A stretch of 64,000 nt of DNA from Microbulbifer elongatus (lineage in GTDB: Bacteria; Pseudomonadota; Gammaproteobacteria; Pseudomonadales; Cellvibrionaceae): NCBI RefSeq assembly GCF_021165935.1, contig NZ_CP088953.1:868001-932000 (forward strand), in the 5' to 3' direction. The notes below the pieces were generated by a model. The model had not been told where the DNA came from. It searched no databases and saw only the letters and a program-made list of their open reading frames with translations. The translations under genes and the position numbers were made by a program. Positions within the stretch are counted from its first letter, which is position 1. Each line of letters opens with the position of its first letter. Below, piece after piece: positions 1-64,000 of the stretch.

Positions 1-1884
1 CGCGTGCCCGGTTTTCCACATGATCGGGCGGCCGCCATACTGGGTCACCAGATCCGCCAGTGCACGGGAGCTCTTTACGTCGAACACGATATCCGAGCCC
101 GGGTTGCGCGCGAGGATATCCCGCGCCAGCAGCATCACCAGCTGGTCGGCCCAGACAATACGGCCGCTGCCGGTGATCAGGGTTACCCGATCACCATCTC
201 CGTCCAGGGCGATGCCCAGGTCGGCATTCTCACTTTTTACTGCGGCGATCAGGTCCTGCAGGTTTTCCGGCCGCGATGGGTCTGGGGCATGATTGGGGAA
301 ATTGCCGTCGACGTCGCAGTAGAGGGGCTCGACGGCACAGCCAAGTTGTTCAAACAGCTCCGGTGCCAGTCTGGAAGTGGCACCGTTGCCCGCGTCGATG
401 ACAATATTGGGCTGGCCCGCCAGCGCCACATCGTTGAAGATCTCGTCGATATACGCAGCGCTGATGTCCTGGGCACTGTGGCTGCCCTTGCCGCTGGAAA
501 TCTGCACGCTCTGCATGATGCCGTGTAGCTCGCGCAGTTGTTCATCCGCCAGTGGGCGGCCGTTCATGACAATCTTGAAGCCATTGTACTCGGCGGGGTT
601 GTGGCTCGCGGCCACCATCACGCCGCTGTTGGCATTTTTGCCCTTGGCGCAGGCAAAGTAGAGCACCGGTGACGGGACCAGGCCCAGGTCCACCGCGTTA
701 CAGCCGCTTTCCAGAATGCCCTCGATCAGACAATCCCTGAGCAGCTCGCTGCTGTTGCGACCATCGCGCCCAACCAGCAATAACTTCTGCCCCGCCTGCA
801 GGGCGATAGTGCCGAGTGCACGACCGAGCTGGTACGCGAAAGGCTCGTTGATCTCCTCTCCGGCAATACCGCGGATATCGTAGGCGCGGAACACGTGCGC
901 GGGAATTTCCGTGCTCGGTGTGCGCATCAGATCCCTCGCCGAAGATTCTTCGGCCTGTGGCGCTGCGGGTGCGGGAGAGGGGGCAGCGGCGACCATCGTA
1001 CTGGTGCTCTGTTTTGGCTGAGGAGGATGGCCGAGATCCTGTTTGCTCAGGCCTTTTTTGACCGTACTGCCACCTCGGCGCCCGCCTTTTTCCCAGGGGG
1101 CCGCGCCACCGTCAGCGGGGACCAGTTTCCAAAGGGCGAATACGGTGGCGAGCAGGCCGATGGCGGCGACACAATAGATCCACAGTGCGGGAACTCTGTG
1201 TTGGGCGGCGAAGGTGGTGGACGGCGTAAAGGATACTTTCAGATAGCTTCCAGCAACGGCGGCAGAGGTGGTGTCACCACCGGTGGAATGGGTGGATGCA
1301 TTCCAGAGTGGGCGCGCCGGTCCGTCGGGAAACTGCTGCGCGATCTGAATGTTGCCTGAGACAGAATCCAGCTTTGCCAGCTCGCGCTCGAATACGTCAA
1401 AGGGTTGTGCAACCAGCAACGCGCCGTCGGCTTCCGGTCGCGCACTGTAAAGTTGCCACTGATTATTGTCGTCGCGCAAAAATTCCGGCTTCTGGCTCCC
1501 CTCCTGCTTGCTGCGTTTGAGCAGGTCAACCAGGGCAAAATTGAGCGGGGGGCTGCCGGCACCCACATGCAGCTGATCGGCGGTAAAGTATTGTACCGAT
1601 GCCTGGGTAACCGCACTGGTACCGGTACGGATGGCGGATACCTGCGGCGGTTTCAGGGTGGCCAGCTGTTGTTGTCGCTGGCCAAAAAAGCCCTGCAGTT
1701 GACGGGCGTATTCATCGGCTTTTTGCTGCGACGCCTGGCGCACACGGTCGATATTGTGTTTGTTGACCACATTTGTGGTCAGCAGGTGCGCGCCTCCCAG
1801 CCATAAGGCGGCGGCCAGTAGTGCGGGCAGCGTCATACCGCTATGCCACAGCGGTTTCCTCGGAATGTTTGCTTGTTCGGCCAC
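1..1884 (-). CDS. algC: Phosphomannomutase/phosphoglucomutase AlgC, membrane-anchored long form (partial)
   Basis: Interconverts hexose 1- and 6-phosphates for exopolysaccharide and LPS sugar precursors. The gene runs off the left edge, leaving about 628 N-terminal residues. A membrane segment near residues 17-32, a periplasmic-type region and a second membrane segment near 230-250 are followed by a low-complexity linker. The mutase domain begins near residue 329 (FRAYDIRG), with phosphoserine loop ASHNP near 425 and metal loop DGDGDR near 558. This is the long architecture known in Pseudomonas, where a two-helix domain precedes the roughly 460-residue enzyme. Start chosen is GTG at 1884, because a stop lies two codons upstream; ATG at 1836 is the alternative. 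It follows coaBC by 89 bases in the same direction, probably in one operon. Confidence 0.9.
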   Translation of the reverse strand, partial: MAEQANIPRKPLWHSGMTLPALLAAALWLGGAHLLTTNVVNKHNIDRVRQASQQKADEYARQLQGFFGQRQQQLATLKPPQVSAIRTGTSAVTQASVQYFTADQLHVGAGSPPLNFALVDLLKRSKQEGSQKPEFLRDDNNQWQLYSARPEADGALLVAQPFDVFERELAKLDSVSGNIQIAQQFPDGPARPLWNASTHSTGGDTTSAAVAGSYLKVSFTPSTTFAAQHRVPALWIYCVAAIGLLATVFALWKLVPADGGAAPWEKGGRRGGSTVKKGLSKQDLGHPPQPKQSTSTMVAAAPSPAPAAPQAEESSARDLMRTPSTEIPAHVFRAYDIRGIAGEEINEPFAYQLGRALGTIALQAGQKLLLVGRDGRNSSELLRDCLIEGILESGCNAVDLGLVPSPVLYFACAKGKNANSGVMVAASHNPAEYNGFKIVMNGRPLADEQLRELHGIMQSVQISSGKGSHSAQDISAAYIDEIFNDVALAGQPNIVIDAGNGATSRLAPELFEQLGCAVEPLYCDVDGNFPNHAPDPSRPENLQDLIAAVKSENADLGIALDGDGDRVTLITGSGRIVWADQLVMLLARDILARNPGSDIVFDVKSSRALADLVTQYGGRPIMWKTGHA

Positions 1885-1973
1885 GACTTAACAGTCTCCC
1901 CAGACCTGTGCTCAGTTACTTTGGGCTCTGAATCTTGTGTATTGCTGTGTGTTTTTATTCTTCGCCAGTCCTT

Positions 1974-3188
1974 TCAACCTGCGGGAAATGCCCGCTCGGC
2001 TATCTGGCGGACCAGCTCTGTGGCCAGCTCGGTTTTCAGTGCTGCGGGCAAAGTGCGTTCGCCCTGTTGGTCGATCACGGTGACCTGGTTGCGGTCGCTG
2101 TTGAAGCCCCCTTCCGGGTCGCTTACGTCGTTGGCCACAATCATGTCGAGATTCTTGCGCGCGAGCTTGCCTTTCGCGTGCTCAATCACTTTTTCGGTTT
2201 CCGCGGCAAAGCCGACGACGAACGGGCGCTTATCCTTGCGTCCGGCGATGGTGGCGACGATATCCGGATTCTTCACCAGGCGCAGCACGTCGCTGTCATT
2301 GCCGTCTTCTTTCTTTATCTTCTGATCCGCGACAATCGCAGGGCGAAAGTCCACCACCGCGGCCGCGGCGATAAACAGATCGCTCTCATCGGCGGCCTGT
2401 TCCGCAGCGCTGAGCATTTCGTCGGTGCTCACCACGTCCACGCGTTTCACCCCCGCCGGTGTATCCAGTCGTACCGGCCCGGCAATCAGCGTTACCTCGG
2501 CACCGGCGCGCGCGGCTGCGGCGGCAATGGCAAAACCCATTTTGCCGGAGCTGTGGTTACTCAGGTAGCGCACCGGGTCCAGCGCCTCGCGGGTGGGCCC
2601 GGCGGTAATGGCGACTTTTTTACCTGCCAGCACCTGCGGTGGCTGCAGAAAATCTATCAGCCCGTCCACAATCGCCAGGGGCTCCAGCATGCGTCCGGGG
2701 CCCACATCGCCACAGGCCTGACTGCCGGCATCCGGGCCAAGCAGAGTGACCCCACGGCGTTGCAGCGTTCGTCCGTTGGACTGGGTAGCCGGATGGCGCC
2801 ACATGGCTTGGTTCATTGCCGGTGCCAGCACTACGGGTGCGTCCGTTGCCAGACACAAGGTGGTGAGCAGGTCGTCGGCCATGCCGGCGGCGAGCCGCGC
2901 CATCACGCTGGCACTGGCCGGGGCGATCAGGATTGCGTCGGCCCATTTGGCCAGTTCGATATGTCCCATAGCGGCCTCGGCGGCCGGATCCAGCAGATCG
3001 GTGTGTACCGGGTTGCCGGACAGGGCCTGGAAGGTCAGCGGACGTACAAACTCCTGGGCGCCGGCGGTCATGACCACGCGCACGGTGGCGCCCTGATCCT
3101 GGAGCCTGCGTACCAGGTCGGCGCTTTTGTAGGCGGCGATGCCGCCGGAGACGCCAAGCAGTATCCGTTTGTCGGCCAATGAGGGCAT
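1974..3188 (-). CDS. coaBC: Bifunctional phosphopantothenoylcysteine decarboxylase / phosphopantothenate-cysteine ligase
   Basis: Catalyses the second and third steps of coenzyme A synthesis: CTP-dependent coupling of cysteine to phosphopantothenate, then FMN-dependent decarboxylation. The N-terminal CoaC half shows GVSGGIAAYK, the catalytic histidine in GHIELAKW (residue 76) and the active cysteine in ACGDVGPGRM (residue 159). The CoaB half starts near residue 188 and carries KIKK at 290-293. The frame stays open upstream to 3257, but family proteins begin at MPSLADKRILLGVSGG, so 3188 is preferred. Length of 404 residues is normal. It is divergent from radC and leads into algC; the dut gene commonly found between coaBC and algC in Pseudomonas is absent. 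Confidence 0.95.
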   Translation of the reverse strand: MPSLADKRILLGVSGGIAAYKSADLVRRLQDQGATVRVVMTAGAQEFVRPLTFQALSGNPVHTDLLDPAAEAAMGHIELAKWADAILIAPASASVMARLAAGMADDLLTTLCLATDAPVVLAPAMNQAMWRHPATQSNGRTLQRRGVTLLGPDAGSQACGDVGPGRMLEPLAIVDGLIDFLQPPQVLAGKKVAITAGPTREALDPVRYLSNHSSGKMGFAIAAAAARAGAEVTLIAGPVRLDTPAGVKRVDVVSTDEMLSAAEQAADESDLFIAAAAVVDFRPAIVADQKIKKEDGNDSDVLRLVKNPDIVATIAGRKDKRPFVVGFAAETEKVIEHAKGKLARKNLDMIVANDVSDPEGGFNSDRNQVTVIDQQGERTLPAALKTELATELVRQIAERAFPAG

Positions 3189-3329
3189 ATTCTGTGGTTC
3201 CGAAATGCTGAGAGCGCGTAAGATTACCATCTTAGCGCCGGTGGCCATATGGGCCACGGTCAGTCGTTGCGGGCTTGCAGGGGAAGCGAGCGTTTACTTT
3301 GACTCATAAGTTTTGCCCAGGGAGGGGAT

Positions 3330-4004
3330 ATGGCGATCACGGATTGGCCGGCGGAGGAGCGTCCGCGGGAGAAGTTGCTGGCCAAGGGTGCGGCGGCGCT
3401 GTCGGATGCGGAGCTGCTGGCGATCTTTCTGCGCACGGGGTTGCCGGGGATTTCGGCGGTGGATCTGGCGCGGCAGTTGCTGGGGGATTTCGGTGGCCTG
3501 CGGCCTTTGCTGGAGGCGGAGCGCAAGGCGTTCTGTGCTGGTAAGGGGTTGGGGGATGCGAAGTTTGTGCAGCTGCAGGCGGTGCTGGAGATGGGCCGCC
3601 GGCATCTGGCGGAGGATCTGAAGCGCTCGGATGCGCTGACCAGCCCGCAGGCGGTGCGTGATTATCTATCCGCACAATTGCGCCATCGTACCCGGGAGGT
3701 GTTCTGTTGTCTGTTTCTGGACAGTCAGCACCGGGTGATCGCCTATGAGGAGTTGTTTGAGGGTACCTTGAACGCCGCGAGTGTATATCCCCGGGAGGTG
3801 GTGCAGGCGGCACTGAGTAAGGGAGCAGCAGCGGTGATTCTCGCCCACAACCACCCGTCCGGGGTGAGTGAGCCCAGTCAGGCGGACATTCATATCACCG
3901 GGCGCCTGAAGGAGGCCCTGGCCCTGGTGGATATCCGTGTGCTGGATCATCTGATTGTCGGAGAGGGTGGTGGGTGTTCTTTTGCGGAGCGAGGGCTGAT
4001 TTGA
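3330..4004 (+). CDS. radC: RadC family JAB/MPN-domain protein
   Basis: Conserved housekeeping-type protein of the UPF0758/RadC family. An N-terminal helix-hairpin-helix region (about residues 1-90) precedes a JAB1/MPN metalloprotease-like domain. The zinc-site pattern H-x-H-x7-S-x2-D is intact (H173, H175, S183, D186 in LAHNHPSG and the following stretch), and the upstream glutamate lies in EELFEGTLN. The old link to DNA repair is weak and the real activity is unsettled, so only the fold is called with confidence. A GGGAGGGG ribosome site precedes the ATG. It is divergent from coaBC and is followed by a palindromic repeat and rpmB, an order common in gammaproteobacteria. Confidence 0.93.
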
Positions 4005-4040
4005 GCCCCGCTTGGGCCGGGCTTCGTAGAACCTCTCTTG

Positions 4041-4153
4041 GCGGCAGGGTGCCGGGTGCGGCTTTTCAGGACCGCTGTGGACCCGTCCCTGGGCGCTTCG
4101 GCGCAAACATCCTGTTTGCGACGATCCTGAAAAGCCGCCCCCGGCACCCCGCC
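4041..4153 (+). repeat. Long palindromic intergenic repeat, copy A
   Basis: Outer arms near 4047-4072 and 4125-4151 pair through GGGTGCCGGG and GGCTTTTCAGGA. Inside are the core (4079-4093, GGACCCGTCCCTGGG) and an inner hairpin GCAAACatccTGTTTGC. It lies between radC and rpmB, both rightward. The core reads on the + strand, the same sense as the flanking genes. Confidence 0.85.
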
Positions 4154-4412
4154 TTCGCTTCGGCAGATGTGCTCCGTAGCGGCCGTTATTTGGGACTTTT
4201 CCGTCGGCTCTTGTGACTTCGACCCAAAATGGCCGCCCAGACAGCAAAAAAGCTGGTCAAAACTTGCCCCACCAGGGGTGTTCTGGTATAAAACGCCGCT
4301 CTTTGCGGCCGGGCCAGATTCTGTACAGATCCCGCGGTCGCGCTGGATACCGAATTTCGCATTTGCCCCGCACCTGAGCTGAGGGCACAAGAGTTTTAAA
4401 GAGGCCAATCAG

Positions 4413-4649
4413 ATGTCCAAGGTATGTCAGGTAACCGGTAAGCGCCCGGTAACCGGAAACAACGTTTCTCACGCCAAAAACCGCACCAAGCGTCGCTTCG
4501 TGCCGAACCTGCAGTCCCACCGTTTCTGGGTGGAAGCAGAGAAGCGCTTCGTTAAACTGCGTGTTTCTACTAAAGGTATGCGCATTATCGATAAGAAAGG
4601 TATCGATACCGTACTGGCAGAGCTGCGCAAGCGCGGCGAGAAAGTTTAA
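4413..4649 (+). CDS. rpmB: 50S ribosomal protein L28
   Basis: Component of the large ribosomal subunit. The 78-residue length and the start [17 protein letters not shown] are diagnostic, as is the stretch [18 protein letters not shown] near residues 35-52. A ribosome site (AAAGAGG) lies about ten bases before the ATG. It is 32 bases upstream of rpmG in the usual L28-L33 operon. The copy A palindrome lies about 260 bases upstream, so the transcript may arise either from radC or from a promoter within 4160-4400. Confidence 0.98.
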
Positions 4650-4681
4650 TTACTGCTTAATCGCAGATTGGAGACAGAACA

Positions 4682-4837
4682 ATGCGTGACAAGATTCGCC
4701 TGAATTCCAGCGCCGGTACCGGCCACTTCTACACCACTGACAAGAACAAGCGCAACATGCCTGAGAAAATGGAGATCAAAAAATACGATCCCGTTGCTCG
4801 CAAGCACGTTATGTACAAGGAAGGCAAAATCAAGTAA
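4682..4837 (+). CDS. rpmG: 50S ribosomal protein L33
   Basis: Small large-subunit ribosomal protein of 51 residues, starting [19 protein letters not shown] and ending VMYKEGKIK. The zinc-binding CxxC pairs of the other L33 type are absent, so this is the cysteine-free form usual in gammaproteobacteria. It has a GGAGA ribosome site nine bases before the ATG, follows rpmB and ends 21 bases before a strong terminator. Confidence 0.97.
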
Positions 4838-4858
4838 TTGATTGCCTTTCTGGTTCAC

Positions 4859-4886
4859 AAAAAAGCCCGGTTTTCCGGGCTTTTTT
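4859..4886 (+). terminator. Rho-independent terminator after rpmBG
   Basis: Stem AAAAAAGCCCGG, loop TTTT, then CCGGGCTTTTTT, 21 bases after the rpmG stop. The A and T tracts make it usable in both directions. Confidence 0.92.
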
Positions 4887-4921
4887 GTGCCTGATCGAAG
4901 TGACAATCTGCAAATTGCAGG

Positions 4922-5033
4922 TCGTGGTGCCGGTGAAAGTTTGCGGGACCGTCTGCGGCCTGGACGGCCGCAGCCGAGCCCCCATGGATGGGTTTACGGC
5001 GTGTCCCGCAAACTTTCACCGGCACCATGACCG
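4922..5033 (-). repeat. Long palindromic intergenic repeat, copy B
   Basis: Perfect 23-base outer arms, GGTGCCGGTGAAAGTTTGCG plus GGA (4926-4948) against 5004-5026. The inner hairpin is CTGCGGCC/GGCCGCAG (4953-4973) and the core CCCATGGATGGG is at 4981-4992. It lies between the rpmBG terminator and mutM (rightward genes); the core reads on the - strand. Its inner hairpin differs in sequence from all other copies. Confidence 0.85.
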
Positions 5034-5070
5034 CCACTGGGCTTACTAGTGGCTGCCCGGAACCCATTCG

Positions 5071-5886
5071 ATGCCCGAGTTACCAGAAGTAGAAACCACC
5101 AAGCGCGGCCTGGCCCCTCACCTGGAGGGCCGCAAGGTAAAGCTGTGTGAAATCCGCCAGCACAGCCTGCGCTGGCCGGTGGATGCGGATTTTGCGGCGA
5201 AGATTCAGGGTGCCCGAATTCAGCGCCTGGACCGCCGCGCAAAATATCTGCTGGTGGAAACCGATAAAGGCCTCGCCATCTGGCACCTGGGCATGTCCGG
5301 CAGCCTGCGGATCGTCGACGGCAAACTGCCACCGGAAAAACATGACCATATCGACTGGTTGCTCAACAGCGGTCAGCGCCTGCGCTTCCACGACCCCCGC
5401 CGCTTCGGCGCCCTGCTGTGGACAACCGAAGACATTGCCGATCATGAACTCATCGCCCACCTCGGCCCCGAGCCCCTTAGCGATGAATTCCACAGTGACT
5501 ACCTGTACAGCGCGTCCCGCAACCGCAAAGCCCCGGTAAAAACCTTTATCATGGACGGACGTATCGTCGTCGGCGTCGGCAACATCTACGCATCGGAAGC
5601 CCTGTTTATGGCTGGCATCCGCCCGCAAACCCCCGCCGGCAAAATCTCCCGCCCGCGCTACGCGCGACTAGTGGAGGCCATCAAAACTGTCCTCGCCGCT
5701 GCCATCGAGCAGGGTGGCACCACCCTAAAAGACTTCGTCGGTGGCGACGGCAAGCCCGGCTACTTCGCCCAGCAACTCAATGCCTACGGCCGCGCCGGCC
5801 AGCCCTGCCCCCGCTGCCCCGGCACCATTCGCGAACAGATCATCGGCCAGCGCAACACCTTTTTCTGCCCACGCTGTCAGCGCTGA
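5071..5886 (+). CDS. mutM: Formamidopyrimidine-DNA glycosylase
   Basis: Bifunctional glycosylase/AP lyase that removes 8-oxoguanine and formamidopyrimidines. The mature N-terminus PELPEVET with catalytic Pro2 and Glu3 is present, as is the conserved lysine in RRAKYLLVE. The C-terminal zinc finger is C-x2-C-x16-C-x2-C (CPRC near 248, CPRC near 268). At 271 residues the length is normal. It stands 37 bases after the copy B palindrome, which separates it from rpmG, its usual operon neighbour in Pseudomonas-type genomes. Confidence 0.97.
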   Translation: MPELPEVETTKRGLAPHLEGRKVKLCEIRQHSLRWPVDADFAAKIQGARIQRLDRRAKYLLVETDKGLAIWHLGMSGSLRIVDGKLPPEKHDHIDWLLNSGQRLRFHDPRRFGALLWTTEDIADHELIAHLGPEPLSDEFHSDYLYSASRNRKAPVKTFIMDGRIVVGVGNIYASEALFMAGIRPQTPAGKISRPRYARLVEAIKTVLAAAIEQGGTTLKDFVGGDGKPGYFAQQLNAYGRAGQPCPRCPGTIREQIIGQRNTFFCPRCQR

Positions 5887-5947
5887 TTGGGAACAGGTTT
5901 ATTGTCACCCTAAATTTGAGTCTGAAATTCCAACCGGACTCAAACCC

Positions 5948-6106
5948 ATGATTATGATGTTGCCCTTCCTCACGGCACTCATCTCCGCCTGGTTTTCATG
6001 GCGCGGGCGCCGGTGTGCCGCTATGGCCTGGTGGGGGATTACCGCGGCCATCTATGTGGCCTGGTGTGTCTACCATATGACTTCCAGCCTGAATATTTCC
6101 CTGTAG
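5948..6106 (+). CDS. Small membrane protein, DUF5993-like
   Basis: A 52-residue protein starting MIMMLPFLTALISAWFSWRG, with two predicted membrane helices joined by a short basic loop (WRGRRCA) and ending HMTSSLNISL. The size, the mid-protein WRGRR and the C-terminal HxxxxLNIS pattern fit the DUF5993 family, which I recall as a companion of DsbB-like genes; that assignment is from memory. It ends 20 bases before the dsbB-like gene, suggesting co-transcription. No clear ribosome site is visible and its function is unknown. Confidence 0.6.
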   Translation: MIMMLPFLTALISAWFSWRGRRCAAMAWWGITAAIYVAWCVYHMTSSLNISL

Positions 6107-6126
6107 CCTTCCCGGAGACCTGTGCC

Positions 6127-6699
6127 GTGATTCACCACTTGCTTGGTCTGCGTCGCTGGACCGACTGCCTCAATGCCCTTGCCCTGCTGGGGATCAGCGG
6201 CGTGCTCTGGTTTGCCTTCGCTTGGCAAATCGTGCTCCACGAACTGCCCTGCCCTCTCTGTTTGTTACAGCGGGTTGGATTTGCGATGGCGGGTATTGGT
6301 TTGATGCTGAACGTCTGTTTTGGCAGTCGGCCGGCGCATTACGGCATTGCGATTCTGTCGGCCCTGGCCGGAATGGTGTCGTCCGCGCGCCAGGTCCTGC
6401 TGCACATTGCGCCGGGCGATCCGGGTTTCGGCTCACCCTTTCTCGGTCTGCATTTTTATACCTGGGCGCTGGTGGCGTTTTTTGTATTGGGACTGTTTCT
6501 GGGTGGACTGTTGCTGCTGGATCAGATGAAAGTGAAAGAGGCGGCGGATGTGTCGCGTACCCCGGGCTGGTTGGGCAAACTGGCGGTGTACAGTTTTCTC
6601 GCCATCTTGCTGGTTACCCTCCTCTCCACTCTGCTGGAGTGTGGCTTTGGTCCTTGCCCGGACGACCCCACCGAGTATCTCTGGCTGCCGGGTAAATAG
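6127..6699 (+). CDS. DsbB-like disulfide bond formation protein, divergent type
   Basis: Inner-membrane quinone-linked thiol oxidase family. The 190 residues give four to five membrane helices. The CPLC motif (C42, C45) after the first helix matches the DsbB active site next to the quinone. The second cysteine pair of classical DsbB, in the loop between helices 3 and 4, is missing. Two other cysteines (C172 and C177, ECGFGPC) lie after the last helix and could serve instead, which is inference. Start is GTG at 6127 with GGAGA ten bases upstream. A classical DsbB is encoded separately at 23830-24330. It converges with gdx, one base apart. Confidence 0.8.
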   Translation: MIHHLLGLRRWTDCLNALALLGISGVLWFAFAWQIVLHELPCPLCLLQRVGFAMAGIGLMLNVCFGSRPAHYGIAILSALAGMVSSARQVLLHIAPGDPGFGSPFLGLHFYTWALVAFFVLGLFLGGLLLLDQMKVKEAADVSRTPGWLGKLAVYSFLAILLVTLLSTLLECGFGPCPDDPTEYLWLPGK

Positions 6700-6700
6700 G

Positions 6701-7027
6701 TCAGACTGCAGAGGTGAGTTTCAGTCCGGCAATCCCGGCAACAATCAATCCGATACACAACAGCCGCGGCAAGGCGGTGGACTCTGCAAACAGTACGATG
6801 CCGAGAATGGCTGTACCCACGGCACCGATACCGGTCCACACCGCGTAGCCGGTACCGACGGGAATGGTTTTCAGTGCCTGGGCGAGGAAATAAAAACTGG
6901 CGATCATGGTCACGATTGTGAGGACACTGGGCAGCGGTTTAGTGAAGCCCTGGGTGTATTTGAGGCCAATGGCCCAGCCCACTTCCAGCAGTCCGGCAAT
7001 CAATAACAATAACCAGGGATTGGCCAT
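6701..7027 (-). CDS. gdx: Small multidrug resistance family exporter, guanidinium (Gdx/SugE) type
   Basis: Four-helix dimeric antiporter of 108 residues. The essential membrane glutamate is E15 in [13 protein letters not shown]. The GLKYTxGF stretch and [16 protein letters not shown] match the SugE/Gdx subfamily, which exports guanidinium in exchange for protons, rather than EmrE-type drug pumps. It starts 29 bases after the ggt stop and is probably read from the ggt promoter. That gap is too short to hold the guanidine riboswitch that precedes many gdx genes. Confidence 0.88.
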
Positions 7028-7056
7028 TATCCTTTACCTCGATGGTGGTGTTTGTA

Positions 7057-8829
7057 TCAATTTCCTACCGCGCTGCCTTCCCGCCGGGTATCGGCGCCGC
7101 CGTAGAGCTTGCCGTCTTTGATCGCGATGCCGTGAATGCCGCTGTTCAATTCTTTGCGCACGACCTTGTGGCCCATGGCTTCGAGTTTTTTCAGTTCGGT
7201 ATCCGACAGTGTCTCCGGCTCCACTTCCACCCGATAACCGATCGCGCCGATGTTACCGGCGTGGATGGCTTCTGCAATGGGCATTCCTTTGCTCAAATGA
7301 TAAAGAATGGTACGCGCGGTGTAATCGATAATCCGCGAACCGCCCGGGGAGCCGACGATCAGCCGCAGGCTACCGTCCTTGTTGAACACGATGGTGGGTG
7401 ACATGGATGAGCGTGGGCGCTTGCCCGGCTGCACGCGGTTGGCGACCAGCTCCTTGGCGGCATTGCGCGGCACAAAGGAAAAGTCGGTGAGCTGATTATT
7501 GAGCAGGAAGCCCTTGACCAGCAGGCGCGAGCCGAAGCCGGTTTCAATGCTGGTGGTCATGCTCACTGCATTGCCGTACTGATCGACGATGGACAGGTGG
7601 CTGGTGTTGGGCATTTCCGGGGATTCGGCTTCAATACGCTTGCCAGACAGGGCACCTGGCTCGCCGGAACGCGCCGGCAGAGCTTGCTTCAGGTTGATCA
7701 GTTTCGCACGCTGGGCAAGGTAGTGCGGGGCCACCAGTTCGTCCGTGGGTACGCTTACAAAATCGCTGTCACCCAGGTAGGTATTGCGGTCGGCGAAGGC
7801 CAGTTCCGACGCTTCCACAAACAGGTGCGTCAATTCGGCGCTGCCCACTCCCAGTGGCTGCAGGGGAATATGCTGCAGCATGCCGAGAATCGCCCCTACG
7901 GTGGTGCCGCCGGATGACGGTGCCGCTGCGCCACACACTTCAAATTCAAAAAAGGTACTGCACACCGGGTTGCGCACCTTGGCCTGGTAGTCGGCCATGT
8001 CCTGCAGGGTCATCACTCCGGGGTTGATCGGGTCATTGCGCACCGCGTCGACGATGGCCTCGGCAATTTCACCCTGATAAAAGGGTCGGGCGCCCTTGTC
8101 GGCCAATAATTTGAGCGTGGCGGCATACTCGGGGTTCTTCAGAATACGGCCCACCGGCCGTGGTTTGCCGTCTTCGCCAAACAGGTATTCGCGGATCGCG
8201 GGGCGCGCGGCGACCCGTGGCAGCCGGTCTGCCAGTTGATACAGGCGGGGGGAAATGGCGAAGCCGTTTTCCGCGAGTTCGACGGCGGGGTGGAACAGGT
8301 CCTTCCATGGCAGTCTCCCATCCCGTTTGTGCGCCAGCGCCAGCATGCGCATCACGCCCGGGACGCCCACGGAATAACCGCCGATCACGGCGTCGAGAAA
8401 ACCGCGGGGTTTGCCGTCGCGGATAAAGTAGTTTTCATCCACTGCCATGGGGGCGGTTTCTCGGCCGTCGTAGGAGTACAGCTTCTTGTCATCGGCGCGG
8501 TAACTCAGCATAAAGGCGCCGCCGCCGATCCCGGAGGACTGGGGTTCCACCAGCCCGAGCACCAGCTGCGCGGCAATGGCGGCATCCACCGCGGTGCCGC
8601 CATTGGCGAGTATCTGCGCCGCGGCGTCGGAGGCATGGGGGTTGGCGGTGACCGCCATAGAGGTGTCCGCCGTGGCGGCTTTGATTTCCGTGCGTCCAGT
8701 GGCAATTTCCGGCTGGACTTCCGTGGGCGCCTGCATTGCGGGCGCAGCCAGGCAGGCCGAGGTGATCAGCAATCCGGACAGGGTGGTGGAACAGGCAAGA
8801 GAGACAAAGCGTTTCACTGGGCGATCCAA
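7057..8829 (-). CDS. ggt: Gamma-glutamyltransferase
   Basis: Periplasmic N-terminal nucleophile hydrolase that cleaves gamma-glutamyl bonds of glutathione. It is made as a proenzyme and cleaves itself before the nucleophilic threonine, here near T409 in PNTSHLSIVD, giving large and small subunits. Other family signatures are GIGGGAFML near residue 105, PSSGGTTVG near 305 and GSPGGSRII near 500. A hydrophobic signal peptide occupies about residues 7-28. The 590-residue length is typical. It lies downstream of coaD in the same direction and upstream of gdx. Confidence 0.95.
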   Translation of the reverse strand: MDRPVKRFVSLACSTTLSGLLITSACLAAPAMQAPTEVQPEIATGRTEIKAATADTSMAVTANPHASDAAAQILANGGTAVDAAIAAQLVLGLVEPQSSGIGGGAFMLSYRADDKKLYSYDGRETAPMAVDENYFIRDGKPRGFLDAVIGGYSVGVPGVMRMLALAHKRDGRLPWKDLFHPAVELAENGFAISPRLYQLADRLPRVAARPAIREYLFGEDGKPRPVGRILKNPEYAATLKLLADKGARPFYQGEIAEAIVDAVRNDPINPGVMTLQDMADYQAKVRNPVCSTFFEFEVCGAAAPSSGGTTVGAILGMLQHIPLQPLGVGSAELTHLFVEASELAFADRNTYLGDSDFVSVPTDELVAPHYLAQRAKLINLKQALPARSGEPGALSGKRIEAESPEMPNTSHLSIVDQYGNAVSMTTSIETGFGSRLLVKGFLLNNQLTDFSFVPRNAAKELVANRVQPGKRPRSSMSPTIVFNKDGSLRLIVGSPGGSRIIDYTARTILYHLSKGMPIAEAIHAGNIGAIGYRVEVEPETLSDTELKKLEAMGHKVVRKELNSGIHGIAIKDGKLYGGADTRREGSAVGN

Positions 8830-8874
8830 AGTGATTGGAATCGCCCGAGTGTATCAGAATGGTGGCGCCGGGCC

Positions 8875-9414
<540 letters not shown>

Positions 9415-9462
9415 TCAAAAAGTCCGTGGAAAAAGCGTCAAACTCGAGTGAATGTTCGGGAT

Positions 9463-10047
9463 TCACGCCCTAAATAGCCGCATGCAGACCTGTCCGGCCT
9501 GCTTTTCCTTTTCCAGCTGCCAGCTGGCGGGCACGGTGATTTGAATATTACGGGGGGATTCCACGTAGATCAGGGTGTCTTCGCCGACACAGCCGGCTTC
9601 CATCAGGCCCGCCAGTGCGGTTGTCCACAGGTCATTGGCAAAGGGTGGGTCGACAAAGATCACATCAAAGGGGGCTGCGGGCTGGCTCAGAAACACTTCC
9701 GCGGGGCAGTTGTGCACCTGGGCGCCCTCGGCTTCCAATACATCCAGCTGCTGCCGGAGTATCTGTGCGGCGCCCCGATTCAGCTCCACGAAGTCGACCT
9801 GTGCAGCGCCACGGCTCAGGGCTTCCAGGCCCAGGGCGCCGGAGCCGGCAAACAGGTCCAGGCAGCGGGCCCCGGGCAGGTGAAACTGCAGCCAGTTGAA
9901 CAGCGTCTCGCGCAACCGGTCGCCGGTGGGACGCAACCCTTCAATGGGGGCGAAGGCGACTTTACGCCCGCGCCAGCGGCCGCCGATGATGCGCAATTGG
10001 GATACGGGGGGCGAGGCCGGGGAACTGGGGCGGCGGTTTCTGGGCAT
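9463..10047 (-). CDS. rsmD: 16S rRNA (guanine(966)-N(2))-methyltransferase
   Basis: Methylates G966 of 16S rRNA in the small subunit. The SAM-binding motif is in DLFAGSGALGLEALSRGA near residues 80-97, and the N6/N2 amino-methyltransferase motif is VDPPF near residue 130. The N-terminal start region with RIIGGRWRGRK is typical. The gene is divergent from ftsY, an arrangement shared with other gammaproteobacteria. Confidence 0.95.
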   Translation of the reverse strand: MPRNRRPSSPASPPVSQLRIIGGRWRGRKVAFAPIEGLRPTGDRLRETLFNWLQFHLPGARCLDLFAGSGALGLEALSRGAAQVDFVELNRGAAQILRQQLDVLEAEGAQVHNCPAEVFLSQPAAPFDVIFVDPPFANDLWTTALAGLMEAGCVGEDTLIYVESPRNIQITVPASWQLEKEKQAGQVCMRLFRA

Positions 10048-10195
10048 TGGCGGTCCGGCAAAAGGGTTACGGCGGCAAATAAAGGCGGGCCACTGTGTGC
10101 TAAACAGTCAGCGGTGCTAAGATTAGCGCCTTTCCAGGGCCGGCTGCCAGCCGGTATTTGCCAGTCACCCTTTTCCTTCGAAGAATCCACACCTG

Positions 10196-11485
10196 ATGAT
10201 TTTTGATTTTCTGCGCAAAAAGAAGCCCGAGGACCAGACCGCCGAGGAGTCCTCCCCCTCGACGGAGGCCCAGAACCCGCTTGTAGAGACGGCGGACGAG
10301 GTCGAGTTTGAGATTCCGGAGAACCTGAAGGCTGACCCGTCGTCGGAGACCGCGACAGCAGAAATCCCGCCAGCGGCGGACGCGGGGGGGACCCTTTCTG
10401 CGGAGGAAGCACCGGAATCCGGGTTCGACCCGGTGGCCGAGGTTCAGCCGCCGCAGGCTCCTGAAGCGCCCGCTGATATTGAGGCGCCGGCCGCTGCTGC
10501 CGAGACGGAAGCCCCGGCGCCAGCCACGCCGGCGAAAGAGCAGGAGAAGCCAAAGAAAGAAGGTTTCTTTGCTCGCATCCGTCGCGGTCTGTCCCGCACC
10601 AGCAGTCAGTTTGCCGAGGGTATGGGCAATCTGTTCCTGGGTGCCAAGGAGATCGATGAAGATCTGATGGAGGAGCTGGAGACCCAGCTGCTGATGGCGG
10701 ATGTGGGCCTGGATGCGACCACGGAGATTATCGATCGCCTGACCGAGCGGGTTTCCCGCCGCGAGCTGTCCAATGGTGAGGCGTTGTACAAGGCGTTGCA
10801 GGAGGAGCTGGCGGGCTTGCTCAATAAAGTGGAGGCGCCGCTGGCCATTGATCAGGCGAAGCAGCCGTTTGTGATTCTGGTGGTGGGCGTGAATGGTGTG
10901 GGCAAGACCACGACCATTGGCAAGCTGGCGCATCGCTATCTGAACGAGGGCAAGTCGGTGATGTTGGCGGCGGGGGATACGTTCCGCGCGGCGGCGGTGG
11001 AGCAGCTGCAGGTGTGGGGAAGCCGTCACAATGTGCCGGTGGTGGCCCAGCATACGGGGGCCGATAGCGCCTCTGTCATCTTTGATGCGATACAGTCTGC
11101 CCAGTCCCGGGGTGTGGATGTGGTGATTGCGGATACGGCGGGCCGCCTGCACAACAAGTCCAATCTGATGGAGGAGTTGTCGAAGGTGCGCCGGGTGATG
11201 GGCAAGCTGGACAGTTCTGCTCCCCATGAGGTGTTGCTGGTGCTGGATGCGGGCACCGGGCAGAACGCGTTGTCCCAGGCGGAGACCTTCAAGGATTCGG
11301 CGGGGGTTTCCGGTCTGGTGCTGACGAAGCTCGATGGTACGGCCAAGGGCGGGGTGATTTTCGCGCTGGCGCAGAAGCTGGGGATTCCGGTACGCTTTAT
11401 TGGCGTCGGGGAGCAGGCAGAGGATTTGCAGCCGTTTGTAGCCAAGGACTTTGTGGCGGCGCTGTTTAATCGCGCTCAGGGGTGA
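10196..11485 (+). CDS. ftsY: Signal recognition particle receptor FtsY
   Basis: Membrane-associated GTPase that receives ribosome-SRP complexes. An acidic, Ala/Pro/Glu-rich A domain covers about residues 10-120, the helical N domain about 125-215, and the G domain follows with P-loop GVNGVGKTTT (near 231), DTAGR and TKLDGTAKGG. Length is 429 residues. It is the first gene of the ftsY-ftsE-ftsX cell-division cluster, but here the copy C palindrome lies between ftsY and ftsE, leaving a 200-base gap. Confidence 0.97.
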   Translation: MIFDFLRKKKPEDQTAEESSPSTEAQNPLVETADEVEFEIPENLKADPSSETATAEIPPAADAGGTLSAEEAPESGFDPVAEVQPPQAPEAPADIEAPAAAAETEAPAPATPAKEQEKPKKEGFFARIRRGLSRTSSQFAEGMGNLFLGAKEIDEDLMEELETQLLMADVGLDATTEIIDRLTERVSRRELSNGEALYKALQEELAGLLNKVEAPLAIDQAKQPFVILVVGVNGVGKTTTIGKLAHRYLNEGKSVMLAAGDTFRAAAVEQLQVWGSRHNVPVVAQHTGADSASVIFDAIQSAQSRGVDVVIADTAGRLHNKSNLMEELSKVRRVMGKLDSSAPHEVLLVLDAGTGQNALSQAETFKDSAGVSGLVLTKLDGTAKGGVIFALAQKLGIPVRFIGVGEQAEDLQPFVAKDFVAALFNRAQG

Positions 11486-11504
11486 TAACTCCGAGATAAC
11501 TTTG

Positions 11505-11625
11505 GTGGCGGCGCTGCTACCGGGTACGGCCTTGTGAGACACGCCGTGAACCCATCCCTGGGGGCTCTTCCGCGAGGTCCCTCTCGCGGAAGGTCTCACA
11601 AGGCCGTACCCGGTATCAGCGCCTT
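11505..11625 (+). repeat. Long palindromic intergenic repeat, copy C
   Basis: Outer arms 11511-11540 and 11593-11622 pair almost completely (CCGGGTACGGCCTTGTGAGA strand against its complement). The core GTGAACCCATCCCTGGG is at 11546-11562 and the inner hairpin CTTCCGCGAG/CTCGCGGAAG at about 11567-11592. It starts about 20 bases after the ftsY stop. The core reads with the genes. Confidence 0.88.
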
Positions 11626-11685
11626 CGCATTGGGCTAATGTAGTTCTTTTCGCGCCCTCGAAACTAAAACAACAAAAACGCGCTC

Positions 11686-12369
11686 ATGATCCAGTTTGAT
11701 AACGTCAATAAACGCTACGAGTCCGGCCAGGATGCCCTGGGGCGTGTCAGTCTGGAAATCGATCGCGCTGAGATGGTGTTTCTCACCGGTCATTCTGGCG
11801 CCGGTAAAAGTACCCTGCTGAAACTGCTTACTGCCATCGAGCGCCCTACCCGCGGCAGCATCATCGTTGGCGGCCAGAATCTGAATCGGCTGCGTAACGG
11901 CCAGATCCCCTACTACCGTCGCAATCTCGGCATCGTGTTCCAGAATCACCAGTTGCTATTCGATCGCACCGTGTTCGATAACGTGGCGCTGCCGCTTTCC
12001 GTGTCTGGCTGCAGTAAGCGTGAGGTGGGCCGGCGGGTGCGGGCGGCGTTGGATAAGGTGGGGTTGCTGCACAAGGAGAAGCAGAATCCGATTGTGCTCT
12101 CCGGTGGTGAGCAGCAGCGGGTGGGGATTGCGCGGGCGGTGGTTAACAAGCCGGCGCTGCTGGTGGCGGATGAGCCGACCGGTAACCTGGACCCGAAGCT
12201 CTCCGAGGAGATCATGAATCTGTTTCGGCAGTTCAATGCGGTGGGTACCACGGTGTTGATTGCGAGCCACGATCTCGAGCTGATTGCGCGGATGCGCCAG
12301 CGGGTGCTGACCCTGCAGCAGGGCCAATTGATCTACGACGGATACCCGAGCCGTGAACCAGCGTATTAA
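11686..12369 (+). CDS. ftsE: Cell division ATP-binding protein FtsE
   Basis: Cytoplasmic ATPase of the FtsEX divisome complex, which regulates peptidoglycan hydrolases. Walker A is GHSGAGKST (residues 35-43), the ABC signature LSGGEQQRVGIARA lies near 138, and Walker B VADEPTGNLD near 160. Length is 227 residues. It overlaps the start of ftsX by 17 bases, indicating translational coupling. Confidence 0.97.
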   Translation: MIQFDNVNKRYESGQDALGRVSLEIDRAEMVFLTGHSGAGKSTLLKLLTAIERPTRGSIIVGGQNLNRLRNGQIPYYRRNLGIVFQNHQLLFDRTVFDNVALPLSVSGCSKREVGRRVRAALDKVGLLHKEKQNPIVLSGGEQQRVGIARAVVNKPALLVADEPTGNLDPKLSEEIMNLFRQFNAVGTTVLIASHDLELIARMRQRVLTLQQGQLIYDGYPSREPAY

Positions 12370-13366
12370 GTCTACTTCTGCCAGAACTTCCCCCCAGGCC
12401 CCCGAGCGCGCCCGCTCCACCGGCGCGGTGACCGCGCGTACCGGAATGGGTGATCGCTTCAGCAGCTGGCTGGATCACCACCGGGAGATGTGGCGGGAGT
12501 CCTGGGTACGTTTTTTTGCCTCGCCCATGTCCAGTGGTATGACCGCGCTGGTGATCGCCATTGCGCTGGCGCTGCCGGCGGCATTGCAGTTGGGGCTTAC
12601 CAACTTTCAGAAGGCGGTGGCTGGTTGGGACGGGCAGCCGCAGATTTCGGTGTTCCTGCACAAGCGCGCCAAGCAGAGTGCGGTCACGTCCTTTGCGGAC
12701 GATCTGCGCGGTGATCCACTGGTGGCGCAGGTGACGTACATTTCTCCGGAGCAGGCGCTGGCGGAATTTCAGCAGGCGTCCGGGCTCGGGGATGCGCTGC
12801 TGGGAATGGACAGCAACCCGTTGCCGGCGGTGTTGCTGGTGCGCCCACGGGGTTCCGACAGTGCTGCGCTGGAGTCTCTGGCCGAGCGCCTGCGCGAGAG
12901 TGCGCTGACCGACTCCGTGGTGCTGGATATGGCCTGGGTGCAACGGCTGGCGAACCTGACCGAGCTGGGCCGCCGTATGAGCCTGGGGCTGGCATTTCTG
13001 CTGGCGTTGGGGGTGCTACTGGTGGTGGTGAACAGCATCCGCCTGCACATCGAAAATCGCCGGGACGAGATTCTGGTGGTGAAGCTGGTGGGTGCGACGG
13101 ACGCATTTGTGCGCCGACCCTTCCTGTATACCGGGCTGGTGTACGGCCTGGTGGGCGGGCTGATCGCCTGGCTGCTGGTGAGTCTCGGGGTCTGGCTGCT
13201 GGCGGGGCCGGTGAGCGGGCTGGCGAATCTCTACGGTAGCGGCTTCCGCCTCGACGGGCCGGGTTTCACTTACTTGATTGGGCTCGCCGGTGGTGCAGCC
13301 CTGTTGGGCCTGACCGGCGCCTGGCTGGCGGTGGCGCGACATATTTCGGCGATTCAACCGCGTTGA
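12353..13366 (+). CDS. ftsX: Cell division protein FtsX
   Basis: Membrane partner of FtsE. A basic cytoplasmic tail of about 60 residues, longer than in E. coli, precedes the first membrane helix (near residues 63-80). A periplasmic domain that contacts hydrolase activators follows, then three C-terminal helices of the FtsX permease fold (about 210-335). The conserved ENRRDEILVVKLVGAT stretch precedes the second half. It overlaps ftsE by 17 bases and ends 307 bases before rpoH. Confidence 0.95.
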   Translation: MNQRIKSTSARTSPQAPERARSTGAVTARTGMGDRFSSWLDHHREMWRESWVRFFASPMSSGMTALVIAIALALPAALQLGLTNFQKAVAGWDGQPQISVFLHKRAKQSAVTSFADDLRGDPLVAQVTYISPEQALAEFQQASGLGDALLGMDSNPLPAVLLVRPRGSDSAALESLAERLRESALTDSVVLDMAWVQRLANLTELGRRMSLGLAFLLALGVLLVVVNSIRLHIENRRDEILVVKLVGATDAFVRRPFLYTGLVYGLVGGLIAWLLVSLGVWLLAGPVSGLANLYGSGFRLDGPGFTYLIGLAGGAALLGLTGAWLAVARHISAIQPR

Positions 13367-13673
13367 CCACCCGGTCAGTCAAGAATCGTAAAGCGTGGAA
13401 CTTCGCCTGTGGATAACCGCTCTAATCCACCGGAAAACAAGGGCTGGCGCGGTTTGCCGGCCCCCCGCACACGGGCTTCCATTTCCTGTTGCGGGTGCTA
13501 CACTGTGGCCAACTTTGCGCTCCCGGTGCCGCTTAAAAACTGATCACTGTTGATTCGAACGTGGTCGGTTCAGGGCCGAAAGCGCAAGCCGCCGCAAACT
13601 ACTGGTCCCGGTATGAATGAGTCCGGGCAGCAAGTGCCAAGCGGGGCAACCTGAGTTACGAGGAGAATCCTGA
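13367..13673. other. ftsX-rpoH intergenic region, presumed rpoH control region
   Basis: 307 bases without a coding sequence. It presumably holds the rpoH promoters and the 5' leader, as the rpoH leader in relatives is long and regulated. A GAGGAGA ribosome site is visible at 13659-13667. I could not assign convincing -35/-10 boxes, and no palindromic repeat copy is present. Confidence 0.5.
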
Positions 13674-14528
<855 letters not shown>

Positions 14529-14554
14529 CAGCCTTCTCACTGACCGGATTCAAG

Positions 14555-14580
14555 AACCGCGCTACTGGCGCGGTTTTTTC
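14555..14580 (+). terminator. Rho-independent terminator after rpoH
   Basis: AACCGCGC, loop TACTG, GCGCGGTTTTTTC, 26 bases after the rpoH stop. Confidence 0.9.
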
Positions 14581-14636
14581 GTATGGGGGCTTTGTTCGGG
14601 GTTAGTGGGATTCGCTTTGAAGCTGGTCTGGTGGCG

Positions 14637-14747
14637 GTGAGGCACCGGGTATCTGTTTTCGGAACCACTGTGAACCCATCCCTGGGCGTTGCGGCGCAAA
14701 CTTCCTGTTTGCGACGCTTCCGAAAACAGATCCCCGGTACCTCCCCT
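14637..14747 (+). repeat. Long palindromic intergenic repeat, copy D
   Basis: Outer arms contain CACCGGGTATCTGTTTTCGG on the left and CCGAAAACAGATCCCCGGTA on the right. The core GTGAACCCATCCCTGGGCG is at 14670-14688 and the inner hairpin is GCGCAAACttccTGTTTGCG. It lies between the rpoH terminator and the DUF423 gene, both genes rightward, with the core reading with them. Confidence 0.87.
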
Positions 14748-14794
14748 TCAATTTTGACTGCTGTTCTTCGTAAGCCAGAACGAAAGGAATAACG

Positions 14795-15172
14795 ATGGCT
14801 AAATTGTATTTATTGCTCGCCGCATTTTTTGGTGGCACCGGTGTGGTTCTAGGTGCGTTTGGGGCCCATGGCCTGCGCGACAAAGTCGCGGAAAACTTGT
14901 TGGAAGCCTATAAAATCGGTGTGCACTACCAAATGATTCACGCCCTGGCCCTGATCGCCGTGGCGGTATTGATTCATCAGATCGGCGCAAAAACCTCGCT
15001 GATTGCAAGTGGTGCCCTTTTTGCTATCGGCATCCTGTTTTTCTCCGGGAGTCTGTACGGCCTGACTTTCGGCGGTCCCAGAATTTTGGGTCCCATCACC
15101 CCACTGGGTGGAACCCTGCTGATCGGCGGCTGGATAGCACTGTTTATCGCCGCACTGAATTACGGCAAATAA
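14795..15172 (+). CDS. DUF423 family small membrane protein
   Basis: Four-helix inner-membrane protein of 125 residues with the DUF423 hallmarks GAFGAHGLRD near residue 23 and GSLYGLTFGGPRILGPITPLGG near 80-101 (conserved glycines and prolines). Function is unknown across the family. An AACGAAAGGAATAACG ribosome site precedes the ATG. The gene is bracketed by palindromes D and E, the only gene here with a copy on each side. Confidence 0.88.
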   Translation: MAKLYLLLAAFFGGTGVVLGAFGAHGLRDKVAENLLEAYKIGVHYQMIHALALIAVAVLIHQIGAKTSLIASGALFAIGILFFSGSLYGLTFGGPRILGPITPLGGTLLIGGWIALFIAALNYGK

Positions 15173-15213
15173 TCGCCAACAGAAGTTGGTAAGAACTCAG
15201 AAATACGACTTGA

Positions 15214-15327
15214 AGGCTAAGCACCGGGTATAAGTTTTCAGAAGCGTCGGCGACAGGACGTCGCCGCCGCAACGCCCATGGATGGGTTCACAGTGGTTCT
15301 GAAAACTTATACCCGGTGCTTGGCCGC
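15214..15327 (-). repeat. Long palindromic intergenic repeat, copy E
   Basis: Outer arms AAGCACCGGGTATAAGTTTT (from 15219) and AAAACTTATACCCGGTGCTT (to 15322) are exact complements. The inner hairpin is GTCGGCGAC/GTCGCCG and the core CCCATGGATGGGTTCAC is at 15275-15291. Located between the DUF423 gene and trmB, both rightward; the core reads on the - strand. Confidence 0.88.
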
Positions 15328-15389
15328 CACAGAAAGAGCTACGTAGCACCCAAGAACAGTGCTCCGGGCCAAGAGGTAACAGAGCCAAG

Positions 15390-16127
15390 ATGCAAGAAGA
15401 ACCCAACAACGAACCAAGTAACGAGGAAGAAGACTTCCCCTACCGCACCGAATTCAAAAAGAAATCCATCCGCAGCTACGTCATTCGTGGCGGGCGTATG
15501 ACCGAAGGTCAGCGCAAGGCGTTTGATAATTACTGGGGCCCGTTCGGCCTGTCTCTGTACGACGGCCCGATCGACCCGACAGAAATCTTCGGCCGCGAAG
15601 CACCGGTCGTGCTGGAAATCGGATTCGGCATGGGCGACTCCCTGCTGGAAATGAGCGAAGCCGAAACCGACAAAAATTTCATCGGCATCGAAGTCCACCC
15701 GCCCGGTGTCGGTCGCCTGATCAATAACGCCGGCAAAGCCGAAGTCAAAAACCTGCGGGTGTATATGGCCGACGCCATCGACGTGCTCCACGACTGCATT
15801 CCCGACGCCAGCCTCGACCGCTTCCAGCTGTATTTCCCTGACCCCTGGCACAAAAAGAAGCACAACAAGCGCCGCATCGTGCAGCCCGAGTTTGTAAAAC
15901 TCCTGTGCAGCAAACTGAAACCCGGCGGCCTCATGCACATGGCCACTGACTGGGAAAACTACGCCGAGCAGATGCTCGAAGTGCTCGAAGCGGAAGAGTT
16001 GCTGGAAAATACCGCAGGCAAAGGCAACTACGCCCCGCGCCCCAACTTCAGGCCGCAAACCAAATTCGAGCGTCGCGGCGAACGGCTGGGCCACGGCGTT
16101 TGGGACCTGCTCTACAAAAGGCAATAA
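15390..16127 (+). CDS. trmB: tRNA (guanine-N7-)-methyltransferase
   Basis: Uses SAM to form m7G46 in the tRNA variable loop. The SAM site is EIGFGMGDSLLEMS near residue 75, followed by the family motif FIGIEVHPPGVG. The catalytic/tRNA-binding stretch is LYFPDPWHKKKHNKRRIV near residues 150-167. Length of 245 includes an N-terminal acidic extension. It follows palindrome E and precedes an outer-membrane protein gene by 90 bases. Confidence 0.96.
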   Translation: MQEEPNNEPSNEEEDFPYRTEFKKKSIRSYVIRGGRMTEGQRKAFDNYWGPFGLSLYDGPIDPTEIFGREAPVVLEIGFGMGDSLLEMSEAETDKNFIGIEVHPPGVGRLINNAGKAEVKNLRVYMADAIDVLHDCIPDASLDRFQLYFPDPWHKKKHNKRRIVQPEFVKLLCSKLKPGGLMHMATDWENYAEQMLEVLEAEELLENTAGKGNYAPRPNFRPQTKFERRGERLGHGVWDLLYKRQ

Positions 16128-16217
16128 GCCGACAGACACCGCGGGTCAGATAGGAAATAACTCCCGGCCCGCTGTGCTATCTTCTGTCTACCGGTAAATG
16201 GATGCTCCGGAGCAACA

Positions 16218-17042
16218 ATGACAACAAGCCCCACCCTCGTCTCAAATCAAATGCGCGCCTTACTACTGGGCGGTGCACTGCTCCTGCTGAGCGGACCGAC
16301 CCTGGCCGATCAGGAAGGCACACTCAATCTGTATCTTAACGCCGGACAGTACTGGTTTGACGACCAGCGCCTCGATGGCACGCCTTACTTCGGATTTGAG
16401 CTGGACGACAGCACCGGGGGTGGTATCGGCTTCGGCTACAACATTACCGACCGCTGGGCCATCGAAGGCGTGTACGATTATTTCAGCGTCAATGTCCGTG
16501 ACACCCGCGAAGACGTTGGCGTGCAGAATTATCACCTCGACCTCATGTACCAGTTTGCCGGCCAGTTCTGTGGCAATTTCGACTGGCAGCCTTACGTAGT
16601 ACTGGGCGCCGGTGAGCTGCGTATCGATGAGGACACCTACGGGTACCCGGACGACTGGCACCAGCGTCAGACGATGGTCAACTTTGGCGCCGGTGTGAAA
16701 TACCAGTTTCTACCCCGGTGGCAGATGCGGGGCGATGTGCGCGGGTTTCAGGGCGTTGAAGAAGGCGGGCTGGACAGCTTTGTGAGTTTTGCCATCGGTT
16801 ACCAATGGCAAGATGAAATAGCGCCGCGGGACTGGGATGGAGACGGCATATACAGCAATCTGGATGAGTGCCCGCAGACGCCACCGGGGATCGATGTAGA
16901 TGCCCGTGGCTGCCCCATCGACAGCGACGGCGACGGGGTGCCGGACTATCTGGACCAGTGCCCGGGTACTCCCATGGGGGCGGCGGTCAATTTCGACGGC
17001 TGCCAGCGGGAAGCCTACGATCCCAACGACTTCTCCAAATAA
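16218..17042 (+). CDS. OmpA-like outer-membrane barrel with thrombospondin type-3 repeats, no OmpA C-terminal domain
   Basis: A signal peptide ends near residue 31 (GPTLADQ). Residues 32-200 show alternating aromatic strands typical of an eight-strand OmpA/OprF-type barrel (WAIEGVYDYF, VVLGAGELRIDE, VSFAIGYQW). Two calcium-binding type-3 repeats follow (DWDGDGIYSNLDECPQTPPG and DSDGDGVPDYLDQCPGTP). The protein stops after GCQREAYDPNDFSK, so the peptidoglycan-binding OmpA domain that usually follows such repeats is missing. It may be truncated or a natural short form. It converges with the ABC-F gene. Confidence 0.82.
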   Translation: MTTSPTLVSNQMRALLLGGALLLLSGPTLADQEGTLNLYLNAGQYWFDDQRLDGTPYFGFELDDSTGGGIGFGYNITDRWAIEGVYDYFSVNVRDTREDVGVQNYHLDLMYQFAGQFCGNFDWQPYVVLGAGELRIDEDTYGYPDDWHQRQTMVNFGAGVKYQFLPRWQMRGDVRGFQGVEEGGLDSFVSFAIGYQWQDEIAPRDWDGDGIYSNLDECPQTPPGIDVDARGCPIDSDGDGVPDYLDQCPGTPMGAAVNFDGCQREAYDPNDFSK

Positions 17043-17069
17043 AATCTTAAATGCCCGTCGGGAGATGAT

Positions 17070-18989
17070 TCACTCTCCCGCCCGGGCCGCCTCCAACGCC
17101 TCGGAAATTTCCAGCCATTCCATTTCCAGCGTCTCCAGAGACTCTTTCGCCTCCCCCTGAGCCCTGGTCAGGCGAGTGATTTCGTCCTGTTGACCACCGC
17201 TGTAAAGGCCTTCGTCGGCCAGCTTCTCCTCAAGGGACTGCACCTCCTTTTCCGCCTTCGCCATCTTCTGTTCAATACTTTTGAGCTTATTGGTCAGCGG
17301 CTTCAGCTGCTCGCGCAGTGCCGCGGCGGCCCGGCGCTGGGCCCTTTTGTCTTCTACGGGTTTTGCGGCGGTACCGGTGTTGGCCGGTTCACTGCCGCTC
17401 TGGCGTTTTTCTTCGCGCTTGAACGCCAGTAGCCACTGTTTGTAGTCGTCCAGGTCTCCATCAAATGGTTCCGCACGCCCCTCGGCCACCAGAATGAATT
17501 CGTCGGTGGTATTTGCCAGCAGATGGCGATCGTGAGATACCAGAATCACCGCGCCGGGAAATTCGGCTAGTGCCAGGGTGAGCGCGTGGCGCATCTCCAG
17601 GTCCAGGTGGTTGGTGGGCTCGTCCAGCAGCAGCAGGTTGGGTTTCTGCCAGGCCAGCAGTGCCAGTGCCACCCGTGCCTTTTCACCGCCGGAGAAGCCG
17701 CCCACCGGCTCGAACACGCGATCGCCAATAAACCCGTAGCCGCCGAGGAAATCCCGCAGCTCCTGCTCACTGGCGGTGGGTGACAGGCGCTGCACATGCA
17801 GCAGAGGGGAAGCCTTTGAATCCAGCGCCTCCAGCTGATGCTGGGCGAAGTAACCGATCTTCAGGTGCTCGCCACACTGGCGTTCGCCCTGAAGCAGGGG
17901 TATCTCCCCGGCGAGGGTCTTGATCAGAGACGACTTGCCCGCGCCATTCGGCCCGAGCAGCCCGATACGCCGGCCCGGCTGAACGCCCATTTCCACCCGT
18001 GGCAGAATGGTCTTGCCGGGGTAGCCGATCTCCGCTTCACGCAGATCGATCAGCGGGTTAGAGACCTTGTCTGACGACGGCAGACGAAAGCGGAACGGAG
18101 AGTCCACGTGTGCCGGGGCAATCTCGGCCATTCGATCCAGTGCTTTCAGGCGACTCTGGGCCTGCTTGGCCTTGGTGGCTTTTGCGCGAAAGCGCCGCAC
18201 AAAATCTTCCATATGTGCACGCTGCGCCTGCTGCTTCTCGTACTGCACCTGTTGCTGGGCAAGGCGCTCGGCTCGGGCCCGCTCAAACGCGGTGTAGTTA
18301 CCGCTGTAGAGCACCAGGTCCTGGTGTTCGAAGCTGACAATGCCATCGACCACCGCATCGAGAAAATCCCGGTCGTGGGAAATGATCAGCAGGGTCCCCG
18401 GGAAGCGCTGCAGCCACTGCTCCAGCCATAGAGTCGCGTCCAGATCCAGGTGGTTGGTGGGTTCGTCCAGTAGCAGCAGATCCGCCGGGCACATCAGTGC
18501 CCGCGCCAGGTTCAGGCGAATGCGCCAGCCACCGGAAAAGCTTTTCACCGGGCGCTGCTGGTCGGCGTGGGAAAAACCCAGGCCGTCGAGCAACTGCGCT
18601 GCACGGGCAGGACCGCTGTAACCATCGATCGCCGCCATGCGCTCGTGCAGTTCCGCGATGCGTTTGCCGTCGCTGCCATCGGCCTCGGCGGCATCCAGCT
18701 GTCCCTGCAGTTCCCGCAGGCGGTGGTCGCCATCCAGGGCGTAGTCCAGCGCGCTGCGCTCGCTGGCGGTTACCTCCTGAGCCATATGGGCAATTTCCCA
18801 GCCGGAGGGCACCTCGACGCTGCCCGCGTCGCTGTCCTGCTTCTTCAGCAACATTTTGAACAGGGTGGATTTGCCACAGCCGTTTGCGCCGATGACGCCT
18901 ACCTTGTGGCCCGGGAAAATACGACAGCTGGCGTCGTTGAGCAGATCGCGCCCGCCCACCTGCAGCGATACGCCTTGCAGATTTATCAA
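17070..18989 (-). CDS. yheS: ABC-F family ATPase, YheS type
   Basis: Cytosolic protein with two ATP-binding domains and no membrane part; ABC-F members act on the ribosome during translation. Walker A sites are GANGCGKST (near residue 34) and GPNGAGKSS (near 345). Signatures are KSFSGGWRIRLNLARAL and FSGGEKARVALALL, each followed by LLLDEPTNHLDL. The inter-domain linker region, rich in Lys/Arg/Gln, lies around 240-290, and a charged coiled coil forms the C-terminus after 540. Close similarity to E. coli YheS (637 residues) sets the subfamily. It is divergent from the TIGR02444 gene and precedes AlgP-like genes as in Pseudomonas. Confidence 0.94.
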   Translation of the reverse strand: MINLQGVSLQVGGRDLLNDASCRIFPGHKVGVIGANGCGKSTLFKMLLKKQDSDAGSVEVPSGWEIAHMAQEVTASERSALDYALDGDHRLRELQGQLDAAEADGSDGKRIAELHERMAAIDGYSGPARAAQLLDGLGFSHADQQRPVKSFSGGWRIRLNLARALMCPADLLLLDEPTNHLDLDATLWLEQWLQRFPGTLLIISHDRDFLDAVVDGIVSFEHQDLVLYSGNYTAFERARAERLAQQQVQYEKQQAQRAHMEDFVRRFRAKATKAKQAQSRLKALDRMAEIAPAHVDSPFRFRLPSSDKVSNPLIDLREAEIGYPGKTILPRVEMGVQPGRRIGLLGPNGAGKSSLIKTLAGEIPLLQGERQCGEHLKIGYFAQHQLEALDSKASPLLHVQRLSPTASEQELRDFLGGYGFIGDRVFEPVGGFSGGEKARVALALLAWQKPNLLLLDEPTNHLDLEMRHALTLALAEFPGAVILVSHDRHLLANTTDEFILVAEGRAEPFDGDLDDYKQWLLAFKREEKRQSGSEPANTGTAAKPVEDKRAQRRAAAALREQLKPLTNKLKSIEQKMAKAEKEVQSLEEKLADEGLYSGGQQDEITRLTRAQGEAKESLETLEMEWLEISEALEAARAGE

Positions 18990-19058
18990 TGGAAACCTCT
19001 TTGAATTCGCCTGAATTTGACTAGGCTATCGGCTATAACAAACCGCCGGGATTCTATC

Positions 19059-19610
19059 GTGACAGAAACCGCACAGCCATCACCGCCGCCCTGCCCTCTG
19101 CAGAACCCTCTGTGGCAGTTCAGCCTGGAATTCTATCAACAGCCCTCGGTGGCCGAGTTCCTGCTCGACTGTCAGGACAGCAAGGGCGCGGATGTGTGCC
19201 TGTTGTTGTGGGCCAGCTATACCAGCGCCTGTGGCCGTCAGCTCAGTGATGAGAGTTGGCTTGTGGCGGATCGCGGACTGGCGCCGCGGCGGCGCATGAT
19301 CAACAGTGTGCGCAATATGCGTCGTCTGCTGGGGCGGTTAGACAAGCAAAACCGGGTGTATCAATGGTGTAAACGCTGCGAGATTCGAATGGAGCAGCGG
19401 CAACTGGCGGCGCTTTGGAAGCTGAATGGCGAGAGTTGGCCGGAAACCCGCTCACCCCTGGCCCTGGCGGGTGAACAGTACGGGTTGATGCAAAAAGATC
19501 AGGCCCGCTGGGCGGGCCTGATCGATGCTTACAGTGCAGCCGGCACGAGTGGGGACGACGAGACTCGCCGGGATCTCCGCAGGGGCGGTATTCCCGGTGT
19601 GACACTTTGA
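19059..19610 (+). CDS. TIGR02444 family protein
   Basis: Conserved protein of unknown function in Pseudomonas-like bacteria, recognised by NPLWQFSLEFYQQPSVAEF near the N-terminus, LLLWASYTSACGR and the Arg-rich RRRMINSVRNMRRLL. About 183 residues, mostly helical and soluble. The frame is open from a TTG at 19017, but GTG at 19059 puts the family start MxxxxPxxNPLW in the usual place, so that is chosen. It is divergent from the ABC-F gene and convergent with the histone-like gene, the neighbourhood expected for this family. Confidence 0.75.
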   Translation: MTETAQPSPPPCPLQNPLWQFSLEFYQQPSVAEFLLDCQDSKGADVCLLLWASYTSACGRQLSDESWLVADRGLAPRRRMINSVRNMRRLLGRLDKQNRVYQWCKRCEIRMEQRQLAALWKLNGESWPETRSPLALAGEQYGLMQKDQARWAGLIDAYSAAGTSGDDETRRDLRRGGIPGVTL

Positions 19611-19631
19611 ATCCCCGCTAGGCGTGCCTGC

Positions 19632-20666
19632 TCAGTGTTTGTGTTTATGCTCTTCCGGCCCGTAGTGCGGGTTTTCCTCGGTGGCAAACAGGCTGTTTGG
19701 CGGCGTCGTCGGAGTAATGCTCGGGGTCACCGGATTGGCCGCCGCGGTGCTGGATTCGGGCACCAGAGGCTTGGGCTCTGAGGTTTTACCCATGACCGGC
19801 GCCGGGCTCTCAGTAGCGGGGGTGGTCGCTGGCATTGCCTGAGTCGCCGGTTGCGCCGCGGGCTTGTCTGGCGCAGCGCCGTTGGATTTCTGCTCGGTCT
19901 TGGTTTCAGGCTTCTTGTCGGCAGCTGGCTTCGCTGCTTTTTGGGGGGCCGCTTTCGGAGTGGCTGCCTTTTTCACGTCCGCCTTGGTCGATTTCGGTGC
20001 GGTTTTTTTCGCTGTCGCCTTCTTGGGAGCGCTCTTAGCAGCGGTGGCCTTTTTGGCCGGTGCTTTCTTTTCAGCGGTCTTGCTGGTTACGGTTTTCTTG
20101 GCGGCGGCCTTTTTCGGCGCGGCCTTTTTGCTGGTCGCTTTCTTGGCGGAGGCCTTTTTAGCAGCAGGTTTCTTGGCGCTGGCTTTCTTTTCTGCCGCTG
20201 GCTTGGCGGCAGCCGATTTCTTAGCGGCCTTCTTTTTCTTTGGTTTGTTGGCTGCCATTACCTTCTTGGCCGCAGCCTCGCCAGCCTTCTTCACGGTTTT
20301 TGCCGTCTTCTCTGCCAGCTTGGCTGCAGAAGCCACGGCCTTAGAGTCCGCCACGGCCTGGGCCGCGTCTTTGGCAACCTTTTCAACCTTGGCCAGAGCG
20401 GCGTTTGCCGTATCTACTTTTTTCTTGGCTGAAGTTTTGGCGGCTGGGGTTTTGGCTTTGCTGCTGGCTGCGCGTGCAGTAGCGAGTTTGGCCTTGGCTT
20501 TCTTCACTTGCGCCTGCGCCTTGGTGGCTTCCTTGGTCGCTTTAGCCAGGGCTTTGTCGGCATCGGCCGCTTCCTTGGCCCTTGCTTTCTCGAGTTGGGT
20601 GGTAATCTTGGCGATCTGTTTTTCCAGATCGTCCACGGAAACAGCGGCTTTGCGTTTGGCGGCCAT
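19632..20666 (-). CDS. algP: Histone H1-like Lys/Ala-rich protein (AlgP type)
   Basis: DNA-associated protein resembling eukaryotic histone H1 tails. Residues 1-60 form a helical region ([20 protein letters not shown]); residues 60-240 are Ala/Lys/Pro-rich with many KKAxAKK repeats; after 240 the tail becomes Pro/Thr-rich and ends GPEEHKHKH. Pseudomonas AlgP (AlgR3) has the same composition and the same neighbours (YheS-type ABC-F, FKBP, AlgQ) and was linked to alginate gene control, though its direct role is disputed. The KAA repeats are prone to recombination, so length may vary among strains. Orthology rests mainly on synteny and composition. Confidence 0.8.
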
Positions 20667-21124
20667 GGTTCAAAATCCTGCGGTTGAAACGGGTTGGGTA
20701 AATGCTCTTGAGAGAAACCCCGATGCTTCTAGTTTATTGATAGCAGAACCACCTCTCTGCCTGTGAAAAAAATCGGGGTTGAACGCTGATAATAGCGCTG
20801 TTATTTCGGAAGTGCATCCCTGCCGCCAGCGGAATCCCTGTGTAATTTGTAGCGAGAAATTGCCCAGCTGAATTTGCGCGGGGTGATTGTCAGGAAATTG
20901 AAACAACAGCGCTGTGCTGTGGTCCTAGTGGGAATCCCCGCACAAGCCTCACAGCCAGTGTGCAGCCTGTAACTGCATGGGTTAGACTTGACTGTCGCTG
21001 GACCCGCTTGCGGTACTGTGATCTGACGCACAATGTGCGCCAGCATCAGGGTGTACAACAGCAGAGAAGGGTGGAACCCTACTCGTACAAATAAATGCTT
21101 CACGGAAATTAAGAGACAATTCTC
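20667..21124. other. Divergent intergenic region between histone-like gene and FKBP gene
   Basis: 458 bases with no credible coding sequence. It must hold promoters for both genes. Short dyads such as GACGCACAATGTGCGCCAG (near 21025) are visible, but none matches an operator I know. No palindromic repeat copy is present. Confidence 0.4.
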
Positions 21125-21922
21125 ATGAATAAAACTTCTTTGGCTGCTGCGATTGCTCTGGGTATTGCACTGGTCGGCTGTAACAAGGAGGAGTCTGCGG
21201 GCTCCGCAGATATCAAGCTGGAATCCCAGGAGCAGAAAGTCAGCTATATCATTGCCGAAGATATGGCCAATCGCCTGAAAAGCCAGGAAGTTGCTCTGGA
21301 CCCGAAAATCGTTGCCATGGCGCTGGAAGATGTGGCCAGCGGGCGCGAGTCCCGCCTGAGCGATGAAGAAAAGCAGCAGGTTATCCAGGTATTCCAGGAA
21401 AATATGCAGGCCAAGCAGAAAGAGCTGATGGCCAAGCAGGAAGAGGAATTCAAAGCCTCTGCAGATAAGAACCTGGAGGAAGGTAAGAAATTCCTCGAAG
21501 AAAACGCCAAGAAAGAAGGCGTGCAGACCACCGACTCCGGCCTGCAGTACAAGATCATTACCGAAGGCAGTGGCCCCAGCCCCAGTGAATCCAGTGTGGT
21601 GGAGGTCGACTATAAGGGAACCCTGATCGACGGAACCGAGTTCGACAGCTCCTACAAAAACGGTAAGCCGGTTCAGTTCCCGGTGAAAGGCGTGATCAAA
21701 GGCTGGACCGAAGCCCTGCAGCTGATGAAAGAAGGCGCCAAGTGGGAGCTCTACATTCCCTCTGATCTCGCCTACGGTCCGGGCGGTGCGGGTGGCATCA
21801 TTGGCCCTAACTCCACGCTGGTGTTTGAAGTGGAACTGCATAAAGCCAATGTGGGTGGCGACGAAGGTGCGGCCGAAGAAGAAGCGGTCGAGGAAAGTGG
21901 AGAAGATCAGGCCACCGAGTGA
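21125..21922 (+). CDS. FKBP-type peptidyl-prolyl isomerase lipoprotein (FkpA/Mip-like)
   Basis: Periplasmic folding catalyst. A lipoprotein signal ends ALVGC (Cys19). A helical dimerisation domain rich in Lys/Gln/Glu covers about residues 35-130, and the FKBP domain follows from [11 protein letters not shown], with [31 protein letters not shown] and [20 protein letters not shown] carrying the conserved active-site aromatic and aspartate residues. An acidic tail ends the protein. It sits between AlgP-like and Rsd/AlgQ genes as in Pseudomonas and is followed by a strong terminator. Confidence 0.94.
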
Positions 21923-21974
21923 CCGGTAGCGGATCGACAATCTCACGCAGTGCTGCGGTTTTCCGCAGCCATCA

Positions 21975-22000
21975 AAAAAGGGGCTTGCAGCCCCTTTTTT
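21975..22000 (+). terminator. Bidirectional terminator between FKBP gene and rsd
   Basis: AAAAAAGGGGC, loop TTGC, AGCCCCTTTTTT. It lies between convergent genes and can serve both. Confidence 0.9.
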
Positions 22001-22028
22001 GTGGAATACGCTTTCAGTCCTGGTCGTT

Positions 22029-22496
22029 TCAGGCCAGCTGATTCTTGTGTGCGGTATGCAGTGTGTCGATCATGCGGTCTTCCGCGGCGAAGCGGGTTTC
22101 CAGGGCCACACCCAGCTCCGAAAGGTCTTTCACCAGGGTGGTGAGGTCGTCGGTTTCCAGATACTTGTCGTTGAAGTCCACGGCTACATCGGTAGTGCCG
22201 TCAATTTCCCGGTACAGGGTCTTGGCCTGTTGCAGACCTTCGGTATCACCAAACGCCTGGCCTTCCTGAATCAGCTGGTCGTATACCTCAAAGTGACCGG
22301 CGGAGACATAGTCCACCAGTTGCTGGCACAGGGTGCGCACACTCGCTTCTGCCTCTCGGTCGCCGTCGGCAAATTCCTTGTGCTCTGACAGCTGGCAAAA
22401 GCTTACCAGTAGCGCCTGGCGAGATTGCAGCCAGCGGTCGATGATCTGGCTGACGCCGCCCCAACGCTCTTGCGCGTTTTTACAGTTCTCCAACAT
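22029..22496 (-). CDS. rsd: Sigma-70 regulator Rsd/AlgQ
   Basis: Helical protein that binds region 4 of the housekeeping sigma factor. The family start is MLENCKNAQERWGGVSQIID, followed by RWLQSRQALLVSFCQL and the conserved LVDYVSAGHFEVYD and LGVALETRFAAEDRMID. Start is set at 22496 because AAAGGAAACTTGGAG lies just before this ATG and relatives begin here, although the frame is open to 22622. Length of 155 residues matches the family. Pseudomonas AlgQ lies in the same position next to an FKBP and AlgP, so the name algQ is equally apt. Confidence 0.92.
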   Translation of the reverse strand: MLENCKNAQERWGGVSQIIDRWLQSRQALLVSFCQLSEHKEFADGDREAEASVRTLCQQLVDYVSAGHFEVYDQLIQEGQAFGDTEGLQQAKTLYREIDGTTDVAVDFNDKYLETDDLTTLVKDLSELGVALETRFAAEDRMIDTLHTAHKNQLA

Positions 22497-22670
22497 CTCC
22501 AAGTTTCCTTTTGTGACTTCTACAACTGTATTCGGGAGCGCCTGAGCAAGTGCACGCTGAGGCCATGGGGACTTGATGAGACGCTCCCTTAGGAATGTAG
22601 AAGCTTCTGCCGCCGCGGGCAAGGTCAGCGGCAGAAAATAACCGGGAACGGGAAACAGGTCAGGTTTACG

Positions 22671-23438
22671 TCAGGGCGTGACCAATAACGGAAGGAGCAA
22701 TGCGGTCAGTGCGCCGCACAGCCCCATGGCCAGAGCAGAAAAGGCCCCACACAGAGCGCTGATCTCCAGCGCACGCACGGTACCGATGGCGTGGGCGTTG
22801 ACACCCAGGGTGAAGCCGGTGATCCGGTCGTCGAAGACTCCCAGCAACTGCAACAGACCCGGGCCGCATACCGCGCCCACAATACCAGTAAAGGCCACCA
22901 CGCCCGCGGCGAGGCTCTGGATGCCGTGCATCTGTTCGGTGAGCGCCAGGGCAACCGGGGTGGTGACGGATTTGGTGGTCAGGGCGATCAGTACCGTGGC
23001 GCTGCCATTGAGCAGCAGCGCGATCAGTACCGCCACCAGCGGCGCCAGTATCGCGCCCACCGCGAGGCCCAGCATCAGTGGCCAGCCCACGCGCCGTACC
23101 ATTGTCAGGTTCTGTTTGAGGGGGATCGCCAGGGCGACCACGGCGGGCCCCAAGAGCAGGTACAGCAGGCCGCTGCCGCGCTGGTAACCGGCAAAGTCCA
23201 CACCCAGAAGCAGCAGGCCCGCAAACACCAGCAGACTGCCCCCCACTACCGGGTGCAGTATCGGTGATCCGACGCGGCGGTAGATCTTCAGCGCCAGCCA
23301 GAAGCCGAGGATATTGAGCGGCAGTATGACCAGCGGGTGGGTGGTGGAAAGCGGCTGCGCAATGTCCGCGGCCACCTGCTGGACCTGCGCGAGCCATTCC
23401 TGCAGTGGTGCGAATGCGTTACTGGCCATGGTCGGCAC
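22671..23438 (-). CDS. lrgB: LrgB/CidB family membrane protein
   Basis: Multi-helix inner-membrane protein that pairs with LrgA. These holin-like systems have been linked to murein hydrolase control, autolysis and, in some bacteria and plastids, transport of small organic acids. The family hallmarks KSVTTPVALALTEQMHG and GVNAHAIGTVRALE are present. Length is 255 residues. Start is GTG at 23438, overlapping the lrgA stop; ATG at 23429 is a near-equal alternative. It forms a translationally coupled pair with lrgA. Confidence 0.9.
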   Translation of the reverse strand: MPTMASNAFAPLQEWLAQVQQVAADIAQPLSTTHPLVILPLNILGFWLALKIYRRVGSPILHPVVGGSLLVFAGLLLLGVDFAGYQRGSGLLYLLLGPAVVALAIPLKQNLTMVRRVGWPLMLGLAVGAILAPLVAVLIALLLNGSATVLIALTTKSVTTPVALALTEQMHGIQSLAAGVVAFTGIVGAVCGPGLLQLLGVFDDRITGFTLGVNAHAIGTVRALEISALCGAFSALAMGLCGALTALLLPLLVTP

Positions 23439-23817
23439 TGCCCCCGCCTCGCCCGCTGCGCCGGATCAGGTAGTTCAGCAGCAGTCCGGTCAGCGCGATA
23501 CTGATCAGGGTACCCACCACCATGGCGGCAATCAGTGCAAACCAGTCGCCGCGGGACAGGTCACGCAGATAGTAAATGCCCACAGTGGCAGGCAGAAAGA
23601 TCAGCACCAATACGCGCAGTATCTGTTCGCCCACCAGCCCGAGCCCGCTGGGTACGCGGCCGTAGAGCATCATCGCCAGCAACAGCAGGAGCATGCCCAT
23701 TACCGGGCCGGGTATGGGCAGCGAAAGCGCGGCAACGAGAAGGCGGCCGGCCAGGTCAAAGGTCAGCAACAGGCTGGCCCCCAGCAGCCAGCGCGGCAGT
23801 GCGCGCAGAAACGGCAT
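23419..23817 (-). CDS. lrgA: LrgA/CidA family membrane protein
   Basis: Small four-helix membrane protein of 132 residues. The LPIPGPVMGMLLLL stretch near residue 32 and FLPATVGIYY near 76 are diagnostic of LrgA/CidA. It precedes and overlaps lrgB by 20 bases. The gene starts 13 bases after the dsbB stop, so it may be co-transcribed with dsbB. No LysR or LytSR regulator gene, which often accompanies this pair, is nearby. Confidence 0.9.
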   Translation of the reverse strand: MPFLRALPRWLLGASLLLTFDLAGRLLVAALSLPIPGPVMGMLLLLLAMMLYGRVPSGLGLVGEQILRVLVLIFLPATVGIYYLRDLSRGDWFALIAAMVVGTLISIALTGLLLNYLIRRSGRGGGSADHGQ

Positions 23818-23829
23818 GGCGAGTATCGG

Positions 23830-24330
23830 TCAGTGTTTGCGGAAGGCTTGCCACAGGCCGAACAGGATCAGGCCCACAAAGCCTACGGCGGCCCAGCCGG
23901 CGATGGACAGGCCGAGCATGGTCCATTTTACTTCCGCGCAGTTGCCGTCGCCGGTAAGCAGGGTTTTGATGACTTCTGCCATGGGGAATACGTCCACCAT
24001 GTAGCTGATGCCGGGCCCACAGGCGGGCACCTGATCTTCCGGCAGGTTCTGCAGCCACAGCTGGCGCCCGGAGAAATACAGGCCGCCGATGGCCCATAGA
24101 GAGACCAGCAAGCCATAGATGCGGCGGCCGATATTGGTGGCGCCGGTGGGGTTGTGCAGAAACGCGATCAGGGAGGTGAGGCCGACACCCAGAAACATGA
24201 CCCGCTGGGTGATACACAGTGGGCAGGGTTCAAGGCCCATCGCATATTCCATATAGAAGGCGACGCCCAGTACGGCGATGACGGCGAGGAACATGATCAG
24301 GAAGGTGGTGCGTGGGCTTGGCAGGGTCAT
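23830..24330 (-). CDS. dsbB: Disulfide bond formation protein DsbB (classical)
   Basis: Inner-membrane enzyme that reoxidises DsbA using quinone. Four helices are evident. The quinone-proximal pair is in EPCPLCITQR and the second periplasmic pair is VPACGPG with GDGNCAEVKW, so both catalytic disulfides are present, unlike the DsbB-like protein at 6127-6699. The frame is open to 24369, but family starts near MTLPSPRTTF, giving 24330 and 166 residues. Neighbourhood (FKBP, AlgQ, then DsbB) matches dsbH of Pseudomonas. Confidence 0.93.
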   Translation of the reverse strand: MTLPSPRTTFLIMFLAVIAVLGVAFYMEYAMGLEPCPLCITQRVMFLGVGLTSLIAFLHNPTGATNIGRRIYGLLVSLWAIGGLYFSGRQLWLQNLPEDQVPACGPGISYMVDVFPMAEVIKTLLTGDGNCAEVKWTMLGLSIAGWAAVGFVGLILFGLWQAFRKH

Positions 24331-24377
24331 GTGATTATTTTCCGGGTGCGTTGAGCAATGCTTTGGCAAGCAGTTTT

Positions 24378-24965
24378 CTAGTCGATAGTCTGGCGGAACT
24401 GCTCGGCCTGTCGGCTGAGGTCGGCAAACAGTTGCCGGAATTCCTGTTCCAGTGGGCGCTGATCCCGCTGCAGTAGTGGCAGCATGTCGGCGAGGGGCTG
24501 CGGGCGTCGCAGGCGCTGGCCGACCCGTTGCAGGGTGCGCTGGATAACATCTACCTCGCGGTAGCCGGGCAGGAGTTTAAATTGCTCGGCCCTTTGAATA
24601 AACGTTTGTGCGTTTTCGGGGATCCATTGGTTGCGCTGGTGGAAGTTGGACCAGCAGTTCTGGGTAAAGGTTTCGAGGGGTTGCGGGTGCCAGTGGTGCC
24701 ATTGGTTGGCGAGGATGTGGTCGAACCAGATGTCGAGGGCGATGCCGCCGAGCCGCCGCCATTGGGGGCCGAGGCGGTGGAGTGCGCTGAGATAGGCGGG
24801 GTGCTGGTCGCTCAGCAGGTCGATACGGCGGTGCAGGCGGATGCCGTCTTCGATGGGCTTGGGGCGTTCGCCTTTCATGGGGCCTTTGACGAAGTCACCC
24901 AGTAACCCGCCCAGTTGCCAGTCCGGGTCCGGGCCTGAAAGTAGCAGGTGGGCCAGGTAGTTCAT
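24378..24965 (-). CDS. acpH: Acyl carrier protein phosphodiesterase
   Basis: Hydrolyses 4'-phosphopantetheine from acyl carrier protein. The DUF479/AcpH start MNYLAHLLLSGPDPDW is diagnostic, followed by GLLGDFVKG and RLHRRIDLLSDQHP, which carry metal-binding aspartate and histidine residues typical of this HD-like fold, and DIWFDHILANQW. Length of 195 residues is normal. It is preceded by palindrome F, which separates it from gshA in the same direction. Confidence 0.93.
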   Translation of the reverse strand: MNYLAHLLLSGPDPDWQLGGLLGDFVKGPMKGERPKPIEDGIRLHRRIDLLSDQHPAYLSALHRLGPQWRRLGGIALDIWFDHILANQWHHWHPQPLETFTQNCWSNFHQRNQWIPENAQTFIQRAEQFKLLPGYREVDVIQRTLQRVGQRLRRPQPLADMLPLLQRDQRPLEQEFRQLFADLSRQAEQFRQTID

Positions 24966-25002
24966 TTCAGGTCCCCTGGCTTACGATCTTAATTGGATTG
25001 AG

Positions 25003-25192
25003 TGGCGGCACTGCTGCCGGGTACGGCCTTGCGAGACACGAGCTAGGCGCCGCCCCGATGAACCCGTCCATGGGGGCTCTTCCACGAGGTCCCTCTCGCG
25101 GACAAAGCATGAGCTTTGGACGCCGAAGGCGCCCGCAGGGTGAGCAAAGCGAATCAACGTCTCGCAAGGCCGTACCCGGCATCAGCACCTGC
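25003..25192 (+). repeat. Long palindromic intergenic repeat, copy F (expanded)
   Basis: Outer arms 25008-25037 and 25159-25188 share CCGGGTACGGCCTTGCGAGA. The core GATGAACCCGTCCATGGGGG is at 25058-25077. The right half holds extra sequence (about 25101-25157) not seen in other copies, containing CAAAGCatgaGCTTTG and GGCGCC-type mini-hairpins. Located between gshA and acpH, both leftward; the core reads on the + strand, against the genes. Confidence 0.85.
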
Positions 25193-25201
25193 GCGGCGAC
25201 T

Positions 25202-26809
25202 TCAAAGCCCTTTCTGACAGAACACATACTGCGCGTAGTACTTACCGAGGAAGTCCTCAAAGCTGCCGGTATCGGCGTCTTCCACCTGTTTTTGCTTGTC
25301 GAGAGACTCTTTTGCGAGGCGCTCGAAATCCGCCTGCTCGTCCTCGCTCAGCGGGCGCTCGAGGAAGTACTGGCGGTGCTGTTCCGCCTTGGCCTTGGCC
25401 CATTCAAAGAAGGTCTGTTTGTGCTCGTGCATTTCCGCCAGCATCTGTGCGGCGGGTGTGGGCACCTTGCCGTCGATCTTGTCGCGCTGGGCGGTGACGG
25501 CGCGCTGGTAGTCGTGGCTGTCCCAGGCCTGGTCGAGGAGTTGGGCCATGGGGGTGATCTCATCGAGGAGTTCGCCAGCCCAGTCGGTGAGTCTGCGTTC
25601 GCTGCCGTTGTGAATCAGCTGCAGGTCGGGCTCGCGGCCGCGGTCGACGATGCGGGTCTGGTTTTCCTGGACGGCGCGGTAGTCGGCTTCGTCGGTCATG
25701 GGGCTGTCACTGAGCAGGCAGTGCAGCAGGAAGGCGTCGAGGAAGCGCATCTGTGGGGCTTCGATGCCGAGCGGGACGAAGGGGTTGAGGTCGAGGCAGC
25801 GCACTTCGATATATTCGACACCGCGGGCGTCGAGGGCGGAGAGTGCGGTTTCACCCATACCCGCCGGGTTTTTCGGGCGGATCGGGGAGTAGAACTCGTT
25901 TTCGATCTGCAGCAGGCCGGTGGAGAGCTGCTGGTATTCGCCGTTTTCGTCTTTGACACCCTGCTGGTGGTATTCCGGGTAGGGCTTGCTGATGGCCGCG
26001 CAGAGGGTGGAGAGGTAGGTCTGCAGGTCGTTGTAGCAGACGATCAGTGACTTTTGCGCATCGCTGGTATAGCCGAGGCCGCCCATGCGCAGAGAGGTGG
26101 CCTGGGGGGCATACAGGGTGCGGCCGTCGCCGTCGAAAGATTGCAGCTGGTGCTCGCGGTTCTGCACGAAGGTCCCGCACACGGCGGGGGCGGCGCCGAA
26201 CAGGTAGATCAGCAGCCAGTAGTGGCGGCGGAAGTTGCGAATCAGGTCGAAGTAGCGACGGGTTTTAAAGTCCTGCAGGGATTCTTGCTGGCCGCTGTCG
26301 CTGCTGCCGCGCTCTTGATCCTGTAGCCACACCCAGAATGCGTCCGGTAGGGAGAAGTTGTAGTGGATGCCGGCGATGGTCTGCATGGCGCGGCCGTAGC
26401 GCAGGCCGAGCCCGAGGCGGTAGATGGTTTTCATGGTGCCGCTGTGGGAGCTGCCGTAGCGGGCCACGGGGATCTCTTCATCGCGCCCCAGTTTGCCGGG
26501 CATGCTGTTGACCCACAGGCGCTCGTCGCCGATCTGGCTGTAGGTATAGCGGTGAATCTGGTCGAGGGTTTCCAGTGCCTGTTCGGGCGTGGCCACCGGT
26601 GGGGTGATGAATTCCAGCAGGGCTTCGGAGAAGTCGGTGGTGATGTACTCGTGAGTGAGCGCGGAGCCGAGACCGATGGGGTGATCGGTCTGTGCCAGCT
26701 CCCCTTGCGCGGAGACCCGCAGGCCCTCTTTCTCAATGCCGCGGCGAATGCCCTTGAGCAGCGCTAAACCTTGCGGCTGGGCCAGGTCGGCCAGATTGAA
26801 CGTGGACAA
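25202..26809 (-). CDS. gshA: Glutamate-cysteine ligase
   Basis: First, rate-limiting step of glutathione synthesis. The proteobacterial GshA type is recognised by GIEKEGLRVS near residue 28, DFSEALLEFITPP, GIHYNFSLPDAFW and EVRCLDLNPFVPLGIE. Length is 535 residues. Start is called at TTG 26809 because AGGAG lies six bases upstream; an upstream in-frame GTG at 26830 has no such site. E. coli gshA also uses TTG. Glutathione use is served elsewhere in the window by ggt. Confidence 0.94.
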   Translation of the reverse strand: MSTFNLADLAQPQGLALLKGIRRGIEKEGLRVSAQGELAQTDHPIGLGSALTHEYITTDFSEALLEFITPPVATPEQALETLDQIHRYTYSQIGDERLWVNSMPGKLGRDEEIPVARYGSSHSGTMKTIYRLGLGLRYGRAMQTIAGIHYNFSLPDAFWVWLQDQERGSSDSGQQESLQDFKTRRYFDLIRNFRRHYWLLIYLFGAAPAVCGTFVQNREHQLQSFDGDGRTLYAPQATSLRMGGLGYTSDAQKSLIVCYNDLQTYLSTLCAAISKPYPEYHQQGVKDENGEYQQLSTGLLQIENEFYSPIRPKNPAGMGETALSALDARGVEYIEVRCLDLNPFVPLGIEAPQMRFLDAFLLHCLLSDSPMTDEADYRAVQENQTRIVDRGREPDLQLIHNGSERRLTDWAGELLDEITPMAQLLDQAWDSHDYQRAVTAQRDKIDGKVPTPAAQMLAEMHEHKQTFFEWAKAKAEQHRQYFLERPLSEDEQADFERLAKESLDKQKQVEDADTGSFEDFLGKYYAQYVFCQKGL

Positions 26810-26933
26810 GGGAATCTCCTGTGGCAGCACTGGGCTGGTGGGCCGGATGCGCCGGGGAGGCGCGGTACATCAACTGCGGTAATGCAATCCGGCCTAAATG
26901 GGGGCATTTGCCGGGATCTCAAGACGCCGGGGC

Positions 26934-27380
26934 TCAGGCCTGGTGGACCGCCGACTCCGGGGGTTGATCCGGTTGGATTTCCGGACTGGATTCCGGATTG
27001 ACTTCCGGCTGGGAGTCGGGCGCCACTTCCGGTGCCGGTTGCGGGTCAACTTCCGGGTTCTGTTCCGGTGGCGCCTCATTCGGATCCGGCTGTGGCATCT
27101 CGTCCGGCTCGCCGCCCTCGGCGACGGCTTCTACCGCCGACTCCAGCGGCGTCTCGCTCAGCGCGTCCTCAGGGATGATGGGCTGGCGTTTGGTGTCCAG
27201 CTTGCATTCCAGCAATTCAATGCGCAGGGCGACGTCGCGAGTATTGGCCTCGAACATCTGATTGATGGCGACGTCCTTGTGTTCCGTGCGGAACAGCTTG
27301 GTGCTCTCGCGGCCGTCGATCCACTCGTTGCTTTTGCTTAAAAACTGCTGGTGCTGGTTGGTCAGCACATAGACGTGACT
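26934..27380 (-). CDS. Conserved hypothetical protein with Pro/Glu-rich tail
   Basis: I do not recognise a named family. Residues 1-62 (start MSHVYVLTNQHQQFLSKSNE) look globular, with aromatic and charged residues, ending near ALRIELLECKLD. From about residue 75 the chain turns into a Pro/Glu/Asp/Gln-rich, probably disordered tail with repeated NPEVDP, APEVAP and NPESSPE-like units. No signal peptide or membrane helix. The first Met (27395) is five residues upstream; 27380 is preferred because the protein then begins MSHVY. It lies upstream of gshA in the same direction and downstream of palindrome G. Confidence 0.65.
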   Translation of the reverse strand, partial: SHVYVLTNQHQQFLSKSNEWIDGRESTKLFRTEHKDVAINQMFEANTRDVALRIELLECKLDTKRQPIIPEDALSETPLESAVEAVAEGGEPDEMPQPDPNEAPPEQNPEVDPQPAPEVAPDSQPEVNPESSPEIQPDQPPESAVHQA

Positions 27381-27511
27381 CATGCGGGGGGACAACTTTG
27401 CTCAGACATGGAAGGCAGTTTAGCGGCGGTGGGAGGGAGGCTCAAGGATTGGGATGTAGGCCGTGTTGGTTCACACGTTGAGAAATCAGTTCGTGATAGT
27501 GAGCTAGGGGC

Positions 27512-27630
27512 GAAGGTGGCGACGCCGGGTACAGCCTTGAGAGACCTTCCGCGAGAGGGACCTCGCGGAAGAGCCCCCACGGATGGGTTCACGGCGTGTC
27601 TCACAAGGCTGTACCCGGTTTCGCCACCGC
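27512..27630 (-). repeat. Long palindromic intergenic repeat, copy G
   Basis: Outer arms 27515-27545 and 27598-27628 share CCGGGTACAGCCTTG and its complement. The inner hairpin is CTTCCGCGAG/CTCGCGGAAG and the core CCCACGGATGGGTTCACGGC is at 27576-27595. Located between maeB and the hypothetical gene, both leftward; the core reads on the - strand, with the genes. Confidence 0.87.
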
Positions 27631-27664
27631 CACCGGGTACGTTCGAGGGAGGTTGCGAGCTGGG

Positions 27665-28918
27665 TTACACCGGCTTCAACGGATAGTGCGCCGGATACGG
27701 CAAACGTGCTGCGCCGCTGTCCACCGCAGCCCGGGCCACGGCGGCGGCCACTTTCGGCAGCAGGCGTGGATCCGTGGGCTTGGGCAGGATGTATTCCGCA
27801 CCAAAGGTCATTTCCACGCCACCGTAACCGGCACGCACCGCGTCCGGTACCTCTTCCCGCGCCAGCTTGCGGATCGCCTCGATGGCGGCGAGCTTCATGT
27901 CTTCATTGATGCGGGTGGCGCGTACGTCCAGCGCCCCGCGGAAGATAAACGGGAAGCAAAGCACGTTATTCACCTGGTTCGGGTAGTCCGAACGGCCGGT
28001 GGCCATGATCAGGTCATCGCGGGTTTTGTGAGCCAGCTCCGGGGAGATTTCCGGATTGGGGTTGGAGCAGGCAAACACTACCGGCTTGTCCGCCATATGC
28101 GCCAGCTGCTCCGCGGACAGCAGATCCGGGCCGGATACGCCGAGGAACACATCGGCGCCTTCGATGGCGTCGTCCAGGGTGCGCATCTCGGTATCCCGCG
28201 CCCACTCACCTTTATAGGCATTGATATCACTGCGCCCGGAGTGAATCACGCCGCGGCTGTCCAGCATGGTGATCTGGTCCTTCTTGGCGCCGGCGGCCAG
28301 CAGCAGTTTGCAGCAGGCGGTGGCGGCGGCGCCGGCGCCCAGGCACACGATGCGCGCGTCTTCGAGGGTCTTGCCCTGAATTTCCAGAGCATTGAGCATC
28401 CCGGCCACGGTCACAATCGCGGTACCGTGCTGGTCGTCGTGGAAAACCGGCACCGAGCAGCGCTGGATCAGGGCTTCCTCAATATGAAAACACTCCGGCG
28501 CCTTGATGTCTTCGAGATTGATGCCGCCAAAGGTGTTGGCAATGGCCGCGACGGTTTCAATAAAACGCTCCGGGCTCGGGCACTCCACCTCGATATCCAC
28601 AGAGTTGATGTCCGCAAAGCGCTTGAATAAAAGGGATTTGCCTTCCATTACCGGTTTGGACGCCAGCGGCCCCAGGTTGCCGAGGCCGAGGATGGCGCTG
28701 CCGTTGGAAATGACCGCCACCAGGTTGCCTTTGCCGGTGAACAGGTAGGCGGCCTCCGGATCCTTGGCGATTTCACGCACCGGTTCCGCGACACCGGGGC
28801 TGTAGGCCAGTGACAGGTCTTCCTGGGTCTGGGCTGGGGTTGTGAGCTCCACCGAAAGTTTGCCCGGTGTCGGCAAGGCGTGGTAATCGAGCGCGGCCTG
28901 GCGCAGTGAGTCGGTCAT
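27665..28918 (-). CDS. maeB: NAD(P)-dependent malic enzyme, short form
   Basis: Oxidatively decarboxylates malate to pyruvate. The malic N domain contains LAYSPGVAEPV and KGNLVAVISNGSAILGLGN; the metal/active-site stretch is ECPSPERFIE followed by FHDDQHGTAIV; and the NAD-binding domain has the dinucleotide fold VCLGAGAAATACCKL. At 417 residues it lacks the phosphotransacetylase-like domain of the 760-residue E. coli MaeB, so it is the short type. The gene matches the Pseudomonas position upstream of rpmE and priA. Confidence 0.95.
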   Translation of the reverse strand: MTDSLRQAALDYHALPTPGKLSVELTTPAQTQEDLSLAYSPGVAEPVREIAKDPEAAYLFTGKGNLVAVISNGSAILGLGNLGPLASKPVMEGKSLLFKRFADINSVDIEVECPSPERFIETVAAIANTFGGINLEDIKAPECFHIEEALIQRCSVPVFHDDQHGTAIVTVAGMLNALEIQGKTLEDARIVCLGAGAAATACCKLLLAAGAKKDQITMLDSRGVIHSGRSDINAYKGEWARDTEMRTLDDAIEGADVFLGVSGPDLLSAEQLAHMADKPVVFACSNPNPEISPELAHKTRDDLIMATGRSDYPNQVNNVLCFPFIFRGALDVRATRINEDMKLAAIEAIRKLAREEVPDAVRAGYGGVEMTFGAEYILPKPTDPRLLPKVAAAVARAAVDSGAARLPYPAHYPLKPV

Positions 28919-29398
28919 CAGGATGTCATCTCTTGGTTTGGAAAGCCGCCAGCATTCTCCGGTTGGCGGCGGGTTACAGCGGAAATTTTGATTTTATTGT
29001 GGGGCTGTGGGTTCGCCTCTGATTTCAGGGCGGTGCCGTGGCAGGAAGGATAACCGAGGGGGTGGAAAGCCTACAAGTTGAAAATCCGCTCGTCCCGAAA
29101 TATCTGTACTAATAGTGGTGTGATTTCAGGCTTTAAAGGTGCTAAATCCTGTAGTTTTTTTACATAATTAGGATGATGTTGCGGTCATTGTGGGGGTGCG
29201 CTCCGCCGAACGTGCTTTTCTGGGTGTTGCCAATAGGCCTTTTGCGGTGGCCAGAATGCAGCAGCTACCCGCCGCCGACCGGCGGATTGGCCGCTTCCAC
29301 TACTCGTTCCCCTACCCGCTCCCCATCTTCATCCTTCTGTCATCCGCTGACGTTAGGGTCATGGTCGCTCAATTCCTTCACTATGGCTGAACATAAAA
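28919..29398. other. Divergent intergenic region between maeB and the di-haem lipoprotein gene
   Basis: 480 bases with no credible gene. A possible rightward sigma-70 promoter is TTGAAA (29078-29083) and TATCTG (29101-29106) with 17-base spacing, which would leave a leader of nearly 300 bases. Short frames here lack ribosome sites. No palindromic repeat copy is present. Confidence 0.35.
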
Positions 29399-31057
29399 AT
29401 GTCCTTCACTTACATCTTCCGCCGTGTCTGCTGGAGTCTCGCGGGTCTGCTTCTGGCTGGCTGCGGGCAGGAGGCTGCGGAGCTTGCACAGGATGCGGCG
29501 CTGTTACCACCCGTGCCGCTGGCGGCGCGTCTGCCGGAAACCGGCACCCACGAGGCCAATCCGGAAGCGCCGGTGCCGCCCATGTGTTACACGAAAACCG
29601 AGGGGCGGCATAACCCCTGCTATGTGTGCCACCAGCTCTATGAGCGCGACCCACAGCAACCGCGTATGAACATGCTGGATGATGGCGGTATTCAGGGAAG
29701 CTACCTGTTCTCCGATGAGGGCCTGAAAAACCACTGGGCCAACCTGTTTGTGGACCGCAGCGCGTGGCTGCAGCAGGTCAGTGACGAAGCCATTGTCGAC
29801 TACATCAATCAGGACAACTACAGCGCACTGCCGCAGCGGTTGCGCGCCCAGGGCTGGGAAGGCTTTATACCCGACCTGACCGATTTTGATCAGGCTGCGG
29901 CGGCGTTTGATGCGCAGGGATTTGCCCGCGATGGCAGTGGCTGGGTGGCGTTCAACTACAAACCGCTCCCCAGCACCTTCTGGCCCACCAACGGCAATAC
30001 CGATGATGTGGCCATCCGCCTGCCGCAGAAATTCCGCCAGCTGGGGGGCGAGGATTCACGGGATCTGTATCTGCTGAATCTGGCGCTGGCCGAGCTCAAT
30101 ATCAAACAGCTGCCGCGTATGCCTATTGTGGCAATGGATGAGCGCCTGGTGGCGCGGGATCTGGACGGCGATGGCGCACTGCGGGGTGATACGCGCTGGC
30201 TGACACCGCAATCCCACTACTTTGGCGATGCCGCCGAGGTCGCGGTGGTGGATCAGCAATTCCCCAAGGGGACCGAATTTATACACTCCGTGCGCTATGT
30301 GGGGGTCGATGAGGCGGGCAATATCGGGGTGCCCGCGCGCATGAAAGAGCTGCGCTATATGAAAAAAATTCGCGAGCTCACCGTGACCGACCTGGACAAC
30401 CGCTACCGCACCGAGCGCAAGGAAAAAGTGCTCGGCGAACTGCCCTACTACGTGGATCATGGTGATAAAGGTCGCGAGAACGGTATGGGCTGGCTGCTCA
30501 CCGGATTTATCGAAGACTACGACGGACATCTGCGCCCGCAAAACCGAGAAGAAATGCTGTTCTGCATGGGCTGTCACGCCGCCATCGGCACCACCATTGA
30601 CCAGACATTTTCGTTCTCGCGCAAGGTCACCGGCCCTGAGGGCTGGGGATATATCAATCTGCGCGGTATGGCGGATGTGCCCAACGTGAATCAACAGGAA
30701 GGCGAGATCCTCCAGTATCTGAAGCGCGCCGGCGGTGGCAGTGAATTCCGGGAAAACCCGGAAATGCTCGAACGCTGGTACAACGCCGATGGCTCGGTGA
30801 ACGAGGAGGCGGTAAAAGCGGCCGACGTGTACACCCTGATAACCCCTTCCCGGGAGCGCGCGCTGGCGATGAACAAGGCGTACACCCATATTGTGCGCCA
30901 CCAGAGTTACGTGCAGGGGCGCGATGCCAGCTGGCGGCCGGCGCAAAATATTCACCAGCAGATTGAAGATGCAACACCGCCGCTGCAGGCGGAGCACCGC
31001 TTCTTCGGCTGGGATATGCGATTGAACTGGGCGCGGAGCGAGTCGGATAACTGGTAA
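29399..31057 (+). CDS. Di-haem c-type cytochrome-like lipoprotein, function unknown
   Basis: Envelope lipoprotein of 552 residues; the signal ends LLLAGC (Cys22). Two haem c motifs are visible, CYVCH (residues 74-78) and CMGCH (389-393), far apart in the chain. Between them lie conserved-looking stretches such as FWPTNGNTDDVAIRLP and a DLDGDGALRGDTRW loop that may bind calcium. I do not recognise a named family. It is followed 153 bases later by a PhoX-like lipoprotein in the same direction. The pair interrupts the maeB-nuclease-rpmE order, so they may function together; a redox or electron-transfer role is inference from the haem motifs only. Confidence 0.75.
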   Translation: MSFTYIFRRVCWSLAGLLLAGCGQEAAELAQDAALLPPVPLAARLPETGTHEANPEAPVPPMCYTKTEGRHNPCYVCHQLYERDPQQPRMNMLDDGGIQGSYLFSDEGLKNHWANLFVDRSAWLQQVSDEAIVDYINQDNYSALPQRLRAQGWEGFIPDLTDFDQAAAAFDAQGFARDGSGWVAFNYKPLPSTFWPTNGNTDDVAIRLPQKFRQLGGEDSRDLYLLNLALAELNIKQLPRMPIVAMDERLVARDLDGDGALRGDTRWLTPQSHYFGDAAEVAVVDQQFPKGTEFIHSVRYVGVDEAGNIGVPARMKELRYMKKIRELTVTDLDNRYRTERKEKVLGELPYYVDHGDKGRENGMGWLLTGFIEDYDGHLRPQNREEMLFCMGCHAAIGTTIDQTFSFSRKVTGPEGWGYINLRGMADVPNVNQQEGEILQYLKRAGGGSEFRENPEMLERWYNADGSVNEEAVKAADVYTLITPSRERALAMNKAYTHIVRHQSYVQGRDASWRPAQNIHQQIEDATPPLQAEHRFFGWDMRLNWARSESDNW

Positions 31058-31210
31058 TTATTTTTATTTGAGGTAAAAACTTAGCAATAAAATTCCCCCA
31101 AAACCGTCACTGAACGATCGCGAATTCTTCATGGCAGATGTGGATCCTTGGTCTAAGCGCCACCGTTTTGGTCGGCGCTTTCTATTTTTGGATTTCACGG
31201 GGGCAAAACC

Positions 31211-33016
31211 ATGCACAATAACGATTCTCTGTTTACGAAAAATGCACTCGCCATCGCCGTGCTCAGCGCGCTGCTACTGGGCGGCTGTGCCGACGACGGA
31301 TCGAATGGACAGGCCGGTGCCGATGGCGCCAACGGCGTTGACGGTATTGATGGCGTCGACGGTGCTGACGGCCAGGACGGCCAGGACGGCCAGGACGGCC
31401 AGGACGGCCAGGACGGCCAGGACGGCCAGGACGGCGCCGATGGCGAAGACCTGACCGCGGCGCCGGCACTGGTAAGAGTCGCTACCCTGCCGCTGGGCGC
31501 CGAGGTTACCGGCGTATTCAAGACCGACAACGGTGAAGTCTTCTTCAACGTACAGCACCCGTCCGATACCCTGCCAGACGGCTGGAACGACGCTGCCGTC
31601 GGTGCCTGGACCGGTGTGGATATCGACAATCTGGATCCGCGCCTGGCATCGGTGCCGGTGCCCGCATCCGACGCACCGGAAGCGCAGGTAGTACAGGTGG
31701 CCACCGGTGAGTATCAGGTGCTGGGCCGCAGTGGTGACACCTTCGCCGGCGCTCTGCCGTTTGGTTTTGGCGCCATTGTCAAAGGCGATGCCAGCATGGC
31801 CCTCAAACAGTCCCAGAACCCGGACTTCAACGCCTTTATCCCCACCAACGCCGATGGCAGTGAAGGTATGCTGTACGTGGCCTGGGAAGATCGCCCCGGT
31901 GCCATGAACCGGGTAAACCTGCAGCGCCAGCAGGACGGCAGCTGGCAGGTGACCGGTGCCGCCGATGTGGACTTCTCGCCGGTGCAGGGCACCCTGATCA
32001 ACTGCTTCGGCAGCGTATCCCCCTGGGGCACTCCGCTGACTTCGGAAGAAAATTACGAGGCGGAAAACACCGCGCACTGGAACGACCCGAACTATTCCAC
32101 CGGCTACCCCAACAACGCGGATATCGATCTGCTCACCGACTACCTGGGCGGCACCTACCCGAACCCTTATCGCTACGGTTACATCGTGGAAATCACCGAG
32201 CCCACCAGCGAGACGCCACTGCCGGTCAAGCTGTTTACCCTGGGACGCATGGCACACGAAAACCCGGTAGTCATGCCGGACCGCAAAACCGTGTACCTGA
32301 CCGACGACGGTGGCAATAAAGGCTTCTTTAAATTTGTTGCCGACACCGCTGGTGATCTGGGTACCGGCACCCTGTACGCGGCGAAAGTACAGCAGGATGC
32401 CACCCGTGACGCCGCGAAAGCCGGATTCGACATCACCTGGATCGAGCTGGGCCACGCCAGCAACGCCGAGCTGGAAAGCTGGATTGCCGAGTACGATGAC
32501 ATTGACCGCAGCGACTTTGTCGAAGGTGAAACCAGCTACATCACCGATGCGGAAATCGACGCCTATGCCAACGGCACCGCCCCCGACAGCCGCGTGGCCT
32601 TCCTGGAAACCCTGCGCGCCGCTGAGGCCAAAGGGGCTACCGTCGAGTTCAACAAAATGGAAGGGATCAACATCAACTTCAACGGTGCCGCGGACAACAG
32701 CGTGCCGTATATGTACGTCGCCATGTCTTCCGTGGACTACGCCATGGCCGACGACGAGGGGGATATCCAGGTTGATGCCAACAAGTGCGGTATTGTCTAT
32801 CGCCTCGGCCTGCAGTCCGATTACGACGTGCTGCGGATGGAGCCGGTCGTGGTCGGCGGTACCTACGATGGCAGTGCCGAAAACCGCTGCCCAGTGGATG
32901 CCATTGCCAGCCCGGACAATATTGAAGTGCTGGACGATGGCCGTGTTCTGATTGGAGAGGACACCGGGTACCACGTCAACAACGCACTGTGGGTCTACAA
33001 CCCGCAGGGCGAGTGA
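31211..33016 (+). CDS. PhoX-like (DUF839) lipoprotein with collagen-like spacer
   Basis: 601 residues. A lipoprotein signal ends LLLGGC (Cys26). Residues about 33-80 form a Gly-x-Asp/Gly-x-Gln repeat (seven GQD units) like bacterial collagen-like spacers. The rest resembles the PhoX/DUF839 beta-propeller family: NCFGSVSPWGTPLTSEENYE matches the PhoX active-site pattern NCxGGxTPWGTWLTxEE, and FTLGRMAHE, MEGIN and ASPDNIEVLDDGRVLI fit propeller metal-site regions. PhoX phosphatases are usually Tat-exported; this one has no twin arginine and should use Sec and lipidation. Phosphatase activity is likely but not certain. It follows the di-haem lipoprotein. Confidence 0.82.
   Translation: MHNNDSLFTKNALAIAVLSALLLGGCADDGSNGQAGADGANGVDGIDGVDGADGQDGQDGQDGQDGQDGQDGQDGADGEDLTAAPALVRVATLPLGAEVTGVFKTDNGEVFFNVQHPSDTLPDGWNDAAVGAWTGVDIDNLDPRLASVPVPASDAPEAQVVQVATGEYQVLGRSGDTFAGALPFGFGAIVKGDASMALKQSQNPDFNAFIPTNADGSEGMLYVAWEDRPGAMNRVNLQRQQDGSWQVTGAADVDFSPVQGTLINCFGSVSPWGTPLTSEENYEAENTAHWNDPNYSTGYPNNADIDLLTDYLGGTYPNPYRYGYIVEITEPTSETPLPVKLFTLGRMAHENPVVMPDRKTVYLTDDGGNKGFFKFVADTAGDLGTGTLYAAKVQQDATRDAAKAGFDITWIELGHASNAELESWIAEYDDIDRSDFVEGETSYITDAEIDAYANGTAPDSRVAFLETLRAAEAKGATVEFNKMEGININFNGAADNSVPYMYVAMSSVDYAMADDEGDIQVDANKCGIVYRLGLQSDYDVLRMEPVVVGGTYDGSAENRCPVDAIASPDNIEVLDDGRVLIGEDTGYHVNNALWVYNPQGE
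31370..31432 (+). repeat. Nine-base tandem repeat in the PhoX-like gene
   Basis: Seven identical GGCCAGGAC units in frame, encoding GQD seven times. Unit number could change by slippage without shifting the frame, altering spacer length. Confidence 0.95.
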
Positions 33017-33055
33017 TCGGGGACCGGGTCTGAAGTCTCAGGCCTGATCCCGGGT

Positions 33056-33087
33056 GCGCGGTGCCCGGCGCCGCGCATCTTTTTCTT
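33056..33087 (+). terminator. Putative terminator after the PhoX-like gene
   Basis: GCGCGGTGCC pairs with GGCGCCGCGC around a very short loop, followed by ATCTTTTTCTT. About 40 bases after the stop and facing the convergent nuclease gene. Confidence 0.5.
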
Positions 33088-33112
33088 GTACTCTCCCGTG
33101 CTCGCCTGTCGA

Positions 33113-33946
33113 TCAGTCCCGCAGCAGGTCCACGGTCTGCGCGGAATCCACCGCGAGAAACCAGCGTTTGTGCCCGGGGTTCTTGCGCACATAATCCGCG
33201 CCGCGGTCCACCAGCCAACCTCGCACCATCAGTCTGCGTCCGTTCCAGTCGTTGCGCCGGGACATGCGCGGCGCACCTCTGGGGTCCACGCGCAGGGCCA
33301 CGGGACCATCCAGGTCCAGCCAGATATAACGGTTCTTGTGCACTTTCTTTACCGTGCCAGTGAGCAGCACGAAGCCCCCATCACCCGCGCGCACCTCGGC
33401 AGCCTGAATGGTGGGCCAGACCCCTGGCTGCCACACACCGCGCTGGCGCAGCCGCGCCTCATCCTCGCGACTTGACAGGCACTCCGCCAGCGCAACATTG
33501 GGGGCCACCGCGATATGAAAGGCGAGTCCGGCGGCCAGCAGCGCGGATTCCAGGCTGTCCCCGCGGTGGTTGTAGACATGGGCCAGTACGCGCCCATGAT
33601 TGTCATAGCGGTCGCGGTCATACACCAGTTCCAGGTCGCCTCGGGCGAGAAAGCGCTGCACAAACTCCCGGGACTCTTCCGCCAGAGGTTGTGCACGGTG
33701 TTTGCCCCGGGCCAGCTCCGGTGTGTTTACGCCGATCAGGCGTACACGACGACCGTCGGTAAGGCGCAGGGTATCGCCGTCCACCACCTTCTGCAGTGCC
33801 ACCACCTCATCTGCCTCCCCCAGTACGCAGTCGGCCAATGTGGTGGCGGGCGTGGCAGCGAGGCCGAGCAGCAGGCAGGCACAAAAAAAGACGCCACGGA
33901 AGTTCCGGGGCGTCTTTTTTGTCGCTGCCGGTGTTGCCTGATGCAT
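33113..33946 (-). CDS. Secreted thermonuclease-family (SNase) protein
   Basis: Staphylococcal-nuclease fold enzyme that cleaves DNA or RNA. A signal peptide of about 37 residues ends TTLADC. The SNase domain (about residues 45-165) shows VVDGDTLRLTDGRRVRLIGV with NTPE and YDRDRYDNHGRVLAHVY, which supply calcium ligands and catalytic arginines. A C-terminal domain of about 100 residues follows. Start 33946 is the only ATG before the signal peptide; the frame is open further upstream. The rpmE terminator hairpin lies inside codons 9-22. The gene is next to rpmE and priA as in Pseudomonas. Confidence 0.85.
   Translation of the reverse strand: MHQATPAATKKTPRNFRGVFFCACLLLGLAATPATTLADCVLGEADEVVALQKVVDGDTLRLTDGRRVRLIGVNTPELARGKHRAQPLAEESREFVQRFLARGDLELVYDRDRYDNHGRVLAHVYNHRGDSLESALLAAGLAFHIAVAPNVALAECLSSREDEARLRQRGVWQPGVWPTIQAAEVRAGDGGFVLLTGTVKKVHKNRYIWLDLDGPVALRVDPRGAPRMSRRNDWNGRRLMVRGWLVDRGADYVRKNPGHKRWFLAVDSAQTVDLLRD
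33883..33920 (-). terminator. Terminator of rpmE lying inside the nuclease coding start
   Basis: AAAAAAAGACGCC / GGCGTCTTTTTT with central GGAAGTTCC dyad. It is 56 bases after the rpmE stop, with a T tract in either direction. It falls within the signal-peptide codons of the nuclease gene, which reads the same way. Confidence 0.85.
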
Positions 33947-33975
33947 ACCGGAGCGGGTCTCGATCGCGCGTTCTC

Positions 33976-34188
33976 TTACTTGGAGATACGGCTGCCGAAA
34001 CGCTTCTTGAAGCGATCCACGCGGCCGCCGGTGCTGGCTTCGCGCTGCTTGCCGGTGTAGAACGGGTGGCAGTTGGAGCAGACGTCCAGCTGGATGTCCT
34101 TGCCCAGTGTGGAACCCATTTTGAAAGAGTTGCCGCAGGAGCAAGTTGCAGTAATTTCGCTGTAGTTCGGGTGGATATCGGTCTTCAT
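33976..34188 (-). CDS. rpmE: 50S ribosomal protein L31, zinc-binding type
   Basis: Large-subunit ribosomal protein of 70 residues starting [12 protein letters not shown]. The four cysteines of the zinc-binding form are present (C16, C18, C37, C40 in CSCGNSF and [11 protein letters not shown]). This contrasts with the cysteine-free L33 at 4682. A GAGGCC ribosome site precedes the ATG. It is followed by a strong hairpin terminator that lies inside the next gene. Confidence 0.97.
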
Positions 34189-34334
34189 GATGGCCTCTAT
34201 TCGATACCGCCACCCAGTCGTTCGCTGAGCACGGGATCGTCATTGGTGTAGGGGAAACGTCCCCGGGCTGTTTAAAAAGTCGGCGCATACTATCAGATTA
34301 GCCCGCCGATTCAAGCGTAAATGCGGCTTGGGGG

Positions 34335-34649
34335 TCACGGCTCTCCGGCACCGACGCCCGTTGCATCGATCAGTGCGCGCAATGCGGTCATGTGGGACTC
34401 CAGCGCAGCGAGCCCCTCATCGCTGAGGCGGTACCAGGTGGTCGGTTTGCGCTCCACGAAATCCTTTGTGCTCAGCAGATAGCCCCGCTCCTCCAGTTTG
34501 CGCAGTTGCGCGCCCAGATTGCCGTCGGTGGCGTGAAGCTGGCTCTTCAACCGGGCGAAGCTGAGCTCGCCGTGCTTTGCCAGCAGTACACACGTGCCCA
34601 GGCGGATGCGGTGCTCCAGCAATGGGTCAAGGGCGGTCAGCGCCTTCAT
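34335..34649 (-). CDS. Small winged-helix transcriptional regulator
   Basis: A 104-residue, single-domain winged helix-turn-helix protein starting MKALTALDPLLEHRIRLGTC. The recognition region LKSQLHATDGNLGAQLRKLE and wing GYLLSTKDFVERKPTTWYRL match the MarR/PadR-like DNA-binding domain family that regulates adjacent membrane proteins. Its ATG overlaps the stop of the upstream membrane-protein gene by four bases, so the two are translationally coupled. A dyad upstream of the operon (35276-35326) is a candidate operator. The regulated process is unknown. Confidence 0.85.
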   Translation of the reverse strand: MKALTALDPLLEHRIRLGTCVLLAKHGELSFARLKSQLHATDGNLGAQLRKLEERGYLLSTKDFVERKPTTWYRLSDEGLAALESHMTALRALIDATGVGAGEP

Positions 34650-35221
34650 GGGGTGTGGTCCGCGTTCAGCGCCGCGCGACGGCTGAAACCGGCCCAGCAC
34701 AAGGCGGCGCCCACGCTGATCCCGGTAATCGTCCAGATGTGGGGTGGCATAAACACCACCAGCACCCCATAGGCAATCAGCATCGGGACGCCACACCACA
34801 GCAGCGGTCGCTCCAGGTGAACGCCGGCGAGGCTGTAGGCAATGCCGGTCACCAGCAGAAAGTTGGCGCCGCCCATCTCGGGAGTGACCCGCCCCAATAC
34901 CAGCGGAAGGAAGCACAGCAGAAATGCCGCGCCCACCAGACACCAGTGCAGGCCGTAGCGCCGCCCCAGCTGAGCATTGTTGTAGCCGTGACGCCGGCTC
35001 TCGCGGGCGCCGAGCCACCAGCTGAACAGGCCTCCGCCCGTGCCAGCGAACAGCCAATACGCGCCGGCGAATCGGGGGGCCAGATCCGGAAGGCTGAAGC
35101 CCACTGCTATCAGGGCAGCCCACAGGAAATACAGCGCCGGTATGCCTCCGGCTGTGGCGTCCTCGCCGATGGCGCCGCGGATATAGTCCAGGTCACTCTG
35201 CAATTTGTTCACGTCGGTCAT
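34646..35221 (-). CDS. Multi-helix membrane protein of a regulator-coupled operon
   Basis: 191 residues starting MTDVNKLQSDLDYIRGAIGE, then about six membrane helices (for example ALYFLWAALIAVGFSLP and LLVTGIAYSLAGVHLE). The frame is open to 35329, but the soluble start at 35221 gives a coherent protein and lies downstream of the dyad. I do not recognise the family beyond its repeated association with small winged-helix regulators. It overlaps the regulator gene by four bases and precedes it in the operon. Confidence 0.75.
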   Translation of the reverse strand: MTDVNKLQSDLDYIRGAIGEDATAGGIPALYFLWAALIAVGFSLPDLAPRFAGAYWLFAGTGGGLFSWWLGARESRRHGYNNAQLGRRYGLHWCLVGAAFLLCFLPLVLGRVTPEMGGANFLLVTGIAYSLAGVHLERPLLWCGVPMLIAYGVLVVFMPPHIWTITGISVGAALCWAGFSRRAALNADHTP

Positions 35222-35275
35222 GGTTACGAATCCTTGTTCAGTGAGAGGGGCCCTACAAGGGCTTGGGTCCCGGTC

Positions 35276-35326
35276 TACTCTAAAATGTAGAGATGATGTG
35301 TAGAGTACTCTGAAAATTAGAGTAGG
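35276..35326 (-). promoter_or_regulatory. Candidate operator/promoter of the regulator operon
   Basis: CTACTCTAA (35276-35284) and TTAGAGTAG (35317-35325) form an inverted repeat, with further half-sites TGTAGAG and TAGAGTACTCT between them. AT-rich relative to surroundings and 55 bases upstream of the membrane-protein start. Likely bound by the encoded winged-helix protein; this is inference. Confidence 0.5.
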
Positions 35327-35473
35327 CAAGAGGTTTTGGGCTTGCGCGTGGTTTTGTGCGCCATAAATATGCGCGGGATGGTTTAGCGATGCCGGCTGTA
35401 ACCGCGGACGTCAGCCGGTAAACTAGCGCGCTCTGAAAATTCCGCGCAGCAGATAACGTCAATTGGGGGCCGC

Positions 35474-37717
35474 TTGCAGGTACAAACGGAACAACACCGC
35501 CTGGGCAGGACTGGTGAACGCCCGCCCGCCATATTGCGCGTGGCGGTACCGGTACCCCTGCGCCGGCTGTTCGACTACCTGCCCCCAAAAGGTCTGGGGG
35601 CCGAGGATCTGCAACCGGGCCAGCGCTTCCAGGTGCCCTTTGGCAACCGCGACCTGGTGGCGGTGCTGGTGGAAGTGGTGGCGGAGTCGCCCCTCGCGGA
35701 GCTCAAGCCCGCCAGTGAACGCCTCGACCGCGAGCCGATCTTTGATGCGCGCAGCCGCCACTTTCTGCAGTGGGCCGCGGACTACTATCAGGCGCCAGTG
35801 GGCGAGCTTTACGCCGCGGCCCTGCCGGTGGCCCTGCGCAAGGGCAAGCCGGCAGATCACTGGGCGGAACCGTGGCTGGAATTGACCACGGAGGGCAAGG
35901 GCCTGCCGGAAACCGCACTGGCGCGCGCCAAGAAACAGCAGACGCTGCTGCAACTGCTGCTGGGGAGCGGCCCACAGAGCCGCACCGCACTGAATGCCCG
36001 TGGCCTCAACAGCAGTGTGTGCAAAGCGCTTATCGAGCGCGGGCTGGCGCGTTGGGTGTCGGGCCCCACCGCGCCACCGCCGCTGGAAACGGTGGAACCC
36101 CGCCCCGCAACGGAGCTGAACGAGGAGCAGCGCCTGGTGATCGATTCGGTCCCGCCCGCAGGCTTCAGTGCATCTTTATTAGAGGGCACCACCGGCAGCG
36201 GCAAGACCGAGGTCTACCTGCGCCTGATGGAACGGGCACTCCGCGACGGCAATCAGGCCCTGTTGCTGGTGCCGGAGATTGGCCTCACCCCGCAGACCCT
36301 GCGCCGCATTGCCGCGCGCTTCCCGGATTTCCGCATCGCCGCCCTGCACTCGGGCCTGGCCGACGGCGAGCGTGCCCGCGCCTGGCTGTCCGCTGCCAGC
36401 GGGGTAGCCGATATTGTGATCGGCACCCGCTCGGCCATTTTCACTCCGCTGCCGCGCCTCGGCGTGATCCTGATTGACGAGGAGCACGACGGCTCCTTCA
36501 AGCAGCAGGACGGGGTGCGTTACTCCGCCCGCGACCTGTCGGTAGTGCTGGCAAAAAATGCCGACGTACCGGTGCTGCTCGGCTCGGCAACGCCGTCCCT
36601 GGAAAGCCTGCACAACGCCCTGAGTGGCCGCTACCAGCATCTGCGCCTGCGCCACCGTGCCGGCAATGCGCGGCCACCGGAGATCAGTGTGGTGCCCATC
36701 CTGCATCAGACGCTGCAAGAGGGTTTCGCGCCGCAGGTGCTGCGCCATATCGGTGAAACCCTGAATCGCGGCGAGCAGGTGCTGGTCTTCATCAACCGCC
36801 GCGGGTATTCCCCGGCCCTCACCTGTGACGATTGCGGCTGGCTGGCCGACTGCCCGCACTGCTCTGCCAAACTCACGCTGCACCGGCGCCAACGCCATCT
36901 GCGCTGCCACCACTGCGACTACCGCATGCGCGAGGTGCACAGCTGCCCCCAGTGCCACAGTCGCAATCTCAATGCGTTGGGGGCGGGCACCGAGCGCAGT
37001 GAAGACTTTCTTGCCCACACATTTAATCAGTACCCCGTGATACGGGTGGATCGGGACACCACCGCCAGCAAGCAGGCCCTGGACAGACTGTTGGAGCCGG
37101 CGCGCAACGGCGAGCCCTGCCTGTTACTGGGCACCCAGATGCTGGCCAAGGGCCACCATCTGCCCAAAGTCACCCTGGTAGTGATTCAGGATGCGGACGG
37201 CGGGCTGTTCAGCGCAGATTTTCGTGCCCCCGAGCGTATGGGGCAGCTGCTGGAGCAGGTTGCCGGCCGCGCTGGCCGCGGCGATCTGCGCGGTCATGTG
37301 TTGGTGCAGAGCCGCTACCCGGAGCACCCGCTGCTGCAACTGTTGCTGAGCAAAGGGTACGGGGCGTTTGCCCGCCAGCTGATGGAAGAGCGTAAAATCG
37401 CCCAGCTGCCCCCCCTGCGGGCCATGGCGCTGGTGCGCGCCGAGTGCGAGGAGCCGCGCTGGGCGGAGGAATTTCTGGCCAGTGCCCGGGACTATTTCCA
37501 GGCGCTGGCACCGCCCTCACCAGAGCTTCAGTACCTGGGTCCCGTGCCTGCCCTGCTCGAGCGCAAGTCCGGCCGCTTCCGCTTTTACCTGCAGATCACC
37601 GCAGAGAAGCGCGGCCTGTTGCAGAACCTGTTGGCACAATTCAGCCAGTGGGCCGAAGGCAACCGCAATCGGCGTCTGCGCTGGGCGGTGGACATGGATG
37701 CCCAGGAGTTATCCTAA
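35474..37717 (+). CDS. priA: Primosomal protein N' (replication restart helicase PriA)
   Basis: Superfamily 2 helicase that reloads the replisome at stalled forks. The DNA-binding N-terminus has LRVAVPVPLRRLFDYLPP. Walker A is GTTGSGKTEVY near residue 240, the DEEH box is DEEHDGSFKQQ near 336, and the zinc-binding cysteine cluster runs CDDCGWLADCPHC, CHHCDYR, CPQC near 450-496. Helicase motifs V/VI are GTQMLAKGHH and QVAGRAGRG. Length is about 747. The start is uncertain: TTG 35474 with GGGGG upstream is used, since no ATG lies nearby. argS, often next downstream in Pseudomonas, is absent. Confidence 0.95.
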   Translation: MQVQTEQHRLGRTGERPPAILRVAVPVPLRRLFDYLPPKGLGAEDLQPGQRFQVPFGNRDLVAVLVEVVAESPLAELKPASERLDREPIFDARSRHFLQWAADYYQAPVGELYAAALPVALRKGKPADHWAEPWLELTTEGKGLPETALARAKKQQTLLQLLLGSGPQSRTALNARGLNSSVCKALIERGLARWVSGPTAPPPLETVEPRPATELNEEQRLVIDSVPPAGFSASLLEGTTGSGKTEVYLRLMERALRDGNQALLLVPEIGLTPQTLRRIAARFPDFRIAALHSGLADGERARAWLSAASGVADIVIGTRSAIFTPLPRLGVILIDEEHDGSFKQQDGVRYSARDLSVVLAKNADVPVLLGSATPSLESLHNALSGRYQHLRLRHRAGNARPPEISVVPILHQTLQEGFAPQVLRHIGETLNRGEQVLVFINRRGYSPALTCDDCGWLADCPHCSAKLTLHRRQRHLRCHHCDYRMREVHSCPQCHSRNLNALGAGTERSEDFLAHTFNQYPVIRVDRDTTASKQALDRLLEPARNGEPCLLLGTQMLAKGHHLPKVTLVVIQDADGGLFSADFRAPERMGQLLEQVAGRAGRGDLRGHVLVQSRYPEHPLLQLLLSKGYGAFARQLMEERKIAQLPPLRAMALVRAECEEPRWAEEFLASARDYFQALAPPSPELQYLGPVPALLERKSGRFRFYLQITAEKRGLLQNLLAQFSQWAEGNRNRRLRWAVDMDAQELS

Positions 37718-37797
37718 AATCCGTCCACAGCGCCGGTCGCAGACGGTACAATTTCCCGCCCGCTGATAAAACGATTTACAAAAACGAGAGAACGCCC

Positions 37798-38358
37798 ATG
37801 GCCCGCCGCAATACCCGCCGCCAACAATCCACCGGCAAACCCGCCTGGGTGTGGTTTGTATTGGGCAACTTCGTAGGGGGTTTTGCGGTATTTGTATTCC
37901 TGCTCAATGACCTCAAGACCGGGCAGACGCAGGTGGCCAAGCGCGCCGATAAACCGGCCGCGGAACAGCCTGCGCCTGGAGAATCCAAGCCGCGCTTCGA
38001 CTTCTACAAGCTGCTCGAAGAGAGCGAAGTGAAGGTCCCGAAGCCGAAGAATCCGCAGGTGCGCGTGCGTGAGGGAGACAGCGACGACTCGCCGGTACGC
38101 AGCGAACCCAAATCCGATCTCGTGTATATCCTTCAGGCCGCCAGCTTCCGCGACAAAGGCGAGGCCGAGCGCCTGCGCGCCCAATTGATGCTCGCCAACC
38201 TCGACGTCAAAGTCGAGTCCGCCACCGACAACCGCGGCACCTGGCACCGGGTGCTCGTAGGCCCCTACACCAATCGCTCCAAAATGGCCGCCGCCCGCGG
38301 GGTGCTGGCCGAACATCGGCTGATGCCACTGGTGCTCAAACGCCCGGCCCAGAGCTAG
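37798..38358 (+). CDS. SPOR-domain protein, FtsN-like
   Basis: Inner-membrane cell-division type protein of 186 residues. A basic N-terminus (MARRNTRRQQSTGKP) and one membrane helix (about residues 18-38) precede a Pro/Lys-rich periplasmic linker and a C-terminal SPOR domain (about 105-182, starting VYILQAASFRDKGEAERLR), which binds denuded septal glycan. A SPOR protein in this place, before hslVU, is conserved in Pseudomonas. FtsN identity is likely but not proven, as short SPOR proteins vary. Confidence 0.88.
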   Translation: MARRNTRRQQSTGKPAWVWFVLGNFVGGFAVFVFLLNDLKTGQTQVAKRADKPAAEQPAPGESKPRFDFYKLLEESEVKVPKPKNPQVRVREGDSDDSPVRSEPKSDLVYILQAASFRDKGEAERLRAQLMLANLDVKVESATDNRGTWHRVLVGPYTNRSKMAAARGVLAEHRLMPLVLKRPAQS

Positions 38359-38469
38359 GCCGCAACGCCTGCGGCGTCTCGGAGGGACGCAAAGTCACCT
38401 TCGGCAAGTTGAAATCCGCCCCCATCGACCACACTTAGTGCTCTCGAAATGTAAAACACCGAGGCACAC

Positions 38470-39009
38470 GTGGAACAATATCGCGGCACTACCATTCTCT
38501 CCTGCCGCCGAAACGGCAAAGTCGTAATCGGCGGTGACGGGCAAGTCTCCATGGGCAACACCATCATGAAAGGTAACGCCCGCAAAGTCCGCCGCCTGTA
38601 CAACGATAAAGTCATCGCCGGATTCGCCGGCGGCACCGCCGACGCCTTCACCCTGTTCGAGCGCTTCGAAGCCAAGCTCCAGGCACACAACGGCCAGCTC
38701 ACCCGCGCCGCCGTCGAACTCGCCAAAGACTGGCGCACCGACCGCGCCTTGCGACGCCTGGAAGCCCTCCTCGCCGTCGCCGACGAAACCGCTAGCCTGA
38801 TCGTTACCGGTAACGGCGACGTGATCCAGCCGGAAGACGATCTGATCGCCATCGGCTCCGGTGGCCCCTTTGCCCAGTCTGCGGCACGCGCGCTGCTCGA
38901 TAACACTGAACTGGATGCGAGAACGATTGTGGAGCAGGGATTGAAGATTGCCGGTGACATTTGTGTGTACACCAACCACAACAACACCATTGAAGAGTTG
39001 AGTTACTGA
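38470..39009 (+). CDS. hslV: ATP-dependent protease peptidase subunit HslV
   Basis: Threonine protease subunit of the HslVU (ClpQY) complex, a double hexamer degrading misfolded proteins. GTG start with propeptide MEQYRG, removed to expose the catalytic threonine of [10 protein letters not shown]. Conserved [19 protein letters not shown] and [15 protein letters not shown] are present. Length is 179. The copy H palindrome separates it from hslU by 207 bases, although the pair normally overlap or nearly abut. Confidence 0.97.
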
Positions 39010-39046
39010 TTGCAAACCAGCGACGAAGTAATTCACCACGAATAGA

Positions 39047-39160
39047 AGGCGGGGTGCCGGGTAGGGGTTTTTGAAAGCGTCGGCGACAGGGACGTCGCCG
39101 ACGCAGCGTACAGGGATGTATTCACAGCGGTTTCAAAAACCCCTACCCGGTACCCCGCCG
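39047..39160 (-). repeat. Long palindromic intergenic repeat, copy H
   Basis: Outer arms 39048-39076 and 39131-39159 are exact apart from one base: GGTGCCGGGTAGGGGTTTTT and its complement. The inner hairpin GCGTCGGCGAC/GTCGCCGACGC lies at about 39077-39103, and a degenerate core ACAGGGATGTATTCACAGC at 39110-39128. Located inside the hslV-hslU pair; the core reads on the - strand. Confidence 0.88.
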
Positions 39161-39216
39161 CCACCGCGCTTCAATAAAACGAGCGCTGGGACAAACGAAA
39201 GAATTCGAGAAATATC

Positions 39217-40530
39217 ATGTCCATGACCCCCAGAGAAATTGTCCACGAACTCGACCGCCATATCGTCGGTCAAAACGACGCCAAGCGCGCGGTCGCCATT
39301 GCGCTGCGCAATCGCTGGCGCCGAATGCAGGTCAATGAAGAACTGCGTGCGGAAATCACTCCAAAAAATATTCTGATGATCGGTCCAACCGGCGTTGGTA
39401 AAACTGAAATCGCCCGCCGCCTCGCCAAACTTGCCGGCGCACCGTTTATCAAAGTCGAAGCCACCAAATTCACCGAAGTCGGTTACGTCGGCCGCGATGT
39501 GGAATCCATCGTCCGCGACCTCGTCGAAATGGCCATCAAGCTCGAACGCGAGCGCGCCACCGAAGGTGTCAAACAACGGGCCATGGACGCCGCCGAAGAC
39601 CGCGTTCTCGACGCCCTGCTGCCGCCGGCGCGCAACACCGATCCCAGCGAAAAAGATTCCGGCACCCGCCAGGTCTTCCGCAAAAAACTGCGCGAAGGCG
39701 AGTTGGATGACAAAGAGATCGAAATCGAAGTCTCCGCCGGCCCTATGGGTGTGGAAATCATGGCACCTCCCGGCATGGAGGAAATGACCAATCAGCTGCA
39801 GGGCATGTTCTCCAATATGTCCAAGGGCAAAACCCAGAAGCGCAAGCTCACCGTCAAGCAGGCGCTCAAGCAGCTGACCGACGACGAAGCCGCCAAGCTG
39901 ATCAACGACGAAGAAATCAAAACCAAAGCGATCCAGTCTGCCGAGCAGAACGGCATCGTGTTTATCGATGAGATCGACAAAGTCGCCAAGCGCCAGGAAA
40001 GTGGTGGTGCCGACGTATCCCGCGAAGGCGTACAGCGCGATCTGCTGCCATTGATCGAAGGCTGCACCGTCACCACCAAATACGGCATGATCAAGACAGA
40101 CCACATCCTGTTTATCGCCTCCGGGGCCTTCCATCTGTCCAAGCCCTCCGATCTGATTCCGGAGCTGCAGGGCCGCCTGCCCATTCGCGTGGAACTGAGC
40201 TCACTGACCTCCAAAGACTTCCAGCGCATCCTGACCGAGCCGAGCGCTTCCCTGACCGAGCAGCAGAAAGCACTGCTGGGCACCGAAGGGGTGAATCTGG
40301 AGTTTGCCGACGACGGTATCCAGCGCATTGCGGAAGTGGCCTACGAAGTGAACGAGTCCACGGAAAACATCGGCGCCCGCCGTCTGCACACCGTACTGGA
40401 GCGACTGCTGGAAGAAATCTCGTTTGTCGGTGGCGACGGAGATACCGCGATTACCATCGATGCCGCCTATGTGGACAAGCACCTGGGTGAACTGAGTAAA
40501 GACGAAGACCTGTCTCGTTTTATTCTCTGA
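39217..40530 (+). CDS. hslU: ATP-dependent protease ATPase subunit HslU
   Basis: AAA+ unfoldase partner of HslV. Walker A is [13 protein letters not shown] near residue 58, Walker [11 protein letters not shown] near 250, with the pore-loop GYVGRDVES near 90. The I domain spans about 110-240. The C-terminus ends SRFIL, and such a C-terminal tail inserts into HslV. Length is 437. It is followed by a GC-rich hairpin (40540-40573). Confidence 0.97.
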
Positions 40531-40539
40531 CGTACAACA

Positions 40540-40580
40540 CCCTGCAGGAGCCCGCAAGCAGGCTCCTGCAGGGTTAATCT
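40540..40580 (+). terminator. Hairpin after hslU, probable terminator
   Basis: CCCTGCAGGAGCC / GGCTCCTGCAGGG, perfect 13-base stem, followed by TTAATCTTT. The T tract is poor, so termination may be partial, letting transcription enter the DUF971 gene. Confidence 0.55.
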
Positions 40581-40593
40581 TTCCGGACACACA

Positions 40594-40971
40594 ATGCCCC
40601 CACCGCAAAAAATCCGTCTGCAAAAAGCCGACAAGACACTCATCCTCCTCTACCCGGATGCAGAATTCGAACTCCCCGCCGAATATCTCCGGGTTTACTC
40701 TCCCAGTGCCGAAGTGCGCGGTCACGGCGCCGGCGAAGGCAATCTGGTGGCGGGCAAGCTGCATGTGGGAATCGAGCGGGTCGCCGCCGCCGGCCGTTAT
40801 GCGCTACAGATTTTTTTCGACGACGGTCACGACAGCGGCATCTACACCTGGGCGTATCTGCGGGAGTTGTGCGAAACCCGGGAGCAAAAGTGGCAGGCCT
40901 ATCTCGAGCGCCTGGAAAACGCGGGCCAGGGTCGCGATCCCGACGAAAGCCCGGTCAAGCTGATTGGCTGA
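40594..40971 (+). CDS. DUF971 (gamma-butyrobetaine hydroxylase-like N-terminal) domain protein
   Basis: Small conserved protein of 125 residues. The domain is recognised by LILLYPDAEFELPAEYLRVY near residue 18 and RYALQIFFDDGHDSGIYTW near 68, the latter ending in the conserved D-G-H-x-S-G-I-Y-x-W. Its role in bacteria is unsettled; the domain is zinc-binding in eukaryotic hydroxylases and has been linked to iron-sulfur metabolism. The gene lies after hslU as in Pseudomonas. Confidence 0.9.
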   Translation: MPPPQKIRLQKADKTLILLYPDAEFELPAEYLRVYSPSAEVRGHGAGEGNLVAGKLHVGIERVAAAGRYALQIFFDDGHDSGIYTWAYLRELCETREQKWQAYLERLENAGQGRDPDESPVKLIG

Positions 40972-41074
40972 ACCCGACGTAAATCTGACGCATATTTCCG
41001 GTATCCTCCCCCAAAACTTCTTCCGGCCACGCCGGAAGCCGATCACCATCAAAATTGCCTCTGGGGGAATACTC

Positions 41075-42679
41075 GTGCAATTAAACCGCTTTACCCTGGG
41101 CTTCGCCCTGGCCTTCGGCGTTACTCTGGCCGCCTGTCACAGCGGCAAATCCGAAACGGTCGCCAGCGAAGCCGCGCCGACCAAGGCCACCGCCTCCCAT
41201 CTGCCGGAGACCCAGCGCAACAGCAGCTGGTTCCAGGATGCCCGCGAGGCGATCGCCGATGCGAGCGCTGTCACCATTAACAACCAGCCCGGCGCCGCCA
41301 GGAATGTCATTCTGTTCGTGGGTGACGGCATGGGAATATCAACAGTGACCGCCGCGCGGATTCTGGCTGGCCAGCAACAGGGCAAGCCGGGCGAGGAGTA
41401 TCAGCTCAGCTTTGAGAAGATGCCCTTCGCCGGGTTGATCAAAACCTATAACACCAATCAACAGACCCCGGACTCCGCCGGCACCGCCACCGCCATGCTC
41501 TCCGGCGTGAAAACCAAGGCCGGTGTGCTCAACGTGGACGAAACCGTGGCCCGCGGTGATTGCGCCGGCAGTCTGGAGCGCCCGCTGACCACCGCGGTGG
41601 AGCTTGCGGAAGAGCTGGGCAAGCGCACCGGCATCGTCAGTACCGCGCGCATCACCCACGCCACCCCCGCCGCCGCCTATGCCAAAGTGCCGGAGCGGGG
41701 TTGGGAGCATGCGGCTCCCGCAGGGTGTAAGGATATCGCCACCCAGATGGTCGAGTTCGCCGCCGGTGACGGTGTGGATGTGATTATGGGCGGCGGTCGC
41801 CGCAGCTTTCTGCCCAAAGATGTCACTGACAGCGAGGGCAAAAGTGGCAAGCGCGAAGATGGCATCAATCTGATTGAAGCGTGGCAGGAGCGTTACAGTC
41901 GCGCGGGCGGCAATGCGGTATACATTGAAGACCAGGCGGGCTTTGATGGGATCGATGTCACCGACACCGACAAGCTGTTGGGACTGTTTGCCAGCTCCCA
42001 TATGCGCTACGAGGCGGATCGCCAAAACGACAAGGCCGGTGAACCTTCCCTGTCAGCAATGACCGGCAAGGCCGTCGAACTGCTGAACAAATCAGAGCGC
42101 GGATATTTTCTACTGGTCGAGTCCGGGCGTATCGATCACGGGCACCACGCGGGCAGCGCGTTCAATGCGTTGACCGATGCCGTCGAAATGGCCAAAGCGG
42201 TACAGGTCGCCATGGACAGTACCAGTGCCGAGGATACCCTGATCATCGTGACCGCAGATCACAGCCACGTGATGACCATCGCCGGCTACCCTACCCGTGG
42301 CAATCCGATTCTCGGCAAGGTGGTCACCAACAATCGTGAGGGTGCGCCGGAACCGGAGGTGGCACTCGCCGCCGATGGGAAACCGTATACCACCATCACC
42401 TATGCCAACGGTCTCGGCCACGCCCATTACGGAGACAGTACCGACGCAGATGATCGCTACGAAGACCCCGTCAGCGCCGGGCGCCAGGACATCAGTGCCA
42501 GCGATACCGAATCTTCCGGTTACCACCAGGAAGCACTGGTACCCCTGGGAAGTGAAACCCATGCCGGTGAAGATGTAGGTGTCTGGGCCCGCGGCCCCGG
42601 TGCGCATCTGTTATCTGGTACCAATGAGCAGAGCCTGATTTTTCATGTGATGGCGCATGCGGGTGGGTTGCTGGAGTAG
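41075..42679 (+). CDS. phoA: Alkaline phosphatase PhoA family lipoprotein
   Basis: Releases phosphate from organic phosphomonoesters at the cell envelope. Lipoprotein signal ends TLAAC near residue 21. The active site is intact: metal aspartate in FVGDGMGIST, nucleophilic serine in TPDSAGTATAML, and metal ligands ESGRIDHGHHAG and TADHSHVMT. GTG start at 41075 with GGGGG seven bases before; the frame is open further upstream into the DUF971 stop. Length is 534. Lipidation is unusual for classical periplasmic PhoA. No convincing Pho box is visible upstream. It begins a block of accessory genes replacing the phaC region found here in Pseudomonas. Confidence 0.92.
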   Translation: MQLNRFTLGFALAFGVTLAACHSGKSETVASEAAPTKATASHLPETQRNSSWFQDAREAIADASAVTINNQPGAARNVILFVGDGMGISTVTAARILAGQQQGKPGEEYQLSFEKMPFAGLIKTYNTNQQTPDSAGTATAMLSGVKTKAGVLNVDETVARGDCAGSLERPLTTAVELAEELGKRTGIVSTARITHATPAAAYAKVPERGWEHAAPAGCKDIATQMVEFAAGDGVDVIMGGGRRSFLPKDVTDSEGKSGKREDGINLIEAWQERYSRAGGNAVYIEDQAGFDGIDVTDTDKLLGLFASSHMRYEADRQNDKAGEPSLSAMTGKAVELLNKSERGYFLLVESGRIDHGHHAGSAFNALTDAVEMAKAVQVAMDSTSAEDTLIIVTADHSHVMTIAGYPTRGNPILGKVVTNNREGAPEPEVALAADGKPYTTITYANGLGHAHYGDSTDADDRYEDPVSAGRQDISASDTESSGYHQEALVPLGSETHAGEDVGVWARGPGAHLLSGTNEQSLIFHVMAHAGGLLE

Positions 42680-43242
42680 GGGTAGTGTTTTGGTGGGCAG
42701 GAGTGGACAAAGAATGGATGGAATTTGGCGCATGCTTCAGTGCCATTGGTTATCGGTTTAGTCTCCTGCCTTTTCCCACGCGTCGCTATTGGAGTAGTCA
42801 GGTCGCGTAGCGAAGTCAGTATCCGGGCTGCTTCAAAAAAGCAGAAGCGCGCCATACCGTTCTCTTGCATGCCAGCAATCGCTCACATCAGCTAGCAGTA
42901 TCTCCTTCATATTGTGAAATGACTGGTTTTTTAGTTTTTCCATTATCTCATTTAGTGGGTTTTTGTCCTGACGCATGGGTCAGAAAAATGACCGATTGAT
43001 AGGGTAAAAGCCCCAAGGGATGCCTGTCCCAATTAAGGCTATTTTGTTGTTACATTCATTCTTTTTTTTAAAGATTTTGGGTGTGAGTAGCCTGATTCGA
43101 GAATGGGCGGGGCATGTTTGTTATTTATTGTTCGCTCGTCAAAAAATACATATGAGGGGTTAGGGAGGTTAGTCGTCAAATTTTTGTAGCGAAGTCTTTC
43201 GCTACAAAATACTGACAAGAGCCTAATTGGGGGGCTAACCAA
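42680..43242. other. AT-rich intergenic region upstream of the TonB receptor
   Basis: 563 bases without a credible gene, markedly more AT-rich than the rest of the window. It contains an inverted repeat CTGACGCATGGGTCAG (42968-42983) that could be an operator, and a perfect stem-loop at 43182-43209. Long T tracts occur near 42930 and 43065. The composition suggests recently gained DNA. Confidence 0.5.
43182..43209 (+). promoter_or_regulatory. Perfect stem-loop in the receptor leader
   Basis: TTTTGTAGCGAA, loop GTCT, TTCGCTACAAAA: a 12-base perfect stem ending 19 bases before the ribosome site GGGGGG and 34 bases before the start. Likely a leader RNA element or operator; which one cannot be told from sequence. 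Confidence 0.55.
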
Positions 43243-46200
43243 TTGAATAAATTAAAAAAAATGTTCGAGAGCGCAGGGACTCCGCTCAAGGTAAGCGTGT
43301 CCACAGCTGTTCTGGCAGCAGTACTTTCTCCTATTACTTTCGCACAAGAAGATGACACCTCTGTTACTGAGACGAACGTAGTCGCCGAGCAGCAGTCCGC
43401 TGTTCCCGTTCCTCAGGGAGTGGAAGACGATTCGGGGGTAGAAGAGGTCGTCGTTACCGGCTCTCGTCTGAAACGAGACACATTTTCAAGCATTGCACCT
43501 TTACAGATAATTAACGCCGAGGGGGCACGAGAGGCTGGTGCCATTGATACGTCCACGATCCTGCAGTCCAGTGGCGCAGCGACCGGTCAACAAATTGATC
43601 TGACCTTCTCCGGTTACGTTTTGGATAATGGGCCTGGTGCTTCAACCGTAGATCTGCGCGGTCTTGGTGCTGGCCGTACCCTAGTGTTGCTGAATGGCCG
43701 TCGAATGGCGCCTGCGGGCGTAGAAGGTGCCCCTGTCGCTGCAGACTTGAATCTGATTCCAGCCTCCCTCGTTCAACAATATGACCTTCTTTTAGATGGC
43801 GCCTCATCGATTTATGGTTCTGATGCTGTAGCGGGCGTGGTAAACGTTATCTTGAAGAAAGATTTTGATGGCGTTGACTTTGAGGTGTTTGGCACCAATC
43901 CCCAGCAGCCTGGTGGTGGGGAAAACACATTAAGCTTGAGTTGGGGTCACAACTTCGATCGTGGTTTTGTTGGTATGGGGGTCGAGCATTATGAGATGGA
44001 TGCTGTGACCCTGGCGGACCGAGAGTGGACCGCTGGCTGTGCCCGTGATATCGAAGTCGGAACTGATGGAAATATTTATACGGGCAACGCGTACTACCAA
44101 GAAATTTATGGCATGGACTTTGAGGGCTGCGGATTCGGTTCTCTTGCTGGTCGGATCTCTGTGCCAGAAGCGGGAAGTATCTATTACACCCCTGGTAGTT
44201 CAAACGGTGGCTGGAATGGTTTCACAGAATCCAGTGCTTTCGCGCTGAGCGGACTTGATACGAATGGTGATGGTGTTCCGGATATCAACTTCCACGATTA
44301 CGACCTCAATGGTAAAGAGCAGTTTGCACACCTGATTCCCGAGCAGGAGCGAACCAGTTTTATGGCCTTCGGTGAATATACATTCGAGGGGGACATGAAT
44401 CTGACTCCATTTTTTGAAGTCAGCTATGCAAAGCGTGAGAATTTCATTAATACAGGTGCCAGCCAGCTGTTCCCGGACGTTCCCGCCGACAACCCCTTTA
44501 ACCCTTGTAACCCAGACGGCGTGCGTGGCGTAGATTGTGGTGAAGCCTATGACCAACTATTGACGAATCCGGGCTTTGAGGCTCAGTTTGCCGCGTTTTA
44601 TGGGTTGACGCCTACCCAGTTCCGCGACCAAGGTATCGTCGATCTGTTTGCTGGCCCTATTGGTGCGCAGGAAACAACACCGATTGTCTCGGTTCTAGGT
44701 GACCGCAACATCAACCGTGTCGAAGTTGCACAATCACGTTTCGTAACTGGGATGCGCGGTGATCTACCAATGATGAATATTGGTAGTTTATCTGATTGGT
44801 CCTTTGAGCTCTCTGGCTCCATTACCAAGTCAGACGGGGAGTCCAGTCGTATTGGTATCCGGGGGGACCGGATGTACCAATCTCTGGAAACGACTATCGA
44901 GGATCCCGATAACCCGGGTACATATATTTGCGAGCCACTTCCCGGTGAGTCAACCTGTGTACCTATCGATATGTTTGCGGGTTCCCTTTATGAGGGTGTG
45001 ATCGGAGACTTCGCGACACAGGCCGAGCGCGATTACCTGTTTGATAGTCGCGACTTTGATACGTCCTATTACCAGACGATCTTTTCTGCGTATGCCAGCG
45101 GCACCGTGGCTACCCTGCCTGCGGGGGACGTCATTGTGGGGGTAGGAGTAGAGTTGCGTGATGATCGCATCAAGTCTGTACCAGATGATGTTGCGCGTGA
45201 TGGCTTGTTTATCCACTACTTTGCAGATGGTGGTGCAACGGGCAACAAGACTACAAAAGAGGCCTACGGTGAAATTGAATTGCCGTTACTCGCCGGTAAA
45301 TTCTTGGCTGAAGAGCTGACTACTAACCTGTCCGCGCGATATACCAAAGATGAATTTTATGGTGGTGCCTGGACAAACGCAGCAAAGGTTGCATATCGTC
45401 CGGTCGAATCCCTGTTGCTTCGTTCTACTTATGGGACCTCATATCGCGCACCGAACCTGCGTGAAAATTTCCTGCAGAACCAAACCGGTTTTCAGACTGT
45501 GTCTGACCCCTGTTTGATTCCTGACAGTGCATTGGATGACCTTACTGGTGGTTATAATGCCGACTTGGACACTCGTTCACCCGAGGTTCTGGCTAACTGT
45601 GCTGCCAACGGCGTGGACCCAACTGTCACAGAGAACGGTGGTTTCAACTCTTATAGTGTGGAAGTGGCTCGTGGTGGCAGTCTTGGTCTGAAAGAAGAGA
45701 CTTCAGATTCCTTCACGGTAGGATTTTCTTTCGAGCAACCTTTTTCGAAAGCTTTGATCTGACTCTCGGTATGACGTACTACGATATCGAAATTGAAAAT
45801 TCGATTATCGAACCGTCTCCTCAGTTCCTGATCAACGATTGCTACAGCAATCCAAATGGCAATAGTGCCTTCTGCTCTCAGTTGGAGCGCGGTGACGATG
45901 GTCTTCTCGACAAAGTCGACGCGGCGTTTGTAAACCGAGACAACGAGGTCGCACGCGGGTTCGATTACAATGTCGCCTATACCCAGCCCGTGACAGTTTT
46001 CGGGGCACCGATTGAATTGAGTGCGAACCTTACATTCAATCGTGTGCTGGAACGTACTCTTACGTATCTGGACGATGAAGGTAATCCCGATGTGGACGTA
46101 TATCAGGGCACCTTTGGTTTCCCGAAATGGCAAGGGCGTGGTGAATTCCGCGTAGATTATGATAAATATCGTTTCACCTGGACAACACAATACCTGGACT

Positions 46201-46532
46201 CAGTAGAGCAAGCGGATGAATTTGTCGATGAGTTCAGCGACATCTATGACACCAATGAAACTGGTTTCACCTCTGATGCTTGTATTGGTGCCGAAAATGG
46301 CGGGGTTGATTGCCGTGATGTAGGCTTTGCGGACGACTATATACTGCATAGTGCCTCTCTGTACTACTATGCCGATACTTGGACCGCTGGTCTCGGTGTG
46401 CGGAATGTGTTTAATGAGGCACCACCGGAAGTGGACGGCGACGAAATCCTATCCGTCAACAACACCCCGATTGGTTATGGTTACAATATTCAAGGTCGGA
46501 CAGTGTTCCTGAACCTTCAGAAAAACTTCTGA
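43243..46532 (+). pseudogene. TonB-dependent receptor, split by a one-base frameshift
   Basis: Outer-membrane importer of about 1096 residues if repaired. The signal peptide covers about residues 1-35 (ending ITFAQ), then the plug with EEVVVTGSRLKRDTFSS, DLRGLGAGRTLVLLNGRRM and LDGASSIYGSDAVAGVVNV. The barrel ends at the classic C-terminal aromatic (VFLNLQKNF). The first frame stops at 45762; the second resumes from about 45745 to 46532. One extra T in the T5 tract at 45741-45745 restores FEQPFFESFDLTLGMTYYD. So either a real mutation, a sequencing error or a slippery site. TTG start with GGGGGG nine bases upstream. The substrate is unknown; the S9 peptidase downstream suggests peptides. Confidence 0.88.
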
Positions 46533-46546
46533 TATTGCCAAGGTTC

Positions 46547-46577
46547 AAAAAGCCCGCATTTATGCGGGCTTTTTTTT
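46547..46577 (+). terminator. Rho-independent terminator after the receptor
   Basis: AAAAAGCCCGCA, loop TTTA, TGCGGGCTTTTTTTT, 14 bases after the receptor stop. It separates receptor and peptidase transcripts, at least in part. Confidence 0.93.
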
Positions 46578-46619
46578 CAAAAAATGACGATTTTCTAGTT
46601 CTATTTACAGGGTGCCGTA

Positions 46620-48572
46620 ATGGAAATACTGAAAAGGCTGGCCGTTTCTCTATTGTTCTTATGTAGCTTGGAATCGGTGTCCGCGGCTGTCGAGCCCTAT
46701 CCGTTGGATTACTGGGCTCTGCGCGATGTGATCAGTAATGTCGAGGTTTCGCCAGACGGGAAGCACGTTGCTTTGCTGAAAATACCAACCAAAGATGGCG
46801 ATCCGATTATTGAGGTGTATCCGTCAGATGACCTGGATGCCGAGCCCTACCGGGTCAACTCACATCCAATGGAGATTCAAGGATTTTTCTGGTTGAGCAA
46901 TGACGTGATTGGGATGAATCTTCGTCAGAAAGTGCGCGATCGTATCGAAGGGTTCAATGAAGGGGTATATGAATATCTTCTCGCTTCGGTAGATATCAAA
47001 CGAAAAAAAATGAAAAAGTACGATCAGTTGGGTGCTGAACTGGAGCATGTGCTCCCGAACAACGATCGTCGCATTATCTTTTCCTACATTCCGGGAGGCG
47101 ATAAAAGTCGTTTGAACAAGGCATTTCGTCCTCGCACTTACTATGAGATGGATCTGAAGTCCGGTGCCAAGAAATTGATCTTGCGTGGCAAGCTGGATAT
47201 GGGGCAGGTAGAGTTTGATATCGATGGTAATCCGTGGCTGGCACGGGGTTTCGATGTTGGCAAGGGCGAGTACGTTTGGTACCAGCGGGTTACTAATTCT
47301 GGAAAGTGGCAGGAATTCTATCGACTCAGCGAGGATAGTTTTGAAACCTTCGAAGTGGAGGGTTTTGATGACAGGCAACCTCACATTTTTTATGTACGTG
47401 CAAACCAGGGTGATGACAAAATTGGACTTTGGGAATACGACGTGCGCAAAGGAGACTTCGGTGAGCTGATCTATCGTCGCAGTGATGTGGATGTTGCTGC
47501 TGTCCGTTTTCATAGCAACGAATGGAAGAATAGAGATTCTGTAGTTGGTGTTGTTTACGCTAAAGACAACATCAAGGTCGAATATTTCGACGAGCTGGAA
47601 ATGGCAACTACGCGTCAGCTGCAAGGAATTATTCCGGAGTCTCACTATCTTCGCATCAATAGCCGCAGTCGAGACGGCGCGAGTCTAACGATCTACAACG
47701 TGGGTCCGCGTGACCCAGGCACCTACTACCTTCTGCATGCGGGCAAGCTCACCAAGGTCGGAAGTCGGCAACCTCTGCTCGAGCCGGAAAATTTGGCCGA
47801 AGTGCGGTATATCGAGTATCAGGCGCGCGATGGCCGGACTATCCCCGCCTATCTGACGATTCCTAATGGCAAGCCACCATTTCCTGCGATAGTAATGCCT
47901 CACGGTGGCCCCTTTGTTTCCGAAGTGGTGGTGTACGATGAGTGGGCCCAGATGTTGGCCAACAACGGCTACATTGTGCTGCAGCCCCAGTACCGTGGAT
48001 CCAAAGGATTTGGTCTGGAGCACTACACCTCGGCCTTCGTTAACGGTGGCCAGGGCGGGTACAAAATGCAGGACGATAAGGACGATGGCATGCTCTATCT
48101 GGTAGATCAGGGCTGGGCGGAAAAAGATCGTCTCGCGATGTTCGGTTGGTCGTATGGAGGCTATGCGGCCCTTGTGGCAGCTGCGCGAGATGATCAGATA
48201 TACCAGTGTGTGATAGCGGGTGCTGCTGTTTCCGACAACCAGATGCAGGTGAACTATTATCGTGATCGCCTGCGCGGCGCGAGCAAGATCGAGCAGCTTG
48301 GCATGTGGGATGACAGTGTATCTCCAATCGAGCAGGCGGCGAATGTAAATGTGCCCGTCTTGCTGATCCACGGGAGTGTGGACCAGCGTGTACCGCCAGA
48401 GCATGCGGAGCGATATCGCAAGGCGCTCGACAAGAATGGTCGGGTATACAAGTACGTGGAACTGGATGGCGCCGATCATTTCAGTAACACGCTGTTCTAC
48501 GAGCATCAAAAGACACTGTACGAATCAATGATCTCGTATCTCGCTTCGGATTGTGGCGAGGGGGGGCTTTAG
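46620..48572 (+). CDS. S9 family peptidase (acyl-aminoacyl-peptidase/DPP type), secreted
   Basis: Serine peptidase with beta-propeller and alpha/beta-hydrolase domains, 650 residues. Signal peptide about 1-23 (ending SVSAA). The catalytic serine is S511 in GWSYGGYA, the aspartate lies in GSVDQRVPPEHAERY near 594 and the histidine in GADHFSN near 626. The propeller starts with VEVSPDGKHVALL. S9 peptidases encoded beside TonB receptors are common in marine gammaproteobacteria and fit peptide scavenging, which is inference here. It lies between a terminator upstream and ubiE, and shares the lower GC of the receptor gene. Confidence 0.9.
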   Translation: MEILKRLAVSLLFLCSLESVSAAVEPYPLDYWALRDVISNVEVSPDGKHVALLKIPTKDGDPIIEVYPSDDLDAEPYRVNSHPMEIQGFFWLSNDVIGMNLRQKVRDRIEGFNEGVYEYLLASVDIKRKKMKKYDQLGAELEHVLPNNDRRIIFSYIPGGDKSRLNKAFRPRTYYEMDLKSGAKKLILRGKLDMGQVEFDIDGNPWLARGFDVGKGEYVWYQRVTNSGKWQEFYRLSEDSFETFEVEGFDDRQPHIFYVRANQGDDKIGLWEYDVRKGDFGELIYRRSDVDVAAVRFHSNEWKNRDSVVGVVYAKDNIKVEYFDELEMATTRQLQGIIPESHYLRINSRSRDGASLTIYNVGPRDPGTYYLLHAGKLTKVGSRQPLLEPENLAEVRYIEYQARDGRTIPAYLTIPNGKPPFPAIVMPHGGPFVSEVVVYDEWAQMLANNGYIVLQPQYRGSKGFGLEHYTSAFVNGGQGGYKMQDDKDDGMLYLVDQGWAEKDRLAMFGWSYGGYAALVAAARDDQIYQCVIAGAAVSDNQMQVNYYRDRLRGASKIEQLGMWDDSVSPIEQAANVNVPVLLIHGSVDQRVPPEHAERYRKALDKNGRVYKYVELDGADHFSNTLFYEHQKTLYESMISYLASDCGEGGL

Positions 48573-48754
48573 TCAGGTCGCCGTACCCCGCATCTCCTGT
48601 CCGCCCCATTCCATCGCCTCTCGCGTTGGAGTGGGGCTAACAGTCTGGCACCTCTCCCTGCATGCTATCCAGCCTCTAACTCTGGGCCTGCCCCTCTCCC
48701 TCGTCCTCTGTTCCCATGTACAATACCGCCTGAATCAGGTACAGCAGGCACACA

Positions 48755-49504
48755 ATGACGGAACGCAAAACGACCCATTTCGGCTACCAGCAGGTGCCGG
48801 TGGAAGAGAAGGCCGGACGGGTGGCGGATGTTTTTCACTCGGTGGCGGCGCGCTACGATGTGATGAATGACCTGATGTCCGGTGGTATTCACCGCCTGTG
48901 GAAGCGTTTTACCATCGAGCTGTCCGCGGCGCGTCCGGGGCAGGCGATCCTGGATATTGCCGGTGGCACCGGGGATCTGACGGCGCGTTTTTCCCGCATT
49001 GTAGGCCCTACCGGCAAGGTGGTGTTGGCGGATATCAATGCGTCGATGCTGAAGGTGGGCCGAGATCGCCTGCTGGACCGCGGGATTGCGGGCAATGTGG
49101 AGACGGTGCAGGCGGATGCCCAGTATCTGCCCTTCCCGGACAATACCTTTGACTGTATTACCATTGCCTTCGGCCTGCGCAATGTGACGGATAAGGATCT
49201 GGCGTTGCGCTCGATGTTGCGGGTGTTGAGGCCCGGTGGCCGGCTGCTGGTGTTGGAGTTTTCCAAGCCGGAGTCGAAACTGCTGGAGAAGGTGTACGAT
49301 CAGTATTCTTTCCGCCTGTTACCGTTTATGGGCAAGCTGGTGGCGGACGATGCCGAAAGCTACCGCTATCTCGCTGAGAGTATCCGTATGCACCCGGATC
49401 AGGAAACCCTGAAAGGTATGATGGGCGAGGCCGGGTTTGTGGACTGCGAGTTTCACAATATGACCGGTGGTATTGTGGCTCTGCATAAAGGCATTAAGCC
49501 TTAG
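48755..49504 (+). CDS. ubiE: Ubiquinone/menaquinone biosynthesis C-methyltransferase UbiE
   Basis: SAM-dependent methyltransferase of ubiquinone (and menaquinone) synthesis. Family motifs are [19 protein letters not shown], the SAM site [15 protein letters not shown] near residue 65 and [20 protein letters not shown] near 145. Length is 249. It is the first gene of ubiE-ubiJ-ubiB, but the copy I palindrome lies between ubiE and ubiJ. Confidence 0.97.
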
Positions 49505-49523
49505 TTTTTCAGTCCGTGGCGGC

Positions 49524-49646
49524 CCGGGTGGCGGTGTCTCCTTGTGAGACACGAGCTAGGCGCTCCCCCGGTAACCCATCCATGGGGGCTCTTCCGCGAG
49601 GTCCCTCTCGCGGAAGGTCTCACAAGGAGACACCGCCACCCGCGCC
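49524..49646 (+). repeat. Long palindromic intergenic repeat, copy I
   Basis: Outer arms 49525-49550 and 49618-49643 are perfect: CGGGTGGCGGTGTCTCCTTG onward and its complement. The core GGTAACCCATCCATGGGGGC is at 49570-49589, and the inner hairpin CTTCCGCGAGgtccCTCGCGGAAG type at 49590-49617. Inside the ubiE-ubiJ-ubiB operon; the core reads with the genes. Confidence 0.9.
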
Positions 49647-49687
49647 TTCGCTTCTGCCATCTCACACAGAAGAACTTAGTTAATATA

Positions 49688-50335
49688 ATGACCGACCCCA
49701 CCTTCCGCGCCGGCTTCGACGCCACCCTGGAGACCGCCATCAACACTGCCTTGCGCTACGACCCGGGTAGCCGCCTGCGCCTGGCCAGGCTGGCGGGCAA
49801 GGTGCTGGCGGTAAATCTTACTGCGCCGACCCTGTCACTGTTTCTGGTCATCGACGACGAGGATGGTGAAGAAGGGGGCTATATCGAGGTCCACAGCCGC
49901 TGGAGCGGCGAGGTCACCACGGAGCTGTCGGGCTCCGCGCTGGCGTTTATCCAACTGTTGAGAAACCGCGATGCCACCCCGGCCAAACTGGGGGTGACGG
50001 TGCGTGGTTCCAGTGCCCTGTTGGCGGAGCTGCAGTCGATCCTGCGAGATCTGGACATCGACTGGGAGGAGCCGTTGGCGAAGCTGATCGGCGATTCACC
50101 GGCACACCAGCTGGGTTCAGGCGTGAGGCTGGCGGCGAGCTGGTTGAAGGATGCACTGGGTGCCGCGCCGCGGGCGACGGCGGAGGCGGTGAGTGAAGAG
50201 TGGCGCATGACACCGCCGCAGGCGCAGTTCGAGGCGTTCGCGGAAGATGTGGCCGCGTTTGCCCAGGGGGTAGATCGGCTGGAGGCGCGCCTGGCCCTGC
50301 TTAAGAGCAAGCTGGACGCGCGGGGGAAAAACTGA
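49688..50335 (+). CDS. ubiJ: Ubiquinone biosynthesis accessory factor UbiJ
   Basis: Lipid-binding SCP2-domain protein that helps the ubiquinone synthesis complex with UbiK and UbiB. The N-terminal SCP2-like region covers about residues 10-120 and a charged coiled coil ends the protein ([19 protein letters not shown]). 215 residues. Start ATG 49688 is chosen because the upstream frame runs through the palindrome. It ends one base before the ubiB start, suggesting coupling. Confidence 0.9.
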
Positions 50336-50336
50336 C

Positions 50337-51971
50337 GTGCCAATTGCAAGAAGCCTGACCATCGCGCGCGTGTTTCTGCGCTACCGCCTGAATGAACTGG
50401 TTCCTGCGGAACACCAGCCGCTGTGGTTGCGCACCTTGTGGGCCCCGGCAAAGCTGTTGCCGGCGGGCGCGGTAAAAGATATGGGGCGCGGCGAGCGCCT
50501 GCGCCGGGCTCTGGAAGATCTCGGACCTATTTTTGTGAAGTTCGGCCAGCTGCTGTCGACGCGCCCGGATCTGATGCCTCCGGATATCGTGCAGGAGCTG
50601 AATCAGCTGCAGGACAACGTACCCCCCTACCCTGCAGACCAGTGTATCGCGCGTATCGAAGCTTCGCTGGGGGCGCCGGTGGCGGAGCTGTTTGCCGAGT
50701 TCGAACGTGAGCCGCTGGCATCTGCGTCCGTAGCCCAGGTGCACGGGGCGCGCCTGAAAGGGGAGAATGGCGAGCCCGGTGCGTCGGTGGTGGTCAAGGT
50801 GCTGCGCCCGGGTATCGACAAGATCATCCAGCAGGACCTGGAGTTGCTGGGGGTGATTGCCCGCTGGATCCAGCGCTACCTGCCCGACGGTCGCCGCATG
50901 CGCCCGGTAGAGGTGGTGGAGGATTATCGCCATACCATCGAGGGGGAGCTGGATCTGGTGCGCGAGGCGTCCAACGGCTCGGAGCTGAAGCGCAATTTCG
51001 CCAATTCGCCACTGCTGTATGTTCCAGAGGTCTACTGGGACTACACGCGCGAAAATGTACTGGTGCTGGAGCGCATTAACGGTATTCCGGTCACGGATCT
51101 GCGGCAGCTGCGCGCCCAGAATACCGACATGGCGCTGTTGGCAGAGCGCGGTGTGGAAATTTTCTTCAAGCAGGTGTTTGAGCACAATTTTTTCCACGCA
51201 GACATGCACCCGGGGAATATCTTTGTGTCCCGAGAGCACCCGCAACGTCCCAAGTACATCGCCATCGACACCGCCATCGTCGGCAGCCTGACCCGCGAGG
51301 ATCAGTACTATCTGGCGCGCAATTTGCTGGCTATGTTCCGACGGGATTACCGCATGGTGGCGGAGCTGCATGTGCAGAGTGGCTGGGTGCGCCGGGATAC
51401 GCCGATCAATGCGTTTGAGTCGTCCATTCGCGCCGTGTGCGAGCCGATTTTCGAAAAGCCTCTGGGGGAAATTTCCTTTGCCCGGGTGCTTATCAGCCTG
51501 TTCCAGACCGCCCGACGGTTTGATATGGAAGTACAGCCTCAACTAGTACTTTTGCAGAAAACTTTACTCAATATAGAAGGATTAGGGCGACAGCTGTATC
51601 CTCAACTGGATCTGTGGAAAACTGCGCACCCATTCCTGGAGCGCTGGATGCGGGAACGAATTCACCCCAAGACCCTCGCCGGGGAAATTCGTCGATATGG
51701 GCCAGAATGGCTGGAAAAGTTCCCGCAAATGCCGCAAATGGCATTTGCCGCACTGGAGCAGGGGCAGGAGCTCGGGCCAAAGCTGCAGCAACTGAGCGAA
51801 CAACTGGCCGGCAGCCGGAAACGGGGCCGCACGCGCTATGCGCGGATGATTGTGGGTGGGCTTCTCGCACTGGGCGCTGCTCTGGTGGCGTCCCCGGGAC
51901 TGCTCGCGCAGGTACCGGTTGCCAGCTGGGCGCTGGGGGCGGCGGCGCTGGCACTGTTGCTCTGGCCCTGA
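50337..51971 (+). CDS. ubiB: Ubiquinone biosynthesis kinase-like protein UbiB
   Basis: Atypical kinase-like ATPase needed for ubiquinone synthesis. The family signature [15 protein letters not shown] lies near residue 63, the A-rich nucleotide loop [11 protein letters not shown] near 129, and the kinase stretches [13 protein letters not shown] (near 285) and IDTAIVGSL follow. Two hydrophobic helices at the C-terminus anchor it. GTG start, one base after the ubiJ stop. Length of 544 is normal. Confidence 0.95.
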
Positions 51972-52094
51972 GTGGGGTTGTGCCGCTCCGCCTTGAGGGA
52001 GCCTGCCCTGTGGGGCCAGGATAGGAGGCAGAAAGCGCCCGGTGCCCAACCGGCTCATCAGCCTACAATAACCAATGCAGTAAGGACGCACACC

Positions 52095-52493
52095 GTGAGC
52101 GAAACCGATTTTACCCAGGCAGTCAGCTGGAACAGCGACGGCCTGGTGCCTGCCATCGCCCAGGACTTCAAGACCGGCCGGGTATTGATGATGGCGTGGA
52201 TGAATGCCGAGTCCCTGCGCCTGACGGTGGAGGAAGGTCGCGCTGTCTACTGGTCGCGCTCCCGTGGCAAGCTATGGCGCAAGGGGGAGTCCTCTGGACA
52301 TGTGCAGCAGGTGCGGGAAATTCGCCTCGACTGCGATGGCGACACCATCGTGTTGATGGTGGAGCAGCTGGGCGGCATCGCCTGCCATACCGGTCGTACC
52401 AGCTGCTTTTATCAGGTGTTGGAAGAGGGGCAGTGGCAGGTCCGCCAGCCAGTGATTACCGACCCCAAAGAGATCTATTCAGGGGAGAAATAG
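52095..52493 (+). CDS. hisI: Phosphoribosyl-AMP cyclohydrolase
   Basis: Third step of histidine synthesis. The zinc/active site motifs are [30 protein letters not shown] and [13 protein letters not shown], which carry the conserved cysteines. GTG start at 52095 with AAGGA upstream; the frame is open further back to 51972. Length of 132 residues fits the stand-alone form, so hisI and hisE are separate, as in Pseudomonas. Confidence 0.95.
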
Positions 52494-52501
52494 ACCGCGT
52501 C

Positions 52502-52849
52502 ATGAGTAATATGCTGACACAACTGGACCGGGTGCTACGGATGCGCATGCAGGAGGGGGACGCGGAGTCCTCCTACGTGGCCAGCCTGCACCGCAAGGGC
52601 CTCAACAAGATTCTTGAGAAGGTGGGCGAAGAAGCCACCGAACTGGTGCTCGCCGCCAAGGACGCCGAAGGCAAACCGGCAGAGAGCGAAGAGTACCGTG
52701 CAATGATTTCGGAAACGGCGGACCTGTGGTTCCACTCATTGGTGATGCTCAATCACCTGGGGGCGGACTCCCGCGAAGTCCTGGATGAACTGGGACGCCG
52801 GTTTGGGCTTTCCGGGCTGGATGAAAAGGCGTCCCGGGGCCAGGACTGA
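52502..52849 (+). CDS. hisE: Phosphoribosyl-ATP pyrophosphatase
   Basis: Second step of histidine synthesis. MazG-like helical enzyme of 115 residues; conserved [32 protein letters not shown] and [17 protein letters not shown] show the metal-binding acidic residues. It starts eight bases after hisI. Downstream come the Tat genes, the order known from Pseudomonas. Confidence 0.95.
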
Positions 52850-52925
52850 GCACCGGGGACGGTAGTAGCCGACGCAATACGAGCGTCAGGTAACGGATTC
52901 AAGAATTTAATCAGGAGCAATTCTC

Positions 52926-53174
52926 ATGGGTATTAGCTGGCAACAATTACTGATCCTGCTGGTCATCGTCCTGCTGATCTTCGGCACCAAACGTCTGCGC
53001 AATCTGGGCGGCGACCTTGGGGGGGCCATCAAAGGCTTCAAGAAAGCGATGAAAGAAGAAGATAAAAAGGACGAGGATTCGGAAGACAAAGAACCGGAGC
53101 TGCTGGAAAAAGACGAAACCAGCAAGCCACAACAGAAAACGTCCAGCGAAGAAAAGCAGTCCCAGGATAAATAA
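52926..53174 (+). CDS. tatA: Sec-independent translocase protein TatA
   Basis: Pore-forming subunit of the twin-arginine pathway, 82 residues. N-terminal membrane helix ([20 protein letters not shown]), amphipathic helix [19 protein letters not shown], and an acidic/lysine-rich tail. The FGxKxL stretch is the family mark. A GGAGCAATTCTC ribosome site precedes the ATG. Confidence 0.96.
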
Positions 53175-53224
53175 ACCCGGCAGGCCGTTTTGGTTTCACC
53201 CGTGGTTAACTGAGCGAGTTGCCC

Positions 53225-53929
53225 GTGTTTGATATCGGATTTTTTGAACTGCTGTTGATCGGTGTCGTGGGCCTGGTGGTCATCGGCCCCGAGCGCCTGC
53301 CCGATGCAGTGCGGACTACCGTGCGCTGGTGGACACAGATCAAGCAGACCCTCGGCAGTGCCAAGGAAGAGCTGGAGCGGGAAGTCGGTGCCGACGATAT
53401 CCGTCGCGAGCTGCACAACGAGCGTGTACTGAAAGAGCTGCGTGAGAGCCAGCAGGCCATGGAGCGCACTTTCAGTGAGGCTGAGCGCAAGTTTGAGCAG
53501 GATCTGAAAGCGGTGGAGGCACAGGCGCAGGCGTTGAAAGTCGATGGGGACGCGACCCCGGAGCCGGAACCCTCAGAGCCGGATCCCGAGGCGGATCAGC
53601 GCCGTCGCGCTGCGGACTATCTTCCTGAGGAGGACCGCAACGCGCCCACCGATGAAAAGCCCGAAGAAGATTATCTGCCGGAAGAAGACGAGGACGACGA
53701 GGATCAGGAAGACCCGGAATACCCCGAGCATTTACACGATCACGGCGACCCAGAATACAACCCACACCACCCGGATCACTTCAAGCACGAAGAAGATGAA
53801 GCCTGGGCGGAGGTCGATCGCCTGGACCCGGCAGATCCAGAATCGGCCGGCCCGGAAGCAGAGGACGCCGAGCCCGCCAAGGCGTCGCACAATGACCGTT
53901 CCACCGATCCGGAAAACAAACGTCAATGA
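53225..53929 (+). CDS. tatB: Sec-independent translocase protein TatB
   Basis: Receptor-complex subunit of the Tat system. N-terminus FDIGFFELLLIGVVGLVVIG then PERLPDAVRT is diagnostic. Amphipathic helix up to about residue 100. The tail (100-234) is unusually long, strongly acidic and contains a His-rich stretch (HLHDHGDPEYNPHHPDHFKH near 165-185). GTG 53225 is taken as start because relatives begin MFDIGF; a TTG at 53219 adds two residues. Overlaps tatC by four bases. Confidence 0.93.
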   Translation: MFDIGFFELLLIGVVGLVVIGPERLPDAVRTTVRWWTQIKQTLGSAKEELEREVGADDIRRELHNERVLKELRESQQAMERTFSEAERKFEQDLKAVEAQAQALKVDGDATPEPEPSEPDPEADQRRRAADYLPEEDRNAPTDEKPEEDYLPEEDEDDEDQEDPEYPEHLHDHGDPEYNPHHPDHFKHEEDEAWAEVDRLDPADPESAGPEAEDAEPAKASHNDRSTDPENKRQ

Positions 53930-54666
53930 GTGAAAAAGACCAGCCGTTTATCGAACACCTGATCGAAATGCGGGACCGCCTGCTGAAAACCCTGCTGGTG
54001 GTGGTGGCGATCTTTGCCTGTATGGTGCCCTTCGCCAACGATATCTACAATTTTGTAGCCGACCCGCTGCAGGCACGGTTGACCGAAGGCGCCGGCATGA
54101 TTGCCACCGAGGTCACCTCCCCCTTCCTGACGCCATTTAAAACGTCATTTGTATTGGCATTTTTTATCGCGATTCCGTTTGTCCTGTACCAGTTCTGGGC
54201 GTTTATCGCCCCGGGGCTGTACAAGCATGAGAAGCGCCTGATTGCTCCGCTGATGATTTCCAGTATTTTTCTGTTCTATGCGGGAATGGCGTTTGCGTAC
54301 TTTGTGGTGTTCCCACTGATCTTTGAGTTTTTCATCAGCTCGGCGCACGCGGACATCAAGGTTTTACCGGATATTCGTAGCTATCTGGATCTCGCGCTGA
54401 AACTGTTTTTTGCCTTTGGCTTTGCCTTCGAAATTCCCATCGCCACCCTGTTGCTGATCTGGAGTGGTGCGGTCACCGCGAAAGACCTGGCCAAGAAGCG
54501 CCCCTACGTGATCGTAGCGTGCTTCGCGATGGGAATGTTGCTGACGCCCCCGGATGTGATTTCCCAGACCCTGCTGGCGGTGCCCATGTGGATATTGTTC
54601 GAGATCGGTATTTTCTTCGGGCGCTGGGTAAAACGCGGCAAAACCGAAGAGGCTGAGGTGCAGTAG
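53926..54666 (+). CDS. tatC: Sec-independent translocase protein TatC
   Basis: Six-helix core of the Tat receptor that binds twin-arginine signals. Conserved features: IEHLIEMRDRLLKTLL at the N-terminus, FKTSFVLAFFIAIPFVLYQFW and FIAPGLYKHEKRLIAPL with the conserved F-x-x-P-G-L, and ADIKVLPDIRSYLDL. Length of 246 is normal. Overlaps tatB by four bases (ATGA), giving tight coupling. Confidence 0.97.
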   Translation: MSEKDQPFIEHLIEMRDRLLKTLLVVVAIFACMVPFANDIYNFVADPLQARLTEGAGMIATEVTSPFLTPFKTSFVLAFFIAIPFVLYQFWAFIAPGLYKHEKRLIAPLMISSIFLFYAGMAFAYFVVFPLIFEFFISSAHADIKVLPDIRSYLDLALKLFFAFGFAFEIPIATLLLIWSGAVTAKDLAKKRPYVIVACFAMGMLLTPPDVISQTLLAVPMWILFEIGIFFGRWVKRGKTEEAEVQ

Positions 54667-54744
54667 CAATCCGAATGCCCAGTGCCGGCGTATGCTGTCA
54701 ATAAGGTTATCCCGTTTATTGGCCGACGCGAGGGGCATTGTGCC

Positions 54745-55548
54745 GTGGGTAAACAAAGCAGTCCGAGCCGTTATCCGACACCTGGTCGCGCCATCTGTGC
54801 GCTGATCGCACTGACACTGCTCATCCCGGGGCAGGCGGTCTACGCAAATAGTGCGGATCAACCGGGCGAGCCCTGCGCGATTCTGATCCACGGAATTACC
54901 AAAGATTCGCGCTCAATGGCGTCGATTGCCGCAGCCCTGAGTGAAGCCGGTTTCCACACGGTCAATCTCGACTATCCGTCCCGGCAACACCCGATCGAAA
55001 CCCTTGCCGAGATGGCCATTCCCGTAGGTCTGAACGCCTGCAGGCAGGCAAACGCCGCACCGCTCTACTTTGTCACCCACTCCATGGGCGCACTGTTATT
55101 ACGGCAGTACTATGAGCATCGAAAAACTTCCGATATTGCCCGCGTGGTCATGCTGGGGCCGCCGAACCAGGGCAGCCGCCTGGGAAACTTTCTCTCCTGT
55201 ATTCCGATCATCAAGGATGTCAATGGACCGGCGGGAAAACAGATGGGAGTGGATGAGCGGAGTTTGCCCAGCCGATTGGGCCCGGTAAAGTTTCCACTGG
55301 GCGTCATTGCCGGCACGCGTTCATTCAATCCATTTTTTTCAGCGATTATCAGTGGTGATGACGATGGGGTCGTGGGACTTGCGAGTACCTATGTGGAGGG
55401 CATCTGTGCACGCGTGGCGTATCCGTTGACGCACAATGGGTTAGCCGGCAGTGCGCAGGTCATTGCTCAAGTGGTCGCGTTTTTGAAGTCCGGGAAATTT
55501 AGTGGCCCAGAAGTGGAAAATTACGCATGTGATAAAAATATCGATTAG
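54745..55548 (+). CDS. Secreted alpha/beta-hydrolase, lipase/esterase-like
   Basis: 267 residues with a signal peptide (about 1-36, ending QAVYA). ILIHGITKDSRS forms the oxyanion-loop region and the nucleophile elbow is FVTHSMGALLLRQYY. The aspartate and histidine probably lie in SGDDDGVVGLAS and YPLTHNGL. It resembles PGAP1/triacylglycerol-lipase-like proteins found next to tatC in some marine bacteria; substrate unknown. GTG 54745 has GAGGGG nine bases upstream. Signal is Sec type. Confidence 0.82.
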   Translation: MGKQSSPSRYPTPGRAICALIALTLLIPGQAVYANSADQPGEPCAILIHGITKDSRSMASIAAALSEAGFHTVNLDYPSRQHPIETLAEMAIPVGLNACRQANAAPLYFVTHSMGALLLRQYYEHRKTSDIARVVMLGPPNQGSRLGNFLSCIPIIKDVNGPAGKQMGVDERSLPSRLGPVKFPLGVIAGTRSFNPFFSAIISGDDDGVVGLASTYVEGICARVAYPLTHNGLAGSAQVIAQVVAFLKSGKFSGPEVENYACDKNID

Positions 55549-55573
55549 AGGATGGGTTGTGTAGCGAAAACAA

Positions 55574-55595
55574 GAAGCGCCCTGCAGGGCGCTTC
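55574..55595. terminator. Palindrome between convergent genes, probable bidirectional terminator
   Basis: GAAGCGCCC TG CAGGGCGCTTC region, a perfect 22-base palindrome 25 bases after the hydrolase stop and 18 bases from the stop of the opposite gene. No clear T tract. Confidence 0.5.
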
Positions 55596-55613
55596 AAAGT
55601 ATAATCTCGTGCC

Positions 55614-57824
55614 TCAGGGGGTGGGAGTGAAACGATCGATGTAACTAGAAATAAACACCTCTTCTCCCTCACCTGTACCTCGCTGCTTCGAGTAATCTAT
55701 CTCCTGGTAGATACGAACAAAGTATTCACTACCCAACTGTGCCAGTGGCTCAATTTCCCGGTATCGATACTCCACGCAATCCGGGTCATCCTCAGCGCAA
55801 CTGGAAGGATAGGGATCGGAATTGTCGTTGCGGTGATGAAAGTAGCGCATGTCAAGATATCCCGTGTCTTCCGACCACTGATAACCTGAAATGGCGCGTC
55901 GGTAAGTACCATTGGAGCGATACAGCTGCGAGCCAGTGCCGTCTGCAAAAAACTCAAAACCAAAACCGCTTGCACTGTACTTGGATGCTTCGTCAAGCAG
56001 TGCAAACTGCTGATCTTTAATAACCAGTGATCCCGGAACCGGTAGTCTCAACCCTTTTGTGACGGGCACAAGGTAGTCGCCGCCCACAGAGGCGATAGAA
56101 CCATCGGCACGCCTGACGACCCCCAGAACCTTGAGCCCGTCCCCTTTCGTTCCTAGTGCAACATACTCCACCGTGATACCACGGTTCATCGCAAGCACAA
56201 GTCGCCCGTTTTCGTCGAGCGACATGACCCCGGTATCGGTATAGTCATTTTTGAAATCAAACCGCTGGGTGATTGTGCCGTTTGCGTTCGGTGATACGAG
56301 CACCGCTTGCCAATGGTAAGGGCCCTGATAAATCGTCTCGTCTTTATCGAGATAGCTACCGATAGCAAAAGTGCTTTGTGTGGCAGCGGAAAAATCGCCA
56401 AACTGGGCGTTGTTTAGCTGGAGGAAGTTGGGGGCTGTGGTAAAAATGGCTTTGCTTTCGTCACAACGGTACTGAGTCGTTTGTTGATAGGTTGAAAATA
56501 CAGTGGTATCCAGTACCTTGCTCAATACAGTTTTGATCGGTGTGGCCGTGTAGCTGATTACTTCAGGCGCAGTACACTCTTCTCGGCCATCATAAAAATA
56601 AACAGAATCCAGCACTCCGTCCACATCAATTGAGATCGTATTGCCTGCAACACGAACTTTAACGCGATTGTCCTGATCGCTCTTTGTCGAGTGGGTCGCG
56701 TAATATCCGTATTCCGAATCCGCGGCCGGCAACTGAACATTGATTCCCGTCGCACGGGTAGCGCTAAGGTCGCCCAGATCGATAAACAGGAACTCCTGCT
56801 CCGGTGCTGTTTCAAGCGCCTTGATTTGCTTTGAGTTGCTGAGGATTTGGCTGCGATAGGTCGTGTATTTTTCAGGGTTACTCGCTTCTAACTGCTCAGC
56901 GAGAGTCACGGCTTTTGGATGATCTATCAAAAAGTCGTAGGTGTTGAGCTGAGTGAATTCACTCCATTGGTCCCCTGCTAATAGGGATTTGAGGGCAATG
57001 GCACTTTCCATCACCAATATTTGCGGCAAAGTTTGTGCGGAATTTGTCAGGACATCGAATGAATGAATTTCACCTCCCGCCACCATTTCCATATAGGCGC
57101 TTGCGCTGGTCCCTGCGGCAGAGAGATATAGGGTTGGCACGGTTTCCTCAGTGACGATGCCATCATTTGCCTGGGACTTCAGGAAGCCTAAAGTACCTAA
57201 ATATGACTTCAGTGTTATCCCTTTATTAATGTCCGTATTTTGGTGTTCCGACTGGACGGCGACCAACGCACTGTCATCTTCTACAGGGAGCTCCAGCTGG
57301 AACCGGCGGCCATCGAGCTTTGCCTGGTATTCCCTGGTGCCCACGGTAACCGTGACGGTACCAATACCGCTGACTGACTCCCCGATAGTCCCGGAGAGGG
57401 TCAGCAACGAGTCAATGTTGATACTGACGGTAGCCTGCGATTCATCGGTGCCATCGCTTATGGTGTAGGAAAACCTGTCCGTACCGCGGACGTCATTTTT
57501 GAGGGTGTAGCGAATCTTATCGCCTTCAATCGTGGGATCAGTTCCGAATTCCGATGACTCGACCGCAGTCAGAGTCAGCGCGTCACCGTCGGCATCGGAG
57601 TCATTAGCCAGCACATCAATCACGATTGACGTTTCCCGGGGGGAGACGGAGACACTGTCATTGTTTGCTATCGGGGCGGTATTGGTTGGTGATGTCCCAC
57701 CTGGACCGGATGGTGCATCGCTCCCGCCACCACCGCCGCCACAGGCTGCAACGGAAAGACAAAGAGTCAGAAAAAAGAGTGGTTTGAGTGTGCTAACTAG
57801 CATGCCCGAATCAGGCCTGTACAT
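55614..57824 (-). CDS. Large surface lipoprotein with cadherin-like/Ig-like domain
   Basis: 736 residues. Lipoprotein signal ends SVAACGGGGGG, a Gly-rich linker, then a cadherin-like/bacterial Ig domain (NDSDADGDALTL, RFSYTISDGTDESQATVSI). The remaining ~550 residues are beta-rich with no family I recognise (for instance RAISGYQWSEDTGYLDMR near the end). AAGGGGGAAAT immediately before ATG 57824 fixes the start. Such proteins are usually outer-membrane or surface lipoproteins of marine gammaproteobacteria. Monocistronic. Confidence 0.78.
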   Translation of the reverse strand: MYRPDSGMLVSTLKPLFFLTLCLSVAACGGGGGGSDAPSGPGGTSPTNTAPIANNDSVSVSPRETSIVIDVLANDSDADGDALTLTAVESSEFGTDPTIEGDKIRYTLKNDVRGTDRFSYTISDGTDESQATVSINIDSLLTLSGTIGESVSGIGTVTVTVGTREYQAKLDGRRFQLELPVEDDSALVAVQSEHQNTDINKGITLKSYLGTLGFLKSQANDGIVTEETVPTLYLSAAGTSASAYMEMVAGGEIHSFDVLTNSAQTLPQILVMESAIALKSLLAGDQWSEFTQLNTYDFLIDHPKAVTLAEQLEASNPEKYTTYRSQILSNSKQIKALETAPEQEFLFIDLGDLSATRATGINVQLPAADSEYGYYATHSTKSDQDNRVKVRVAGNTISIDVDGVLDSVYFYDGREECTAPEVISYTATPIKTVLSKVLDTTVFSTYQQTTQYRCDESKAIFTTAPNFLQLNNAQFGDFSAATQSTFAIGSYLDKDETIYQGPYHWQAVLVSPNANGTITQRFDFKNDYTDTGVMSLDENGRLVLAMNRGITVEYVALGTKGDGLKVLGVVRRADGSIASVGGDYLVPVTKGLRLPVPGSLVIKDQQFALLDEASKYSASGFGFEFFADGTGSQLYRSNGTYRRAISGYQWSEDTGYLDMRYFHHRNDNSDPYPSSCAEDDPDCVEYRYREIEPLAQLGSEYFVRIYQEIDYSKQRGTGEGEEVFISSYIDRFTPTP

Positions 57825-58021
57825 CCGATTTCCCCCTTAAGATGTGGATTGTTCAATTATTAGTCGGTTTGCCACATCCCTTGGCGCAAAATTCAACGCC
57901 GAAAAATACCCCAAAGAATTGCCGAAATACAGGTTTTCCTGTGGTTGCAGCCGGACCGTTGGTCAAAAAATTCTGTTGGTGAATGGCCGACCTCGCGTGC
58001 CTTGTTGCAGGTAGTCCAGGA

Positions 58022-58255
58022 TTAGTCAGGGAGAGCGACTATGCTGGAAAGCAGTAAGATCGCCACAGACAATAGAGCCAGTTGTCTCCTATGCTCAGAG
58101 TTTGCGAGTAGCAGAAGCAGGGGAAGAGGTGGGAAAATCAGCGCAGAGATACCCATTACGGTAGAAACACCAAAAGAAAGCCGTATCAGATAAATCCACA
58201 ACACGGCACTGAGCACCAGCACAAACACCAGTGAAACAGCGGCAACGGGCGGCAT
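58022..58255 (-). CDS. Small hydrophobic membrane protein, unknown
   Basis: 77 residues (start [20 protein letters not shown]), three predicted membrane helices and little else. GGGAG six bases before ATG 58255 favours this start over TTG 58273. Its start overlaps the start of the divergent aminopeptidase gene by two bases. No family recognised; coding is plausible from the ribosome site and hydrophobic pattern. Confidence 0.6.
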   Translation of the reverse strand: MPPVAAVSLVFVLVLSAVLWIYLIRLSFGVSTVMGISALIFPPLPLLLLLANSEHRRQLALLSVAILLLSSIVALPD

Positions 58256-59462
58256 GGACGACTCCCTGATCAAATCTTTCCTCTATAGAATAAAATTAGC
58301 TGTTCGACCTTGGCACATCACCCTTCCGGAGGCGCGAAGGCGCCTCCTGCTGCGCCTTTCCGCACTGGTGGTGGCGGTGGCGATCAGTGGGTGCGAAACC
58401 GTACATTTCTATTCGCAAGCTGCCACTGGCCAGCTCAAGATTCTGGCGGGTCGCAAACCCATTGATCGCCTGGTCGCGGATGAACAGACGGACCCGAAAC
58501 TGCGACGACAGTTGGCGTGGGTTCAATCGATTCGCGCCTACGCAGCCGGGGAACTACATCTACCGGTAGGGACGGCCTACAGTGACTTTACCCAGCTCGA
58601 AGACGAGTATGTTCTGTACAACGTTGTGGCGGCGCCGGAGTTCTCGCTGTCGCCCAAACACTGGTGTTACCCCATTGCCGGCTGTGCCAGTTACCGCGGT
58701 TACTTTGACAAACGGGACGCACGGGCCCAGGCGGGGCAGCTGCGGGCCCAGGGGTACGATGTGTATCTCGGGCCGGTGCCCGCCTATAGCACCCTCGGCT
58801 GGTTTGACGATCCGGTGCTGTCGAGCTTTGTGGACTGGACGCCGGACCGGCTCGCCAGCCTGCTGTTTCACGAACTTGCACATCGGCGGCTGTATATTGC
58901 CGGTGACACGCAGTTTAACGAGAGTTTTGCCACCGCGGTCTCCCGGATCGCACTGCCGGACTGGCGGCGGCGCAACGGTATCGCCGCACCGAAAGTGGCG
59001 AACGTGGAGCAGGCGCGGCGGGTCAACAGCCTGATGGTCAGTGCGCGCAGGCAGCTGCAGGCGCTGTATCAGTCCGATCTGAGCGATGATGAAAAGCGCG
59101 CGCGCAAGAACAATACACTGCGGCGGTTGCGCTACTGCTATCGCAAGGCGTCTGAGGGCTGGTCCGAAGATGAAAAATTTGCCCGGATGATCGAGAAAAC
59201 CAACAACGCTACCCTGGCGCTGGTGAGCGAGTATCAGTCGCAGGTGCCCGCGTTTGTGCAGCTATACAAAGACAGTGGACGGAACTGGGAAGCCTTTTAC
59301 CTGGCGGTGGAACAGCTGGGGGCACAGCCAAAAGAAGCGCGCAAGGCGCGGTTGGATGCCCTCAACAAACGGGCGCAGGCCTCCATCGAGGCTCAGGCCT
59401 CCAGCAAGAAAGTCACTGGCCCGTCATTGCAGAGCGAAACCTGCATGTCTGCGGCAAACTGA
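58254..59462 (+). CDS. Putative aminopeptidase lipoprotein (DUF2265-type, HExxH)
   Basis: 402 residues. Family PF10023 of predicted zinc aminopeptidases: [20 protein letters not shown] carries HExxH and the downstream glutamate ligand. Lipoprotein signal ends AISGC after an unusually long N-region (about 45 residues); no alternative start with a ribosome site is visible. A GC hairpin GGAGGCGC/GCGCCTCC lies at 58328-58347 in the signal region. The 3' end overlaps dtd on the opposite strand by 70 bases. Confidence 0.8.
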
Positions 59463-59839
59463 CCGCCCGCCACCGGGCAGCCGTGAGCAATGTTGCTTTG
59501 CGCCTGGGTCAGAAAATATTCGTACAGGGCATTGGCATGCTGAGGGGTGGCCCCGCGGCTGAAACTGGGGCGCAACCCCCTGGCGGTATCCGCAACCAGG
59601 GTGAACTGACTGACCACCAGTAGTCCGCCACCGGCCTGCTGCACATTCAGGTTCATCTTGCCCTGGTCATCGCTAAAAATTCGATAATGTAGAACCTTGT
59701 GCAGAAGTTTGTCGGCGGTCTCTTCCGTATCGGTGGCCTCGACACCGAGCAGCAGCATGATTCCGTGCTCAATGGCACCGACGGATTCACTGCCCACTTC
59801 CACTTTTGCGTGTTTTACCCGCTGAATCAGGCCTTTCAT
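59393..59839 (-). CDS. dtd: D-aminoacyl-tRNA deacylase
   Basis: Hydrolyses D-aminoacyl-tRNAs, keeping D-amino acids out of protein. 148 residues; signature motifs [18 protein letters not shown] near 77 and the C-terminal [10 protein letters not shown] (the GPVT cross-subunit motif) are intact. [15 protein letters not shown] is the family start. Overlaps the aminopeptidase gene tail-to-tail by 70 bases. Confidence 0.95.
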
Positions 59840-59935
59840 CGATAACCTCTTCTAAAATTCTGGTGCCCGCTGGATGCTTGGCGGCGAATTTTCTAGATTA
59901 GCCCACTGATCGCCAATAAAAAACCGGAAGTCTCC

Positions 59936-62074
59936 ATGAACAAGACCGCTTTGACCCTCATCGCCGGAGCTGCCATCCCTGTGCTGGCCGCTGTAGCGGC
60001 CATCGCCGCGCACAGCGACAAGCCCGCGCTGGAATACCCTGACACCGCGACTGTCGAGCAGAAAGACGACTACTTTGGCACCAGCGTCAGTGATCCCTAC
60101 CGCTGGCTGGAGGAACAGGAGTCCGGGCCGGTCAAAGCGTGGGTAGCGGCTCAGAATGACTTCTCGTTGCCCAGACTGAAAGCGCTGCCGGGGTGGGACA
60201 GGATCAATAAGCGCCTGACAGAACTGTGGCAGTACGAACGCTACGGTGTGCCCTATAAAAAGGCCGGCCAGGTATTCTATGAATACAATGACGGCACCTG
60301 GGACCAGAACGTGTTTTACAGCACCCGGGATATCCACAAGGACGGTGTTGTAGTGCTCGACCCCCGTGCGCTGAGTGAAGATGGTACGGTTGCCGCCAAG
60401 CGCTATTCGGTGAGCCCGAATGGCCGCTATCTCGCCTACGGCACCTCCGACGGCGGTACCGACTGGACCGATTATCATGTGCGCGACCTCAAAACCCGCC
60501 GCCTGCTGCCGGATCACCTCAAGGGGATAAAATTCAGCGGTGCCAGCTGGGCCAAGGACGAGTCCGGCTTCTACTACAGCCGGTATCCATTCGACAAGGA
60601 TGGCAGTGCCGACGACAGCAAACAGGTCTCTGTCTATTTTCATAAAATTGGTGAGCCGCAAAGCAAGGACCAGCTGGTTTATCAGATCACCGATCACCCA
60701 ACCCGCAACCCCGGTGCAGAAGTCAGTGACGACGGCAAGTACCTGATTCTGGGTATTTTTGACGGCTACGACAGCAACGGCATTTACTACAAGGATCTCA
60801 CCGACCCCAACGCAAAGGTGGTGAAGCTGCTGGACGACTGGGATGCTCTGTACACCTTTCTCGGTAATGATGGAAAAACCTTCTTTTTCGAGACCAATGC
60901 GGATGCCACCAATGGCCGCATTGTCGCGATTGATCTCGACAAACCGGAAAAAGCAAACTGGAAAACCCTGGTGCCGGAGCAGCAAAATGCCCTGCAGAGC
61001 GCCAGTCTGATTGGTGGGCACTTTGTGCTGCACTACCTCGAAGATGCCAAATCCAAGGTGCTGGTGACGGACCTGAATGGCAAGCAGCAGTACGAACTGA
61101 AGCTACCGGGTATGGGGACCGTGGAAGGTTTCTACGGTGACCCGGATGACAGAGAAACCTATTACGCGTTCAGCAATTTTCTGACGCCGCCCAGTATTTA
61201 CAAGCTGGACGTAGCCAGTGGCGAAAGTGAAAAAGTCAAAGCGCCGGAGTATCCCGCAGACTTTTCCGACTACACGGTTAGCCAGCATTTCTTTACCAGC
61301 AAAGATGGCACCCGCGTGCCCCTGTTCCTGGTCAGTAAAAAAGGCCTGAAAAAAGACGGCAAAAATCCGACGCTGCTGTACGGTTACGGCGGCTTCAATG
61401 CCGCGCAGCTGCCGCGCTTCTACACACGCTTTGCCGGCTGGCTGGATATGGGCGGTACCTTTGCCATGGTGAGTCTGCGCGGTGGCAGTGAATACGGGGG
61501 TGACTGGCACAAAGCCGGCACCAAACTGCAGAAACAGAATGTATTCGATGACTTTATCGGTGCTGCGGAATGGCTGGTTGACGAACAAATCACTTCCCCG
61601 GAAAAGCTCGGCATCATGGGGCGCTCCAACGGCGGCCTTCTGGTGGGCGCCGTGGAAGTGCAGCGCCCGGAGCTGTTCAAGGTGGCCCTGCCCATCGTCG
61701 GGGTGTTGGATATGCTGCGCTATCACACTGCGTCGGCCAATGCCCGCCAGTGGTCCAGTGACTACGGTCTGTCGGAAAACAAAGACGAGTTTAAAGCGCT
61801 CTACGCCTACTCCCCGGTGCACAACACCAAAGAAGGCGCCTGCTACCCGGCCACCCTGATCACTACCGCCGACCGCGATGACCGCGTGGTCCCCTGGCAC
61901 AGCTACAAATTCGCCGCCGCACTGCAGCGGGATCAGGGCTGTGACAACCCCATCTTCCTCGCGGTGGAAACCCGTGCGGGCCACGGCGCCGGCAAGCCGG
62001 TGTGGATGCAGGTGGAAGACTTTACCAATCAGTATGCGTTTCTTGCCCATGAATTGGGGCTGGAGATCAAGTAG
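59936..62074 (+). CDS. Prolyl oligopeptidase (S9A), secreted
   Basis: 712 residues. Signal peptide about 1-25. Seven-bladed propeller from YRWLEEQESGPVKAWVAAQN to about 430, then the hydrolase domain. The catalytic serine S564 lies in GRSNGGLLVGA, aspartate near 649 (DRDDRVVPWHSYKF) and histidine near 683 (RAGHGAGKP). This is the second S9 enzyme in the window, from a different subfamily than the one at 46620. It cleaves short peptides after proline. Confidence 0.93.
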   Translation: MNKTALTLIAGAAIPVLAAVAAIAAHSDKPALEYPDTATVEQKDDYFGTSVSDPYRWLEEQESGPVKAWVAAQNDFSLPRLKALPGWDRINKRLTELWQYERYGVPYKKAGQVFYEYNDGTWDQNVFYSTRDIHKDGVVVLDPRALSEDGTVAAKRYSVSPNGRYLAYGTSDGGTDWTDYHVRDLKTRRLLPDHLKGIKFSGASWAKDESGFYYSRYPFDKDGSADDSKQVSVYFHKIGEPQSKDQLVYQITDHPTRNPGAEVSDDGKYLILGIFDGYDSNGIYYKDLTDPNAKVVKLLDDWDALYTFLGNDGKTFFFETNADATNGRIVAIDLDKPEKANWKTLVPEQQNALQSASLIGGHFVLHYLEDAKSKVLVTDLNGKQQYELKLPGMGTVEGFYGDPDDRETYYAFSNFLTPPSIYKLDVASGESEKVKAPEYPADFSDYTVSQHFFTSKDGTRVPLFLVSKKGLKKDGKNPTLLYGYGGFNAAQLPRFYTRFAGWLDMGGTFAMVSLRGGSEYGGDWHKAGTKLQKQNVFDDFIGAAEWLVDEQITSPEKLGIMGRSNGGLLVGAVEVQRPELFKVALPIVGVLDMLRYHTASANARQWSSDYGLSENKDEFKALYAYSPVHNTKEGACYPATLITTADRDDRVVPWHSYKFAAALQRDQGCDNPIFLAVETRAGHGAGKPVWMQVEDFTNQYAFLAHELGLEIK

Positions 62075-62122
62075 TCTCGAGGCTGTGGGGGAGCCGCCGG
62101 CGCCCCGAAGGCGGAAGACAAT

Positions 62123-63139
62123 ATGCGCGCATTCGTAACCGGTGGCACCGGCTTTCTCGGTGCCAACCTGATTGAACAATTGGTCGATGCGGGGTGGGAG
62201 GTTACTGCCATGCACCGTCCGGGTTCTGATATCCGGCGGCTGCAGGCTGTTGGCGCCAAACCGGTACAGGCCTCGCTCGCCAGCCCCGATTCCCTGCGTG
62301 CAGCACTACCTGACCAGCTGGATGCTGTCTTTCATCTGGCGGGCAATACCAGTATGTGGCGTGGCGGGAATGCGCAGCAGTGGCAGGACAATGTGGTCGG
62401 CGCGGGCAATCTGGCCCGGGTAGCGCGACAGCACTTCGCCAGGCAGAACAGGGCCGGGCGTATGATCGTCACCAGTTCGATCTCGGCCTACGGTTACCAC
62501 AATGGCGTCATCAGCGAAGCCAGCTGCAAACTCGCCACCACCCCCCGCGATCATTACCACTATTCCAAAATGCATGGGGAATTATCCGTGCAGGAAGAGA
62601 TCGCGCGCGGACTCGATGCGGTCTTTCTCAACCCCTGCGCGATTGTGGGAAAATACGACGTATCGAGCTGGGCTCAGACCTTCTTTCTGCTGGCCGAAAA
62701 CCGCCTGCCGGGGGTGCCGCCGGGCGCGGGTTCTTTCTGCCATGCGGGCGCGGTTGCGCGGGCCCACATTGATGCATTTTCCCGCGGCCGAACTGGCGAG
62801 AACTATATTCTTGCCGGAACCGATGCCAGCTTCCTGGAGTTTTTCCGTATTATTGCAGAGCTCGTGGGCGTACCCGCCCCGCGACGTACCACGCCGGCAT
62901 TTGCGATCCATACGGTTGCCGCCTTCTCCGACCTACTCTCCCGCTTCAGCGGTCGCGAACCGGCAGTTACGCCCCAGAAAGCACGACTACTCACCAGTCG
63001 CGCGCTGGCGGACTCCACCCGTGCAGAGCGTGAACTGGGTTACCGCAACCCCTTGGCGCTTGCGGATATGCTGGCAGAATCCCGGGACTGGCTGGTGGCA
63101 CAGGGCCTGCTTCAGCTGCCCTGCGCCCCGCTCCGCTGA
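62123..63139 (+). CDS. NAD(P)-dependent epimerase/dihydroflavonol-reductase-like SDR
   Basis: Extended short-chain dehydrogenase of 338 residues. Nucleotide site VTGGTGFLGANLIEQL at residues 5-20, and the catalytic pair Y145-x3-K149 in HYHYSKMHGE. Resembles dihydroflavonol-4-reductase-like proteins; substrate cannot be told. It starts 48 bases after the peptidase gene. Confidence 0.87.
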   Translation: MRAFVTGGTGFLGANLIEQLVDAGWEVTAMHRPGSDIRRLQAVGAKPVQASLASPDSLRAALPDQLDAVFHLAGNTSMWRGGNAQQWQDNVVGAGNLARVARQHFARQNRAGRMIVTSSISAYGYHNGVISEASCKLATTPRDHYHYSKMHGELSVQEEIARGLDAVFLNPCAIVGKYDVSSWAQTFFLLAENRLPGVPPGAGSFCHAGAVARAHIDAFSRGRTGENYILAGTDASFLEFFRIIAELVGVPAPRRTTPAFAIHTVAAFSDLLSRFSGREPAVTPQKARLLTSRALADSTRAERELGYRNPLALADMLAESRDWLVAQGLLQLPCAPLR

Positions 63140-63161
63140 GTACAAAACTTTCACAACGGTT

Positions 63162-63251
63162 ATGAATCGACAAAATATTATTTTTATTCTGGTGCTGACG
63201 CTGCTGGTGTTGCAGCTGATACAGCACTATTTCTTTTCCGGGGCAGCGTAG
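63162..63251 (+). CDS. Possible 29-residue single-helix membrane peptide
   Basis: MNRQNIIFILVLTLLVLQLI followed by QHYFFSGAA: one hydrophobic helix. It sits between the epimerase and mscS genes; no strong ribosome site. Might be a real small protein or chance. Confidence 0.35.
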   Translation: MNRQNIIFILVLTLLVLQLIQHYFFSGAA

Positions 63252-63310
63252 CCCTCGAGGCACCCCCTGGCCTATGCTTCGCATTGAATTTTGAATCAGG
63301 AGGTTACTCT

Positions 63311-64000
63311 GTGGATGGACTGAAAGCGCAAATGGACGAGCTCTGGCCGGTACTGATCGACGTGGGCCTGAATATTTTGTGGGCGCTGCTGGCGCTACTG
63401 GTGACCTGGATCGCGGCGAAGATCGTGTCCAGAGCGGTAAACCGGCTCAGTGAGCGCGGTATCGATGAGACCCTGGTACCCGTGCTGGAAACGCTGGCGG
63501 TCTGGGGCACCTACGTGGTGGGTGGCCTGGTGGTGCTGGATATTTTCGGTGCAAATACCACATCTCTGGTTGCCCTGCTGGGTGCCGCGGGCCTGGCCAT
63601 TGGCCTTGCACTGAAAGATACCCTGCAGAGCATCGCCGCGGGTTTTGTCCTGTTGGGCCTGCGCCCGTTCCGGGTGGGGGAAACCATTCAGTTTGGCGGC
63701 ACCATCGGCACCGTGCGCAAGGTTGGCCTGTTCACCACCGAGTTGGACACCCCCGACGGGCTGCGTATTTCTGCGCCCAATGACAAGGTCTGGGGTGAGA
63801 CTCTGACTAACTTCACCCGCAATTCCAGCCGGCGCATCGAGATTATTGCCAGTATCGCCTACGGGGATGATATCGAGACCGGCATGCGCGTACTGCGTGA
63901 TCTCGTGGCCCAGGAGCCCCGCATTCTGGCGGACCCGGAGCCGGCCTATGCGGTACGTGCGCTGGCGGACAGCTCGGTGAATCTGCACCTGCGCGCCTGG
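63311..64000 (+). CDS. mscS: MscS-family small-conductance mechanosensitive channel (partial)
   Basis: Protects against osmotic downshock. GTG start 63311 with AGGAGG seven bases upstream. Membrane helices near residues 10-35 and 60-80, then the pore-lining helix region VALLGAAGLAIGLALKDTL followed by QSIAAGF. The beta domain has FRVGETIQFGGTIGTVRKVG. The gene continues beyond the right edge; 230 codons are visible of an expected 270-290. Confidence 0.93.
   Translation, partial: MDGLKAQMDELWPVLIDVGLNILWALLALLVTWIAAKIVSRAVNRLSERGIDETLVPVLETLAVWGTYVVGGLVVLDIFGANTTSLVALLGAAGLAIGLALKDTLQSIAAGFVLLGLRPFRVGETIQFGGTIGTVRKVGLFTTELDTPDGLRISAPNDKVWGETLTNFTRNSSRRIEIIASIAYGDDIETGMRVLRDLVAQEPRILADPEPAYAVRALADSSVNLHLRAW

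Follow-up and report, generated by a model that had tools for sequence, protein, structure and literature searches.

The long palindromes that punctuate this 64-kb stretch of the genome of the marine bacterium Microbulbifer elongatus (the window, by which we mean the whole stretch analysed) raise the question of what kind of element they are, and of which strand carries the structure that is kept. The nine copies recognised by the initial annotation form a genuine family and exceed all other inverted repeats of the window in length, with arms of 27-40 nt that are 83-97% complementary. By our own gene calls all nine lie in gaps between co-directional genes, and recounting their orientation gave the same figures as before, the conserved core being in the sense direction five times and antisense four times. 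None lies in a convergent or divergent gap of the window, as had been stated, although 13 such gaps were called rather than about fifteen.

The strand given here for each copy is that opposite the core, which we call the GGA strand. It is antisense to the flanking genes in copy 1 (4036..4160, minus strand, radC-rpmB gap), copy 3 (11503..11630, minus, ftsY-ftsE gap, with the whole element reversed in two of five relatives, G028 and G060), copy 4 (14629..14753, minus, downstream of rpoH), copy 7 (27508..27635, plus, between a malic-enzyme gene and a small open reading frame, both on the minus strand; four of the five relatives have no intact element at this site) and copy 9 (49514..49653, minus, ubiE-ubiJ gap). 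It is sense in copy 2 (4913..5039, plus, rpmG-mutM gap), copy 5 (15208..15332, plus, upstream of trmB), copy 6 (25000..25196, minus, between gshA and an ACP-phosphodiesterase-like gene, both on the minus strand) and copy 8 (39041..39166, plus, hslV-hslU gap). Copy 6 contains extra internal sequence that is not in its orthologue in G024; the other eight copies, folded as GGA-strand RNA, reach z-scores between -7.9 and -11.0 and are each more stable than all 200 of their shuffled versions, bearing out the conserved secondary structure that had been proposed.

The element is abundant well beyond the window, as the initial annotation had anticipated. At least 158 copies are present in the genome, comprising 150 aligned rows and eight weaker separate hits (the weakest at 27.9 bits), with matches of the same copies on the reverse strand dropped as duplicates; the count is a lower bound in that 150 of 1339 genome candidates were scored. 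The profile match is 124-142 nt long in 143 of the 158, and flanking sequence is weakly conserved to about -24 and +27, such that the alignment does not fix the end of the element. All but three copies (155/158) lie outside called genes. The restriction to tandem gaps holds in the window but not genome-wide, where 95 tandem, 27 convergent and six divergent gaps contain copies, and the view that the element is tolerated only in tandem gaps fails: convergent gaps are over-represented (27 of 128 element gaps against 16 of 223 background gaps, p 3e-4) and only divergent gaps are avoided (6/128 against 46/223, p 3e-5), the background including element-bearing gaps. Tandem-gap copies lie soon after the upstream stop codon (median 31-45 nt), and single copies in tandem gaps show no preference in the direction of their GGA strand (42 sense, 36 antisense, p 0.57).

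On the GGA strand both small hairpins display (A)NGGA loops close to the CsrA/RsmE motif CANGGANG; the motif of the element equals both (A/U)CANGGANG(U/A) and the E. coli CsrA SELEX consensus RUACARGGAUGU, as quoted in the accessible text of PMC6692469. In copy 8 the inner hairpin (39077..39104, plus strand) has the loop CAGGGACG, and the core hairpin (39108..39121, plus strand; GTACAGGGATGT) fits the SELEX consensus exactly. The commonest loop form across genera is C[ANGGAY]G. A motif scan finds both GGA hairpins in 146 of the 158 copies. Exact CANGGANG is present two times in 59 of the 158 and a single time in 96, and three copies lack it; among 103 copies from other loci, where the search pattern had a part in selecting the core and none in selecting the inner hairpin, the corresponding numbers are 81, 20 and two. 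Deviating copies differ in one hairpin, mostly the inner one, only about 40% of which have the full motif in this genome, with 40 closed by G-C (GAGGGACC) and 38 having an AGGA that lacks the N. The C-G pair closing the core hairpin is Watson-Crick in all but one of 149 copies, and ANGGA is variable at its N. Both hairpins are intact at similar frequencies in antisense (49/53) and sense (57/59) copies (p 0.42). The genome encodes csrA, as do all 21 good-quality element-bearing genomes compared with 108 of 123 genomes overall (p 0.05); three of five lower-quality element-bearing genomes (G076, G137 and G168, 67-88% complete) show none.

The outer stems differ among copies yet stay paired, as was claimed for the nine, and covariation is strong in the 150 aligned copies of this genome, with a score of 0.566 against 0.190 for shuffled and 0.077-0.112 for slid alignments. 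The mismatches are strand-specific. Read in the GGA sense, outer stem columns 8-17 contain 169 G.U and five A.C pairs, and scoring columns 8-37 copy by copy gives 107 in favour of G.U, six in favour of A.C and 37 ties, a count in which copies are related by descent and therefore non-independent, as are the motif counts above. A hand sum over columns 19-50 at other loci gives 78 G.U to 23 A.C. The asymmetry over columns 8-37 is present in both orientation classes (60:2 in antisense and 65:6 in sense copies) and in the orthologous sets at hslV-hslU (GGA strand sense, 41:0) and ubiE-ubiJ (antisense, 25:5), and it is small in the inner stem (columns 18-37, 21:12). The fixed end motifs in columns 4-6 run the other way (two G.U, 235 A.C) and were left out because we judge them not to be pairs; with the whole table included, the totals are 194 G.U and 270 A.C for this genome and 100:98 for other loci. 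The signal emerged once strands were assigned from the element rather than from the gene: in transcript sense we saw nothing clear (229 G.U to 192 A.C in tandem and 69 to 82 in convergent gaps). The proposal that the structure matters in either sense is thus not upheld, since the asymmetry singles out the strand opposite the core, and it points to single-stranded folding of this GGA strand. Single-stranded DNA also tolerates G.T better than A.C, so the bias is no proof of RNA.

The element looks old at its sites. In five relatives 38 of 45 orthologous sites are filled, and elsewhere in the syntenic stretches of these relatives no match was found at E<=1e-8, and hence no new insertion sites. 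No clean vacant site with a target duplication was found, the vacant sites being deletions or too diverged. For each orthologous gap 30 of the 48 genomes of the genus were inspected. Inner arms diverge by 0.18-0.36 at orthologous sites with 0-5% non-Watson-Crick pairs, and at hslV-hslU and ubiE-ubiJ their divergence (0.28 and 0.36) is about that of third codon positions (0.25 and 0.29), whereas the divergence of the core (0.12 and 0.13) is under half of the third-codon value. The hslV set excludes one second match in L250, and the codon comparison excludes two of the 19 hslV loci.

We therefore regard the element as an old, vertically kept repeat of the YPAL/RU-2 (Ysr224) type whose GGA strand is a predicted two-site CsrA-binding module, a reading to which, judged from sequence, we assign a probability of roughly 0.45. 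Its homology to YPAL and Ysr224, its persistence at fixed sites, its co-changing arms, its conserved core and its strand-specific wobble are computed observations. The GGA strand would fold into an extended outer stem capped by the pair of small hairpins, both of which show an (A)NGGA loop, and when it is transcribed one CsrA/RsmA dimer may bind the two loops. Each copy would then be a portable module that acts on the transcript carrying it, and many copies summed could compete for CsrA. Because the element is randomly oriented to genes, CsrA binding remains a prediction. Random orientation, with hairpins intact and wobble bias present in both orientation classes, is not what a function in operon mRNA would lead one to expect, and it counts against the module.

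Part of this behaviour could also come from the way that hairpins replicate. In quasipalindrome correction, template-switching within a hairpin uses one arm to rewrite its partner, and we suspect that the inner arms are kept near-perfectly paired partly in this manner. Taken alone, such correction underlies a rather unlikely alternative, that the copies are ordinary MITE-like repeats without cellular function, relics of past transposition with arms made complementary by template-switching and a core homogenised by ectopic conversion among the ~150 copies. The MITE-like nature raised at the outset is itself supported, and much of the sequence record would suit a relic: inner-arm changes in the hslV-hslU set go mostly from one Watson-Crick pair to another, transversions are common (391, with 516 transitions, in pairwise comparisons), columns 25-28 contain every one of the four pair types, identical inner-hairpin sequences recur at different loci as if exchanged, there are losses by internal deletion and orientation is random. 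However, correction acts on both strands and would leave no bias such as the 169:5 ratio, the core evolves slowly at both fixed sites, and hslV-hslU has kept a core variant specific to that locus (TACA/TGTA in most species, with CCCA/TGGG in L238).

The strand bias would be accommodated if the GGA strand were extruded as a DNA hairpin and bound by a transposase or another single-stranded DNA-binding protein, by analogy with REP sites, which are recognised by RAYT, and attC sites, recognised by integron integrase. The independence of the asymmetry from gene orientation, the outer-stem positions that are repeatedly non-Watson-Crick (column 15 with A.G, columns 16-17 with T.G and G.T), the head-to-head arrangement of 22 of 27 pairs of copies (p 0.0015) and the reversal at ftsY-ftsE are all consistent with this signal. 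We nonetheless consider it improbable, since new insertions are lacking in the syntenic stretches, the GGA strand shows no bias relative to the replication fork (81:68 among copies of this genome, p 0.33) and one copy used as query had no match in plasmid and phage collections. A RAYT/Y1 transposase as mobiliser was rejected: the genome has only two Y1 genes, and the core motif is absent from both 3.3-kb loci. A strand-symmetric role at gene ends, in the processing or stabilisation of mRNA or as a terminator-like element, along the lines of the initial annotation, fits the placement soon after stop codons, the avoidance of divergent and excess of convergent gaps, and the effects of YPAL and ERIC on transcripts in yersiniae (PMC2229807, in the portion available), but it leaves the conserved GGA loops, the conserved core and the one-strand wobble bias unexplained. 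We hold this reading to be distinctly improbable.

If the GGA loops do bind CsrA, repeats regarded as MITEs or as single sRNAs become a distributed layer of the Csr/Rsm network, which could be tested by re-reading CLIP-seq and csrA-mutant RNA-seq data. Even without CsrA, the orthologous sites are a clean natural record of a palindrome whose arms drift at about the third-codon rate and yet remain complementary, which could help to tell selection on RNA from repair templated by the hairpin. We put forward, more tentatively than the module itself, that a mobile family found throughout the Gammaproteobacteria, including Yersinia Ysr224/YPAL, is a portable two-site CsrA/Rsm cassette. In genomes with more than a hundred copies, hundreds of dispersed, vertically maintained predicted sites, within operon gaps and at the ends of genes, would then wire many housekeeping operons to CsrA and buffer its free pool.

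Several known systems share features with the element. REP/BIME and REPIN sequences are likewise intergenic palindromes, at times in inverted pairs. REPs are unlike it in being 20-40 bp long with GTAG/CGTC tags, according to the accessible text of PMC3733652. ERIC (IRU, RU-1) is a 127-bp intergenic palindrome of enterobacteria and Vibrionaceae (PMC2759123 and PMC10969869, in part), but it ends in TA (PMC2229807, available text), as the Microbulbifer copies do not, and a profile of the copies gave no nhmmer row with it on either strand. CsrB/RsmZ-type RNAs and CsrA-regulated mRNA leaders similarly present ANGGA loops on short hairpins with more than one site per molecule, but the element is a dispersed repeat in either orientation, with no dedicated sRNA gene or 5'-UTR placement, and its CsrA sites are predicted. 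TwoAYGGAY was absent from the Rfam matches, taken to E 10 for the window and to E 5 for eight loci of other genera. Literature matches listed for the exact core strings included nothing related by title, and a keyword search, as far as the text of its matches was available, gave nothing to the point beyond one MITE review.

The repeat family is nevertheless already known, contrary to the statement that no described family has this core: Ysr224 (RF02770) and YPAL/RU-2 share the core and both hairpins, an outcome that the initial annotation had itself listed as refuting its proposal. What we did not find in print is the pair of predicted CsrA-like GGA loops on the strand opposite the core, and the literature matches listed, in their available text, contain no link of YPAL or Ysr224 to CsrA or RsmA. 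Ysr224 matches fall below the gathering cut-off of 70 bits (best 34.6 in this genome, and 44.7 in eight loci of other genera, in Stenotrophomonas locus L045, E 5e-7), although 56 of the 60 at E<=1 in this genome overlap element copies and the other four may be further copies. What the family matches is the core together with the inner hairpin, read on the core strand, as in copy 8 (39074-39184, strand opposite GGA, 33.6 bits, E 7e-4), and the Rfam strand differs from that favoured by the wobble test. Ysr224 is described, in the accessible parts of these sources, as multi-copy in Y. ruckeri (PMC12112432) and among the most prevalent annotated sRNAs (PMC9029176). YPAL, the Yersinia palindromic sequence, is ~168 bp long, contains inverted repeats and lacks terminal TA; it is also intergenic, near gene ends, and a long imperfect stem of conserved structure (RNAz 1.00 in Y. 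pestis; PMC2267715, in part). It is described as having moved recently, with 3-26 bp target duplications (PMC2229807, same portion), whereas the Microbulbifer copies look old, with no insertion event seen. Against the HMM of our 150 copies YPAL/RU-2 scores 32.2 bits, the highest score among 2000 dinucleotide shuffles being 4.3, and although the profile alignment covers the central 59 nt and stops short of the outer arms, RU-2 (given as CCGCGCCAAGGATGGCGCGG followed by GAGCCTACATGGATGTATTTACGGCG in the available text of PMC2759123) shares with the element both hairpins and the linker between them.

The element is real and commoner than the initial annotation stated. The nine copies reported there are the nine longest inverted repeats of the window, and a covariance model built from them (R1) gave at least 149 matches genome-wide in a search that scored 150 of 1339 candidates. 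With their surroundings included, the count is at least 158 separate copies, 150 of them aligned (alignment A3) and eight weaker. The window spans positions 868001-932000 of one contig that is 4,196,952 bases long. Copy number declines steadily with distance from the dnaA region, the assumed origin: six near-equal bins out to the far side of the chromosome contain 48, 35, 26, 22, 13, and 5 copies (n = 149). On the right flank (in the sense of the initially reported core), about 18 nt past the CCTTC end, lies a weakly conserved ACTTCGTAAGC-like motif at a fixed distance, for example on the left side of 39041-39166 and at loci L196, L177, and L185, and ACTTCG occurs at two adjacent flank positions in 35 of the 158 copies. 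If this motif and a weak extension on the left are counted in, the unit may be some 175 bp long. In some copies, such as 25000-25196 and 49514-49653, the core is adjoined by an extra segment with GAGCTAGGCGC in it, and 25000-25196 has an additional internal insert that is missing from its orthologue in genome G024. Elsewhere, at G000:C1:1943139-1944056, a Y1-transposase match lies about 325 bases from a match to the C-terminal part of DnaA, each within a 338-residue open frame, and these are possibly one fused protein.

Restriction to gaps between co-directional genes holds within the window and fails genome-wide. By our own gene calls, the 158 copies are distributed over 95 tandem gaps (17 with two copies, 78 with one), 27 convergent gaps (nine with two, 18 with one), and six divergent gaps (one with two, five with one), with three copies overlapping a called gene; the all-tandem placement in the window is a small-sample effect. 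Measured against gaps of 60 bp or more in five syntenic relatives, including those that carry an element (161:16:46 tandem:convergent:divergent), divergent gaps are under-used (p = 3e-5) and convergent gaps over-used (p = 3e-4). Single copies in tandem gaps have the initially reported core along the genes in 36 cases versus against them in 42 (p = 0.57). Double copies are arranged head to head with their right ends inward in 22 of 27 cases (p = 0.0015); the spacers of head-to-head pairs (e.g. L177, L185, and L171) are 43–86 bp long, and several contain their own inverted ACTTCGT...ACGAAGT-like repeat. At ftsY-ftsE (11503-11630) the whole element is reversed in two of the five relatives (orthologues L303 and L311), reflecting either inversion or independent insertion.

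We favor a model in which this is a YPAL-type element (after the Yersinia palindromic repeat) whose GGA strand, opposite to the initially reported core, is a putative two-hairpin CsrA-binding module. On this strand most core hairpins read CCCA-NGGA-TGGG or TACA-NGGA-TGTA; their C-G pair is Watson-Crick (WC) in 148 of 149 copies, and the next position has A opposite U (135) or C (11), so that the loop behaves as a hexaloop, ANGGAY. The inner hairpin has a stem that is highly variable among copies and orthologues, and a loop that in most of them is AGGA, ANGGA, or rarely CTGGA. Both GGA hairpins, in whatever form, were detected in 146 of the 158 M. elongatus copies. Of all 158, 59 have two exact CANGGANG motifs, 96 have one, and three have none; the inner hairpins are often off-motif, 40 having a G-C closing pair and 38 lacking the N. 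Of 103 copies at loci bearing names other than Microbulbifer, 81 have two exact CANGGANG motifs, 20 have one, and two have none; in this set the search pattern had partly selected for the core, though not for the inner hairpin. The loop motif equals the CsrA/RsmE consensus (A/U)CANGGANG(U/A), and the core hairpin of the hslV-hslU copy (39041-39166) is an exact fit to the E. coli CsrA SELEX consensus RUACARGGAUGU; the two consensus sequences are those given in PMC6692469. M. elongatus has a csrA gene, as do all 21 good-quality element-bearing genomes, compared with 108 of 123 overall (p = 0.05); three of five lower-quality element-bearing genomes have no csrA match.

The outer stem argues for a folded single strand. 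In columns 8–17 of A3 the GGA strand has 169 G.U versus five A.C pairs, and in columns 18–37 it has 21 versus 12; columns 4–6 (2 versus 235) were excluded from the wobble count as fixed end motifs. Copy by copy across columns 8–37, G.U is in excess in 107 and A.C in six, with 37 ties. At other loci the G.U:A.C ratio is 78:23 in columns 19–50 (summed by hand) and 100:98 in the full table, which includes end and hairpin columns. One-strand wobble is predicted for folded RNA or single-stranded DNA, and not by a strand-symmetric cruciform or by pure correction of one arm against the other. We also note recurrent non-WC pairs at columns 15–17 (GGA sense; A.G in 60 copies, T.G in 50, and G.T in 69, respectively), which suggest a recognized internal feature within the outer stem.

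Correction may also play a part in the inner arms. Inner arms at orthologous sites differ by 18–36% between species, yet contain 0–5% non-WC pairs, figures that would be similar under independent decay. Divergence at hslV-hslU and ubiE-ubiJ (49514-49653), the two loci compared (17 and 20 sequences), is 0.25 and 0.29 at third codon positions, 0.28 and 0.36 in the inner arms, and 0.12 and 0.13 in the 27-column core, such that arm sequence drifts at about the third-codon rate while pairing and core are kept. Hairpin-templated correction may contribute to the perfection of the inner arms, given how frequent transversions are (391 of the 907 paired changes in pairwise comparisons at hslV-hslU) and how rare wobble is there. 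The sites themselves are long-standing: 38 of 45 orthologous window sites are filled in the five relatives, whose syntenic stretches have no match at E<=1e-8 outside the nine sites. In the 30 genomes, of 48 in the genus, that were inspected at each gap, hslV-hslU has an element in 19, a contig-end cut in one, a remnant in one, and none in nine, and ubiE-ubiJ has 20 (one degenerate, L277), one, one, and eight, respectively; several losses left internal deletions behind.

The main difficulty for the CsrA model is that half of the copies are antisense to the operon and are almost as intact. Both hairpins are intact in 49 of 53 antisense versus 57 of 59 sense copies (p = 0.42), inner stems have 24 of 1010 versus 18 of 1087 non-WC pairs (p = 0.28), and orthologous window loci have 16 of 493 versus 6 of 433 (p = 0.08), a trend that favors sense copies and is not significant. 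The wobble bias, too, differs little between copies with the GGA strand sense to the operon (65:6) and those with it antisense (60:2).

The proposal that no described family has this core does not stand. Rfam at gathering thresholds gives no match anywhere in the window, but with E-value thresholds Ysr224 (RF02770) scores 33.6 bits on the hslV-hslU copy and 44.7 bits on a Stenotrophomonas copy, and of its 60 M. elongatus matches with E<=1, 56 overlap counted copies; all these scores are below the cut-off of 70. YPAL/RU-2, in the sequence printed in PMC2759123, has the same two hairpins and linker, and scores 32.2 bits against an HMM of the 150 copies (best of 2000 shuffles, 4.3); the enterobacterial repeat ERIC has no match to the profile. 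Because Ysr224 and YPAL/RU-2 match the copies, the element is of a kind already known in Yersinia. Across named genome records, the exact core turns up in at least 116 stretches, and among the matches listed nearly all are named Gammaproteobacteria (a few MAGs are just Proteobacteria or Pseudomonadota), including Halomonas, Stenotrophomonas, Xanthomonas, Marinobacter, Shewanella, Alteromonas, Rheinheimera, and Saccharospirillum; 26 of 143 sampled gammaproteobacterial genera have matches at E<=1e-6. Our searches of the open-access literature found no description of CsrA-type loops, strand-specific wobble, or concerted arms at fixed sites for the YPAL/Ysr224 family; the YPAL features compared here come from a review (PMC2229807). 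Although RF02770 was set up as a Yersinia sRNA family, it appears to represent a dispersed repeat, so tallies of Ysr224 as a prevalent sRNA (PMC9029176) may be repeat counts.
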